Positions 1-64,000 of a stretch of DNA of 64,000 nt are shown here, in pieces; within the stretch, counting starts at the first letter, position 1; each line of letters begins with the position of its first letter. Origin of the DNA: Anniella stebbinsi (Eukaryota > Chordata > Lepidosauria > Squamata > Anniellidae); NCBI GenBank assembly GCA_029215795.1, contig JARDYH010000007.1:74535763-74599762 (forward strand), given 5' to 3'. A model generated the notes under the pieces. It did not search any database, was not told where the DNA came from, and saw only the letters and a list, made by a program, of their open reading frames with translations. The position numbers and the translations under genes were made by a program.

Positions 1-3000
1 AGTATGACCAACTCTGTTTTGGAGTATTTTGGTTTCATTGATACTTCTCTGTTTTCATTCCCCATCATTCTCCCCTTCCCCATATGTATAAATAGTGTTC
101 ATTGTAACGGAGAACACATTTACATCCAACCAGTTGTATACTTACATTTAGGATAACAACTGAAACCTATCCACAGATCATTGCTGTTGGAAATGGTTAT
201 TGACAAAAGCAACCATGTTTCACTCATGATGTAGTACTTTTATTTACCATTTATTTATTTATTGCATTTCTATAACGCCCAAAGCTTCCTGGGCAGTTTA
301 CAAAAATTAAAACCATAAAAACCATTCAAAATATAAAATGATGGTCTAAAAACATAATTTAAAATACAGTATAAAAGCACAACCCGGATAAAAAGTGAGC
401 AGCCAAGCAGAAATTAGTACAGATTTAAAATACAAATTTAAACAGAAAGGTTAACAAGAACATTTTTTTTTTGCATTGCAATAGGGCTTTGGTGCCTCTG
501 GCTCCGGAAGTATGGTGAGTACAGCAAATATTATGTACATTTAATTTCTTCCTTTCCCAGGAAATGTACAAGGGAAGATAGAATTGCTTCTTTTAGGGAT
601 GACATCTGGATCCTGCAAGGGACAAGAGAGAAGTTGGTCTTTGTTTCTGCAGAATAGACCCTCAACCTGTCCATGTAGTTTAGCCCTTTTCAGACAGTGG
701 TTGTCTCCAAATATTCAAAGTCCCTGACTTCACCCATTGGTAAACGCTGTGCTTTCAGTAATTTCGATTGGAAAGTTCTGGTGACAATGTGTGTTGAAAG
801 AATTAAGACTGTGTAACCTGTGTATATTTCTTTTTACAGGGTGGCTTTGGTGGGCAACAGCCTCCATTCCCAGTAAGTATGATAAATTCTGTTTTGGATG
901 ATTTTAGTTTCCCTGATTCTTCTCTGTTTTAAATTCCAATCATTCCCCCTTTCTCCATACATCTAAATGATGTTCATTGTAATGGAGGACACATTTGCAC
1001 TCAGTCAGTTGTATACTTATATATAGGATAGCAACAGATTATTGCTGTTGTAACAGGATATTGGCAAAAGCAACCATGTTTTATTTTTTATGTAGTTCAC
1101 TGATATCAACAAAATCATTTTTTTTTATTTGCATTGCTATAGGGTTTTGGAGGCTCTGGCTCTGTTGGCATGGTGAGTACAGCAAAGATGTACCTCTAAT
1201 CTTTTCCTTTTCCAGGAACTTTACATGGGAAAATAGAATTGCTTCTTTTAGGGAAGGCATCTGGATTCCACAAGATTCAAGGACAGAAGTTGCTCCTTCT
1301 TTCTGCAGAATAGTCTCTCAAACTGTCTATGTAGTTTCAGATAGTGGCTGCTTCAAATCTTTACATTCTTTGCCTTCACCTGTCGATAGACTCTGGGCTT
1401 CCATTAATTTCCATCAGAAGATTCTGGTGACCATGTGTGTTGGCAAGAATTAAGCCTGCATAACCCCTGTATATTTATTCTTACAGGGTGGCTTTAATGG
1501 GCAGCAACCTCCATCCCCCGTAAGTATGAGAAACTCTGTTCTGGAGTATTTTAGTCTCCTTGATACTTCTCTGTTTTGATTTCCTATCATTCCACCTCTC
1601 CCATAGATAGAAGTTGTGTTCATACAACATGATAACCCTCACTCAAAGACTGAGTATGGTTTGTGTGTGGTATTCAGTCAGCCTGACAGTGAATGAAATT
1701 GGTTCTGAAGTCCTTGGGGTGCCTTGGGTAAATCAGGGGATTTGCTGGGCTGCTTTCCCACCTGCCCACCCTGGTAAGCTGGTCGGAGGCTGACCATGCC
1801 TCCACTGACTTACTGGAGATCTCCCTCCCCCTCTCCTCCCCCTCCCTGGTCACACCCCAAACCAGCCATCACCACTACCACCGGGATATATCTGTGCATC
1901 TTCCTCCCTTAGAGCCATGATTTGAAGGAAGATGGAGACTAAAATAATAAGAGAAAAAGTCTATTTGTGCCAATTGATTTTTTCCCTCTGTTTTGAGCCT
2001 CCGCTGATAGTGGGGCACTTTGGGGGATGGGTGGGAGGGAGTGGCTGGGTTGGAAGGTTTCAATCTCCCCTCCCCATGGATGATTATCACAAACTAGATT
2101 GTGTTCTTTGCTCTTACATGAATTTAAGTAAGCAAAATGGTGAATATCAGCCACATGTTCCAATTCAACATGGTGTGAAGTTTAGCCCATATTGTGGAGT
2201 TCAAGAATGCATAAACTCAGTTCATTGTAATCAGTTGTATACTTGCCAATAGGAGAACAACTGACACCTATCCACAGATCATTGCTGTTGTAACAAGTTA
2301 TTGACAAAAGCAAACATATTTTATCCTTTATGAAGTAGATTAACAATAACAAGGTCAATTTTTGCATTGCTATAGGGCTTTGGTGGCTCTGGCTCTTTTG
2401 GCTTGGTAAGTATGGCAAAGATGCACTTCTAATCTCTTCCTTTCCCAAAAGCTTTGCATGGGAAGAGAGAATTGCTTCTTTTAGGGAAGACATCTGGATT
2501 CCACAAGATAAAAGGACAGAAGTTGCACTTGGTTTCCCCAGAATAGTCCCTGAACCAAATCTACTTAGGCTATGTTCACACATCTTGCAAAGCCGTGGTT
2601 TGTGTTCCGTATGGATTTCACGGATTACCAGGCATTTATGGATTTACACCACATTTCATTTTTGATATTGTCTGCCCCAAATGTTTGTATTTCTTGACTT
2701 CACCCTTCAGTAGATTCTGCGCTTCCAGTAATTTCCATTGGAACGTTCTTGTGACAATGAGTGTTGGTAAGAAGTAGGACTGAGTAACCTCTCTATGCTT
2801 GTTTATACAGGGTGGCTTTGGTGGGCAACAACCTCCACGCCCACCCCAAGTAAGTATGACCAACTCTGTTTTGGAGTATTTTGGTTTCATTGATACTTCT
2901 CTGTTTTCATTCCCCATCATTCTCCCCTTCCCCATATGTATAAATAGTGTTCATTGTAACGGAGAACACATTTACATCCAATCAGTTGTATACTTACATT

Positions 3001-5866
3001 TAGGATAACAACTGAAACCTATCCACAGATCATTGCTGTTGGAAATGGTTATTGACAAAAGCAACCATGTTTCGCTCATGATGTAGTACTTTTATTTACT
3101 ATTTATTTATTTATTTATTGCATTTCTATAACGCCCAAAGCTTCCTGGGCAGTTTACAAAAATTAAAACCATAAAAACCATTCAAAATATAAAATGATGG
3201 TCTAAAAACATAATTTAAAATACAGTATAAAAGCACAACCCGGATAAAAAGTGAGCAGCCATGCAGAAATTAATACAGATTTAAAATACAAATTTAAACA
3301 GAAAGGTTAACAAGAACATTTTTTTTTTTTGCATTGCAATAGGGCTTTGGTGCCTCTGGCTCTGGAAGTATGGTGAGTACAGCAAATATTATGTACATTT
3401 AATTTCTTCCTTTCCCAGGAAATGTACAAGGGAAGATAGAATTGCTTCTTTTAGGGATGACATCTGGATCCTGCAAGGGACAAGAGAGAAGTTGGTCTTT
3501 GTTTCTGCAGAATAGACCCTCTACCTGTCCATGTAGTTTAGCCCTTTTCAGATAGTGGTTGTCACCAAATATTCAAAGTCCCTGACTTCACCCATTGGTA
3601 AATGCTGTGCTTTCAGTAATTTCAATTGGAAAGTTCTGGTGACAATGTGTGTTGAAAGAATTAAGACTGTGTAACCTGTGTATATTTCTTTTTACAGGGT
3701 GGCTTTGGTGGGCAACAGCCTCCATTCCCAGTAAGTATGATAAATTCTGTTTTGGATGATTTTAGTTTCCCTGATTCTTCTCTGTTTTAAATTCCAATCA
3801 TTCCCCCTTTCTCCATACATCTAAACGGTGTTCATTGTAATGGAGGACACATTTGCACTCAATCAGTTGTATACTTACATATAGGATAGCAACAGATTAT
3901 TGCTGTTGTAACAGGATATTGGCAAAAGCAACCATGTTTTATTTTTTATGTAGTTCACTGATATCAACAAAATCATTTTTTTTTTTTTTTGCATTGCTAT
4001 AGGGTTTTGGAGGCTCCGGCTCTGTTGGCATGGTGAGTACAGCAAAGATGTACCTCTAATCAATTCCTTTTCCAGGAACTTTACATGGGAAGATAGAATT
4101 GCTTCTTTTAGGGAAGACATCTGGATTCCACAAGATTCAAGGACAGAAGTTGCTCCTTCTTTCTGCAGAATAGTCTCTCAAACTGTCTATGTAGTTTAGC
4201 CCATTGCAGATAGTGGCTGCTCCAAATGCTTACATTCCTTGACTACATCGATTGGTAGACTCTGTGCTTCCATCAGTTACCATTTGTAGGTTCTTGTGAC
4301 CTTATGTGTTGGGAAGAATTAAGACTGCATAACCCCTGTATATTTATTTTTACAGGGTGGCTTTGGTGGGCAACAACTTCCAACCCCAGTTAGTATGATA
4401 AACTCTGTTTTGGAACATTTTAGAATCCTTGGAGTGTGTTCCTTGTCTCTTTTCATTTCCCTTCCCTGTACATATAGTCTGGGTTAACACAACACGATCA
4501 CACTCATTCAAATGCTGAGTGTGGGTTATTATTGAACTGGGGGTTGTTCTTGAAATGTGATTTGTTTTTCTGAACCTGACTGTGCTATGAAACCATTGCA
4601 TCTGTCCCAAAATGTTTACATTCTTTGACTTCACCCATGAGTAGGCTGTGTGCTTCTAGTGGGTCCCATTGCTATTTCCCTGTGACACTGGGCAAGTTCA
4701 CATGACACAGCAGACCCTGGGTTAAATAACAAGCCATGGATTAACCACTGCATTGTTTAGCTCCTAAACAGCCCAGCACTCTGTGATTGGATGACGCATG
4801 AAGCAACATATGACAGAGCCACTTGTGGGTTGCTTCAGGCATTATATCCAGTTTCTCCTGCTCACGCACGGCAGCTTTATGTTCATTTACTAAAATGAAT
4901 GGTCAGTTTACCTCATACAATTAGCAGGGTTGGGACCATAGCAGACCGTAAAGGGTTAAAGTCCTCTACTGCCACACCAGGGTCCCAACCCATCTCTCTC
5001 TGTCACGCACCCATGGCTGCGTATGGATGGGAAACCGTGCACTCAAGCACAAATAACATGATTGGCATAATGTGTAATTGAGGGATAGATGACCTGCTTC
5101 CGTTTTTGCTTAGAAGTCCCCATCAGCCCCAGATAGGAAGGCCAATTGTCAGGGATTATGAGAGCTGTAATCCAAAACATCTGGACTGTGCCAGGTTGCA
5201 TTCAAGGCTTGCCCAAGGCATTTGGCTGCCTGAAGCAAAGTACAAGATGGTGCCCACTCCCATTCTATATCCATATCTCCTTTTTGTACCCATATTATGC
5301 TATGCAAGTGGGACCTGTAAGAAAATGTTGCAGGATAGCCACCTTCTTCAACCTGGCGCCCCCCTGATGTGTTAGACTGCAACTACTATAATTGCCCACC
5401 AGCAGAGCCAATATCCTGGCTGGGAATTATGGGAGTTACAGTCCAACACATCAGACTCAATGAGACTTAAATTAGTCATGACTACTGTGACCCATTTATT
5501 TCAGTGGACTTACTCTAAATACGTCTGGATCTAACTCACTGTCTCCTTTGTTTATTTGACAACAAGCTTGTACACAGCTTAGCCATGACCATAATTGTCC
5601 TACCCATGGTTTAGAATCCTGATTTGCAGATTTAATGTTACATCTTACTGATACAATAATTTAGGATTCACTCCAGGTCCTATTCAGTATCCGCTTGTTT
5701 AATCTTTCCAAGTGCATAATTGCAAAAGGGTGTACTTTTCGCAAGTATGTGAAACTTTCTCTAGTTGGGTTCAAGAGCATTGGCATTGTTTGACACTTGC
5801 TCAGAGCTGCCTTTTGTTTTTCCAGGCATAACAACAGTGACCTTCTCACCTGGGGAAACCACTCAG
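1..5866 (+). CDS. Gene A: secreted-type Gly/Ser/Gln/Pro micro-exon gene, 3' part
   Basis: Not a recognised named gene. Ten micro-exons of 30-39 bp plus a terminal exon are seen, every one in phase 0. Two classes alternate: class A (GFGGSGSVGM type, 30 bp, preceded by a tract like TTTGCATTGCTATAG) and class B (GGFGGQQPPFP type, 33-39 bp, preceded by TTTTTACAG). The visible part codes for about 107 residues, Gly-rich, with Gln-Gln-Pro-Pro motifs and no cysteine. The window opens 3 bp inside the intron that follows another class B exon, because base 1 matches base 2853. The signal-peptide exon must lie upstream, outside the window. The last exon opens GCA TAA. Intron flanks and terminal exon match gene B, so the two are tandem paralogues; secretion is inferred from B. 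Expression is unproven. Confidence 0.7.
240..463 (-). mobile_element. LINE 3' end (L2/CR1-like), minus strand
   Basis: A TTTA run, then a tract like ACGCCCAAAGCTTCCTGGGC and AAAATTAAAACCATAAAA, the shared 3' end of many LINE fragments here. Inserted in the intron before a class A exon and copied along with it at 3091. Confidence 0.7.
485..514 (+). CDS. Gene A class A micro-exon, GFGASGSGSM
   Basis: 30 bp between AATAG and GTGAGTAC, phase 0-0. Its downstream copy at 3343-3372 differs only at a silent site. Confidence 0.7.
840..872 (+). CDS. Gene A class B micro-exon, GGFGGQQPPFP
   Basis: 33 bp between TTTTTACAG and GTAAGTATG, phase 0-0. The copy at 3698-3730 is identical in peptide. Confidence 0.72.
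1143..1172 (+). CDS. Gene A class A micro-exon, GFGGSGSVGM
   Basis: 30 bp between GCTATAG and GTGAGTAC, phase 0-0. Repeated at 4003-4032. Confidence 0.7.
1487..1519 (+). CDS. Gene A class B micro-exon, GGFNGQQPPSP
   Basis: 33 bp between TTCTTACAG and GTAAGTATG, phase 0-0. Asn replaces the usual Gly at residue 4. Confidence 0.7.
2376..2405 (+). CDS. Gene A class A micro-exon, GFGGSGSFGL
   Basis: 30 bp between GCTATAG and GTAAGTATG, phase 0-0. Confidence 0.7.
2811..2849 (+). CDS. Gene A class B micro-exon, GGFGGQQPPRPPQ
   Basis: 39 bp between TTTATACAG and GTAAGTATG, phase 0-0. The intron that follows is nearly identical to window bases 1-484, so an equivalent exon should end just before the window. 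Confidence 0.72.
3091..3322 (-). mobile_element. LINE 3' end, duplicated copy
   Basis: Same insertion as 240-463, so the insertion predates the exon-array duplication. Confidence 0.7.
3343..3372 (+). CDS. Gene A class A micro-exon, GFGASGSGSM (copy)
   Basis: Duplicate of the exon at 485-514 within the 2.85-kb repeat. Phase 0-0. Confidence 0.7.
3698..3730 (+). CDS. Gene A class B micro-exon, GGFGGQQPPFP (copy)
   Basis: Duplicate of 840-872 with the same splice sites. Confidence 0.72.
4003..4032 (+). CDS. Gene A class A micro-exon, GFGGSGSVGM (copy)
   Basis: Duplicate of 1143-1172, with a silent TCT to TCC change. Confidence 0.7.
4356..4388 (+). CDS. Gene A class B micro-exon, GGFGGQQLPTP
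   Basis: 33 bp between TTTTTACAG and GTTAGTATG. This donor is weaker than the others. It is the last peptide-coding exon I can find in gene A. Confidence 0.65.
4485..4835. repeat. Degenerate MITE fragments in the last intron of gene A
   Basis: 4485-4600 resembles the CACAACATGAT family seen three times at 18.6-19.5 kb. 4688-4835 (TTCACATGACACAGCAG...) matches gene B intron sequence at 19990-20160. Confidence 0.5.
5245..5455. repeat. Palindromic MITE-like repeat
   Basis: Inverted arms with the motifs CTTCTTCAACCTGG and GGGAGTTACAGTCCAACACA. The same family occurs at 21243-21371, 10525-10625, 43975-44075, 51715-51830 and 52945-53085. Confidence 0.55.
5826..5866 (+). CDS. Gene A terminal exon (Ala-stop)
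   Basis: Follows a strong pyrimidine tract ending TTTTTCCAG. In phase 0 it reads GCA TAA, one Ala and a stop at 5829-5831, and then runs to a GTGAGTAC donor. The paralogous exon in gene B (40566-40602) reads GCA TGA and is 4 bp shorter after the stop. That fits untranslated sequence spliced to a further 3'UTR exon. A noncoding relic is the alternative. Confidence 0.5.
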
Positions 5867-5989
5867 GTGAGTACAGAGGATGCTTCTTACCTTTGCTCCA
5901 GTACAGATTTACACTTTGCTGGTTTGCCCACAAACATTGGGATACCACTGTATAGGACGACTAGCATTTAAGGTGGGAGATGGAAGGCA

Positions 5990-6805
5990 AAATGTAAAAT
6001 ACCAGCCATTTTGAGATGTAGTGAAATTTGTGCAAATTTCCTCAGGTTTTCACAAATTTTCAGTCTGCAGGGGAAACTTTCTGCAAATTCGGGAATTGCT
6101 GCAAAATCAAATTGGGAAAGTTGTGGAAATCCAATGTGAGCACATGTCCAGCAATTTGTGATCATTTTCGGGGTACACATGCTCATGATTGTATTTGGAG
6201 CTTGGAACAGGGCATGCTTGTGTGTTTTGCGAGCAAAAACGAAATTTGCATACATCCCAAACTGTCATACATCCCAAACCTTCTAGAGCAATTTACGTAC
6301 CTCCCATGTCCCCCTTGTGTCAGGTGTAAGGTCACAGGTGGAGAGCAGACTGGCCCTGAATTTTAAACACAGGAGCTTTGCAAAACAGGTTTCACGCTTG
6401 TTTCTAGGGTACCTGGCCAGAGGAGGGAATGATAGGCAACAAATGGGACCTGAAACAAAATGTGGCAGTGTGGAGTGCTCCTGTTCAGGGTTCCAGCCAG
6501 CCATGCCCTCTCCCACAACTCTCCATTCCACCTCTCTCATCCTGTTTGCCCCCTTGAAGATGGAAGCTGCTTGTAATTTGTCAGATTCTGCTTCTCTTGA
6601 AGACTCAGCCCTGCTACAAGTTCCTTCGTTGATGTATGTCCCCCAATAATCTGTGACCCAGCTATTGCTGTCTTCAACTTGACATGATGGGGGAACATTT
6701 ATTTTATTTCATTCATTAAACGATTTTGTCTCACCATTTGGCCCAAGTCCAATTGAAACATCAACAACAAAACAATAAGTTAAACCAATAATAAATACAT
6801 CCATC
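5990..6805. other. Intergenic, no gene seen
   Basis: AT-rich sequence with unassigned low-complexity repeats. No frame with coding character and no micro-exon of the local classes was found. Confidence 0.5.
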
Positions 6806-7318
6806 TAGGGATGGGAAAATCTGTCAGTTTTGCTTTCTCTTGCATTCAGTTTTTTTTTATTATTATTATTTTAAAAATCTCAAGTTCTTTGTCTTCTGAA
6901 TATGGTACTTAGCAAATTTTGGTAAATTCTTAGCAAAAGCAAACTGAAATGAAATTCTTATCCATCTACACTGGCCAAATTAAATAGGTGCAGCTATTCC
7001 TAGCACGGACAGGATCTTCGTGTACCTGCCTGCCATATACCTGTTAAAGATAAGACGGCTATCAGAAAAAAAGAGGTGCCAACCCTAATTAAGCATGGTT
7101 GAATACTCACGGTTTGAAACCCAAGTTTTTAAGAGCCAAGCACTCGAAGCCCAGTGCCTAGACAGACAGATCTATTAGCTCTGGTTTCTCCCACATTCCA
7201 TTTTTTTTTAAAAAAAAACTCAAATTCTTTTTGTCTCGAATATGGAGAACTTGGCATTATTATTTTTTTGTAAACTCTTATCAAAGCCAAACTCAAGGGA
7301 AATTTTCACCCATCCCTA
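6806..7318. mobile_element. Non-autonomous DNA element with terminal inverted repeats
   Basis: Left end TAGGGATGGGAAAAT, right end ATTTTCACCCATCCCTA. The interior is AT-rich and has no transposase frame. Confidence 0.5.
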
Positions 7319-7545
7319 CATCAGATGAGCTGCAAAGGAATAGCAGAGACCAGAACTAGAAATTCCTCAATAATCAGGCATTCCCAACAGACATTATTAT
7401 CTTTTTCTAAAAGTTTGAGTATGTTACGCACCTGTCTCTACATATAGGAAGGGTATGTTCCCACCGCAAGTGGTGCTCTTGTGTTAGAGTCATTAGTCAG
7501 CAAATGGGATGAAATGTATTTCCCACTCATTTTTAAGCGTCATTT

Positions 7546-7925
7546 TTAAAGATCTTTCTACTCATTTCAATTTCTCTAGATCTGCAAACTGGATATGCTG
7601 AGAAGAACTCACAATGCCAGCTGCTACGCTTTCCATTCACAAACTTCACTCCTTTCTTACCAATCAAGTTCCAAATATGAACTGCAAATTATTTCTAGTG
7701 GCCATATTTTTTGTTGATTTTAGGGTGCCTTTACTGCAACAAAAAGGGGGATTATGAATACTTGTTACTTTACAAAAAATAAAATGAAAAACAGAGCTAT
7801 ATCACAAAACCTTGCTTTTTTCATTGTTCTGCAAAATTAATTCCTTTCAACGCTGAAATTAGTTTCCCTCATTCTAATGCTATGGTCTTTCTGACAAGTA
7901 AAAAGCTGGCTGTAACCATGCGTGC
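7546..7925 (+). other. Conserved block behind gene A, possible 3'UTR exon
   Basis: About 380 bp without an obvious transposon signature, kept in the copy behind gene B (about 41620-42010). Both copies hold an AAAATAAAA stretch (near 7786 and 41896) that could serve as a poly(A) signal. This is inference only. Confidence 0.3.
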
Positions 7926-7939
7926 TTTATTTTATTTTA

Positions 7940-8380
7940 TTTATTCGTTTTCAGTTTATTACATTTTCTACTGTCCTATCACTGAAGCCGCTCGCAACAA
8001 TTAAAACCAGCAAATGCAAGACAATAAAATACAGATGACAAAACATGGAAGTTTAAAAATTTAAAACTACAAATCCAAATCTTATTTGCACCAAGCCAAT
8101 GGCTATTGCAATTGATAACAGTAAAATAAACGTAATACATCAAACAGACAGTAAAATGTCCAGTGTTCAAAAAAAAAAAAAAGTCCTTAACATAAATATA
8201 CCCAATATCACCAAGCAAATAAAAACATTGAATACAATTAGAACTAAAATTATACAATTTAAAACTCAGGATGCAATCTCTGCCCTCATTTTAATTGCAG
8301 TTCCTAAAAAGTTTGCAGTTTTTGCTGTAACCAACTTGTCGCAATCCTCAAGAAGAAAGTTCACATAATAATCAGTTGGA
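7940..8380 (-). mobile_element. LINE fragment, minus strand
   Basis: AACAATTAAAACCA tail-type sequence. The first part is shared with 42790-42920 in the duplicate block. Confidence 0.55.
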
Positions 8381-8647
8381 TGCTGTGGATAAGGCAGCAA
8401 TAAAGGGGTAATTCTTCGCAAGTATTTCTGTACAAAGAACAAATTAGCATCATGTGGGCAATGGTTTTGATATTTCCATCTCCACAAACATAGACCCAAT
8501 TTTGATATGGAGTTTTCCTATAGCGTCCTTCAAGTACCGCTGAAAGAAACACATTAAAGCATGCGCTTGAAAAAGCTGTTCTATGTTTAGGGTATGGAAG
8601 CTGCTCTAAATATACCAGTGTCTTATCTGAGGGACTGAATGAGGACT

Positions 8648-8830
8648 GTGAAATTATTTATTTATTTATTTATTACATTTGTATACCGCCCCATAGCCGA
8701 AGCTCCCTGGGTGGTTTACATAGGATTAAAACAATTAAAAACAATATACAAAAATTTAAACAGCAAAAACATACAACATACACACAATACACACATACAT
8801 TTAAAACCGCTACAACAGCCCAAAAAAGGG
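8648..8830 (-). mobile_element. LINE 3' end, minus strand
   Basis: TTTA run, then CCGCCCCATAGCCGAAGC and an A-rich body, typical of the local LINE family. Confidence 0.65.
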
Positions 8831-8940
8831 GTCAATTTCCTCATTATGGACAAAGTGTTTTGTCGTTCAATGTCCAGTAAACGGTGTTTCAGTATTTCTT
8901 TACCTTTGAAAAAACCTAGGCCTAATAAATATTGAGCTCT

Positions 8941-9440
8941 AAATACAACTATATTTATTTATTTATTTATTTATTTATTCATTTATTTATTTATACCTCA
9001 CCCTATATCACAAGGATCTCAGGGCGGCGTACAGATAAAATCATACAGATAAAATAGAATAAATATACAATTCTAAAACAAATTAAACCATTAACCAATA
9101 CGAAATTTTAAAACAGTAAAAATCCAATTAAAACAAGACAGTGTGCAGACTGGTGGATTTAGCCGTTAAAGGCTTTATTAAAATGCCATGTCTTAACCTG
9201 GCACTGAAATGAAGTCAGTACCAGCACCAGTTGTACCTCCAGGGGGAGGGCATTCCACAGCCAGGGTGCCACAACAGAGAAGGCCCTCTTTAGCCTCTTA
9301 TTAGCAGCTTTCATCCAGCTACTTTTGTGGGAGTCTCTCAGTAAGAGAGAGCAGTTAAATACAGCCAAAAACCAGTAAGTAAGTGTCCTCATCCAGGCCT
9401 GTGTATGGATAGAAATAACACCAGCTTCAAGCTGCAAAGC
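8941..9440 (-). mobile_element. LINE fragment, minus strand
   Basis: TTTA run followed by CTCAGGGCGGCGTACA. The complementary frame carries AFSVVAPWLWNALP, the C-terminal ORF2 signature of L2-like LINEs. Confidence 0.7.
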
Positions 9441-9539
9441 AGCATCGGGAATGCAGTTTGGTACTGCGAATATTTGTCTTAAGTAATTTGGACTGCACTA
9501 CCTCCAGTGGTTTTAGATTGGTATCAGCCCAAATCGGAA

Positions 9540-9830
9540 TCCTAGGCTTGCATTTAAAACGACAATATAAAAACAACCAAACAAAAGCTAGTGGCAGTGC
9601 AAAAATTTAAAACCTCTCTGGGAAGCTCATACCACAAATGGGGTGCCACAGCAGAAAAAGCCGTTGGTAGCCTCCCACCTCACTTGCTTTGGCTGGGGCT
9701 CCCGAAGAAGGATTACTGAAGATGACCTTTAGCAGGTGTGTATGGGAGGTGTATATATTTGGGCAAGCTTGAGCCCAGCACCAAAATCCATGCAGGTTTG
9801 TCTTATCGTTCTTGAACCTCAGGTCAAATT
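9540..9830 (-). mobile_element. LINE fragment, minus strand
   Basis: Homologous to 42910-43240 in the duplicate block. Contains the TGCCACAGCAGAAAA motif of the same LINE family. Confidence 0.6.
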
Positions 9831-9958
9831 TAGCCTCTCTTGGTTCACAATCTGGTCTTCCAGGATTCCCGAGATGGCCCATGCCCCTTTCCACTGGCCA
9901 CGCCCCTTTCCCCTGTCTGCAGATTGTTTGGTGTTCCCCCCCAGCTTTTGCACAGTTT

Positions 9959-10277
9959 TAGGGTGACCAGATAAAATCCAGGTCAGGGCTCCTGTAACTT
10001 TAACAGTTGTAGAGAAAAGGGAACTTCAGCCAGTGTCATTTGTATGCAATTAGTCCCTGGTGATATTCCCTCTTCATCACCACAGTTAAAGTTGCAGGCA
10101 CTATACTAGAGTGACCATATACAAAAGAAGGCAGGGCCCCTGCAACTTTAACTGTGGTGATGAGAGGGAATTGCACCAGGGACTAATTGCATACAAATGA
10201 CACTGGTTGAAATTCCCTTTTCTCCACAACTGTTAAAGTTACAGGAGCCCTGTCCTCCTTTTCATATGGTCAGCCTA
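9959..10277. mobile_element. hAT-type palindromic MITE with 8-bp target duplication
   Basis: 319 bp, near-palindromic, ends TAGGGTGACC / GGTCAGCCTA. Flanked by a perfect 8-bp direct repeat CACAGTTT (9951-9958 and 10278-10285). The paralogous site near 43738 is empty. An 8-bp duplication is characteristic of the hAT superfamily. Confidence 0.8.
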
Positions 10278-10524
10278 CACAGTTTCCTTTCCATTCTAAA
10301 AGGTAGGAATGCCTCTCTTAAGACTTAGCTTCTGGCAGTAAGAGGTTTGAGCTAAAATAATAATCATGTTTGAGAAATATTTGGTTCTGCTGCTTTTGCC
10401 TTTGGACCCACTCACCACTGGAATTCAGCCCCCGAGAGTTGGACCAAATTCAAACTTTGACACCCCCACTTTAGACTTTAAGAGAAATCTATATATACTA
10501 ATTTAGCCTTCCCCCAATCTGGTG

Positions 10525-10625
10525 TCCTACAACTACCAGCATTCCTGACCATTGCTCATGCTGGCTGGGGCTGATGGGAGTTGAAGTCCAAAACATCAGG
10601 AGAACACCAGATCAGGGAAGTCTGA
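10525..10625. repeat. Short palindromic repeat
   Basis: Arms TCCTACAACTACCAGCATTC and GGGAGTTGAAGTCCAAAACA. Also present at the paralogous site 43975-44075, so older than the segmental duplication. Confidence 0.6.
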
Positions 10626-10854
10626 AGTAAAAGCCATAAGAGGTAGGGAATGAGCTGAATGTAGTACTCTCCCCTCTCCCTGATCATCTAATCAAGGATA
10701 TTTAACAATCTGTTCAAGGATGTGTACACACAGATCCACTTTCTGGATTGGGCTTTCAACTCGGGGAGAAAAATATATCACGCACATTTGCACATTTATT
10801 TATAATGATGTAGGATATGTATCTGTATATGCCACTTCTCAGTAATGATCCTCA

Positions 10855-10946
10855 AAGCAACGCACAAAGTTAACAGCATCATTTTATGCACCATAAAATC
10901 AACGCACAAAGTTAACAGATGATTTTATGCACCATAAAATCATCTG
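10855..10946. repeat. 45-bp tandem duplication ending in a hairpin
   Basis: ACGCACAAAGTTAACAG...CACCATAAAATC is present twice in a row. The second copy ends in GATGATTTTATG / CATAAAATCATC, a self-complementary pair. Confidence 0.7.
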
Positions 10947-11154
10947 CCTCCATGGCAAGAAACATAGAACCTCAAGATGCCATTTTGTCCAATTAGGAAC
11001 ATGAGAAAGATTAGACAAAAGTCTTTCTAGTCCAGCATTCTGTTCCCACAGCAGCCAACCAGATTTCTATGCTGGACATAAGCATGACAGCACCCTCCTG
11101 CTTATGTTCCCAAGCAACATATATTTGAGAAGCATATCACTTCTAATACTGGAG

Positions 11155-11300
11155 GTATCAGTAGTCCCAAGGATGGCCTGAAGGCACATGAGACAGCCAC
11201 TTTGCTGAAGCTAAGCAGGTTTGGGTCTGGTCAGTACTTGGAGAGGAGACCACTCGGGAATCCCATGTAGTTACCTTAAGTTCCACAATAGAACAAAGGG
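11155..11300 (+). mobile_element. 5S rRNA-derived SINE
   Basis: 11203-11270 reads like the 3' half of 5S rRNA: GCTGAAGCTAAGCAGG, then TCAGTACTTGGAGAGGAGAC, which are the internal box A and box C of 5S genes. The truncated 5S head and non-5S flanks argue for a SINE and not a functional 5S gene. Confidence 0.75.
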
Positions 11301-12682
11301 GGAATATAGTAATAGTAGTAGTTAATCTAATAGCAATCATGATTCATAGACTTATAAATGACCAAGATTAGGGCAGAGTAGCTCTCCATAATATTGCAGT
11401 ATTAGTTTGTTTTACTGACCGTTTATTTAATTAATCTATAAAAGAATGCGGTAGTGTAAGGCTAGCAACTCAAGATCTGCCAGATTGATTTTGCTCCTTT
11501 TTGTGTTTAACTGAAGCTGGAGCAGTGTAGGCGTGCAGAAAATTTTGAAAGTCTGAAAAAGCTCAAAGCTTGAGCTTTAATAGCAATCCATTTCCTCGAT
11601 GTCAAACAGGCAAGGCAGCCCCTCCACCAGCAGGATGACAAAAGCCCCTCTTGGCCAATCATTGTGGTGTGAAGGCAGGCTCTGGGCACAGACACATGGT
11701 TAGGCTGATACCGCCAGAAGGAAGGGGATGGAGGCGGCCCAATGGGCTGTGAGGGAGGTGCAGGGGCGCATGACATGCAATTTTCGGAGGAGGGGTTCAC
11801 TATGCATGGGCCACTTTTGCATTATTCATGAGCCTCTCCATGACTGAGAGGCAAAAAAAAAGGGGGGAGGAAGGTGCAGGATTACCAGTCCCCCTAGCTT
11901 TACATTAGTTAATGAGAGAGGAAAAGTACCTTATTTTAAAGTAAGGTTTATGGAACAACCTGTTTACGGTGAAACACATTTGGGGGCTCAGAACCCTACA
12001 AGGTGGGCACACTCTCCAATCTGAAAACCCACTCCACAAAATGTTCTGGTGACTCATGTAGGAGGAAATTCCGTTCTGCACACATTCAAAGGTCATAACA
12101 TAAAATCCATTAAGAAGCATGGTTTGCGTATCCTAGATCTGGGCCCAGGCACGGAAAATGTTTGCGACAATGCTTCTTCAAACGTGAAGTGCATAATGGT
12201 GCGCAATACAGTGCACTACCTCCATGCATGATACTAGGCTGGAAGTAGCACAACATTGATCCTTGCCATGTCTGTTCTCTAACATATAGTGCAATCCTAT
12301 ACATGTCTGCTCGGAAGTAAGGTCCATTGGGTTTAGTGTGGGTAACTGGCTATAGTTTTGCAGCCTCAGTTGGCTAAAAGATGCTTTAAAGTGCTTTACC
12401 TGTGGCAGGGAGTTGAAGTAGATAACCTTCAAGGGTCCTTCCAACTCTATCATGCTGTCTAATATTGTGCTATTAGGGTAGTATTGGTTGCCAGTGAGGT
12501 ACTTGTAACATGGAATGGTACCTTCAGTTGCATGATAACTTCATTTGTATAGACTTTATGGGTCTCCTCCAGCAAACATACACACCACTCTTCCATTGAC
12601 AGCCATCTAGCTCCAAGGTCACGGTGAAGCTGGAAGCAATCCCTACATAGGACACCATATCATATACATATTCCTTAAATAA

Positions 12683-13013
12683 TGTCATAGAATCATAGAA
12701 TAGTAGAGTTGGAAGGGGCCTATAAGGCCATCGAGTCCACCCCCCTGCTCAATGCAGGAATCCACCTTAAAGCATACCTGAAAGATGGCTGTCCAGCTAG
12801 GTAATTGGTTCCATTGTCATATTGCTCTAATGGTCAGGAAGTTTTTTCCTGATGTCCAGCCGGAATCTGGCTTCCTGTAACTTGAGCCCATTATTCCATG
12901 TCCTGCACTCTGGGTTGATCGAGAAGAGATCCTGGCCTTCCTCTCTGTGACAATCTTTCAAGTATTTGAAGTGTGCTATCACGCCTCCCCTCAGTCTTCT
13001 CTTCTGTTAAGAG
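12683..13013 (-). mobile_element. CR1 LINE 3' end, minus strand
   Basis: Starts with ATAGAATCATAGAATAG, the reverse complement of the CR1 terminal repeat, followed by TTGGAAGGGGCCTATAAGGC and 3' ORF2 remains. Confidence 0.85.
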
Positions 13014-13191
13014 CAAGGCCCTTAGCAGCTGTAATTACCAGCATTTTGGAACCTGAGTCAACACGGAAAGTCCTCAAAACAAGATGATAAACTGAAGGTT
13101 TGTTGTTGTTGATGATGATAATGATATTGATTCATTGAATTTCATTACGTTTTGAAAAGGCTGTGCCTGGACCTTTTAAGATAGTAGACAT

Positions 13192-14300
13192 CAATCGTAT
13201 TGATTTATTCATTAAATTTCTATGCTACCCAATAACCAAAGCTTTCTGGGTGGATCACAACAATTAAATCCGTAAAATAAAAGACAATAAAATACAATGT
13301 AAAGGTTTAGAAGTCGAAAACTACAGTATAAAAATAAATATAATAATAACTAAACAGAAGCTGGCAGCGCTGCAAAGACTTAAAATACAATGCCAGGTAT
13401 AAAACAGAAACTAAAATGCTTGGAAAGATAAAATGGTCTTCACACCGTAAGCGCCAGGTGAACTTCTCTGGGAAGCTCATTCCACAACTGGGGTGCCACC
13501 GCAGAAAAGGCCCTCTTCTCAGCAGCCCCCCACTTCAATTTCTTTGGTAGGGGCTGATGTTAGGGTCAGGGCAGGTATATAAGGGAACAGATGATCCTTC
13601 AGGTAACCTGCCCCAAGGCATTTAGGGCTTTGAATGTTAATACCAGCACTTTGAATTGGGCTCAGAAATGGACTGGCAGCCAATGCACATGGAAAAGTAC
13701 TGGCATAATATGATCGCATTGGCTAGTCTCTGTTAACAGTCTTGCCAGACCTATTTTGGACCAGCTGAAGTTTCCAGACCATTTTCAAAGCCATCTCCAT
13801 GTAAAACATATTGCAGTAATCCAACTGAGAGGTTCCCTGAGCTAGTTTATCTCTGTCCAGATAAAGATGTAGCCTAAGTTGATACAAGATGTTCCGTGCC
13901 ACTGAGTCCACACGTGACAACTGATAGTTCTGGATCCAAGGGCACCCCCAAACTATGAACCTGACCCTTCGGGGGGGGGGGTGCAGCTCCTCCAGAACAG
14001 GTTGAACATCACCTGGTAGATGAACCACCAACTAAAAGCACCTCCTTCTTATTTGGATTGAGTTTGTTTATTGGGCTTCATCCAGTCCATTACTGCACCC
14101 AGGTACTGGTTCAGAATGCCTAATGCCTCACCTAGATTTGATGAAAAGGAGAGATAGTGCTGGCTGTCATCTGCATATTGGTGACACCTCAGTAGTATCT
14201 TTTCCACATAAACAAGTGCAAATGGCAAAGGATTATAGCTGAGCTCATGCAAAGGTGGGAAAACATCAGGAATACTTTTTGGTGTGCACAAATGGCCTCT
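13192..14300 (-). mobile_element. L2-like LINE, 3' part with degraded RT, minus strand
   Basis: The complementary strand holds HQYADDSQHYLSFSSN, the reverse-transcriptase YADD region, followed by frame-broken ORF2 C-terminus and an A-rich 3' end. Many stops, so inactive. Confidence 0.8.
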
Positions 14301-14673
14301 CAAAATCCTCGATCTAGTTTGTGGGCAGAGAAATTGTGTGTGGGAGGGGAGGGAAGCATTTCACCAAATTTCTCAAGGACTAGCAGATATTCTCCAGGAG
14401 TTTCTCAGGGGTAGAGCTCACCATTAGCTGCACAGCGTCTGTGGTCTTTTGGTGGAGGTTTAAGGGTTGCTGCCATTGCAAGCAGTAGCAGCACTGGGAT
14501 CTTGACCCCCATTTTGGAGGAGAGCATCCAACTCAGGGCAAAAAAGGAGAGAAGCAGGTTCTCAGAATGCTAAGATACTTTATTTCCAAGCCCAACGTGT
14601 TTCGGCCTATGTTGTTTTTTAAGGCCTTCTTCAAGGGGTTGATAAGAGATGTCTGCAGAAATACTCATAACAA

Positions 14674-14990
14674 AGGGCGACCATATGGAAAGGAGGACAG
14701 GGAAGCTGTATCTTTAATAGTTGTATAGAAAAGGGAATTTCAACAAGTATCATTTGCATGCATGCAGCACCTGGTGAAATTCCCTCTTCAGCACAACATT
14801 AAAGGCTTCAGAAACCCTGCTGTCTTGACCAGACACAAAAGAGGGCAGGGCTCCTGCAGCTTTAACTGTTGTGATGAAGAAGGAATTTCACCAGGTGCTG
14901 CATGCATGCAAATGATACCTGTTGAAATTCCCTTTTCTATACAACTGTTAAAGATGCAGGAGCCCTGTCCTCCTTTCCATATGGTCACCT
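14674..14990. mobile_element. hAT-type palindromic MITE, nested
   Basis: Same family as 9959-10277. Ends AGGGCGACCATATGG / CCATATGGTCACCT. It sits inside the foldback element. Confidence 0.8.
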
Positions 14991-14993
14991 GAC

Positions 14994-15065
14994 TTAACAA
15001 GATGATAGTCCCCTACGATAATTACTGGTGACTGTAATTATCATAGGAGACTATCATCCTGTTAA
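14994..15065. repeat. 32-bp-stem hairpin
   Basis: Arms 14994-15025 and 15034-15065 are complementary with three mismatches; the loop is TGGTGACT. Confidence 0.8.
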
Positions 15066-15201
15066 GAGATGTCTGCAGAAATACTCTTATCAACCCCCTG
15101 AAGAAGGCCTCAAAAAACAACATAGGCTGAAACTCGATGGGCTTGGAAATAAAGTATCTTAGCATTCTGAGAACCTGCTTCTCTCCTTTTTTGGCCTCCC
15201 T

Positions 15202-15560
15202 ATATTCTGGATCTATTCTCATTCCGGGTCATTGTGGAGGGGAAATGGTGGCTGTTACATAAAATAATGTGGAGAATATTAGGGGTAAATCTCCAAAATG
15301 GTCTTCATTTCCCAGGGGGTGGGAGAAATGAAAAACACAAAACTGTTCTCAGGAAAAAACATATCTGAGAAATGTGAGCTCGTTTCTAGGAGGAACTTGA
15401 AAGAGTCCACGTTGCACTTAGCACTGAAAATGGAGGGTCCTTTCTGCAAGAATGGCCTTCGCGACAAATTACTTAATCTCTTTGACCTTTCCTTACTGAT
15501 AAGGCCCTTTGGCGACAGTCTCAATGGAGGCTTTCAGTTTGGTCAGGCTGGCTTGTGATG
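15202..15560 (+). promoter_or_regulatory. Upstream region of gene B
   Basis: About 360 bp free of recognised repeats directly before the signal-peptide exon. It contains a GATA-type CTGATAAGG near 15497. No other element can be assigned. Confidence 0.3.
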
Positions 15561-15567
15561 ACAGGCC

Positions 15568-15575
15568 AATAAATA
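15568..15575 (+). promoter_or_regulatory. TATA-like box of gene B
   Basis: AATAAATA preceded by GCCAAT, 77 bp before the ATG. A start site about 30 bp downstream would leave a 5'UTR of about 50 bp. Confidence 0.45.
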
Positions 15576-15651
15576 ACTGTTTCTGAACCACCCGCTCACA
15601 CTCCGAGCGATTTCACGCCCGGGGAGGAGAGGAGCCTTGAGCCCAAGCAAG

Positions 15652-15711
15652 ATGAAGCTCCCGGTTGCAGTGGTCGTTTTTTGGGTGTCTGTGATCTACA
15701 CAGATGCACAG
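15652..15711 (+). CDS. Gene B signal-peptide exon
   Basis: Codes for [20 protein letters not shown]: Lys-2, a hydrophobic [11 protein letters not shown] core and a likely cleavage after Ala-19, which would leave an N-terminal Gln. Donor GTAAGG. The ATG context is AAGATGA, and it is the first ATG after the TATA-like box. Confidence 0.8.
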
Positions 15712-18700
15712 GTAAGGTTGAAATGAACCTCTATGGGAAAATCCAGTTTCAATTTTTAATTGGGCAGGAGGAGGGGATGGAGAGATGGAGTGGCAGACCC
15801 AATATGATTCAAACACCATGGGTTGGATCCAAACTAACAATGCAATCGTATGCACGTCTAGTTGAAAGTAAGTCCCATAGGTTCTTCACTCCCAGGGAAG
15901 AGGGCATAGGATTTCAGCCTAGGTTAGTTGCATGGATGTCTCATTGGAATTGAGACATAACTCATTTAACTCCTATTGATTACAGAAGGAACTAAGCACA
16001 AGTAATTTAGCCTGGATCGGGCCCTTTGATTTATTTCTATATATCAGGGATGCACAACCGGCAGCTTGCAGGTCATGTGCAGCCCCTGGCTGCTCCCAGA
16101 GATAGGAGATAAGGGGAGGATTTCCCTTGTTAGTGCTAGTGGTGGTAAGGTTCATCCAGTGGAGTCTGATGGCTCTGAATTCAGTGGGGCTGCGATTCTG
16201 TCCGGGATTTCAGTCCGAACGAGACAGAGCACTAAAGGAGCTATCCAGGGAGCTGAACCCATTTTGAGAATAGGGTTAACACCTTGGACAGCTCCTTTAG
16301 AATTCTGACTGGTTCGAACTGAAATTGGAGCCACCAGCATCCACTGCATTCATCTTTATGCTGGCTGATTGCCCTGTCAGCAATTGCCAAGGTCAATTCA
16401 GCACTAGTAGGTTTTATTTATTTATTTATTTATTTACTGCAATAGCCGAAGCTCACGGGGCAGTTTACAAAAATTAAAACCATAAAAGCCATTCAAATAT
16501 AAAACAACGATGGTATAAAAACATAATATAAAATACAATATAAAAGCACAACCAGGATAAAACTGAGCAGCCATGCAGAACTTAATATGGATTTAAAATG
16601 CAAATTTAAACAAGGTTAAAAATCAAACTGAGGAACTGTTAAAATACTGAGAAAATAAAAAGGTCTTCACCTGGCATCTAAAGGAGTATAATGCAGGTGC
16701 CAGGCAAACCTCTCTAGGGAGCTCATTCCACAGCCAGGGTGCCACAGCAGAGAAGGCCCTCCCCCTAGTAGCCACTTGCCTCACTTCTTTTGGCAGGAGC
16801 TCACAGAGAAGGACCCTGAAGATGATCTTAGGGTCCAGGCAGGTACATATGGGAGGAGGCATTTCTTCAGATAACCTGGCCCCAAGCCATTTAAGGCTTT
16901 GAATGTTAATACCAACACTTTGAATCGGACCTGGACTGGCAGCCAGTAAAGCTGGAAAAGGACTGGCATAATGTGGTCTTGTTGGCCAGTCTCTGTTAAC
17001 ATTCTGGCTGCCCTATTTTATACCAGTTGAAGTTTCCAGACCGTTTTCAAAGGCAGCCCCATGTATAACACATTGCAGTAATCCAAACAAGCGGTTATTG
17101 GAGTGTGGATAACTGTAGCTAGGCTATCTCTGTCCAGATAAGGGTGCAGTTGGTATATCAGCCTAAGCTGATAAAAGGTGCTCTTTGCCACTGAGTTCAC
17201 CTGTGCCTCAAATGACAGTTCTGGATCCAGGAGCGCTACCAAACTAAGGACCCAATCCTTTAGGGGAAATGCAACCACATCCAAAACAGGGTGAACATCA
17301 TCTAGCCGGACAGACGAACCACCCACAAACAGTACCTTCATCTTGTCTGGATTGAGTCTCAATTTCTTGGCCCTCATCCAGTCCATTACCATGCCCAGGC
17401 ACTGATTCAGATCAGCCACTGCCTCACCTGGGTTTGATGAAAAGGAGAGGTAGAGCTGGGTGTCATCCACATATTGATGACACCTCTGTCCACATCTCCC
17501 AGTGGTTTCATGTAAATGTTGAACAGCATAGGGTATAAAATAGAACCGTGTGAAAGCCCATGGCCAAGGTGCCATGGCACAGAGCAATAATCCCCCTGTA
17601 CCAACTTCTGGAATCAGCCATCCAAGTAGGAGCGGAACCACTGCAGTACAGTGCCTCCAACTCCCAGCCCAGACAACCTATCCAGAAGGATACCATGGTC
17701 GATGGTATTGAAAGCCGCTTAGAGGTCCAAGAGAATCAACAAGGTCACACTCCCCCTATCCCCTAGTTGGTACTTGAGCTCAACCATCACCAGGGGGAGA
17801 TGGGGCAGGCATTTTAAGCAACCTGGTTAAGTTTACCCACTTCCTGTTCTAATACAGGTGAAATGCTGAATTATAGCTATATCACAGGTAAATTTCTTTA
17901 CTGATAGCAGTTGTCTTCCAATGTTTATATTCCTTAACTTCACACATGAGTAGGCTCTGAGTTCTGAGTTGGTTGCATTGTAATCTTCTTCTGACAACAT
18001 GTATTGTGGAAGGAGTAGGGCTGAGTAACCTGTGTATCTATTTTTACAGCGTTCCTTCGGTGGACTTCCACCTCCACCTCCAGTAAGTATGAGAAACTCT
18101 GTTTTGGATAATTTAAATTTCCTTGAGGTGGGCTACCTGGCTCTCTCTCATGAGGTTATCTGCCTCCTGCGCGCCTCCTGCCTCTTCTAGCCTTCTTTAC
18201 GTGAAAACAAACCCACCCCAGTATGTCCGACTTATTTTTTGAGATGGAACTTGCCGCTATCCCTTGCTGTGTGCAGGAGAAGCAGTAGGATCAAGGCGGC
18301 CCACTGAATGGGCCTCATGCACATTTTTTACTTCCTCTTTTGAAAGAGGAAGTAATGAGGGACGAACGCACGGGTGGAGAAGCAACGGTAAGGAAACACG
18401 ATTTCCCCCCTTGTGATGACGCTCAATGTGTGTTGGGCAAGAAGTAGGAATGAGCAACCTGTGTATCTTTGCTTTTACAGGCTGGCTTTAGTGGGCCCCA
18501 ACTTCCTCCCCCGCCCTCAATAAATATGAGAAAGTCTGTTTTGGATTATTTTAGTTCCATTGATACTTGTCTGTTTTCTATTCACATCAACCCGCCTTCC
18601 CCATATATATAGGCTGCATTCACACAACATGATAATCCACACTCAGATTGAATATGGGTTGTCGTTGAACCATGGGTTATTGAAACATGGCTTGTTGTGT

Positions 18701-21605
18701 TGTCTGAACCCTGCTGTGCTAGCAAACAATGGTTTGTTAAGCCACAAACAACCCATAAAGAGAACCCATGTTTTGTAGTTGGGTTGTGAACCATGAGTTA
18801 TAGGATTGAATAACCTGGGTGTCTTTATTTTTACAGGGTTCATTTGGTGGTCCCCCACCTCCACCTCCACCCCCAGTAAGTATGAGAAACACTTTTGGAA
18901 TTATTTCAGTTGTTTTGATAATTCTCTGTTTTTATTTCCCATTCTCTGTTTTCATTTCATTTCCTCTACCCCTATAAATATAGGCTGCATTCATGCAACA
19001 TGAAAACCCACACTCAAAGGCTGAATATAAGTTGGCATTGAAGTTTGGGTTGTAATTGAAATATGGCGTGTTGCGTTGTCTGAACCCAGCTGTGCTAACA
19101 AACCATGTTCTGTTAACCACAAACAACCCATGGAGGGAACCCGTGGTTTGTTGTTGGGTTGTAAACTGTGGGATATAGGACTGAGTAATCTGTGTGCCTT
19201 TATTTTCACAGGGTTCATTTGGTGGGCCTCCACCTCCACCCCCAGTAAGTATGAGAAACACTGTTCAGGATTATTTCAGTTTCTTTGATAATTCTATTTT
19301 CATTTCCCATCATTCCACCCCCCCCAATACATATAGGCTGCATTCACACGACACAAAAACCTACACTCAAAGACTGAGTATAGGTTGTCATTGAACTATG
19401 GGTTGTTATTGGAACATGGCTTGTTGTGTTGTCTGAACCCAGCAGTGCTAACAAACCATGGTTGTTAAACACAAATAATAACCCATGAAGAAAACCCATG
19501 GTTTGTTGTTGGGTTGTAAACCGTGGGTTATAGAAGTGAGTAACCTGTGTGTCTTTATTTTTTCAGGGTTCATTTGATTGGCCCCCGCCTCCACCCGCAC
19601 CCCAAGTAAGTATGAGAAACTTTAGTTCAGATTATTTCAGCTTCTTTGATGATTCTGTTTACATTTCCTGTGTTTTATTTTTATGTAGTACATTAACAAG
19701 ATCATTTTTGTATTTCTATAGGGGCCTCCTGGCTATGCTAGCCCTGGTTATGCTGGACCAGTGAGTATGGCAAATATACCTCTAATCTCTTTATTTCCCA
19801 GGAATGTTACAAGGGAAGATAGAAATGCTTCCCTTGGGAAAACACCTGGATTCCACAAGACACAAGGACTGCAGTTACATTTCATTGCTCCAGGAAAAAA
19901 ATCTTGTGAAAATTCCCTGAACTGAATCTACATAGACTGCATTCACACATCATGCTAAGCCATGGATACTTCCAACAAGGGCCGGCCCTCCCATTGCAAG
20001 TTTCTTGTCACTGTGGGCAAATTCACATGACATAGCAGCCGATGGGTTAAACAACAAGCCTTGGGTTAACCGCTGTATCATTTAGCCTCTAAACGATCCA
20101 ACACTCTGGGATTAGATGCCATATGAAGCCATGTAGGGTGGAGCCGCTTTTGGGTTGCTAAGGAAAAGCAGAAGTAGCGGATGTGTTGCAGACATCACGT
20201 CTGCTTTCTCCTGCACCTGGATGGCATTGGCTGTGTTTTGTGAACCAGGTCAATTTGTGTTGGGCAAGAAACAGGACAGAGTGACCTGGGTATCTTTATT
20301 TTTACAGCGTCCCTACGATCGGCCTCCACCTCCACCAGTAAGTATGAGAAACTTTGTTGTGGATGGTTTTCGTTTCCTTGATGTGGGCTACCTAACTCTA
20401 CAGCTCAATTCAGATATCACTCACACCCACACTGTGCTTTGGGTTGGTTGGTTTATTAATTAATTTATTAAATTTCTATACACTGGAACTGGCAGATGCC
20501 ACCAGGGCAGTTTGCAATAATGAACAAACCCCAAAGAACAGTAAAATAACAAACAAAATGATAATTAGAACAATGAGAATATCATATTAATATTAAAATA
20601 TTAGCACAGAAACGTTTTTGAAAAATAATAGCGAGCCAACGTAATAACAAGGTCTTAACCTGGCATCTAAATTGATCACCCTGGGAAGCGTATTCAACAG
20701 TCAGGAGTAGGTGCCGCTACAGAGAAGGCTTTGCCCCTGGTAGCCACCTGATGCACCATTATGGGCAGCGGCACAGTTCAAGCTGCAGGAGCCCTGCCCT
20801 CTTTTGTATATGGTCACTCTAGTATAGCTCCTGCAGCATTAACTGTTATGATGAAGAGGGAATTTCACCAGGTGCTGCATGCCTACAAAGGACACCTGCT
20901 GAAATTGCCCTTTCAATACAACTTTAAAAGATACAGGAGCCCTGTCCTCTTTTCCATATGGTCACGCTATCTAGTCCAGAAGTCATGCCATGTTGTAACA
21001 TCATATTGACAAGAATCACAATGTTTTATTCTAAATTATGTTTGTGGGAAGCAACAACACTTTTTTTCTTCAGTTTTTTTTTAAAAACAACAAGAACAAC
21101 AACATTGCTATAGGGGGATTCCACCTTCGGCTCTCCCGCTGGTTATAGTGGCCCAGTAAGTAGGGCATCTTTTCTCTCTGTGTATATATCACATCTCCTT
21201 TGGAATCGGCATTATGCAAGTGGGACCCATAAGAAAATGTTGCCACAGAGCAGCCTTCTTCAACTTGGTGCCCTCCAGATGTGTTGTACTGCAACTCCCA
21301 TAATCCCCCACCAGCACAACCATGGGAATTATGGAGCTGCAATCTAACACATCTATGGGGCACCAGTTGGAGTTGGCTCTGCTATATCCTCAACGCGTAA
21401 CAGGAAACTTCCTATTTTGGGCTCCTGCTAGCCAGCCATGGCCTCTTCCAGGCTACTGTTAGGGGCTCCAGCAAGCCATTCCGTTCTTCATCCCCTCCCT
21501 TTTTCATTTCCAACATTCGGTGACAAGTGAGCAGGCTGAATCTTCACTGGGTTATTTGGGTGGTGGTCATGTTTGCTTGTTTTGCCCTCTTAGGGTCCCC
21601 CCTAT

Positions 21606-21652
<47 letters not shown>

Positions 21653-24600
21653 GCCCCACTCGTACTCTTTGCTCATCAAATGTTATGTTTCTTACCCTCC
21701 CAAAAGTCTCTACTGTCAGCATCCCTGACAGATGGTTCTCCAGCTGCCTCTTGAATGCCTCTAATGTGGGAGAGCGCACCACCTCCCTAGGTCATTGGTT
21801 CCATTGTCGTACTGCTCTAATTTCCTGACTGTTAGAGCAATACGGCAATGGAACCAATGACATAGGGAGGTTGTGGGCTCTCCCATACTAGAGGCCTTCA
21901 AGAGGCAGCTGGACAACCCTCTGTCAGGGATGCTTTAAGGTAGATTCCTGCATTGAGCGGGGGGTTGGACTCGATGGCCTTATAGGCCCCTTCCAACTCT
22001 ACAATTCTATGATACTTCCCTTGCTCAGCTTTGTCCATTTTCTCTTGCTGCCCCCTATGCCTGAAATTCTCTTCCAGAGCATTTGCGGACCATGGGTTCA
22101 ATCACAGTCTTTGAAGCTCAATTGAAAACTTTTCTTTTTTCTAAAGCTTTTAGAACTTGATTTTGATCTTACTTTTATACTGTTAATTTTATTGTACATT
22201 CCCTTCCTTTTGTTGTTTTATTGTGATTTTATCAGCATGTAAGCCTACGTGGCAGAGCGTTGCTGTTTTATGGTTTGACTATGTATAGCACCATGTGCAT
22301 TGATGTTGCTAAATACATAGATACATACATATTATATTGTTCTTCTGCAAATCTTGAGGATCTGTTATATGCTACTGAAACTTCCCTCTTCTTTCTTCAT
22401 GGCCTTGTTTTGGCTCCAGTCCTGTCGGCACACAAGAGCCGAGTTTCCTATTAGAAGGACCAGTGCTTTCCCCAATTCCCCTCTCTCCCGCTTGCTGTTT
22501 CTTGGCTTGGTCTACAATGTGGGTCACATTGAAATGCAGCAGACAGCTCCTCCATCCCTCCAAATAAAGCGATAGAACAGCCCCGTACCACTCCTGCTGT
22601 TTATGCAGAGCATGGAGAATGTTGAAGAAGAGTGTGTGCCTGCTGCAGTTTCTCAGTATGGGCACGCCGCTGGGCCTCCCATTGTCATTACTGGAAAGCA
22701 GGTCATTATGTACAGACCCAGTCAAGAGCTACCACAGCATCCCCTCCCTATCCCCAGGAAATACACAGATACATTCATATATGCACAAGAGTGACGACTC
22801 CATCTTTTAATTTCAGCAGGACAGTCCTGGATATGATGGCTATGGCGCTCAAGGGTACCCTGTTCCTCCAGTGAGTATGGCCATTTTCTTTGCTTCCTAT
22901 TGGCTGGACTTTAAGATTAGTTGGATTTGTGGGCAGGAAAGAGGAGCAGGGACTCCTTAGTACTGGCCCCTATCTTATGGAACTTCCTTCCAAGACATGT
23001 CTAATTGACCCCCTCAGCTGGGGTCTTGAAAAAGGCTTTGAAACCCACCTGTTCCCAAAGGCTTTCCACTGACAGGTTTTATTCATCTTGCTGCCGTTTC
23101 ACTGATGTTTCATTACTGGGGATCAATTCTATTTTAATGTATTGTGGGCTTTTTGTGTTTTCTTGCATTTTGAAGTATTATGATCATGTGTGTGTGCATG
23201 TGTGTGTGTGTGTACTTGCATTTTCTTTGCTGCCTTCAATGAACTTGGCTCAGAAAGGAGGCTTATAAAGATTCCAATAAATACATGAAATAAATTCATT
23301 TCTTTCTTTCTGCAGAGGGCCCCTGGCAACCCAGGCTCTGGCTACTCTGGACCTGGCTACCCTGGCAATGGCTTCCCCAACAATGGCTACCCCGACAATG
23401 GCTACCCCAGCCATGTGAGTAAAAGAAGTGTGATTTGTCTGCTTGTGTCATAGATTCCCCCTTTGATAGACACCAGAGGATCTGCCCTAGTCCCATTGAT
23501 TTCCATGCATGCCTCACTTAGAAGCAAGCTTTGCATAGGCCTAAAGATGTGAGCGGGGGACTCTTTATGATTGGTCTACAGCAGGGATGGGCAGATGTGT
23601 CAGCCTCAATCCCACCAATGTTCTCTTTTTTCCACTGCCAAACATGTTCCAGCCCAGTTCCATAGGGGTATCCGCTAGGGTGACCATACGAAAAGGAGGA
23701 TAGGGAACCTGTATCTTTAGCAGTTGTATTAAAAAGGGAATTTCAGTAGGTGTCATTTGCAAGCATGCAGCCCCTGGTGAAATTCCCTCTTCATCACAAC
23801 AGTTACATCTGCAGGAGCCCTGCCCTCATTTGTTTCTGGTCAAGAGAGCAGGGTTTCTGCAGCTTTAACGGTTGTGATGAAGAGGGAATTTCACTAGGTG
23901 ATTCATGCATACAAATGGAGCCTGCTGAAATTCCTTTTTCTATACAACTGTTAAAGATACAGGAGCCATGTCCTCCTTTTCATATGGTCACCCTAGTATC
24001 CACCCCACCTCCAGCCACAAAGAAATCCATATTCATTTTTCTCTGCATTTCCCCCCCAAATGCACAGATTTTTGTCTGCATCTTTCCAGTGCGTGCATTC
24101 TTTTAATGCATTCACCCATGAACAAAAGTGTGCTTGTGTGCATTTTGGAAATGTATGCCATTTTCTTTGAACAGTGCATGTTAATGGACACTTTATTTGT
24201 TTTGTGGAATGCATCGTGAGCTCAGAAATGTACAGATTTCAGACTGCAAATTGTGTTCAGGCAAATTGTGTAAATACCTGCCCCAGAAGAATAGCAGCAC
24301 AAGGGTGGCCATGTGTCCTTTCTTTCACAAAGGACAGTCCTCTATAGGAGCATTGCCAGAGGACCGTCCTCTACATGAAGACATCCTCTGTTTGCACAGC
24401 TGTCCTCTCCTATTCCAGTTTAAAGATGAAGGATCATACGAATTGTTACACATCAATACTTATTAACACCTGAACTTTAGACTGAGCTCCAATCATTCAC
24501 ACTATGGTATGATGGACTGTATTTCTATTTAAATTATAATAATTGGTTCTAAATTTGCCTTCATACACTTGTAAATTTCATGTAAATCTTTGTCCTCTGA

Positions 24601-27600
24601 TTAGTGATGCATTTCATCTTTTGGGGTTATTTATCAGTGGCTGCTGCAGCCTGAGCTGCATGAGAGTAGAAAAATGATAGTGGTGGTAGGGAAAATGTCA
24701 TCCTTTTACTCTTGCCATGGTTCCAATTAAGTTCCTCCGCTCTATTCCCACCCAAGCTGCTGTTTGCATCAGGAGGGAAACCTCCATCGAAGCTTCCATT
24801 CTGATTAAAATAGCCACTTACAGTAGGGGTGTGTGATTTTTCTCAGGACCATGGCGGAAAGTGGGAAGGGTTAAATTCTTTCTCCATTCCCACTCCTGAG
24901 ACCTTGGCGCTGGCCACAAACAAACAAACCCACATGTGTGTCAATTACATTCATAAAACAAATGTCATGTCCAGTTTGATGCTAAGCCCCTTAGATTTCA
25001 CAGGTGATTCCTTCCAGGGATCTGAGCTTCAATAGGAGCACAGAACATAATTTTTAAAATAATTATTATAATTATTATATATTTTTTTACTTTTGTAGCA
25101 TGGTCATGGCGATAGAAGGCCAGTGAGTATGATGAATTTTGTTCCTCTGATTGCAATATTTTTTCACTGTTCTCTTATTAACCTGGGAGACAAATTCACC
25201 CTACGTTTTGCTGCTAGCTGAAGCTACCCTGCCCTGCTCCCCTGGCTTGTGGTCCATCTCATTTCATTCCCACACCCCAGCCTTGCACATGCCTGTTGGA
25301 GGAAGAGGAGGAGGAGGAGGAGGAGGAGGAGGAGGTGTGGAATAGGAGGACCTATACCAAGAGCAGCCCATCCCAAGCCACAGCTATGGGTGGGTCAGGG
25401 CTGGGCCACTTTGAGGCTTGGGGCCTCGGCAGCTGCCCATTCATGCCAACCTCTGATATCAGGCCTGCTAGGTATGCACAAAGGTTTGAGCATCTCTGCA
25501 ATTTAATTTCTGATACGGCAACAAAGACAACCAAATAATATTTCTGTATTTCATTTTTCTAGGGCAAGCGAAATGGATGGGTAAATACATTTTGTTTTAC
25601 TTAATCATGTGATTCCTCCTCATGCTGGGTATCAAAGTAGCACCTGTGTCTCAAGTAGGCATGTCAGAGAAATCCACAACGAAACCAAATGAGTTTGGAT
25701 TTTTATGAATCCCCCCTGCCCTCCGCGGATTCTGCATTAGACTGGCTTTCTCCTTGTTTGGGAATTTTGTGCACATTTTATTGTTAAAAAGTAGGCAAAA
25801 ATAGAAAAGCCAACCAAAATATGCATTTTTCCCATAGGCTAAACTATAAAAATGTACATGGGGGGGAATTTGCATATTTGCACATGTGCAAATTTCTACG
25901 AATTCGGAAATTGAAAATAAAAAATCTGATTCTGTCTATAGGTAGATGACAGAACAAAAGACATCTGGTGATCCATGAAACAGAGATGGAATGGATTTTA
26001 CACAATCCATAGTTCCCTAGTCTCTCAACCCCCTTAGTTTCAATGCACCTCCCAAGTAATGTGTGCATAGAATCAATGCAAACCTTTGTGTATTGACTAG
26101 GATGGCCAAAAGTCCTCTTTTACAGAGGACAGTCCTGTGTTTGAAGGTTTGCCCATCCTCTCTTTGAAGGTGTCCTCTGTTTGAAGGGCTGGGCTGCCCA
26201 GTTCCAGTTTAAAGAGCCATCAGACATGCAGCCCATTACCAGTTAGCTCCTGGACAGCAGATTAAACAGGCAGGTTCACAAGTCACCTGGTTACAGTCTC
26301 CCACACTATGCAGAAGAGGGTTGTGTGGGTGCATTTATTATTTTTGTTTTTATTAGGACTTTTGTGTGAATTATTATTATGTTCAGCACAATGCCTAGAG
26401 AGATTTAATGATGTATTTAATTAATAAAAAGAATGACTGAATGAAAAATTCATGGTCTTTCTTTCTTGCAGTTTGATTTCCTCAAACGACTACCGGTAAG
26501 TACATGGACACATCTTTCTCCTCTGTTCCTTTCATATAATGTCAGAGTTTCATACTGAGACAGGGGGCTGGATGGTTCAGCAGAACCTGCAAGGACTGTA
26601 CCACTTGAGGGTGTAGTTAGCGGGCAAGGGCCTTTAAATGTGCTTCTGACTTTCATGCACACGAATGTATATGTGCACACTGCATGTCGGGAGGGAGAGT
26701 CTTCTGCATAGGAAGCAGATTTCATGGGTTAGAATTCAATACTTCCCACAAACCTGTAGCCAGAATTCAGGGGGTTCAGGAAAAGCTTAACCTCTTGATT
26801 CAGTCGCATAAAGCAGCATTTGATCAATGTCTGGGATGTGGGTGATGAGCAGTTCATAGCTCCCATACGTGAATCAAAGAATAGCAACAAATAGGTCCTG
26901 CTATTTATATATGTTAGTTGTTTTCTGGAGAGTTAGGTATTTGACTGCCATGAGTTGTAGGATATTTATTTATCTGAATGGTGAAAGATTATAGGGCAGG
27001 GTCCATCATGCTGGAAAGCTTGGTGTGAATTCCGCCCCTGAGCCCACAAACCGAGTCCAGTGGCGGAGTCATTGGACAGAAAGTCTGTGGGGAAAATCTT
27101 CTGTTGCAGAGATAATAGACACCTCATTGCTGCTGTGAGGGTGAGTGGGTGGAAAATGCAGTGCATAAATAACTCTAGCCTTTTCCTTTTTTAGTTCATT
27201 GGGCAGTTCCTAGGAGGAAAGAGACCTGTGAGTAAAAAATTATATTCATGTAATCTCACTTTTTTTTCAAATAGATATGTTCAGGCTAAACATGGAAGGC
27301 CTTTATACTGCAGGAAGGTCTTTGCTCTCCTTAATTTAACAGCTATAACTGGGACAGGCAACCTTTTAGGGCTCATGGGTACATTTAGAATTTGGATGCC
27401 ACCATCAATGATATTAAAAGCCATCAAGAGATTTGGGGGGGGAAATATGATGTTAGTCCCTCAAAAGCTGTATTCTCTAAATTAGGCTGACCATATGAAA
27501 AGGAGGACAGGGCTCATGTAACTTTAACAGTTGTAGAGAAAAGGGAATTTCAGCCAAGGTCATTTGTATGCAATTAGTTCCTGGTGATATTCCCTTTTCC

Positions 27601-29731
27601 TTACAACAGTTAAAGCTGCAGGGGCCCTGCCTTCTTTTGTATATGGTCACTCTAACATAGTGCCTGCAACTTTAATTATTGTAATGAAGAGGAGATTTCA
27701 CCAGGTATTAATTGCATACAAATGATGCTGACTGAAATTCCCTTTTCTCTGCATCTGTTAAAGTTACAGGAGCCCTGTCCTCCTTTTCATATGGTCGGCC
27801 TATCTAAATGGCAAAGGAAATAAGGTTAGGCAATGGGGAATGAGCTTCTCTAAATAATCTATACCTTTTTCTTTACAGCCCACTTTCTTTGACTGGATAC
27901 GAGTAAGTTGATGAGAAGTGTTTTTCTTCTTAGACTATTTCATATAATTTCAGTGTTCAAGGGTGCTTCCAGACGGAGGGTTCCTAGTGCTATCAATTAA
28001 AAGGCACAGTGCCGCTGCTCCGTCTTTTCCTTCTTAACAGATTTTGTGTGGTAAGAAAAAAGCTCGGAAGAAGCGGTAGGAAAACACGGGAAAGTTACAA
28101 GTGGAAGACAATGTTGTCTAGACGCCCTGTTAAATTCCATGAATGAGGCAGTCCAACTGCATCATAAAAGCCTCATATGGAAGCACCCAAATACTGAGTC
28201 AGTACTTGTCATTACTGAATGAAAAAGTGGCTGGATTTTCACCACTATGGTATAGGCATGGTAGACTGGCGAGATCCAGTTTTAGATATCGGGTTAGCTG
28301 TGAAACTCCATGCATGTCCTCTCTGCTCAGCCTCAGCCTGTTGTGAAAACGGGGAAAGGGGAAGAGAGATTATCCTTGTTGAAACTGCTATATAAACAGA
28401 AAGCCAATTAAAAACATTGTTTTAAAAGAAATTGGGAGGGAGAATGGGCCTAGCTTCTTGGAAAATGGGAAGGTTAAAAATAGTAACCTCTTATGGCTCA
28501 GGGAAACTTGAGCATTCAACAGAAACAAGTAGGACTGTACCATTTCAGTTTGCCAGTGGTGGTAGAGTCACATATTTGAATGTTCCCTTATCTTAGTTGC
28601 TCTTAGCTGCTCACAGCATTTACAAAACCGGCAAGTCAGAGGGACAAGGTTTTACGTAAAAGAAGCAGGTTTTGTGGCTACGCATTCAAACATTGGCTGA
28701 ATTCGGACAACACAATAGTCAATGGTGGGGTAATAATCAACTTTACAGTTGTTCAACTAGGGGGTACTCCCCACACAACATGGTAATAAATAATCAACTG
28801 TGGTGTGGATTAGGATCAGTGCTGAGTTGACTATGGCAGCATTCGGACAACATGATAGTCAATACAACTGACGATTGTTCCCCCTCCCCCAAGTTGCTTA
28901 TTGTGTCATCCGAATTCAGCCATTGATTCACACTTGCAGTCTGAAGTGGTACAGTCTAGACAAACTTGTACCACTTGATTTTGCTAAATAGACTTCAGAA
29001 ATTGGTGAGTGGTTTCTGGATGTTACATTGTCCTACAGCTGAATAATTTACATCTAGCTTTGCTGGTTGAGGGATGCTGGGAGTTGTAGGACTTTTTTTC
29101 CCTACCGAAATACACATACACCTGTACCCTTACTTGTTGATTTTTTTAAAAAAAGTCCCTGGAGGTGGAACATTATAGCCATTGTCAATGAGTATATCAA
29201 ATCCTTCACATGGATGCATTGATGTGCAGCATCAGTGTAGCATCCGCGCATGCATTTCCTCAGTGTTCAGCAAACTAGCTTAAAGCAGACTCGAATTTGC
29301 AAAGGCATCTGAGACATTTTAATTTGGAATGCCCAAGACCATTTCAAATGGGATCTTTAAATTGGCCATTCCTCAACTGGTAGCTTGAGTTAAGCTCTTG
29401 AGTCCAGAATCTGCACAGAAAGCAAAAGATGAGTAACTCTTGTCATGGAGATAATGAGCCCATCTCTGCTGCTCTAGAGAACATTGGAATAAAAAGCAAG
29501 ATAAAGTAACAGCTGACTTTTCCTTCTTTCCCCCAGAAACATTTCAAGAGAAACAAAAATCATCCGGTGAGTACAGCTAGAATATATATATAGATATAGA
29601 TATATTCACATAACTGTGTCGATTTGAATGGAAGGTGAAGTTAAGATAAACATAAAGAGCCCTATACTGAGGGAGGTAGTTGCTTAATTTAACAGATGTA
29701 GCCATTTCCCAGGCTTTTCTCTCAGTGAAAT

Positions 29732-29766
<35 letters not shown>

Positions 29767-32700
29767 TTGCATTTCTATCCTGCCCAATAGCCGAAGCTCT
29801 CTGAGCGGTTTACAAAAATTAAAACCATGAAAAGCATTTAAAATATAAAGCAACAACGGTATAAAAACGTAGCATACAAATACAGTCTAAGAACACCAGC
29901 AGGATAAAACCAAGCAGCAATGCAGAAATTAATACAGATTTAAAATACAAATTTAAAACAGCAAAGTTAAAAATTAAGCTGATGAACTGTTAAAATACTG
30001 AGAAAATAAAAAGGTCTTCAGCTGGCGTCTAAAAGAGTATAATGTAGGTGCCAGGCAAACCTCTCTAGGGAGCCCATTCCACAGCCGGGGTGCCACAGCA
30101 GAGAAGGCTGTCCTCCTGGTGGCCACCTGCCTCACTTCATTTGGCAGGGGCTCACAGGGAAGGGCCCCTGAAGACGATCTTAGGATCCAAGCAGGTACAT
30201 ATGGGAGGAGGCGTTCCTCCCATATGTGAAAAAGCCATATGCCTCCAAATATGTTAGACTTTGAAGGGAGACTTGCTCTTTTTTCTTCTTCACTCCTGGG
30301 CTTGGCCAATGAGTTGGCTTTGGCCAAAGTGACAGCACATTTTCCCCCCAAAGAACGTTCTGAGAGAATTTGGTTACCCAAGATGCAATAGCTGAAATAT
30401 TCAATTGCACCATTGGGATTATGGCTGGATGATTCCATTTCATGGTAATGGAAACACACACATCTCTAACCTAATGGATTTAGAAAAGAAGTATGATGGA
30501 CTGTTTTTAGTGATGTAGTCTAGATCCCCACACAATAAAAGAGCCACAGTTAGGCTTCCTTGTTTCAGAAATGGATCTCTTTAAAGCCCCTTAATCTAGT
30601 CCACAGAAAATGCTTTCGAGACAGAGCAAGCTCTGTCGGAACACATATAATTGAATTATCTCCTAAAATCGTTACAGTTGGAATAGGATATTGACAGAGC
30701 CAGGCAGGTTTATTTGAAATCAAGTCTGGGAAAACCAACAGCATCAACTTTTTCTTGCTATAGAGACGCCCTGACTACGGAAGTCCTAGCTATGCTAGAC
30801 CAGTGAGTATGACAAATTTGGTCTGTTGGTTCATGTCCCATCCCTTTCAAGCCCCATCAGGGAGTCAGTCATCCACTTTGGGCAAAGATTCAGGCAAAGA
30901 AAGACAATGGCTGATTTCGCATGACACTTTAGGCAACGGAGGGGTTAATAGGGTACTGACCGTGCGTTAGGTAGGTGGTGCTCCCCATACAACATGTTGC
31001 TACTCCATTCCTTGAACAACTGAAAGTCCCAGCGTCCATCTTGGTTGCTACGTCTCCTCCCTCCCCCTCCCCCAGCCTTCCAGCCGTATCCCAGCATGCA
31101 CCACAAGTTCTGCTGGCTGTATCAGAGCAGCCGGGGGGTTTCGGCTGCTTCGGCCGGCAGAACTCTATGCCCAAATGGAATAGTGCACGGAGAGAGGGGG
31201 GTTTGTTTTGGACAACACTTTAAACAACGGGCTTCCAGCTAAACAACTTGCAAGCCATTTATTTCTCTGTGTTGCATATTTGGGCTGATTAGAGTACCGT
31301 CAGTTGTGTGTGAGTGCCGTGTGACCCTCCACACAACACAATAAGCAACACAACTGATGGTTGCTTCCCCCCTCCTCCGTTGCCTAATGTGTTGTGCGAA
31401 ACCAGCCAATGTGGAGCAGGTGGCTGGATGACTTCTAGGACTTGGCTTGTTTCAGGACCATAGACAGCAATCCTGAGCTAGAAAACTAACAGGTTACTCC
31501 ATCACTGGCCAAGAGCAACTAGCAGGGATTTAAAGTGAGGATGTCCTGTCCTGAGTCTTCTTTGGAAGCTCCACCCCCCTCAGGTGCTGTATCTAGCTGT
31601 TAAAGGGCCAACAGACAATTAGTGTAGGTGTTGACTTCTCCTGGAACTCTGGAGGGGAGAAGGGACTCCTTCTCAGGCTCTTCCTGTTCACTCTTTGGCA
31701 TTGTGAGGCAGTGGGTACTCCTAGGGGTTGCAGGCATAGGACATGAGGTTCATGGCAATGGGCCCCAGTTCAGAAGGAATCAGGAACTGGTTCCAGTGCC
31801 TCCTCAGAAGCACTGTCACTGGAGGCTTCAGTCTCTGGGGGCTTTCGGCATGTTCAATGCTGAGCACATTGAGTCACACTCAGCCATTGCTTGCAACAGA
31901 AGAGCCATCCATCCTTCCTTATCACTCATGCAGAGAATATGGGTGGGGTGAGGAAGGGCATGGCTGCTGCTGTTTCTCCATCTAGACTGCTGATGGCCTT
32001 CCATTGTAAGTAATGGCAACGCCATCAGTATGTGCAAACCCAGCCAAAGGCCACCAGCAAAGAGGAATGGTGAAACTTAATCCACCCCCTAGGGAATCTC
32101 CTTCAAACTATGCAATTCTATCAATTGTGGAAGCAAACAAGAATGATGGATGTATCTTTTAATTTCTGTAGGCGGGTCCTGGATATGGCGGCTATCCAGG
32201 GTACCCAGCTCCCCCCTTCCCTGGCCCGGTGAGTATGATGATTTTTTTGGCTTCCTTGTGCCACATCCTCCTCTTGATAGATAGGTGAGCACCCCCATCC
32301 TAGTGCTATGCAACCCCTATTTTCATATATGCATTACTTAAAGCTATGACATAAAGATGGGGCCTAGGAAAACTTGTCATGAGTTGATCAGATAATAACA
32401 GAGTTGCATCCAAACAGCTGGTCTTCAGCCATGCAACCAGAAACTTATTTAATCTGTTTCAAAATATCCTCTGTCTATCTATCTATCTATCTATCTATCT
32501 ATCATCATTTCCCATCTTAAATATTCATCCTCTGCTTTTCTTTGGCCCCATTCAGAAGACACCTTAAACCATGACTTTAACCACAGTGGTTAAGTCAGAA
32601 AGCCAGGCTGTGTTCAGAAGACACCTTAGATCATGTCTTTAACCATGATGGCTAAGGCAAAAAGGCTTATTCTCTGTGGTTAAAGCTATGGTTTAAGGTG

Positions 32701-33136
32701 TTTTCTGAATATGGCCCAGCTTTCTGGTTTAATCACTATGGTTAAAGCCATGGTTTAAGGTGTCTTCAGAATGGGGCCAGTATAATGTAAACGAGTTTGG
32801 TCTTCAATGTGGTTTGATTTTTTAAAAAATGTAAATGATGTTTTTGGAGAAAAGCAAGATCAATGACTATATTACCCCCCTCTTGTTCTGCAGGGTGGCC
32901 CTGACTATGGTGAATTCCCTCCTCCTCCTCCTCCTGGATACAATGGCTATCCTAACCCAGTGAGTAGGACAAGTGTGATTTGTGTTCATGTGTCATATCC
33001 TCCTTTTGAATTAAGGATGGGGGAGAAATTCATTCAGCTTGTATTTCAATGCAAACTTACCAGATTTAAACTTCCTGAACCTCAACATGAACTGGAATGC
33101 AGTTTGCCATTGAAATCTGTATATTATTCCCCCCCC

Positions 33137-33184
<48 letters not shown>

Positions 33185-34600
33185 GCGTACCAAAATGCAT
33201 ACATTTGAAACAGTGGCTCAATTCGGACGACACGATAGTCAATGGTGGGTTGACTAAACCTAACCCTAACCCTAACCCTAGGGGGTACTCCCCACACAAC
33301 ATGGTAATAAATAATCAACTGTGGTGTGGATGAGGATCAGCGCTGAGTTGACTATGGCAGCATTTGGATGACACAATAGTCAAAACAACTGATGATTGTT
33401 TTCCCCACACCAGTTGTTTATTGTGTTGTCTGAATTGAGCCAGTGTGCGCACACACAAAAAGCACATATCTCAAAGAATGCAGACAGAAATGCACGTACT
33501 TGCAAAAATGCACAGAAAAATGCTTGATTCAATAGGAAAATTGTTTGAGGAAAATTCGTATATTTTGGAAAAAGGCCATCTGAGAACATGTACACTAGAA
33601 AACAATGCATACAGAAAGGTGCATTTTTTTCAGAAGGCACTCAAATATGTACATGTGTTCATGCGGAGTTGGGATGGAATGAACTGAGCATTGGAAAAAT
33701 GACAACCTAAGTGAAATCGAGCTTGAGAGATTTACCCGCCCCCTACTTATGATTGATGCTCTGTGAACTGCCTGACTCCATTCCTGTGAAGACGAGAGGG
33801 TATGGCTCTACTGCCACTAAATACCATGAAAAGCTCTCCCCTTACACTTACATCAAAACCAGAGGGAGCTTTTGTGTAGATGCAAATAGCGCACGTGGGA
33901 GTATCAACCTGGATTGGGAGCAAAGGGTTAAAGCCCCCTAGCTCTCCCCCTCCCCTCCGGGTCCCGGTTCAGACTGGGATCTGCAATTTACTCTTCAAAA
34001 AGTTCTGTGTGTTTGTTAAATGTGTGGATGGCGTCATGTCTAGATCATCCCTCAGTTTGTAGGCTCAGTTGTTCAACTCAAGACATTGTGTTCAGAGGAT
34101 AACGTTTTAGAAGCTCACCCTCATCTGAACCAAGCCAATTTTGAATCATTTCTTGGAGGGATATTTAAAGGGGGCTAGTTTCTCCTAAGGTAATTTCATT
34201 TGCTGCGAGTTGTTTTCTGCTTGCTCATACTGTTCAGTATTAATAGCATGCGCGCACACACGCACACACATGAGCTTGGCTCCTATGATGCCTAATAATA
34301 AAATAATGTTTATGGAAACCAACCAGATCAATGTTTTTATTTCTGTAGATTAAGCCTGACTTCCCTGGTCCTTTCTATGACCCTGCTGTATTCAATGGCC
34401 CAGTAAGTACGACAATCTACTTTGTCTGTGAGTGTCCTCTCATATCCCTCTTGAATTATTTTTTAAAAAGATTTTATTACTTTTCCAAAACAAAATTAAA
34501 CAAACCAACAGTAAAATAAGTCAGCAAATAAATAAATAAATAAATAAATGCACATTGGGTTTAAATGTAATTTTTGACAGAGTGCAATACATTTAACATA

Positions 34601-34642
<42 letters not shown>

Positions 34643-37398
34643 GGGTGTGCACGGACCCCCCGGATCGGATCGGGACCCGGATCGGGACCTCCAATTTTAT
34701 CATGGATCGGTTCGGACAAAATCGGAGCCCCCCCGGACCGGATCGAGTCCGATCCCGATCCAAAAATCGTAAATTTTTGGATCGGCTGCCATTTTCCCCC
34801 CCATAGACTTGCATTGCAATGCAAGTCTATGAGGAAAAAATGGCGGCGGGTGGGTGAGGGGGGGCCTAACTCCCTCCCCCCCGGGGCCGTCTGCTGTGGA
34901 CGGCCCCCGCAGGTAAGCCCCCTCCCCCGCGCTCCCTACCCCCCCTGGGGCCGTCCGCTTCCATCCGCTGGCGCCCGCGGGCACCCGCGGATAGAAGCGG
35001 ACGGCTCCGGGGGGGGTAAGCCCCCTTCCCCGCCACTGCTTACCTTTTAGGGCCGTTCGCTCCCGTCCAGCGCCGGCGGCTACCGCCAGCCGGCTTTGCG
35101 GCTTGCTCTAGAGTAGGGCGCCGGGTGATCACCTGGCGCGCCACCCTGGAGCAGGCCGCGGAGCCCGCTGGTAGTAGCCGCCGGTGCCGGACGGGAGTGG
35201 ACGGGCCAGAAAGGTAAGCGCCCCCCTCCTCCCCCCCTGCTGTCCACTTTCATCGGCGGGCGCCCGCTGGCGCCCACCAATGGAAGCGGCGGTGGGCGCC
35301 AGTGGGCGCCCGCCGATCCGCCGAACCAGTTCGGAGCCTTTTCGGATTGGTTCGGACTGGATCGGCGGAGCCAGCTGTTGGATCGGAAATCGGATAATTT
35401 ATCCGATTTCCCACTGGACCGGACTCGGATCGTGGATCGGGTCCGATCCAGTGCACATCCCTAATATATATATAATCTTTAACTTACAACCCGAGATATC
35501 GATGGAACACATAGGCTGCTTGGAGGTTTTCTTGACAATTCTTTACTATATAGCTCTATTTTGGACAATTAAGTGAACGACTGTTGTGTTTAAAAGAAGC
35601 TGGGTTTTCGGAATCCTGGCTGGGGGAGGGGGGAACAACCTCTCCATGCAGGGGCTATCTATATGCTGTCAAAAGAGTGGCTGCTAATCTGCACTGCATC
35701 AGTTATTTGATGCAGCTGCAGATTTGCAGCCATTGTGTGGCATTTCTGCAAAGCTGTGCAGTAAAAACAGTCAGGGACTGACCCCTACTTTTTCAGTAGG
35801 AGCAAGGTCACCCTGGCTCTTTTGCTGTCTGACCTTGCTCTGTGGCCGATTCGGAGAGTGGTCCTGGCAGAAGGCAACCAGTGATTGGTTGCCAGAAGCC
35901 AGGAAAAGGGCAGCGGGGAGGGCATCTCCAGTACCTGGATGACTGCCGGAAACCCCACACTTCCTCCTTGGTGTGGGGATTACCCAACGACAGCAGGGGT
36001 CAGTGCAACCACAGGGTTTTGGGGGTAATGTGGCACCAACTCAGTGCTGTGAAGACAGCCTCCCTCAGAAACTGAAATACGGAGACATGGGAAGGAATAT
36101 ATTTTGCTAAGAAAGGAAAGTTGGAGTAGCTGCACAGAAATATCAATACTTCCTTGCCTTCTCGCTTGTAGGCACCTCCTCCTCCTCCTCCTCAACCATT
36201 TCCAGGATATGATGACCATGTGAGTATTCCTTTCCTACAAACAAACAGGATTTGCATTTTTGTATAAACAGGAAATGTAAACATTTCCTGTTTCTTTTCT
36301 TTTAGCCTTCTCCAGATTATCCAGAATTTGTGAGTGTTCCTTTCCTTTCTTTTCCTTGATTGATTGATTGATTACTTTCCTACAAATAGGATTTGCTTAT
36401 TTTATATAATTGTAAAATACAAACATTTCCTGCCATCTCTCTTTTAGCCTCCTCTGGACTTTCCGGATTATGTAAGTATTCATTTCATTCCCTACAAACA
36501 GGATTTGAATCTTTTCTTTTTTTCTTTTTCTATAATTGTGAAATACAAATTTTCTGCCATTTTTTCCTTTTAGCCTTCTCCAGCATTTCCAGAATATGTG
36601 AGTATTCATTTCATTACCTACAAAGAAACTTTGCATCTCTTATATGATTGTGAAATACAAACATTTCCTGCCATCTCTCTTTTAGCCTCCTCCAGGCTTT
36701 CCATATGTAAGTATTCATTTCATTTCCTACAAACAGGATTTGAATCTTTCCTCCTATTTATATTATTATTATTATTGTTGTTGTTGTTGTTGTTGTTGTT
36801 AATATTATTGTTATTATGAAACACAAATTTTCAGCCATTTTTCTTTTAGCCTCCTCAGGGATATCCAGAATATGTGAGTATACATTTCATTTCCTAAGAA
36901 GAGGATTTGAATCATTTTTTTAAAAAATAAAACACAAATATTTCCTGCTGTTTCTGTTTTAGCCTCATCCAGGATTTCCAGAATATGTGAGTATTCATTT
37001 CAACCAAAAAGAACACACCCCTTGCATTATCTTGAAATCTGAGTTCTTGCCTTTTCCCTCCTAGCCTCCTCATGAATTTCCTACAAACAGGATTTTATAG
37101 CTTCTGTAGCCCTATTCAGGTGTCCTTCTTCAATGTAGAATCAAACATGATGGAGGAGGCCAAAGATAATCAAACTAGTTCTGTGTCTCCCTGCTCCAGT
37201 TATGATCATCTTCCATGAGTTTGAGGATAACTTCTGAAGGAAGAAGCTGTTTTGATTTAGGAAACTCTTGGAAAATCATGCGGAGGAAGCTCCATGAGCA
37301 AAAATGGCTCCCCCCTGCACACCTTTGTCTCCGATTTGTGGAGGGCAGCAGACATAGCGCAGTATTCCTCACTCTCCCCCTTGCATGTCGATTCTACA

Positions 37399-37443
<45 letters not shown>

Positions 37444-40400
37444 TTATATACCACCCCATAGCCGAAGCTGTCTGGGCGGTTTACAAAAATTAAAACACTG
37501 AACATTAAAAAATCAATATACAAAATTTAAAACCATAAACCATAAAAACAGCTAATATTTAAAACATTTTAAACTTTTAAACCTGGCCAAAAATTCAGTT
37601 AAAAACCTCAACTTAAGCTGTTAAAATGCCTGAGAGAAAAGAAAAGTTTTGACCTGCAGCCAAAATGATAACAGTGTTGGCGCCAAGCAGGCCTCATTGG
37701 GGAGATCATTCCATAATTGGGGGGGCCACCACAGAGAAGGCCCTCTCCCTTGTTGCCATCCTCTGAGCTTCCCTCAGAGTAGGCACCCAGAGGAGGACCT
37801 TAGATGTTGAGCATAGTGTACTGGTAGGTTCATGTTGGGAGAGGTGTTCGATCAGATATTGTGGTTCCAAGCTGTGTAAGACTTTATAGGTTAAAACCAG
37901 CACCTTGAATTGGGCTCAGGAACGTACAGGCAGTCAGTGCAAGCGGGCCAGAGTAGGTCTTATATGTTCGAACCTTCTGGTCTCTGTTACCAATCTGGCC
38001 GCTGCATTTTGCACAAGCTGCAGCTTCTGAACCATCTTCAAAGGCAGCCCCACATAGAGTGCAATGCAGTAATCCAACTTGGCAGTTACCAGAGCATAGA
38101 CAACTGAAGCCAGGTTATCCCTGTCCAGATAGGGTCATAGCTGGGCCACCAACCAAAGTTGGTAGAAGGCACTCTGTGCCACCGAGGCTACCTGAGCCTC
38201 AAACGACAGAGATGGTTCTAGGAGAACCCCCAAGCTAAGAACAGTTGAACAAGGCTCATAATATCTTGAAATGGGAGTCATGCCTGTCTTTTCTCTTGTA
38301 GAAACCCAGCGAATATGAAAAACAGGTGAATCTTTATGTTCTATTAATAGCATTGGCTACTTTTGTATGACCTTGAAATAAGAGTGATTCCCACTTTTTC
38401 TTGTTTAGGATACTCCAGAAAATGCAGTAAATATAACCCTGGTGAGTATTCCTTTCACAGAAACAGATTTCAATGTTTTGTATCATTCTGAAATATGAGT
38501 AATTCTTTCTTTTTCTCTTCTCTATTCAGGCGGGAGCTGAAATGGAAGCTAAAGAAGTAAGTATTCCCTCACAGGGGAATTGCATGTAACTGTTTCCTCC
38601 CTTCCCCATATCTTTTAGCCTCCTCAGGAATACCCATAGACTTACGAGGTAAATATTACAACTCCCCTTTGCAACAATGGTCTTTTATAGTATGCTGATA
38701 TACAACTCTATATACAGAGAAAAAAGATATTGTAGAGCTGGGAAAAGTGCAGAAAAGTGCACCTAAAATGATCAAGGGACTGGAGCACCTTCCTTATGAA
38801 GGAAGGATACAACAGCTGGGATTGTTTAGCCTGGAAAAAAGGAGGCTAAGGGGAAATCTGACAGAAGAGTACAAAATAGTGCATGGTATGGAGAATGTGG
38901 ACAGGGAGACATTTGTCTCCCTCTCCAATAAAACTAGAAGCTGGGGTCATCCCATGAAGCTGATTGGTGGGAGATTCAGGACATAGAAAAGGAAATACTT
39001 CTTCATACAGTGCATAGTTAAACTATGGAATTCACTACCACTATATGTGATGATGGCCACCAATTCACTACCACAAGATGTGGTGATGGCCACCAATTTA
39101 CTATCACAAGATGGGATGATGGCCACCAATTCACTACCACAAGATGTGGTGATGGCCACCAATTTATCCAAAAGGGGGTTGGATAAATTCCTGGAGAAGA
39201 AGGTTATTGATGGCTACTAGTCCTGATGGCTAAGTGCAACTGCCAGTATCAGAGGCCTATATACACCCATTGCTGGGGAATGTGGGTGGGAGGGTGCTGT
39301 TGCACCGTGTCCTGCTTGTGGGTCCCTGGTCGACAGCTGGTTGACCACTGTGTGAACAGAATGCTGGACTAGATGGACCCTTGGTCTGATCCAGCAGGGC
39401 TCTTTTCTTAAGTTCTTTATTTTCTTCTCTTTTAGCCTTCTCCAATTCCACCAGTGAAGGTGAGTGTTGCACCTTGCAGAAAGAGTCCTTTGCATTAGCC
39501 CGGCTGTTCAAATGCCGACAGATGCATGGACAAGTTTCTTTGCTCTGAAAATTTCACCCAGAGTTTTGTAGGGATTGCCAGTAGAAATGACCTTGACCCA
39601 TAGCAGGTCAAAACAGAATGAGGATGTTTCCCACCCCCTTTCCAGGAGTTTGAATTAGAGACAAACTAGACCCGTGTATGTGTGTGTGATCCCATTTGAG
39701 ACCATCTTGGTGGGGGAAGAGACTGTTTGCTCATGCAATGGTGCTGATGTAGGTCACCCTCTTCTTGGCGGCCTGTTTCACGCAATTGCTAGTTGTGCAA
39801 TTATCATCACATCTAGTTTGGACCTTGCTGGGCCTGTTCAGACAACCCACTAAGCCATGGTTAGGCCACTACCCCTTTTACAGCAAATGGTTATTGAGCA
39901 TGTTTAAGCCGTGTGTGAACCATGGTTAGGAATGGTTCACACAACACACTAAGCCATAATGTTTAGCTCAAAATGCTTAACCACCGTGGCTTAGCGTGTC
40001 GACTGGACATGGTCGTTGAGTCATGCTTAGAATCGACTTTAGTTGACATGGCTAACATGATCCATTTATTTTAGTGGGCTTACTCTAAGTATGACTTTGG
40101 GCAGATCTACACTAAGCAGGATATGACACTTTGAAAACGGTTTGAAAACTGTATATGGAGTGTATCCTGGGCCCCAACAGTTGTTACCACTGTTATAAAC
40201 CATTTTAAAGCAGCAGTGTAGATCCTGCCCTGGTCTGGATCTAACTCACTGTCTCCTTTGTCTACTTCACAATATGCTTCTACACAGATTAGCCATGACC
40301 ATAATTGCCCTATCAACTCTTCAGAATCCTGATTTACAGAGTTCCTGTATCATGTTGCTGATACAATCATTTAGGAACCACTCCGGGTCCATTCACAAGC

Positions 40401-40602
40401 CTCTTCTTTATTCTTTCCAAGTGCATCATTGCAAAAGAGTTAATTAATGATCCACCCTCACCCCTTTTTAGCAAGTACATGTTGAACTTTCTCCTGTGAG
40501 AAACATCCACCTTCAAGCTATTTGACACATGCTCTGAGTTAGTTGCCTGCCTTTTGTTTTTCCAGGCATGAGAAAAGTTACCATCTCGCCAAGGAAAACC
40601 AG
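15652..40602 (+). CDS. Gene B: secreted micro-exon protein with basic core and acidic tail
   Basis: Not a recognised named gene. A signal-peptide exon is followed by about 30 exons of 18-99 bp, all multiples of three and all joining in phase 0. Taking the stop at 38637-38639 the product is about 376 residues from 31 exons over 23 kb. Order: signal peptide (1-20); Arg/Gly-Ser-Phe-Gly-Gly plus polyproline exons; Gly-Tyr-Pro repeats; a basic block of seven exons (about +12); Gly-Tyr-Pro again; an acidic aromatic octapeptide array and tail (about -12) with one N-glycosylation sequon. No cysteine, so probably disordered and secreted. All-phase-0 exons and a separate signal exon are also seen in SCPP genes, but no Ser-x-Glu phosphorylation motif is present. 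Function unknown; expression unproven. Confidence 0.72.
16150..16345. mobile_element. Palindromic MITE in the first intron of gene B
   Basis: Ends AGTGGAGTCTGATGGCTC and the inverted GGAGCCACCAGCATCCACT, with inner arms around GGAGCT. Related sequence at 50032-50175. Confidence 0.6.
16412..17800 (-). mobile_element. L2-like LINE, 3' 1.4 kb with RT remains, minus strand
   Basis: The minus strand holds a 207-codon frame (17018-17641) with [20 protein letters not shown], the RT catalytic YxDD region, then [20 protein letters not shown]. The 3' end is A-rich with a TTTA run. Lies in the first intron of gene B. Confidence 0.85.
18050..18082 (+). CDS. Gene B micro-exon, [11 protein letters not shown]
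   Basis: 33 bp between TTTTTACAG and GTAAGTATG, phase 0-0. The intron flanks are those of class B exons in gene A. Confidence 0.75.
18481..18519 (+). pseudogene. Decayed gene B exon, [13 protein letters not shown]
   Basis: Good acceptor (CTTTTACAG) and an intact 39-bp phase-0 frame, but the donor reads ATAAATATG in place of GTAAGTATG. The first donor base is lost, so the exon is probably skipped. Confidence 0.7.
18837..18875 (+). CDS. Gene B micro-exon, GSFGG plus eight Pro
   Basis: 39 bp between TTTTTACAG and GTAAGTATG, phase 0-0. Confidence 0.75.
19212..19244 (+). CDS. Gene B micro-exon, GSFGG plus six Pro
   Basis: 33 bp between TTTTCACAG and GTAAGTATG. A close copy of the preceding exon module, two codons shorter. 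Confidence 0.75.
19567..19605 (+). CDS. Gene B micro-exon, [13 protein letters not shown]
   Basis: 39 bp between TTTTTTCAG and GTAAGTATG, phase 0-0. Diverged member of the GSFGG series. Confidence 0.75.
19722..19760 (+). CDS. Gene B micro-exon, [13 protein letters not shown]
   Basis: 39 bp between TTTCTATAG and GTGAGTATG. The flanks are class A; the preceding intron is only 116 bp. Confidence 0.75.
20308..20337 (+). CDS. Gene B micro-exon, [10 protein letters not shown]
   Basis: 30 bp between TTTTTACAG and GTAAGTATG, phase 0-0, class B flanks. Confidence 0.75.
20450..20770 (-). mobile_element. LINE fragment, minus strand
   Basis: TTAATTTATTAAATTTCTAT start, A-rich body and a TACAGAGAAGGC motif typical of the local LINE family. 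Confidence 0.6.
20771..20970. mobile_element. hAT-type MITE, partial
   Basis: Lacks the left end. Contains TATATGGTCACTCTAG in the middle and ends CCATATGGTCACGCTA. Confidence 0.7.
21114..21155 (+). CDS. Gene B micro-exon, [14 protein letters not shown]
   Basis: 42 bp between TTGCTATAG and GTAAGTAG, phase 0-0, class A flanks. Confidence 0.7.
21243..21371. repeat. Palindromic MITE-like repeat
   Basis: CTTCTTCAACTTGGTGCCC and the inverted GGGGCACCAGTTGG. Family of 5245-5455. Confidence 0.6.
21608..21649. repeat. (TA)n microsatellite
   Basis: About 42 bp of pure TA. Confidence 0.95.
21690..22013. mobile_element. Two CR1 3' fragments, head to head
   Basis: 21690-21830 is minus-strand CR1; 21831-22013 is the same region on the plus strand, ending GCCCCTTCCAACTCTACA and TTCTATGAT. 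Confidence 0.8.
22018..22330 (+). mobile_element. LINE 3' UTR-like fragment
   Basis: T-rich sequence ending in AGCACCATGTGCATTGATG and AAATACAT, shared in style with 63040-63395. Confidence 0.45.
22817..22870 (+). CDS. Gene B micro-exon, [18 protein letters not shown]
   Basis: 54 bp, donor GTGAGTATG. The acceptor TTTCAGCAG is a NAGNAG tandem, so the first Gln may be optional. Confidence 0.75.
22960..23295 (+). mobile_element. LINE 3' fragment with a (TG)n run
   Basis: Contains CCTATCTTATGGAACTTCC and AACCCACCTGTTCCCAAAGG, typical of LINE ORF2 3' ends, then a 25-bp TG run at 23189-23213 and AATAAATACAT. Confidence 0.5.
23316..23414 (+). CDS. Gene B largest micro-exon, Gly-Tyr-Pro repeats
   Basis: 99 bp, 33 residues, opening [17 protein letters not shown] and continuing with three GxPxNGYP-like repeats to a terminal His. 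The repeats are also seen in DNA (CCCCAACAATGGCTAC, CCCCGACAATGGCTAC). Acceptor TTTCTGCAG, donor GTGAGTA. Confidence 0.78.
23676..23995. mobile_element. hAT-type palindromic MITE with target duplication
   Basis: 320 bp, ends TAGGGTGACCATACG / CATATGGTCACCCTA. Flanks GTATCCGC (23668-23675) and GTATCCAC (23996-24003) form an 8-bp duplication with one mismatch. In a gene B intron. Confidence 0.8.
24300..24430. repeat. GTCCTCT-rich repeat
   Basis: Related to 26098-26225; both share CAGAGGAC / GTCCTCTGTTTG motifs and end AGTTCCAGTTTAAAGA or close to it. Confidence 0.5.
25099..25122 (+). CDS. Gene B micro-exon, HGHGDRRP
   Basis: 24 bp between TTTTGTAG and GTGAGTATG. First exon of the basic block; the His-Gly-His-Gly could bind metal, which is inference. 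Confidence 0.72.
25298..25335. repeat. (GGA)n microsatellite
   Basis: Purine-only GGA/GAG run, intronic. It produces poly-Glu and poly-Arg chance frames. Confidence 0.9.
25563..25580 (+). CDS. Gene B smallest micro-exon, GKRNGW
   Basis: 18 bp between TTTTTCTAG and GTAAATAC, phase 0-0. Confidence 0.65.
26098..26225. repeat. GTCCTCT-rich repeat, second copy
   Basis: See 24300-24430. In the intron before the FDFLKRLP exon. Confidence 0.5.
26472..26495 (+). CDS. Gene B micro-exon, FDFLKRLP
   Basis: 24 bp between CTTGCAG and GTAAGTAC. Basic and hydrophobic. Confidence 0.72.
27195..27227 (+). CDS. Gene B micro-exon, [11 protein letters not shown]
   Basis: 33 bp between TTTTTTAG and GTGAGTA. Basic and hydrophobic. 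Confidence 0.72.
27483..27802. mobile_element. hAT-type palindromic MITE
   Basis: 320 bp, ends TAGGCTGACCATATG / CATATGGTCGGCCTA. Seven flanking bases, TCTAAAT, are repeated on both sides. Confidence 0.8.
27879..27902 (+). CDS. Gene B micro-exon, PTFFDWIR
   Basis: 24 bp between TCTTTACAG and GTAAGTTG. Confidence 0.7.
28695..28921. mobile_element. 227-bp palindromic MITE (GGCTGAATTCGG family)
   Basis: Ends GGCTGAATTCGGACAAC and the inverted CCGAATTCAGCC. Flanked by ATT on both sides. Same family as 33215-33441 and 60859-61084. Confidence 0.75.
29537..29566 (+). CDS. Gene B micro-exon, [10 protein letters not shown]
   Basis: 30 bp between CCCCCAG and GTGAGTAC. Four Lys/Arg and two His in ten residues make it the most basic exon. 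Confidence 0.75.
29725..30225 (-). mobile_element. LINE 3' end, minus strand
   Basis: (TTTA)n, CCCAATAGCCGAAGC, A-rich body, and on the minus strand [20 protein letters not shown] from ORF2. Confidence 0.85.
30764..30802 (+). CDS. Gene B micro-exon, [13 protein letters not shown]
   Basis: 39 bp between TTGCTATAG and GTGAGTATG, class A flanks. Ends the basic block. Confidence 0.75.
30905..31412. mobile_element. Longer relative of the 227-bp MITE
   Basis: Begins GGCTGATTTCGCATGACAC and ends with the inverted TGTGCGAAACCAGCC. Interior includes a pyrimidine-rich tract. Its right part matches the flanks of the nested copy at 60.6-61.15 kb. Confidence 0.6.
32172..32228 (+). CDS. Gene B micro-exon, [19 protein letters not shown]
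   Basis: 57 bp between TTTCTGTAG and GTGAGTATG, phase 0-0. Confidence 0.75.
32474..32503. repeat. (CTAT)n microsatellite
   Basis: Seven to eight tetranucleotide units. Confidence 0.9.
32544..32778. mobile_element. Palindromic MITE (CCATTCAGAAGACACC family)
   Basis: Ends GGCCCCATTCAGAAGACACC and the inverted GGTGTCTTCAGAATGGGGCC. Two internal repeats of the same motif make it a double palindrome. Confidence 0.75.
32894..32959 (+). CDS. Gene B micro-exon with a (CCT)6 polyproline run
   Basis: 66 bp, 22 residues: GGPDYGEF, six Pro coded by pure CCT, then GYNGYPNP. Acceptor TTCTGCAG, donor GTGAGTAG. Confidence 0.75.
33137..33180. repeat. (CT)n(CA)n microsatellite
   Basis: A CT run followed by about 15 CA units. 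Confidence 0.9.
33215..33441. mobile_element. 227-bp palindromic MITE carrying telomere-like repeats
   Basis: Ends GGCTCAATTCGGACGAC / CTGAATTGAGCC, flanked by AGT on both sides. At 33256-33280 it carries ACCCTAA-type repeats in place of the sequence found in its sisters. Confidence 0.75.
34349..34402 (+). CDS. Gene B micro-exon, [18 protein letters not shown]
   Basis: 54 bp between TTTCTGTAG and GTAAGTAC, phase 0-0. Confidence 0.75.
34602..34638. repeat. (TG)n(TA)n microsatellite
   Basis: Interrupted by insertion of the element at 34639-35464; TA repeats resume at 35465. Confidence 0.85.
34639..35464. mobile_element. GC-rich DNA element with TTAGGG-TGTGCAC ends
   Basis: 826 bp, ends TTAGGGGTGTGCAC and the inverted GTGCACATCCCTAA (one mismatch). 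Subterminal GGATCGGATCGG motifs, very GC-rich core, no transposase frame. A partial relative ends at 59295. Confidence 0.7.
36172..36219 (+). CDS. Gene B micro-exon, [16 protein letters not shown]
   Basis: 48 bp between GCTTGTAG and GTGAGTATT. Another pure CCT run codes for six Pro. Confidence 0.75.
36306..36329 (+). CDS. Gene B octapeptide exon, PSPDYPEF
   Basis: 24 bp between TCTTTTAG and GTGAGTG. First of a compact array with introns of about 90-145 bp. Confidence 0.75.
36448..36471 (+). CDS. Gene B octapeptide exon, PPLDFPDY
   Basis: 24 bp between TCTTTTAG and GTAAGTATT. Confidence 0.75.
36574..36597 (+). CDS. Gene B octapeptide exon, PSPAFPEY
   Basis: 24 bp between CCTTTTAG and GTGAGTATT. 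Confidence 0.75.
36686..36706 (+). CDS. Gene B heptapeptide exon, PPPGFPY
   Basis: 21 bp between CTTTTAG and GTAAGTATT. One codon (Glu) shorter than its neighbours. Confidence 0.72.
36761..36805. repeat. (ATT)n(GTT)n microsatellite
   Basis: In an octapeptide-array intron, accounting for its greater length. Confidence 0.85.
36850..36873 (+). CDS. Gene B octapeptide exon, PPQGYPEY
   Basis: 24 bp between TCTTTTAG and GTGAGTATA. Confidence 0.75.
36963..36986 (+). CDS. Gene B octapeptide exon, PHPGFPEY
   Basis: 24 bp between TGTTTTAG and GTGAGTATT. Confidence 0.75.
37065..37100 (+). pseudogene. Broken octapeptide exon fused to intron sequence
   Basis: Acceptor CTCCTAG and a PPHEF start are intact, but the exon runs straight into TCCTACAAACAGGATTT, the intron motif seen after the sibling exons, and reaches TAG at 37098. 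A short deletion has removed the exon end and donor. If used it would be an alternative C-terminus. Confidence 0.65.
37402..38262 (-). mobile_element. L2-like LINE 3' end, minus strand
   Basis: (AAT)n at 37402-37444, then CCATAGCCGAAGCTGTCTGG and an A-rich 3' end. The minus strand reads [16 protein letters not shown], the ORF2 C-terminal region also seen at 44.2 kb. Inserted in gene B between the octapeptide array and the KPSEYEKQ exon. Confidence 0.85.
38302..38325 (+). CDS. Gene B micro-exon, KPSEYEKQ
   Basis: 24 bp between TCTTGTAG and GTGAATC. Directly follows a LINE insertion. Confidence 0.65.
38409..38441 (+). CDS. Gene B micro-exon, [11 protein letters not shown]
   Basis: 33 bp between TTGTTTAG and GTGAGTATT. 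Asn-Ile-Thr is the only N-glycosylation sequon seen in the gene. Confidence 0.7.
38530..38556 (+). CDS. Gene B micro-exon, AGAEMEAKE
   Basis: 27 bp between TATTCAG and GTAAGTATT. Acidic, with no Pro. Confidence 0.68.
38619..38639 (+). CDS. Gene B probable last coding exon, PPQEYP-stop
   Basis: Acceptor TCTTTTAG. The frame reads PPQEYP then TAG (38637-38639), followed 10 bp later by a GTAAATATT donor. Either this is the stop of the protein, or the exon was a PPQEYP-type module killed by a nonsense change and is skipped. Confidence 0.55.
   Translation, partial: PPQEYP
38708..39418 (+). mobile_element. CR1 LINE 3' part with an internal 33-bp minisatellite
   Basis: Contains AAAATGATCAAGGGACTGGA and TTTAGCCTGGAAAAAAGGAG, and ends near GGTCTGATCCAGCAGGGC. 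About four 33-bp units (GATGGCCACCAATTCACTAC...) occupy 39029-39165. Confidence 0.8.
39436..39459 (+). CDS. Gene B optional micro-exon, PSPIPPVK
   Basis: 24 bp between CTTTTAG and GTGAGTG, phase 0-0. Coding only if the stop-containing exon at 38619 is skipped; otherwise a relic or UTR. Confidence 0.45.
39832..40015. mobile_element. Palindromic MITE (CTAAGCCATGGTTAGG family)
   Basis: Starts GGGCCTGTTCAGACAAC; inner inverted arms around AAGCCATGGTTA / TAACCACCGTGGCTTA. Further copies at 54888, 57735 and 61150. Confidence 0.65.
40566..40602 (+). CDS. Gene B distal terminal exon (Ala-stop)
   Basis: Follows TTTTTCCAG. In phase 0 it reads GCA TGA and ends at a GTGAGTCC donor. Paralogue of 5826-5866; the two differ by a 4-bp gap after the stop. 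It would end the protein if exon 38619 is skipped. Confidence 0.45.
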
Positions 40603-40979
40603 GTGAGTCCAGAAGATGCTCGCTACCTTGGATGCACACAGTACAGATTTACACTTTGCTGGGTTGCCCACGAACATTGGGATGCCGCTATATAGGACTA
40701 CTGGCATTAAAGATGGGAGATGGAAGGCAAAACGTAAAACACCACCCACGTAACAGAGGGGCTGTTTTGAGATATAGTTCCTTAATTATTTTAATAACCT
40801 ATGTTGAAAAACTATCTTTTATTTGGGAGCATCGCTACTCCATGGCTAGGGCCTCCAACGTGGACATCAATATCCCTGCAGATACCTCTCTTGGTGCTCA
40901 CCTGGCTCCTTGCCCTTCCTGATTTTTATAGTTCTTTATTTTATCTCTTAAATATTTTTTTATTTAAACCACATTTTAA

Positions 40980-41052
40980 AAAACAAACAAACAAACAAAC
41001 AAACAAAAAACACCCAGCAACTGGGGAGCTTGTATGCTGTACAGTGAAGTGC

Positions 41053-41095
<43 letters not shown>

Positions 41096-41230
41096 TGCAA
41101 TTATATACCGCCCCATAGCCGAAGCTATCTGGGTGGTTTACAAACATTAAAAACATTGAAAGTTTTAAAAAAACTATATACAAAATTTAAAACCATGAAG
41201 AGCATAAAAACAGGTTATAAATACAATATC
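40980..41230 (-). mobile_element. LINE 3' end with (CAAA)n and (ATT)n runs
   Basis: Simple repeats at 40980-41006 and 41054-41095, then CCATAGCCGAAGCTATCTGG and an A-rich tail. Confidence 0.7.
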
Positions 41231-42074
41231 CATTTAAAACAACTATTCTGGGTCAAACGACAACAAAACCCTCAACATATGCTGTTCATGCTCAAAAGAG
41301 TGGTTTTATGCTTTTCAGCCCAACTTCCACCTCTGCCTTGTAATTTAGGTTCTTGAGCAAGTTACTTTTCTTTTAGTCTCACTAGTGTGCCTTCTGGGAA
41401 ATGAGTGTTTTGTCACCAGCCATGCCTACTATGGCAGCCATTTCATGAATAGGTAAGTACTCCGAATAGCAGCCATTTTGTGGCAGCGCCCAAGACACTC
41501 TCTCGAAACTCCAAATGTGCCCACCGACACAAAAGGATTGGGGATCCTGGCTTTATGACATACAGGAGGACCCTTTATTTCAGAAAGTAGGACCGTCATA
41601 GAACTTTAACAAGTGTAATTTTTAAAAGTCTTTCTACTCATTTCAGTTTCTTTAGATCTGCAAATAAGATACGCTGAGAAGAACTCATAATGCCAGCTGC
41701 TACGCTTCCCATTTACAAACTTCACTCTTTTCTTACCAATCAAGTTTCAAACGTGAACTGCAAATTGTTTCTAACAGAGGGGGATCCGGTGACCAGAGGT
41801 TTTTTTGTTGATAATGATGATTTTGGGTGTCTTTACCACAACCAAATGGGGAGTGGATCCTTGTGAATACTGGCTGCTTTACAAAAATAAGAATTAAAAT
41901 AAAACAGAGTTATATCATAAAACATTGTCATTTTCATTGTGTCGTGAAAATAATTCCTTTCCACTCTTCAGTTAGTTTCCCCCTTTCTAATACTGTGGTC
42001 CTTCTGACAGGAAAGAAGCTGGCCACACCCCCATGTTGTTGTTGTTTTTCTTCATTTATTCATTTATACTTGGC

Positions 42075-42772
42075 TCAGCAATACTACAAGCATGAAGGAT
42101 CTTGGAATTGTTGTAGATCACAAGCTGAATATGAGCCAACAGTGTGATGTGGCTGCAAAAACAAGCAAATGCTATTTTGGGCTACATTAATAGAAGTATA
42201 ACTTCCAAATGACACTGGGTACTGGTTCCCCTCTATTTGGCACTGGTTAGGCCTCATCTTGAGTATTATGTCCAGTTCTGGGCACCACAATTCAAGAAGG
42301 ATGCAGACAAGCTGGAGTGGGTTCAGAGAAGGGCAACGAGGATGATCAAGGGTCTGGAAACAAAGCCCTATGAGGAGGGACTGAAAGAACTGGGCATGTT
42401 TAGCCTGGAGAAGAGACGATTGAGGGGAGATATGATAGCACTCTTCAAATACTTGAAAGGTTGTCACACGGAGGGCCAGGATGCCTTCTCAATCATCCCA
42501 GAATGCAGGACATGGAATAATGGGCTCAAGTTACAGGAAGCCAGATTCCGGCTGGACATCAGGAAAAAACTCCTGACTGTTAGAGCAGTATGACAATGGA
42601 ACCCATGACTTAGAGAGGTTGTGGGCTCTCCCACAGTAGAGGCATTCAATTGGCAGCTGGACAACCATCTGTTGGTTATACTTTAAGGTGGATTCCTGCA
42701 TTGAACAGGGGGTTGGACACGATGGCCTTATAAGCCCATTTGAACTATACTATTCTGTAATTCTATGATTTC
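42075..42772 (+). mobile_element. CR1 LINE 3' part, plus strand
   Basis: Frame 42237-42593 reads [20 protein letters not shown], the CR1 ORF2 C-terminal motif. It ends with GGATGGCCTTATAAGCCC-type sequence and TTCTATGATT. Confidence 0.9.
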
Positions 42773-42774
42773 TT

Positions 42775-43242
42775 TTTCAACAATTACATTTTTATACTGC
42801 CCCATAGCTGAAGCAGTTCACAACAATTAAAACCATCAAATCCAATATATTAAAATGCAGATGATAAAATACAACATGAAAGTTTTAAAAATTTAAAACT
42901 ACAATATAAAAAATAACCAAACGAAAACTAGCAGCAGTGTAAAAAATTAAAATGAAAGACAAGAATAAACTGAAAAACTGAAATGCCGGGGAGAACAAAA
43001 GGGGCTCCACCTGGTACCAAAATGAGCACAAAGTAGACACCAGGCAAATCTCTCTGGGAAGCTCATTCTACAACTTGGGTGCCACAGCAGAAAAGGCCCT
43101 CTTCTTCATAGCCACCCATTTCACTTGCTTTGTCAGGTACTCCTGGAGAAGGACTGCTGAAGATGACCTTCGGCAGGTGTGTATGGGAGGTGTATATATC
43201 TGCACAAGCTTGAACCCAGCACCAAAATCCTTCCAGATTTTT
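42775..43242 (-). mobile_element. LINE 3' part, minus strand
   Basis: Orthologous to the broken pieces at 7940-8060 and 9540-9830; better preserved here. Confidence 0.7.
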
Positions 43243-43566
43243 CTTATAAGAACATAAGAAGAGCCATGCTGGATAAGACCAAGGGTCCATCTAGTCCACT
43301 CCGTTCACACAGTATCCAACTAGCTGTCAACTAGGAACCCAGGAGCAGGACATGGGTGCAATACCACCCACCCACCCATGTTCCCTAATGTGCACAGACT
43401 TACTGCCTCTGATACTGGAGGTAGCACTTAGCCATCAGGACCAGTAGCCACTGATAGCCTTCTCCTCCAGGAATTTATCCAACCCCCTTTTTGAGCCATC
43501 CAAATTGGTGCCCATCACTACATCTTGTGGTCGTGAATTCCATAGTTTAACTGTAGCTTAACATTC
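43243..43566 (-). mobile_element. CR1-like LINE 3' end, minus strand
   Basis: Starts AAGAACATAAGAAGAGCC, the reverse complement of the 39.4-kb element end, and carries the CACTACATCTTGTGGTCGTG segment. Confidence 0.75.
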
Positions 43567-44119
43567 TTAAAACAAAGGGTGTTGACCATCAGGTCAAATA
43601 CGACCTATTTGAGATCACCATCTAGTCCTTCAGGGTTCTCCAGATGGCCACACCCCTTCCACTGGCCACACCTCCTTCCATTGGCCACACCCCTTCTCCC
43701 TGAGTGCCAATCATTTGGTGATTTCTCAGCTTTTGTGCAATATTCTTTCCTTTCTTAAAGACTGAAATGTCTCTCTCAAGTCTTAGCTACTGACAGAAAG
43801 GGTTTTAAGCTAAACTATTGCTGGCATTTTAGCTCTCTCCCCTTTGTCTTTGGCCCCCAGTCTCCACTGGAATTCAGCCCCTGAGAGCTTCTCTAAGATC
43901 AAACCCTTGGGCCGAATGAGGACCAAAACTCCAGCTTTAGACTTAAAGAGAAATCTATACATACTTGATCAGCCTTCCCCAAATCTTGGCCCCTAAAACT
44001 CCCAGCATTCTTACCCATTGCCCATGCTGACCAGAGCTGATGGGACTTGAAGTCCAAAACATCTGGATAGCACTTACCTGCTTGGGCAGTTCTACAGTAG
44101 ACGCAATAATGAGAGGGGA

Positions 44120-44545
44120 AAGAGCTGCAATGCACTCTACGTGGTGCTGCCTTTGAAGGTGGTTCAGAAGCTGCAGCTTGTGCAAAATGCAGCGGCCAGA
44201 TTGATAACTGGAACCAGAAGTTTCGAGCATATAAGATTCAAGGTGCTGGTTTTAACCTATAAAGCCTTACACGGCTTGGGGCCACAATACCTGACAGAAC
44301 GCCTTTCCCGACATGAACCTACCCCAACACTACGTTCAACATCTAAGGCCCTCCTCCGAGTGCCTAATCTGAGGGAAGCTCGGAGGTCAGCAACAAGGGA
44401 GATGGCCTTCTCTGTGGTGGCCCCTCAATTGTGGAACGATCTCCCTGACGAGGCCCGCCTGGCGCCAACATTGTTATCTTTTTGGTGTCAGGTCAAGACT
44501 TTCCTCTTCTCTCAGGCATTTGGCAATATCTGAGGAGCCTGGGTT
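44120..44545 (+). mobile_element. L2-like LINE ORF2 C-terminus, plus strand
   Basis: A 130-codon open frame (44141-44533): [15 protein letters not shown], then VLVLTYKALHGLGPQYL and [20 protein letters not shown]. These are the conserved C-terminal motifs of L2-like LINEs. It looks recent but is 5'-truncated. Confidence 0.85.
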
Positions 44546-44563
44546 TGTTTTTGTTTTTGTCAC

Positions 44564-44742
44564 TGAATCCAATTGTGAGCCTTGTTTCTTTCATATTTCC
44601 CCAAATGTATGCATCAATTGTGCACATTTTTGTTGAAATATATGCTTTAATCCATGGAAGAAAGCATACATTTCAAAAATGTGCACAATTGATGCATGCA
44701 TTTGGGGAAATATGAAAGAAACAAGGCTCACAATTGGATTCA
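44564..44742. repeat. Near-perfect 179-bp palindrome
   Basis: Arms of about 82 bp beginning TGAATCCAATTGTGAGCC and ending GGCTCACAATTGGATTCA, with a loop around TAATCCATGGAAG. Confidence 0.85.
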
Positions 44743-44994
44743 GGTTCAAGTCAGATTGAGCTTCGAGATGGAATTTTTCAAATATAAGCATACTGTCAAA
44801 CACCTTTTTTGGGGGTCTGCAAATCACAGTGCAAGCTCAAAAATGTACAGACATCAACTGTGGATTGCATCTGAATCTTTGTTTGCTGTGAATTGGATAT
44901 ATCCTGATAAAAAACAAACTGTAACAAATTTCTCATATATCCCAAGCCACAGGGAAAGCATGGCCCCTTACACTTCCTGTTCTTCTCCCAAACA

Positions 44995-44997
<3 letters not shown>

Positions 44998-45028
<31 letters not shown>

Positions 45029-45440
45029 AAAACATTGCTTGTCCGCCTTTCAGGGCAGACACGCCCCTCCCCAAGGCGGCTTACAGAATAAAACACATAG
45101 AAAGAGTTAAAATATTAAAAGCAATAAAAACATAAACACAATAAAATAGCAATACAAATAACAATAAAAGCCAACACTAAAACCAGCAGCAACAACAATG
45201 GCAATGGCAGCAACAACAGCAGTCCAATCAAGAGAAGACCACCGTAAAATAATACGTTTTCAAGGCATTCTTCAAAGCCTGCAATGGCGGACTTCCAATA
45301 GCAGCTTGTTCCAAAGGAGAGGGGCCACTGCAGAGAAGGCCCTTTCACATGTGATGCCCCATCTCACTGCTGTCACAGGTGGGCAAATGAAAAGGGCCTC
45401 TCTTTCTGATCTTAAAGTGCAGGTGTAAACCCTGTAGAGC
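44998..45440 (-). mobile_element. (GT)n and LINE 3' end, minus strand
   Basis: GT run 44998-45026, then CCGCCTTTCAGGGCAGACAC, an A-rich body and a CACTGCAGAGAAGGCCC motif. Confidence 0.65.
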
Positions 45441-45449
45441 AGATGGTTT

Positions 45450-47320
45450 AGGAGCTCTAAGAGAAGAATAAACTAAAAAAGAGAGTCAGTTTGTTCAGCT
45501 GAAAGCTGAATGTTAGAAGAATTGTTGTGTAATTATGGGCTCTTATCACCTTGTATAAGGGCTAATACATTGAACAACAATGTTGAGTTACAAATTGGGA
45601 ACTGCCCTGTGAATTAAAGTTAAGAAATTCTACAAAAGGACTTCCAGAAATACTCAGCACAAAAGACACTAGAGACTGGGCTACAAGCAAATGATTCATA
45701 TTGTTGTGTTTGGAGATTGAAGGATTAGTTGTGGCTTATTTCTGTAGTTCGATGCTTACTAAAGACATACTTTGTTCAGGCTGTGTTCTTTGCAAGTTTA
45801 TTCTAATTAAGCCCCATAGGACCCACACGAGTAGAAGCTATATGGACAGGCTGATATGGGTGAAGGCAGTCCTTCAAGTAACTTGGTCCCAAAAAGTTTA
45901 AGGCTTTAAGGTCAAAACCCAGCACTTTGAATTGGGCTTGGAAACACAGCTGTCACAGAATAGGCATTATGTTTTGTTTTGTAATCCTGAAACAAAAATC
46001 CAATACAGTAAGTTAATATTTCCCCATACGGCAGAAAGATTGCCTTACTTTTCAGTACTTTTTGAGTTTATAGTACAGGAAAGATTCAAACTTTGGATTT
46101 CACATGTTACTGAACTATGTCATATATCTACATTGGCTCAACCATCTGCTCAAGCACCTTGTCCAGGAAGGGGATACTAACAACTGGCTTACATAATGGA
46201 CTTGTCATCATTTGGAAGATAGAATTTTAAACCCCCAGACTGATTCCAAGGAGACTGTGAGGACAGAAAAGGAAACAGGAGATCAGAAAAGAGGTTGTGA
46301 TGTGCAATCTTTTATGGCAAATCTTAGAAAAGTGCAGGTGTTGACATGTAACGGCAAATCCTCTGGATTTGCATTGGGCAAACATTACTAGTTTGGATAG
46401 CACAAATTTTATTTCTCCCCCCTGCCTCCATGGAACAGTGCCAAGAGGATAGATGGCTTATCTCTTTTAGATATGCTTGCAACTTAAAAGAATGAGAGAG
46501 AGAGGGAGAGGAAAGCCAAGAGGAAATAGCAGTGAGACATGATATAAGATAAGATAATGAAGTTGAAGGAAGACTTGAAATGAGTGGCAGAACTAGTTAA
46601 ATAATCTACGTGAAAGTGACACATTATCTTAAATAAATGAATATCTATAGCCAAAGCGGAAAGATAAGCAGGAAAGAAAAAGGAAAGAACTTACAGCAGG
46701 CCAGCCACAATGTTATTTTGTACTTATACCAGCATTGGCTTGTTAAAAGCAGGCATCCATGCAGACAAATTGTACACAGGGTGACAAAGATGATATGATG
46801 GATGCCATCCCCAAAATGATCTTGAAGGTCAAGGTCACACATCACTGCACAGTATGGGTTAGGTAACTTTCAGAGAAATCATCATGCTCTGAAAGTCATT
46901 GACCAATCTGGTTATGTGATTCACCAAAATGAAGGTAAAGGGATGTGCTATCAAACATATATGAATGGTGGAATGCTATATTTGGTGGGAGAATTGCTAT
47001 ACAAACTCAAGATACAAAAATACTGGAAATGGAGGCAAAATGCCTTTCGTCACAGACTGCGGTTCCATTTTAACCATTCCATGTCCTTTTTCAGTCTGGT
47101 TATGTGTTTGGTAGCCATCTCATTGCCTAGACGTCGATGAGTAGAATGTCCAAATTAGATGATGTACAAACAATCAGGTTCAAATAGCTGAAGGCACAAC
47201 ATTTACAAAATGACCAGCATCTTTATGAATGTCTCACAACACCTGGGATAGAAATTTACAACCATGACAGTCAACCGACAGCCGTGTGCAAGGAGGTGGC
47301 TGGGCAAAAGTGGAGTTTCA
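45450..47320. other. Intergenic, no gene seen
   Basis: Contains a LINE fragment at 45840-45955 (CAGCACTTTGAATTGGGC, minus). The rest is unassigned and shows no splice-supported frame. Confidence 0.45.
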
Positions 47321-47321
47321 C

Positions 47322-47336
47322 ATCTTCATCATCATT

Positions 47337-47378
<42 letters not shown>

Positions 47379-47379
47379 T
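47322..47379. repeat. (ATC)n microsatellite
   Basis: About 19 trinucleotide units with one early interruption. Confidence 0.95.
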
Positions 47380-47538
47380 TTCTACTTGAGATACATGCAA
47401 AATGTTGGCTTGGTTGAAAAGTGTGTATGCATCTAACATTATGCATGCCATGATGGAAGGCAAAACATGTTACCATGAATGCATATTGACATGTGAAGCA
47501 CTGTTCTCTACATAGAAATTAAAAGCTGTCATAAAATG

Positions 47539-47780
47539 CTAGTGTGGTGTAGTGGCTAAAGTGTTGGACTGGGAGTTGGGAGATCTGGCTTCTAGTCCCC
47601 ACTCAGCCATGGAAGCTCACTTGGGTGACTTTGGGCCAGTCACAGACTCTCAGCCCGACCTTCCTCACAGGGTTGTTGTTGTGAGGATAAAATGGAGAGG
47701 AGGAAGATTATGTACACCACCTTGGGTTCCTTGGAGGAAAAAGAGGTGGGGTATAAATGTAATAAATGCATAAATAAATA
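47539..47780 (+). mobile_element. Sauria-type tRNA-derived SINE
   Basis: tRNA-like head with box A (GTGGTGTAGTGGCTAAAG) and a box-B-like segment (GGCTTCTAGTCCCCACTC), the conserved core TGGGCCAGTCACAGACTCTC, and a Bov-B-like tail ending GGGTATAAATGTAATAAAT. This family is known from squamates. Confidence 0.9.
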
Positions 47781-47799
47781 CATAAGATGTAGCGGATGT

Positions 47800-48440
47800 T
47801 GTCTGGTGTAGAGGTTAAGCCAATGGAGACAACCTCTAGAGTGTGGTGGAACACTTGGTACAGATTTTAGATGAAAAGAAGTTCAAAGATATCATAGACA
47901 ACATCCACACAGTGCCAACCCTACACTTTGCTGTCAGGATAACTTACATTATGAAGCTGGGGAACTTGATGGACTTCATACACTATAGGCTGAAAGGCAT
48001 GGTAACTGAAAAATTGCATCTGGAAGCAGCCACTGCCTTGGTACAGTGGTTCACAACCTACATTCATACACATCAGGTCTTATTTAACAAAATGGTATGG
48101 AAGGATGAGACATGATATCTGAATCTCACTGCTGGAAATGAAGATCACACAACAGAAAGAATGAACAAAATCTACAAGAAGTATCAATAGAATTATTCTC
48201 AACAATCAGCATGACCAATCCCGGAACAAAGGGTAGACTCCAACATGGCACTTACACCCTCACCAATTCTCTTGCATCCCACCGATACTGTTGTTGCTCA
48301 AGTGCTGCATCCCACTGATTCCGTTGCGCAAGTGGGATCCATTGTTTGCGCAACAGCGATTGAACACTTTCCAGAGGAAGCCCTAAAATGAGCAGAAACA
48401 CCTGCTTTTTTCAATCAGGTCAGGTCAGAGGATGTTGGGA
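47800..48440. other. Unassigned degenerate sequence with a 90-codon frame
   Basis: 47843-48115 on the plus strand is open (MVEHLVQILDEKKFKDIIDN...). Coding-like composition, but no splice context, and the next 120 bp soon hit stops. I suspect an old element; not recognised. Confidence 0.25.
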
Positions 48441-48449
48441 AACTTTGGC

Positions 48450-49420
48450 CATGATTTATTTATTTCTTTATGGATAAACTGCTTACACCTACAGATTTCA
48501 AAGCAGTGTACACAAATAATTTTTTAAAAGAAAAAGGTAACAAGATAAAAGACCAGTACAGAGGTAGAATATCTATTGTATCTACCCTTCGATAAGAATG
48601 GTAGATACCATTTAAGTTAGGGTTTGCATAAACAGATATGTCTTCAACATCTGTCTGAAAATAAGTGTTGGTGCATCTCTAATCTCAGAGGAAGATTACT
48701 TTGCATGATGGGTGCTATTACGCTAAATACTCTACTCTGAACAACTGCACAGCTGACCGCAGAAGTATGTGGCACCACTAGGACATCCTCACCAGATGAC
48801 CTCGGAAACTGAATGGGTCTATAGGGGAGAAGACAGTTTCACTGGTAACCAGGCCCCCAAGTTCTTTAGGGTTTTATATACTAGCTACAAAGCCTTAAAT
48901 CTGGCCTGCTAGCAAACAGGCAGCCTGTGCAGTTCCTTCAGCACAGGTATAATATGCTGCCAATGGGTTGTTTCACTCAGCAACCTAGCTGAACCACTTT
49001 GAACCAGCTGCAGCTTTTGGGCCAGCCTTAAGGGCAGCTCCACATGAAGTGCATTGCAACAATCCAACTTTGAGGTTACCAATGTCCTGGTCCAAGAACA
49101 GCCACAGCTGGCATACCAGCAGGAAGCTGCTAAAAGGCACTCCAAGTCACTGAGGCTACTTGGGCCTCTAGCAACAACGATAGATCCAGAGTTACCCCTG
49201 GACTGTATACCCGATCCTTTAGACGGAGTGTCAGAAGAGGCAACCTACCGATCACCTGGACCTGGGGCCCAATTGCCCGCAAGTCCTCTGATTTGCCAGT
49301 ATTCAGCCTGTTTATTGATCCACATCCAACCCACCACTGGATCCAAGCACTGGTCCGGGACCTGCACAGCCAGGCCTGATTCAGATGTAATGGTGAGATA
49401 GAGCTGGGTGTCAAAACTAG
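48450..49420 (-). mobile_element. L2-like LINE, old 3' part, minus strand
   Basis: The minus strand holds LDCCNALHVELPLRLAQKLQ and QNxxARLL-type remains. Many substitutions and stops. Confidence 0.75.
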
Positions 49421-49986
49421 TGCCACGTGGATTGTTATGGGCATATGGCCTTCTTTGAAAACAATCAAAGGTATTTTCAGGTGATGTCCACTGACATTCA
49501 GAAGCTAATTTGGCTTGTGATGTTTATTGGGCAGGCAGGTGATGAATTTCCATTTCTCAAATAGGGAACATGCGTTTGTCAGGAACAGTAATCTTGATAA
49601 AAGCTTGTTATTACTTTGAATCAATGCCAAGTCAGTTATTGCCAGCGCAGAACAAGAGGATCCATTCAGGTGCTGAGTTCTTGGAAACATTGTTCCATTG
49701 CCAGTAACAGTTAAGACCCTGAAATGATCCAAGCAACTGATAAAATGAGACAGTGCCCAGAGTACTATCTTCTCATGCCCTTTGATGTTTTGGTGGTTTC
49801 TGTTCCAATCGGTACGCGTGAAAGGATGTAGGGAAGAAAAGCATGGCATAGCTAGCGCCTAGTTTGCTGGTTATGGGTACATGGAGTTGAGTGGCACACA
49901 ATTGTTTTCATGCAGTCTCTTCTTTATTGGTCCACAAATGTGCTCCTCTGGCATATTGGTAAAACATTACACAAAAAGGCTTCTAA

Positions 49987-50175
49987 GAACATAAGAACAT
50001 CCATGCTGGATCAGACCATGGGTCCCTCCACCTGAGTTAGCCAAGGTGCTGAACCTGTGTTGGGGTTCAGCACCTTGAATAGCTCCTTTGGAGTTTTGGC
50101 TGGTTCCGAATAACACCCAGGACTGATTCACAGCCCCGCTGAAATCGGAGATACCAGCCTCCACTGGCAGCACAG
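49987..50175. mobile_element. CR1 end fragment next to a MITE relative
   Basis: 49987-50031 matches the CR1 end (AAGAACATCCATGCTGGATC). 50032-50175 resembles the palindromic element at 16150-16345. Confidence 0.5.
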
Positions 50176-50277
50176 GAAGACTCAAGGGCCAACTCACCCA
50201 GAATGCCTTGCTATGAGGAAGGACTCCTCACAGCATGGTATTTGGGCCAGGTAGGCTCCTCGGAGAGCTGCATTGGC

Positions 50278-50680
50278 TGATTTTCTGATTCTCTGAGAGA
50301 GAGGCCCTCAGAGCTAAGCATCAGCCCATTGCTCTGGAGAACCAGAGTGGCGCACAACTGCAGCTACTGTGGACTGGCTAGGAGGACTGGCTAGCACTTG
50401 CCGCAGTGGGTCTTCCCAGAGAGCCTACCTGCCCCATGCCTAGTTCTGAGTGGTTCTCAGAATTAGACGTTGGACGAACGGGAAGTGCCACCGGCAGCTG
50501 TACCAGGCACACTTCTGCTGCAGCATTAGTCACAGCAGGAGGTCGCCTGGCATGCCCCTCTGGAGCAACAGGCAGGCCAATGCCTAGCTCTGAGAATCCC
50601 TCAGAGGTGGGCATTAGCCCACTACTCTAGAGAGCCAGACTGGTGCACAGCTGCAGCTACTGTGGACTGGCTAGGAAGAA
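50278..50680. repeat. Direct repeat pair
   Basis: About 50278-50392 and 50585-50680 share CTGCAGCTACTGTGGACTGG and neighbouring AGCCC / CTCTGGAGA-type segments. Confidence 0.65.
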
Positions 50681-50689
50681 GAAGAGCAC

Positions 50690-52200
50690 AGCTGTGGCCA
50701 CCACCACTTTGAGGAGTCATTGGGCACCCCCGGAATATGGCACCCAAAGCAGCCTCCTGCTTTGCCTCCATCCCACCCCTTGAAACAGCCCTGGGGTGGA
50801 ATAAAATCCACCCCATTCCACACAAGGCTGTGCTTGCAAAGTGTTCTGCACAAATGAATTAAAAAGAGAGGCAATTGAAAAAGGAGCAACGAAGCAAGCC
50901 AAATACAGTGATTCCAGTTCAGAAGCAACAATCTAGAACTCCACATTTCAGGGGGAAATTTGAAGAGTGAATTTTTTGGAAGCATCCCTCCCGGCACCAT
51001 CTCTTCTCTTTGCTTCAGATTCTACAAAGGTTTGGGGAAGTCCACCATCATTCCTGACTTCTGCAGTTAGAAGCTCTCCATCCCAGCTCTCCATCCCAGC
51101 TCATCCCCTTTGCTGAACAGCTTGTGTGTCCCTTGCAAAGGAAAACCTAACTAACTCTCCTCGACACTTCTTCCTTCGCAAGGGCTCAGAGGGTCTCTTC
51201 ACACATCACATTTTGCTTTCCAGGTGTACAGCTACGAGCCTGAAAGTGGGCAATTAAAAGTCACAGTGCAAATGTCGCCAGCTTGTGTTAACAAATGCTC
51301 GCATCATGCAGGCACACCCCACCAAGAACCAGGATTGGCAGTGGCTCCTTGCCTAACATACATTCAGTGGCAAACCCAGGTTTGGTGCAATAGAACATGT
51401 GAATTGGCCATAGTAGTTCATAGGTCAGGACAGGTACAATGTGCAAAACGCAGCAACTAGTTCAAACCCTTTGGAGATCAATTTTTAGATGTGGTAAGTG
51501 GTATACAAATTGATTAAATAAATAAACCAAAGTAATCAAGTTTGAAATCCAACAACTATTTGAATTTAGCCACGAATGTCAAATGTTTTCACATTTTGTT
51601 TATTCAGTGTTGTTTTTGAGGTATACTTTCAAAATATCGAATAGTCTTGTTGCTGAATTTTTCAGGCAAAAATATCAGAATTTTCACTCTGCCATTCCCT
51701 GTACTTTTAGACAAGGGGAAGGCAGCCTGCTCCCTCCAGGTGTTTAGGACTGCAACTTCCATAATCCACTGACCTTGCTGTCTGGGGCTGATGAGTGTTG
51801 TAATCCAAAGCATCTGATGGGCACTAAGTCACCTATCCCGGTCTTAGACTTTCTTGATTCCATGAGTTCACTTAAGAATCTTCCCCATTTCATTCCATCT
51901 TGTAAAACACCCATCAATTGTCCTGTGAAGCAAAAACATTATCCATGCTGCCCAGATATTGTGCCACGTATTTCATTGCACCTATTTGGCATAGGTTGAG
52001 GCATGTTAACATCCCAGTTAGGAAGAAGAATGACATCTGTTTGTTGGCACCCAGATGGCTCCTGGCTTTTGGTGTCAACAATTGCTTTCCACATGATGAT
52101 GGTTATGATAAGTTGACCTTTCCCTATTGACAGAAGTGGTGGGTCCCCTTGACAAAGGAGGCATTGCATTTGATCAACCAGGCTTGAAAATTCAGGAGGG
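50690..52200. other. Upstream spacer of gene C
   Basis: Mostly unassigned. Contains a fragment of the palindromic repeat at 51715-51830. A frame at 51224-51460 follows a TTTCCAG but has no recognised partner. Confidence 0.4.
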
Positions 52201-52208
52201 TTGCAGAG

Positions 52209-52216
52209 TATAAATA
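52209..52216 (+). promoter_or_regulatory. TATA box of gene C
   Basis: TATAAATA, 77 bp before the ATG, the same distance as the TATA-like box of gene B. A start about 30 bp downstream gives a 5'UTR of about 45 bp. Confidence 0.7.
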
Positions 52217-52285
52217 CTGCAGGGAAAGTCAGTCCGTCCTCACATCAGTGGCTTTTCATCCCAAAAGCAACGAAGGAAAATCAAG

Positions 52286-52351
52286 ATGACGTTCCAGGTT
52301 GTGGCTGCTGTACTTCTTGTCTCTCTCCTCTGCCCCAAGGAAAGCGCATCG
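52286..52351 (+). CDS. Gene C signal-peptide exon
   Basis: 66 bp, 22 residues, starting MTFQVVAAVLLVSLL followed by CPKESAS. Hydrophobic core VVAAVLLVSLL. Donor GTAAGTC, phase 0. First ATG after the TATA box. Confidence 0.8.
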
Positions 52352-55300
52352 GTAAGTCTGCACTTGCTCTTAGCCAAGATTGCTACATCTTTCTTGATTA
52401 TTTAGCTCTTAAGCAAGATTGCTACATCTTTCTTGAACGTTTAACAAGATATTCACTGAGCTGCTGAAATACGGCTGAATATTTTATGAGGTGCAGAATA
52501 TTTTCACAGGCCAGATGGTATGAAAACTTCCTTTGTTTATGTGGCTATTCTGTTTGTGATATCAAGAATCCCACAGCTATACTTTTGGGGATGTTTCAAT
52601 TGTCAATGCTTTTCCATTCAGTTAAAAAATGAAGACATTTGATTTCTCTTCATCTCTAAGGTGGACAATGTTTGGGCTTGTCAGAATTACTTCATTTTTT
52701 ATTAGAGCCCCAAGGTCCACTAATCAGAGTATTTGGGAGCAGAGCAGTGGAGTCTACTACCTACTGCACCCTATGAGCCAGACACAGTAGAGACAAGTAC
52801 AGATCTACTGCTGGGTTTCTATAGAGCAGGGCTTCTGACACATTGAATCAATATGGCCAATAGAACTACACAAAGATGCTGGTGAAAGGTGACTAAATAA
52901 TACTCAAATGTTTACAGGTAAGGAACATGGAGTCTAAGAGATAAAGCAACCTTCCCTAACCTCATGCTCTCCAGATGGTTGGGACTACAACTACCAACAG
53001 TCCTAACCAGCATAGCCAATGGTCAGGAATGCTGGGAGTGTTGGTCCAAAACATCTGAATGGCATCAAGTTGGGGAAGTCTGAGATCAACACTGCACACA
53101 AGGTTAACCTTAGCAGTGAGTCTTCAAACCTTCCATATGTTTTGCTGCTATAGACCAAGCTGAAAAAGCAGCTGCAACTGTTGAGCTCCAAGAAGTCAAA
53201 ATGGCAGCCCAATCATTTTCATGCTAGCTGGGAAATATGTCCCACTAAATTTGTCCCACAAATGAACAAAGCAATGGGCACAAATCAAAGGGATTGGGTT
53301 CATGAGACATCCTAAACCACGATGGGGAAGAAGTGACAACAGGACCAAATTATTCACCCCACCCTTTGGGGGCAGTTTCAGGGGACCGATGCTGGTGGTG
53401 GGGAAACCAAGCAAAGGCATGCTTTGCTCTTGGGATAAGGGTGGATTCAGGTAATGTTTGGTGGGATGAGAGGCCATTAAGACAAGGTAGCAGGAGGGGT
53501 TAAAGGTTCTTCTCTCTCTTTCTTACAAAAGTTTGCTGCCACTTGTATAAATGCCCCCAATGGTATCATATCACATCACAATGTAGCATCATTCCCAGAG
53601 GTACCTTTTTTTGAACCGCTGCCCCTGGGAATGATGCTATGACTTGCTGTAGCATTGCTCACCTTGAGGCATTTTATAGGGCTGAAGAATTGCAGGTTTG
53701 TCACTGCTTGAAGCAGTAGCAAATTTACGTCAACACAAACACACACAGAAAGAGAGATAAAGACAGAACATTGCCTCCTCATCTCAATGGTATGAGCCCT
53801 GCAGTGCTGGCATTAATGGTAGGCATGTTTGGGCATTTGCAAAGGGCCCATAATCCAGAAGGGGCTCACTGAGAAGAGCCATTGGACTTGCTCCTCCTCC
53901 TCCCCTCCCCCTCCTCCTCATTGCAAACCTGCTTGATCACCTACCAATCATTCTTTGCCAGACAATGGAGGTGGTGATAAGAAGCAGAGGTTTATGCCAT
54001 TGACTACTTGCTCACTGGCACCCTTTCCGGCAAGCATGAAAATGGTAGCAAAGATTGAAGTGTATCATTACCCCCCCACCCCCCCACCCCGGCCATGCTA
54101 ATAGTGGTTGCCGAAGGCCCTGATTGGAGAAGAGAAGGGAAAAGCATGTCATCCCCCCCCCCCCATTAGTTCTCCAATCGGAGCCTTTTCTATAATGTCC
54201 AGGAATGAAGCACTTTCCCCTTTACGACTCCGATTGGAGCAGTGGAGGAGGGAAGGAATTCATGACAGTTGGTCACCCTAAGCACTGACCCCTGGGGATC
54301 TACTGAACCTTACTTGAATTTTGTGCCCTCCCTGCAAAGGTGGCTGGAAAATACCCCAACCCTGCCTTTGTGGAGGGCAAATGCCTGTGTATGGGGAGGG
54401 GGGAGAGAAAATACCTTTGTGAAGACTAATGCTGTGTGGAATGGGGGGTGGGGGGTGGGGAGGGAGGAGAAAGAAAGCTCTTGCCCTGGAATTAAAATAT
54501 AAAAATCAATACCATGAAGTAATAACTTCTTACGTTTCTTTCTTTTGTTTTGAAATTAAATTTAGCTTCCATTGCTTGGCGGCGGCGGCAGTGTACGTAT
54601 TACAATTTTTCTGTGTATTGAGAGAATTGTCACAATTCCCCAAATGTGCTTGCACAATGCTGCAAAAATATTTGTTTTCCTAGTCCCAAAGTGAAAGCCG
54701 AATGTTTCCAGTTGCCAATAAGTCATGTTCGAAAGAGGCAGGGGGTTGGAGAAACATATTTGTCCATTTTTTCATTTAAAGTAACTGTTCATGCTTTTGT
54801 GAAACTCAGCTTTTTTTAAAAGCACTTTTCATTCAAGATTCCACACACCCATACACCTACACACGCACCCACACATTCTGGGCTTGTTCAGATGATAAAC
54901 TAAGCCATTGGTAGGCTACTAACCCATTTGCAGGAAATGGTTAGTGAGCGTGTTTAAACCATGGTTATGTAGCCATTATGGTTAGGAATAGTTCACATTA
55001 CATGCTAAGCAAAAATGTTTAGCTCAAAGTGCTTAAACACCATGGCTTAGCATATCATCTGAAATGGGGCTTTATCTAATACAATGGGGCTGAGAACTGA
55101 GGGAGGAGACCCACAGAGTGTGTTTTGCACATGGGCCCTTAAAAACCTGGAGCCCTCACTGCCACCCCGGTGGAGTTTTACTGAAAATTACTTGAATTTT
55201 GTGCCCTCCCTGCAAAGGTGGCTGGACAATACCCCACCCCCATCTTTGTGGAGGGCAAATGCCTGTGTGTGGTGTGGAGGGGGGGAGAAAGATCTGGCCT

Positions 55301-58300
55301 TAGTACTAAAAATATAAAAATCAAAAGCATGAAGTAATACCTTCTTCTGTTTCTCCTTTTCATTTGTATTTAAATTTAGGTTCCCGTGGTTGGCGGTGTA
55401 AGTATTACAAATCTTTTGTGTATTGAGAGAATTGCCCCAATTTCCAATGGGCTAGAACCACGCTGCAAAAATCTTTGTTTTCCCAGTCCCAAAGGGAAAA
55501 TTGAACTTTTCCAGTTGCAGATAAGCCATGTCCCAAAGAGGCAGGAGGATGGGGAAACATTTCTGTCCGGTCTTCCATTTAAAGAGGAAAGCAGCAATGA
55601 AAAGGGTTGTTGCAGGAGGAGATCCTGCCAGGGAGAAGGAAAAGGAAGCTGGAGGATGGGTGGGGGGTTGTTCCCGGTGGCAGAGAAGTCATGTCCCAAA
55701 GAGGCAGGAGGTTGGGGAAACATATTTGGCCAGTCTTCCATTTAAAGTCGCCATTCATGCTATTGTGCAACCCAGCTCATTTTGTAAAAGCACTTTTCAA
55801 TTCCACCCCCGTCACACGCATGTTAGATATCATACAGGGGAAAGTATTATTAACATGACATAACTCCAATGAGGCATGAATAACTGTTCAAGATTACAGA
55901 GGACTCAAAACCTGAAAATCTTTGAAATAGATGGTGATTCATGCAAGGCAAAACACGGGGCCTATTCAGACTACACTTCAGGCTCTGTTGTTAGTGAAAG
56001 TGTGGTTCTCTCTGGGGTTAGCACTAGCCACAAGCTATGCTGTCGCACACAATACTTTAAGCCATGGTTAGAGCCACTAACCCTGCTGCAGACGGTCTGA
56101 CTGTGGTTAGTGAGTGATCAGGGTTTAGCAAAATGCATCGCTCAAGACACCTGAAACCCTGCTGCTTAACCAAAAGCCTTAACCAGCAGGATTTGAGGTG
56201 TCCGCTGAACAGGCTCATTGAGAGTTACACAGACGTCACTACCGAAATTGGTAGTGAAAACCGCATATGTCCAGTTGCACAGAAGCCATGTTCCAAAGAA
56301 GCAGGAGGTTGGGGAACCATATTTGTCTGGTCGTCCATTTAAAGTGACTGTTCATGTATTGTGAAATTCAACTCATTTTGAAAAGCACTTTTCATTTTAG
56401 ATTCCATCCCCACACGCATATTTTATATAATACAGTGGGGCCGAGAACTGAGGGAGGAGACCCACTGCCCATGGGCCCTTAAAACCCTGGAGCCCTCACT
56501 GCCACCCTGGTGGAGTTTTATTGAGAATTACTTGAATTTTGTGCCATTCCTGCAAAGGTGGCTGGAAAATACCTTTGTGAAGACAAATGCCTGTGTGGTG
56601 TGTTGGGGGAGGGAGGGAGGAGAGAGAAAGAACTTGCCCTGGTACTAAAAAATATAAAATTCAAAAGCACAAAATAATAACTTCTGTTTCCTTGTTTTGT
56701 TTTGTATTTAAATTTAGTTACTTGGCGGGACCGGTGGGGTAAGCATTACAAATCTTCTGTGTAGTGAGAGAATTGTCCCATCCCCCCAAACATGCTTGCA
56801 AAATGCTGCAAAAAACTTCATTTTTATGGAGGTTTATGCCATTGACTACTTGCTCACTGGCACCCTTTCCGGCAAGCATGAAAATGGTAGCAAAGATTGA
56901 AGTGTATCGTTACCCTCCCACCCCCCACCCCGGCCATGCTAATAGTGGCTGCTGAAGGCCCTGATTGGAGAAGAGAAGGGAAAAGCATGTCATCCCCCCC
57001 CCATTAGTTCTCCAATCGGAGCCTTTTCTATAATGTCCAGGAATGAAGCACTTTCCCCTTTACGACTCCGATTGGAGCAGTGGAGGAGGGAAGGATGCGT
57101 CTCTGGAATTCATGACAGTTGGTCACCCTAAGCACTGACCCCTGGGGTTCTACTGAACCTTACTTGAATTTTGTGCCCTCCCTGCAAAGGTGGCTGGAAA
57201 ATACCCCAACCCTGCCTCTGTGGAGGGCAAATGCCTGTGTATGGGGAGGGGGGAGAGAAAATACCTTTGTAAATACTAATGCTGTGTGGAATGGGGGGTG
57301 GGGGGTGGGGAGGGAGGAGAAAGAAAGCTCTTGCCCTGGAATTAAAATATAAAAATCAATACCATGAAGTAATAACTTCTTACGTTTCTTTCTTTTGTTT
57401 TGAAATTAAATTTAGCTTCCATTGCTTGGCGGCGGCGGCGGGGTACGTATTGCAAATCTTCTGTGTATTGAGAGAATTGTCACAATGCCCCAAATGTGCT
57501 TGCACAATGCTGCAAAAATATTTGTTTTCCTAGTCCCAAAGTGAAAGCCGAATGTTTCCAGTTGCAAATAAGTCATGTTCGAAAGAGGCAGGAGGTTGGG
57601 GAAACATATTTGTCCATTTTTTCATTTAAAGTAACTGTTCATGCTTTTGTGAAACTCAGCTTATTTTTAAAAGCACTTTTCATTTCAGATTCCACACACC
57701 CATACACCCACACACCCGCCCACACATTCTGGGCTTGTTCAGATGATACACTAAGCCATGGGAAGGCCACTAACCCATTTGCAGGAAATGGTTAGTGAGC
57801 TTGTTTAAACCATGGTTATGTAGCCATTATGGTTAGGAATAGTTCACATTACATGCTAAGCAAAAATGTTTAGCTCAAAGTGTTTAATTAAACACCATGG
57901 CTTAGCATATTATCTGAACAGGGGCTTTATGTAATACAATGGGGCTGAGAACTGAGGGAGGAGACCCACTGAGGGTGTTTTGCACATGGGCCCTTAAAAA
58001 CCTGGAGCCCTCACTGCCCCCCCCGTGGGGTTTTACTGGGAATTACTTGAATTCTGTGCCCTTCCTGCAAAGGTGGCTGGACTATACCTTCGTGGAGACA
58101 AATGCCTGTGTGGAATGGGGGGAGGGAGGAGAGAGAAAGAACTTGCCCTGGTACTAAAAAAATTATAAAATTCAAAAGCACAAAGTAATAACTTCTGTTT
58201 CCTTGTTTTGTATTTAAATTTAGTTACTTGGCGGGACCAGTGGGGTAAGCATTACAAATCTTCTGTGTAGTGAGAGAATTGTCCCATTTACCCAAACGTG

Positions 58301-61300
58301 CTTGCACAATACTGAAAAAAAAAATCATTTTCCCAGTCCCAAAGTGAAAACTGAATCTTTCCAGTTGCAGATCAGTCATTTCCCGAAGAGGCAGGAGGGT
58401 GGGGAAACATTTCTGTCTGGTCTTCTATTTAAAGTGGCTGTGCATACTGTTTTGATGAAGAGGGAATTTCTCCAGGTGCTGCATGCATACAAATGACATC
58501 TGCTGAAATGCCCTTTTCAATACAACTGTTAAAGATACAGGAGCCCTGTCCTCCTTTCCATATGGTCACCCTATCTTGCTTATGGAAATTTTAGCCATGC
58601 CCTATTTGAGATCCAGAGAAAGCCAGCTTTTGGAATGAGGATGTAGATTGCAGTGGGTTAAATGCGGTGAACTACTATTGGGATTTTACCTAGGGTGACC
58701 ATATGGAAAGGAGGACGAGGCCCTCTTTTGTATCTGGGCACTCTAATATAGCTCCTGCAGCTTTACCTGCGGTGATCTTGAAAAATGAGAAAGTTATAGC
58801 ACTTCTTGGTTGCCTGGAAAATTGAATTTAGAAAAATTTCTTGCATGTAAATGCCTGCACCTATGTTTCTGAAATTTTGTACACATGAGTACCTACATGC
58901 CATCTGCAATGTGCCCAACTTTCTTGTGTGTATCTTGAAAACTAAAGAAGTTATAGACGTTTCTTGCTCATTTTTCAAAAATCCATAGCCACTACACGCT
59001 TGCACTTATGCTTATGAAATGTTGCACACATGAGTACCTATAGCCTATCTGCAATGTGCCCAAGTTTCATTTTTATATCTTTTAAAATAAAGAAGTTATA
59101 GCCCTTTCTTTCCCCCAATGCAAGTCTATGGGGAAAATGAGGCATCCGAATCTCGATTCGGAAATCCAACTCTCACTTTGGATCTGGATCTGAATCAGAT
59201 TGGGGGAGGTCCGAATCGATCTAAAGCAAATCGGGCCCGATTCGGACCAGACAGATCCAGATCCAAATCGGATCGGGGGGCGTGCACAGCCTTAATTAAA
59301 TAACTACATAAATAAATAAATCTTTGCTGAGCCTTTCTTGGGATTGATGAATAGTTCGGACTTTCAAATCTGAAATTAGGACAATTTCCCAATGTGTTTC
59401 ACAAACACAACAGGGCTGATTATCCCAAAGTAAAAACTCCACGATTTGCTGTTTTAGATAAGAAGCCTGAAAGGATAGGAGATTTGACATTATTATGTCC
59501 AATCTGCAAATGAAAGCGATGGAGTCACTCCTTATGCTATCATGCAGTTCAGCCAAAGGGGAAATGATGTTTTTATTTATTACATTTTTAGTTCACCCAA
59601 TAGCAAAGAGGTCTCTTCCTACAATCAAGGATTACAGTCCAAACCGGAATTCAACTTATGGGGTTATAATGCTTGTGCTCTATTAAGGGTGGGCATTATG
59701 ACCCATTGCGGCTTGAATTCCAAACTAGGGAATTATAAAATTCAGTGACATTGATATTCATATTTATGTTTGGTTGCACCCAGGTTTTTCCATCAGAGAG
59801 AGGAAGGGCTCCACTTGTGGAAAGTTCTTCTTCCCAAATTTTGGAGGATGCCCTCTTCCCCCCGACACCATTGCTCACTGCATTCAGCAGGGTCTCCTGA
59901 CTCTCTGTGCATGACTTTCAAGGGACATGAGGGGCTTCTATGGGCTAAATCCAGCCTGCCTAGAGTTCCAGGGCAGCCCTCCATGGGTTTCAAGCAATGT
60001 GCACATTCATGGAGCAGTGTCACTCATGAACAGGAGTAGCAATAATGAGAAGTGTGGACCTCATAATGATGCACCCTCTGACACCCTGTGAATATATTGT
60101 GAAGTAAAAAATTAAGAACAAGAACTGACTGTACACTTCTATTCTGTAGCTTACTGGGGTCCTTGCAAACTTACCGCCTGGGGTGAGTATTGCTATTTAT
60201 TTTGCACACGTGCTCCTCCAATTCATCTTCCCCTTTCAACGATAAAAATCTGTTAAGGAGGAAAGGACACAATCTCTGCATGTTGCCTTTTGATAGAAAG
60301 CACTGGGAGTCATCGCTCAGGAAGCACCCTTTCTCACAGAGCCTAAGAGATGGTGGGATTCACACTAGGCCATGGCACCAGAGTTTTGATCTTGGGTTTG
60401 TGTCCTGTCCATGAGCATTCTGAACATTGTTGTGCTGAAACGGATAATCCACGGAAACGGAAATATCTGTGAACAGCGGGGGGTGCGTGGTTGGGGCTGG
60501 CGTTGAGTGGACTAATAGTCAATCCAACATTTGACTGATACAGCCCCCACTCCTCTCCCCACCCTCCCTCCTCCCTCGGTCCCCCCAGTTCTATCCCAGC
60601 AGCCTCTGCAAGTTGCACCAGTTATAGCAGAGTGTCAGCCGCCGCTTTGGTCGCTCTTGTCGCCTGCCTCTATGAGCTTGTGTTTTAACCCATTCACCAC
60701 ATGCCATTAACACCCTCACCCCTCCACACAACACTTTAAACAAAGGGCTTCAAGCTAAACAACTTGCAAGCCAGTTGTTTCTCTCAGTTGCTTATTTGGG
60801 TGGAAAAGCATACCGTCAGTAGTCTGTGAGCGGCGTGTTACCCTCCACACAACACAAGGGCTCAATTCGGACGACATGATAGTCAATGGTGGGGTAATAA
60901 TCAACTTTACAGTTGTTCATCTAGGGGGTACTCCCCACACAACATGGTAATAAATAATCAACTGTGGTGTGGATTAGGATCAACACTGAGTTGACTATGG
61001 CAGCATTCGGATGACACAATAGTAAAAACAACTGACGATTGTTTCCCCCACCCCAGTTGTTTATTGTGTCGTCCGAATTGAGCCATTAAGTAACACAACT
61101 AACGATTGTTTCCACCCCCCTCAGTTGCTTAATGTGTTGTCTGAATGCAGCCAGTGTGTTTAAACAGTGGTTATGTAGCCACCATGGTTAGGAATGGTTC
61201 ACACAATACAATAAGCCATAATGTTTAACTCTAAATGCTTAACCATCATGGTTTACCATGTTGTCTGAACAGGACCAATATCTTTCCATCTTCATATTCT

Positions 61301-64000
61301 TTAATTATATCTTTGTGAGTTGGTTTGTTTGGTATCAGCTCCTTGGACTGTTCTCCTAACCCTTTTGGAAAAGATGATGGACATTTCAGCCAACGAGTTA
61401 GGCTGGTTTTAGAGAGAAGCATTGCTGGCAGCGGTGAAGGAATTTAGATGAGTCGAAAATTACTTATCCGATATTGGAGCTGTGTTTTGAACCACATGTA
61501 AATGGAATCAGTTCAGATCTGTATTCAGATTCTCCCTGACAGAAGAGCTGGATCCCTGTGTGAGAGCCAAACCACAATTTATAAATCTCCAACTGGATCT
61601 CCCAGAATTTCATGTATTGGCATCATCATCATCATCATTGTTTACTGTGCCAGCCAAAAGCCATGACAAATGCATCAAAAGAATATACAAAAGTACAAAG
61701 ATTTCAAACATTACAAAATAATATAAATGAATTATAAATTAACCTAGGCAACCCAGCTTCAATTTAACACTCTAAATCTCCAAGGCAGTTTATGGCATTA
61801 GTAGTAGTAGTAGTAGTGAACTATTTATATTCCACTTCTTCTATTTTAAGAGAGGACCCTCAAGACATTTCACAACCATAGCAAAAACTACAATTAAAAA
61901 AATAAGAACACAAACCATACTCAATGAAACTACCAAGAGCTACGGAAGAGTTTCTTAGCAATAAATCAGGGACCCCATGGCCAACGAACAAAAGATTGCA
62001 GGGTTTCCCTATCGGTGAATTGGGGGTCGGGGGGAGAAAGAGCCAATGACCACAGACCATGGTTTAAGAGTTTTCACTGTGCACTTTGATGGTGCTATAT
62101 CAATAACAATGAATATGAATGATAATGAGTGGCAATTCGTAATAATTGTTCAGCATTTCTCCACCTCTCTGTGTTTTGTGATGTAAAAATAAGGAAAAGG
62201 ACTAATTATATATTTCTACATTGCAGACTGAAGGGGTGCTCAACAATGTGAGTATTGGCCAATCATTCAGCATGGCCATTTTATAATTCATCCCAAGAAG
62301 TCTGATACAGACTCAGTGTGTTTGAATGAGTTCACATTGGCTCCCATGGGGATGTCTTTGGATTATCTTGCAACTTGTGTCCTATGAATAAGAAGTTTGC
62401 TTTCATGCTGCTGCTGGCTTAACTCTGACCTGAAAATGCCATGGCTTCTATATGCTCCCAAGAAACAAAAACAAAAGATGCTTGTGTATGACTAACTGTA
62501 AAGAGGGATATATATATATAGCCTGTTTGTGAGCCTGGCCATACCCTGAACTGCTGTCACCGTGATGAGGAGGGCTATCAGCTCATCCGTAGGAACATAG
62601 GAAGCTACTTTATGTTGAGTCAAACCATTCGTCCATATAGTCCAGTGTTGCCGACACTGACTGGCAGCAGTGGCTCTCCAGGGTTTCAGGCAGGATTCCT
62701 TTCCTAAGCCAACCTGGAGAAGCTGAGGATCAGACCAGCATGCAAAGCATATCCTCCATCACACTGGGCTATGGCCCCTCTTTAGCTGGCTTTGCTCTGG
62801 ATGTTTCAGGATTAAGATCATTACAAATTCAGGTACAAATTTGTAATGATTTCACACTCTCTGAATGACCTGATTGTATATTGTGACTTTCACTTCCCAG
62901 GAGGCCCGTACATCTTTATTTTCTCCCATTGTCACCACCCACCCAATGCAGCCTAACTATGTGTCCACCACTCCCCAGAGTTCCTTGCTGATCTATTCCA
63001 ATCCATGAGTTTGGCCTCTCCAGCCCCAGCATCCTTAGGCATCAGAGAGTTCCATCCATGACTTTATGGGTTCTCCCTTATGCCTGGAATGCCTTGCTCA
63101 ATGCTCAAAGGAGGCTGCCTCTCTCTTTTCTTCCAAAACCATCCTTGGCGATGAAGCCTTAGGCACACCATCACAATCCATAGCCAGTGCTGAAAGTAGG
63201 CCATTTAACTGAACCTAACACCCATCATTGCCCCATTTTACCCTGTTTTCCAACTTCCCCTCTGGTGTCTTCTCTCTGTCAAAGTCTAGACTGGAAAGTC
63301 CATGGGGCAGGAGCCTGTTGTTCCAATCTTAAGCACTGTGTGCATTGATGGTTATATAAAAATATAAATAAAATGATACTAATGAATAATAATTGGATAA
63401 CTTAATAATTGTTTAGCCATTCCCGTTCCCTCTGGGCATTGTTTTGATGTAAAAATGAGAGCAATATAGTAACTGTACACTTCTACATTACAGGCTAAAG
63501 ACATTTTGACACCACTCGTGAGTATTGCTAATAATGTTCCATGGATAATCTTTTAGTTTACACAGAGAAGTCTAATGCTTAGGAGAATTAGTCTGATGGG
63601 ATGATTCTCCTGTGGCTTTCATGGTCATATGAAACCTTTGCTTGAGACCCTTTGCAACTAGTGCCATAAATGCAGCATGAGTGAAAGTTTCTTCCCATAA
63701 CTCTGCTCCTGCTTGAGCTTTGATTTTGAAGCCCATGGGGCAGATGTGCTCCCCATGAAAAGTAAAATCAGCTCATATCTATGTTTCCCTGTCAAACTCA
63801 CATACTGAATATCTCATAAGAACATAGGAAGAACCATGCTGGATCAGACCAGGGGCCATCTAGTCCTGTGTTCAGTTCATACAAAGGCCATCACTAGATC
63901 TTGTGGTAGGAAATTCCATAGTCTAGCTATGTGCTGTGAGAAGGAGGCCTTCCTTTAATCTCTCCAACATCTCCCACCCATCAGCTTCATGAGATGACCC
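52286..64000 (+). CDS. Gene C: secreted Gly/Leu micro-exon gene, 5' part; possibly PLUNC-like
   Basis: TATA box, signal-peptide exon, then eight phase-0 micro-exons of 18-33 bp; the gene continues beyond the window. Visible peptides in order: LPLLGGGGS, VPVVGG, LLGGTGG, LPLLGGGGG, LLGGTSG, LTGVLANLPPG, TEGVLNN, AKDILTPL. The first five are Gly/Leu repeats on copied modules; the last three look like amphipathic helix. The N-terminal part of mammalian PLUNC (BPIFA1) is also a Gly/Leu-rich low-complexity stretch containing LLGG-type repeats, so a BPI-fold domain downstream is possible. No such domain is visible here and I do not assign a symbol. No cysteine after the signal peptide. Confidence 0.65.
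52945..53085. repeat. Palindromic MITE-like repeat
   Basis: Arms CTTCCCTAACCTCATGC and ATCAAGTTGGGGAAG, inner GACTACAACTACCAAC. In the first intron of gene C. Confidence 0.65.
53583..53639. repeat. Hairpin
   Basis: GTAGCATCATTCCCAG pairs with CTGGGAATGATGCTAT across a loop of about 25 bp. Confidence 0.7.
54566..54592 (+). CDS. Gene C micro-exon, LPLLGGGGS
   Basis: 27 bp between AAATTTAG and GTACGTATT. The four Gly are coded by a pure GGC run. Confidence 0.68.
54888..55072. mobile_element. Palindromic MITE (CTAAGCCATGGTTAGG family)
   Basis: Starts GGCTTGTTCAGATGATAAAC, ends AGCATATCATCTGAA. Present in both gene C copies, so older than the duplication. Confidence 0.65.
55380..55397 (+). CDS. 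Gene C micro-exon, VPVVGG
   Basis: 18 bp between AAATTTAG and GTAAGTATT, phase 0-0. Confidence 0.65.
55960..56215. repeat. Diverged MITE-like repeat
   Basis: GGCCTATTCAGACTACAC at the left and GTCCGCTGAACAGGCTC at the right, with AAGCCATGGTTAGAGCC inside. Confidence 0.45.
56718..56738 (+). CDS. Gene C micro-exon, LLGGTGG
   Basis: 21 bp between AAATTTAG and GTAAGCATT. Confidence 0.67.
57416..57442 (+). CDS. Gene C micro-exon, LPLLGGGGG
   Basis: 27 bp between AAATTTAG and GTACGTATT. Copy of 54566-54592; the last codon is GGG where the other copy has AGT. Confidence 0.68.
57735..57924. mobile_element. Palindromic MITE, duplicate copy
   Basis: Same insertion as 54888-55072, carried by the module duplication. 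Confidence 0.65.
58224..58244 (+). CDS. Gene C micro-exon, LLGGTSG
   Basis: 21 bp between AAATTTAG and GTAAGCATT. Copy of 56718-56738 with one Gly to Ser change. Confidence 0.68.
58451..58776. mobile_element. Two partial hAT-type MITEs
   Basis: 58451-58573 is the right half, ending CATATGGTCACCCTA. 58691-58776 starts TAGGGTGACCATATGG and is internally truncated. Confidence 0.7.
58778..59105. repeat. Two-copy tandem repeat of about 150 bp
   Basis: Both copies contain TTTGTACACATGAGTACCTA-like and GCAATGTGCCCAA motifs and end in GAAGTTATAG. Confidence 0.7.
59105..59295. mobile_element. Partial relative of the TGTGCAC-ended element
   Basis: CAAGTCTATGGGGAAAA, repeated ATCGGATC / GATCCAGATCC motifs, end GCGTGCACAGCCTTAA. 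Confidence 0.5.
59300..60149. other. Gene C intron, nothing further recognised
   Basis: A degraded LINE-like stretch around 59560-59760 is possible. No micro-exon with both sites was found. Confidence 0.4.
60150..60182 (+). CDS. Gene C micro-exon, LTGVLANLPPG
   Basis: 33 bp between TTCTGTAG and GTGAGTATT, phase 0-0. Confidence 0.7.
60590..61150. mobile_element. MITE nested inside a related element
   Basis: The 226-bp copy 60859-61084 (GGCTCAATTCGG / CCGAATTGAGCC) interrupts a CACACAACACAA/TAAGTAACACAAC stretch that is continuous at 31340-31365. Confidence 0.65.
61150..61275. mobile_element. Palindromic MITE fragment (CTAAGCCATGGTTAGG family)
   Basis: Contains ACCATGGTTAGGAATGG and TAACCATCATGG, and ends TGTTGTCTGAACAGG. 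Confidence 0.55.
61280..62220. other. Gene C intron with simple repeats and a LINE tail
   Basis: (CAT)n at 61619-61640 and (TAG)n at 61799-61817, followed by an A-rich LINE 3' end. No exon seen. Confidence 0.45.
62227..62247 (+). CDS. Gene C micro-exon, TEGVLNN
   Basis: 21 bp between CATTGCAG and GTGAGTATT. The upstream 60 bp resemble those before 60150 and 63494. Confidence 0.68.
62586..62782 (-). mobile_element. tRNA-derived SINE, minus strand
   Basis: GGAACATAGGAAGCTACTTT start, GGCTCTCCAGGGTTTCAGGC core, then GCATGCAAAGCATATCCTCC, the reverse complement of a tRNA-Ala-like head. Confidence 0.7.
62985..63395 (+). mobile_element. LINE 3' fragment
   Basis: TATGCCTGGAATGCCTTGCT corresponds to the ORF2 W-N-x-L-P region. 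The fragment ends in an A-rich tail. Confidence 0.5.
63494..63517 (+). CDS. Gene C micro-exon, AKDILTPL
   Basis: 24 bp between CATTACAG and GTGAGTATT. Last exon inside the window. Confidence 0.68.
63813..64000 (-). mobile_element. CR1-like LINE 3' end, cut by the window end
   Basis: ATAAGAACATAGGAAGAACC start, then GCTGGATCAGACCAGGGGCC and CACTAGATCTTGTGGTAGG. Confidence 0.75.

Follow-up and report, generated by a model that had tools for sequence, protein, structure and literature searches.

A probable micro-exon gene for a predicted secreted, proline-rich protein lies beside at least two others in a squamate genome

A 64-kb window of the Anniella stebbinsi genome (64,000 nucleotides, the whole stretch of DNA analyzed here) contains what is probably a real and functional micro-exon gene, which we call gene A. 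The original prediction had described one gene in this DNA, which understated the number; at least three micro-exon genes (U, A, and B) are present in the window. Judged from the sequence, it is probable that gene A is a genuine squamate protein-coding gene, a paralogue of gene U, and that it encodes a secreted, disordered protein from duplicated phase-0 exon cassettes. Gene A is new as a family, while its style of gene is already known.

The gene A model was built by reading the raw sequence together with a splice-site scan. Its coding span (15652-40571, + strand) consists of a signal-peptide exon, 30 internal phase-0 exons, and an exon encoding alanine and the stop codon (Ala-stop), and the whole gene, including a predicted 3'UTR exon, extends from 15652 to about 41910. 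When joined, the exons give a single open frame of 378 cysteine-free residues, in good agreement with the continuous frame of about 376 residues proposed earlier. The internal exons lie between 18050 and 39459 and measure 18 to 99 bp; 29 of the 30 are no longer than 66 bp, and 10 are exactly 24 bp. All 31 exons before the last have lengths that are multiples of three, and 28 of the 31 donors read GTRAGT (GTGAGT in 16 and GTAAGT in 12). The earlier description of a signal-peptide exon followed by about 30 tiny multiple-of-three exons was thus re-derived as exon 1 plus 30 internal exons. All 31 introns are in phase 0, but phase 0 is what the scan looked for. The looser scan recovered 29 of the 30 internal exons, the exon at 21114 falling below threshold and being added by eye. 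Duplicated exons were sorted by eye into three families, with type 1 combining GSFGG with prolines. The features of gene A are listed below; exons are based on the scan and the joined frame unless another basis is given.

15568-15575 (+): TATA-like element AATAAATA, non-canonical, 84 bp before the ATG; motif match only
-54 (+): Inr-like YYANWYY element (TCACACT); motif match only
15652-15711 (+): exon 1, start codon and predicted signal peptide (20 aa); best 11-residue Kyte-Doolittle mean 2.96
18050-18082 (+): exon 2 (11 aa), type 1
18482-18520 (+): decayed type-1 copy, outside the frame; donor GT now AT
18837-18875 (+): exon 3 (13 aa), type 1
19212-19244 (+): exon 4 (11 aa), type 1
19567-19605 (+): exon 5 (13 aa), type 1
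19722-19760 (+): exon 6 (13 aa), type 2
20308-20337 (+): exon 7 (10 aa), type 1
21114-21155 (+): exon 8 (14 aa), type 2; by eye, below scan threshold
22820-22870 (+): exon 9 (17 aa); an alternative acceptor 3 bases upstream adds Q
23316-23414 (+): exon 10, 99 bp, GYPGN-type repeats
25099-25122 (+): exon 11, HGHGDRRP; the basic core begins
25563-25580 (+): exon 12, GKRNGW, 18 bp
26472-26495 (+): exon 13, FDFLKRLP
27195-27227 (+): exon 14 (11 aa)
27879-27902 (+): exon 15, PTFFDWIR
29537-29566 (+): exon 16 (10 aa)
30764-30802 (+): exon 17 (13 aa), type 2
32172-32228 (+): exon 18 (19 aa)
32894-32959 (+): exon 19 (22 aa)
34349-34402 (+): exon 20 (18 aa)
36172-36219 (+): exon 21 (16 aa)
36306-36329 (+): exon 22, PSPDYPEF, type 3
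36448-36471 (+): exon 23, PPLDFPDY, type 3
36574-36597 (+): exon 24, PSPAFPEY, type 3
36686-36706 (+): exon 25, PPPGFPY, type 3
36850-36873 (+): exon 26, PPQGYPEY, type 3
36963-36986 (+): exon 27, PHPGFPEY, type 3
37065-37081 (+), end approximate: decayed type-3 copy, donor lost
38302-38325 (+): exon 28, KPSEYEKQ
38409-38441 (+): exon 29 (11 aa), with the sole N-glycosylation sequon, NIT
38530-38556 (+): exon 30, AGAEMEAKE
38619-38648 (+): type-3-like copy with an in-frame TAG (PPQEYP, then stop); decayed, or an alternative protein end
39436-39459 (+): exon 31, PSPIPPVK
40566-40602 (+): exon 32, GCA TGA (Ala-stop), 31 nt of 3'UTR, then a donor; within the block aligned to gene U
41656-41910 (+), end approximate: predicted terminal 3'UTR exon, AATAAG/ATTAAA at 41886/41893

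The copies at 18482, 37065, and 38619 and the predicted 3'UTR exon at 41656 were absent from the exon list drawn up previously. If ever spliced in, the copy at 38619-38648 could terminate a shorter isoform. Only 8 of the 31 exon 3' ends (donors 15712-39465) are G, although 28 of the 31 donors read GTRAGT; the weak exon side of these donors seems to be offset by their intron side.

Upstream of gene A, the window holds the 3' part of gene U.

1-7800 (+): gene U, upstream paralogue, 3' part only; runs off the window at left
485-514, 840-872, 1143-1172, 1487-1519, 2376-2405 (+): exons, by scan
2811-2849, 3343-3372, 3698-3730, 4003-4032 (+): exons, by scan
4356-4388 (+): exon, by eye, donor GTTAGT
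5826-5866 (+): last coding exon, Ala-TAA (GCA TAA)
from 7580 (+): predicted 3'UTR exon, AATAAA at 7778

Nine of the 10 gene U micro-exons were recovered by the looser scan. Type 1 and type 2 exons alternate in this gene (GGFGGQQPPFP, GFGGSGSVGM), and they recur at about 2.86 kb, with an internal duplication of 93% over 1681 bp. Among the first 45 matches listed, some of which are dispersed repeats, the alignment of gene U with gene A covers introns as well as exons. The blocks around the Ala-stop exons align at 75.6% over 521 bp and those around the 3'UTR exons at 76.8% over 413 bp. The stop falls at the same codon in both genes, though it is TAA in gene U and TGA in gene A, and this shared position links the last exon to the frame independently of the scan. 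On these alignments, gene A is a tandem paralogue of gene U. The limit for nonsense-mediated decay usually lies 50-55 nt before the last junction; the distance from stop to last splice junction is 35 nt in gene U and 31 nt in gene A, inside that limit, and nonsense-mediated decay is therefore not expected.

The third gene, gene B, lies downstream.

52286-52351 (+): gene B exon 1, predicted signal peptide MTFQVVAAVLLVSLLCPKESAS; consensus TATA box TATAAATA at -77
54566-63517 (+): span of the 8 gene B micro-exons, 18-33 bp; the gene exits the window at right
55380-55397, 60150-60182, 62227-62247, 63494-63517 (+): micro-exons, by the looser scan
54566-54592, 56718-56738, 57416-57442, 58224-58244 (+): micro-exons, by eye

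Because 4 of its 8 micro-exons were read by eye, gene B is less certain than genes A and U. Its early exons are Gly/Leu-rich (for example, LPLLGGGGS and LLGGTSG), and it contains an internal duplication of 91% over 1633 bp; the internal duplications in genes U and B indicate that exon-bearing segments were duplicated recently in both. No nucleotide similarity between gene B and gene U or A was found outside apparent dispersed repeats (judged to be repeats by their recurrence), and we therefore claim no paralogy for gene B. BPIF (PLUNC) proteins, which have a BPI fold domain, likewise show a Gly/Leu-rich stretch behind the signal peptide; the 86 residues of gene B that lie in the window gave no Pfam or solved-structure match.

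From Gln-20 on (359 residues), the predicted gene A product is 31% Pro, 16% Gly, 8% Tyr, and 7% Phe. Its charge is distributed in blocks: a Pro/Gly repeat block carries -2 over 135 residues, a basic core +12 over 53, and an acidic, tyrosine-rich tail -15 over 170. There are seven dibasic steps, all between residues 161 and 208. The original prediction of a secreted squamate protein made from micro-exons agrees with the re-derived frame and splice motifs, and the product would be secreted on the evidence of a leader judged by hydropathy only; it would also be mostly disordered. We infer expression, splicing, tissue, and function of gene A, like the secretion and disorder of its product, from the sequence. 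An amphipathic helix was considered for the basic core and rejected, as the helical moment was not significant at 5% against shuffles of the core's own letters (fractions 0.06 to 0.27).

The body of the gene A product would have grown as phase-0 exon cassettes with flanking introns were duplicated again and again. Gain, loss, or skipping of a cassette leaves the frame intact, since every cassette is symmetric, and length and motif number could therefore change fast, maybe with several splice forms. The product may be an exocrine or matrix protein made in bulk, with self-association driven by opposite charges together with Tyr/Pro contacts, and cleavage at dibasic sites may free its basic core to act as a membrane-active peptide. 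If that last step were instead the point of the gene, gene A would be a bioactive-peptide precursor in which the basic core (exons 11-17) is cut out at GKR and RR and the repeats serve as spacer or pro-piece. GKR is a signal of the amidation type and dibasic residues are processing sites, and the core sequence resembles both kinds of signal; the contrast between the core at +12 and the tail at -15 also fits. The SCPP cluster, similar in architecture, encodes antimicrobial proteins as well, according to the available part of one report (PMC7840901). However, the core accounts for only 53 of 378 residues, has a helical moment not above that of its shuffles, and gave no significant match among solved structures (one match at E = 7), and we regard the precursor reading as unlikely.

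Relatives of gene A were sought in sequence collections. The whole protein had no relative at an E value of ≤1 among 5.77 billion proteins (7984 top word-sharing candidates scored, probably crowded by proline words), and residues 154-222 gave 8 candidates, none at an E value of ≤10; this search needs shared five-residue words and is weak for a low-complexity protein. As a positive control, a LINE reverse-transcriptase fragment from the window returned 40 proteins, of which 29 were named, all from squamates (Pogona, Varanus, Rhineura, Podarcis, and snakes); squamate proteins are therefore in the collection, and the window is of squamate origin. Gene A is without a recognizable protein of similar length in this collection, in line with the earlier suggestion that usual gene models do not cover it, but a blank search does not equal absence in other species, because annotation can miss short-exon genes and the search needs five-residue words. 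Parts of genes A, U, and B matched no Pfam model at an E value of ≤1, an Rfam search of the window gave nothing useful, and NCBIfam gave no useful match for gene A, which means little because that library is prokaryotic. No squamate micro-exon gene family was among the literature matches listed, in a source whose coverage leaves aside most subscription papers, and the available part of PMC13367325 contained nothing on gene structure.

The closest relatives of the control fragment itself (17018-17677, - strand) come from Pogona vitticeps and Varanus komodoensis. It also matches several proteins annotated in Varanus under unrelated names (e.g., FGFR2 and UBE2U), which therefore seem to carry the repeat.

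Schistosome micro-exon genes (MEGs) had been named as the known case of this gene style, with vertebrate examples called rare. The MEG parallel stands, but the account was incomplete, as it left out the alpha-s caseins, which come close among vertebrates. Caseins are disordered secreted products; in SCPP genes, introns within the coding part are in phase 0, and the surroundings of the SCPP cluster include SPARCL1, ODAM, AMTN, AMBN, and ENAM. By layout, the alpha-s casein type of SCPP gene is the closest vertebrate architecture that we found for gene A. In the available parts of two reports, the alpha-s caseins (CSN1S1 and CSN1S2) share with gene A a leader exon of its own, numerous exons of 18-45 bp, exon duplication, and a stop ahead of the terminal exon, and share with its locus a tandem gene cluster (PMC12470106, PMC4414411). 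Of the 19 exons of ruminant CSN1S1, seven measure 24 bp; the gene shows extensive exon duplication and a stop ahead of the last exon, and its 63-bp leader exon covers the leader plus mature residues 1 and 2 (PMC12470106). Llama CSN1S1 has 21 exons, the smallest 18 bp (PMC4414411). The ruminant CSN1S1 stop codon is split by an intron (PMC12470106), which breaks the SCPP phase-0 rule, whereas that of gene A is unsplit. A noncoding exon 1 is given for AMTN and a signal peptide in exon 2 for all SCPP genes, and an SxE phosphorylation motif is described for AMTN and the enamel matrix proteins, in the part of PMC4373244 available. Caseins differ from gene A in having a noncoding exon 1 and conserved phosphorylation-site exons, neither of which was found in gene A; gene A, for its part, has 32 exons with coding sequence and a Pro/Gly/Tyr-rich product, and no similarity to caseins was detected.

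These likenesses raise the question of whether gene A is a strongly diverged SCPP member, related to the enamel, saliva, and casein genes, that has lost the noncoding exon 1 and SxE. Such an origin would suit the casein-like features of gene A: its own leader exon, phase-0 micro-exons (10 of the 30 internal ones being 24 bp), duplicated exons, a proline-rich product, a stop before the 3'UTR exon, and genes in tandem. However, the 120 bp before the gene A ATG contain no usable acceptor (best score, -0.3), and this, together with the TATA-like element at -84, suggests, on motifs only, that transcription begins in the leader exon. Gene B is less clear, with weak acceptors scoring 1.6 at 104 bp and 0.8 at 37 bp upstream of its ATG, though TATAAATA stands at -77. 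The SxE motif typically belongs to the exon that follows the leader. The 378 residues of gene A contain no SxE and just two S-x-D (SFD and SPD), neither in the exon after the leader, and protein searches detected no homologue. SCPP membership of gene A is not supported by its sequence, and we regard it as unlikely.

Most exons of schistosome MEGs are 15 bp, within ranges given as 6-81 or 3-81 bp; like gene A, these genes combine a signal peptide, short symmetric exons, and long introns, and their secreted products have few conserved motifs, as described in the available parts of PMC10526429 and PMC5825161. A MEG has most of its coding sequence in short symmetric exons, and in gene A all 30 internal exons, of 18-99 bp, are symmetric, with secretion judged by hydropathy only. 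Gene A differs from schistosome MEGs in its exon lengths of 18-99 bp, its recognizable tandem exon families, and its phylum. Because the DNA is squamate, common descent with the trematode MEGs is very unlikely, and the likeness would be convergence; we saw no homology, which low-complexity sequence can hide. The epidermal differentiation complex (EDC) genes of squamates resemble gene A in extremely biased composition, clustering, and occurrence in reptiles, but have one or two coding exons in the available part of PMC9365767, against the 32 exons with coding sequence in gene A.

We give about even chances to a broader reading, in which this is a new, fast-changing squamate gene cluster, unrelated to SCPP genes, that arrived independently at the micro-exon design of MEGs and caseins, with motif number set by cassette duplication and possibly alternative splicing and with exons too short for annotation to notice. 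If expressed, gene A would extend phase-0 secretory genes made of tiny exons to reptiles, beyond the groups known to have them, and would offer a system in which protein repeats grow by duplication of exon plus intron and not by slippage inside an exon. It would also point to a kind of gene that can escape standard annotation. Whether micro-exon design is associated with proteins that face the outside world becomes a testable question.

We compared the duplicated exons within families. Length steps are all multiples of three (30, 33, and 39 bp in type 1; 30, 39, and 42 bp in type 2; 21 and 24 bp in type 3), a pattern that is partly built in because the scan demanded multiples of three. Pooled over the three families, in 66 pairwise comparisons (36, 15, and 15) that are not independent of one another, pN/pS was 0.59 in the called frame, compared with 1.25 and 0.95 in shifted frames 1 and 2. 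The counts here and below exclude the decayed exons as well as the gene U exons at 3343, 3698, and 4003, all nearly identical to retained exons. By family, the called frame gave 0.57 for type 1, 0.56 for type 2, and 0.79 for type 3; constraint in type 3 is weak, with frame 2 at 0.51, contrary to a coding reading. In type 1, pS (0.43) was about that of the flanking introns (0.44 and 0.41) and pN was 0.24, while in type 2 pS was high and noisy (0.65 pooled, with one pair above 1). With wider flanks, intron divergence was 0.40 to 0.46 for types 1 and 2, where pS was 0.43 to 0.65 and pN 0.24 to 0.36, and 0.37 to 0.40 for type 3, where pS was 0.26 and pN 0.20. These comparisons indicate mild constraint among the gene A exon copies. 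Diversifying selection had been considered for type-1 exons (0.09 to 0.27, versus 0.08 to 0.12 at intron positions +7 to +26) and was dropped on comparison with the wider flanks.

The three decayed copies within gene A (18482, 37065, and 38619), one with an in-frame stop, point to exon loss, and they are what would be seen in a recently dead or dying gene cluster whose exon arrays are no longer translated. A dead cluster is nevertheless very unlikely, given that open frames and GT-AG are kept in the 31 exons before the last, with GTRAGT at 28 of 31 donors, and that the called frame shows constraint (pN/pS, 0.59).

Scans for candidate exons used textbook vertebrate splice frequencies as weights, not values fitted to this DNA. 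The strict setting required an acceptor score of ≥3, a donor score of ≥2, and open, phase-0 exons of 15-105 bp in multiples of three; the looser one accepted acceptors of ≥2 and donors of ≥1. Over the gene A stretch, the strict scan found 32 open phase-0 candidates, compared with 3 on the reverse strand and a mean of 1.8 (maximum, 5) in 60 dinucleotide-preserving shuffles. Of these candidates, 27 are exons of the gene A model; the remaining 5 either overlap as variants or are unrelated. With the looser setting, candidates rose to 36, including 29 model exons, while the shuffles averaged 4.8 (maximum, 10). The combined share of Pro, Gly, Tyr, and Phe among encoded residues is 58% for the 32 candidates and 18% for the reverse-strand candidates. 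Within the 30 internal exons, stops number 0 in 357 codons of frame 0, 4 in 327 of frame 1, and 21 in 327 of frame 2, a control that is partly circular because the scan admitted only exons open in frame 0. That splice-like motifs and low-complexity DNA are open here by chance is extremely improbable: although pyrimidine-rich DNA yields many weak acceptors, proline codons bring no stops, and frame 1 of the same exons is also stop-poor (4 of 327), 32 candidates stand against at most 5 in 60 shuffles and 3 on the reverse strand, and the paralogous gene U has the same stop position.

Elsewhere in the 64-kb window, the looser scan gave 23 candidates, comprising 9 exons of gene U, 4 of gene B, and 10 unrecognized. 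The intron between gene A exons 20 and 21 contains a GC-rich stretch (34641-35465) with GGATCGG-type repeats, in surroundings that appear AT-richer by eye.
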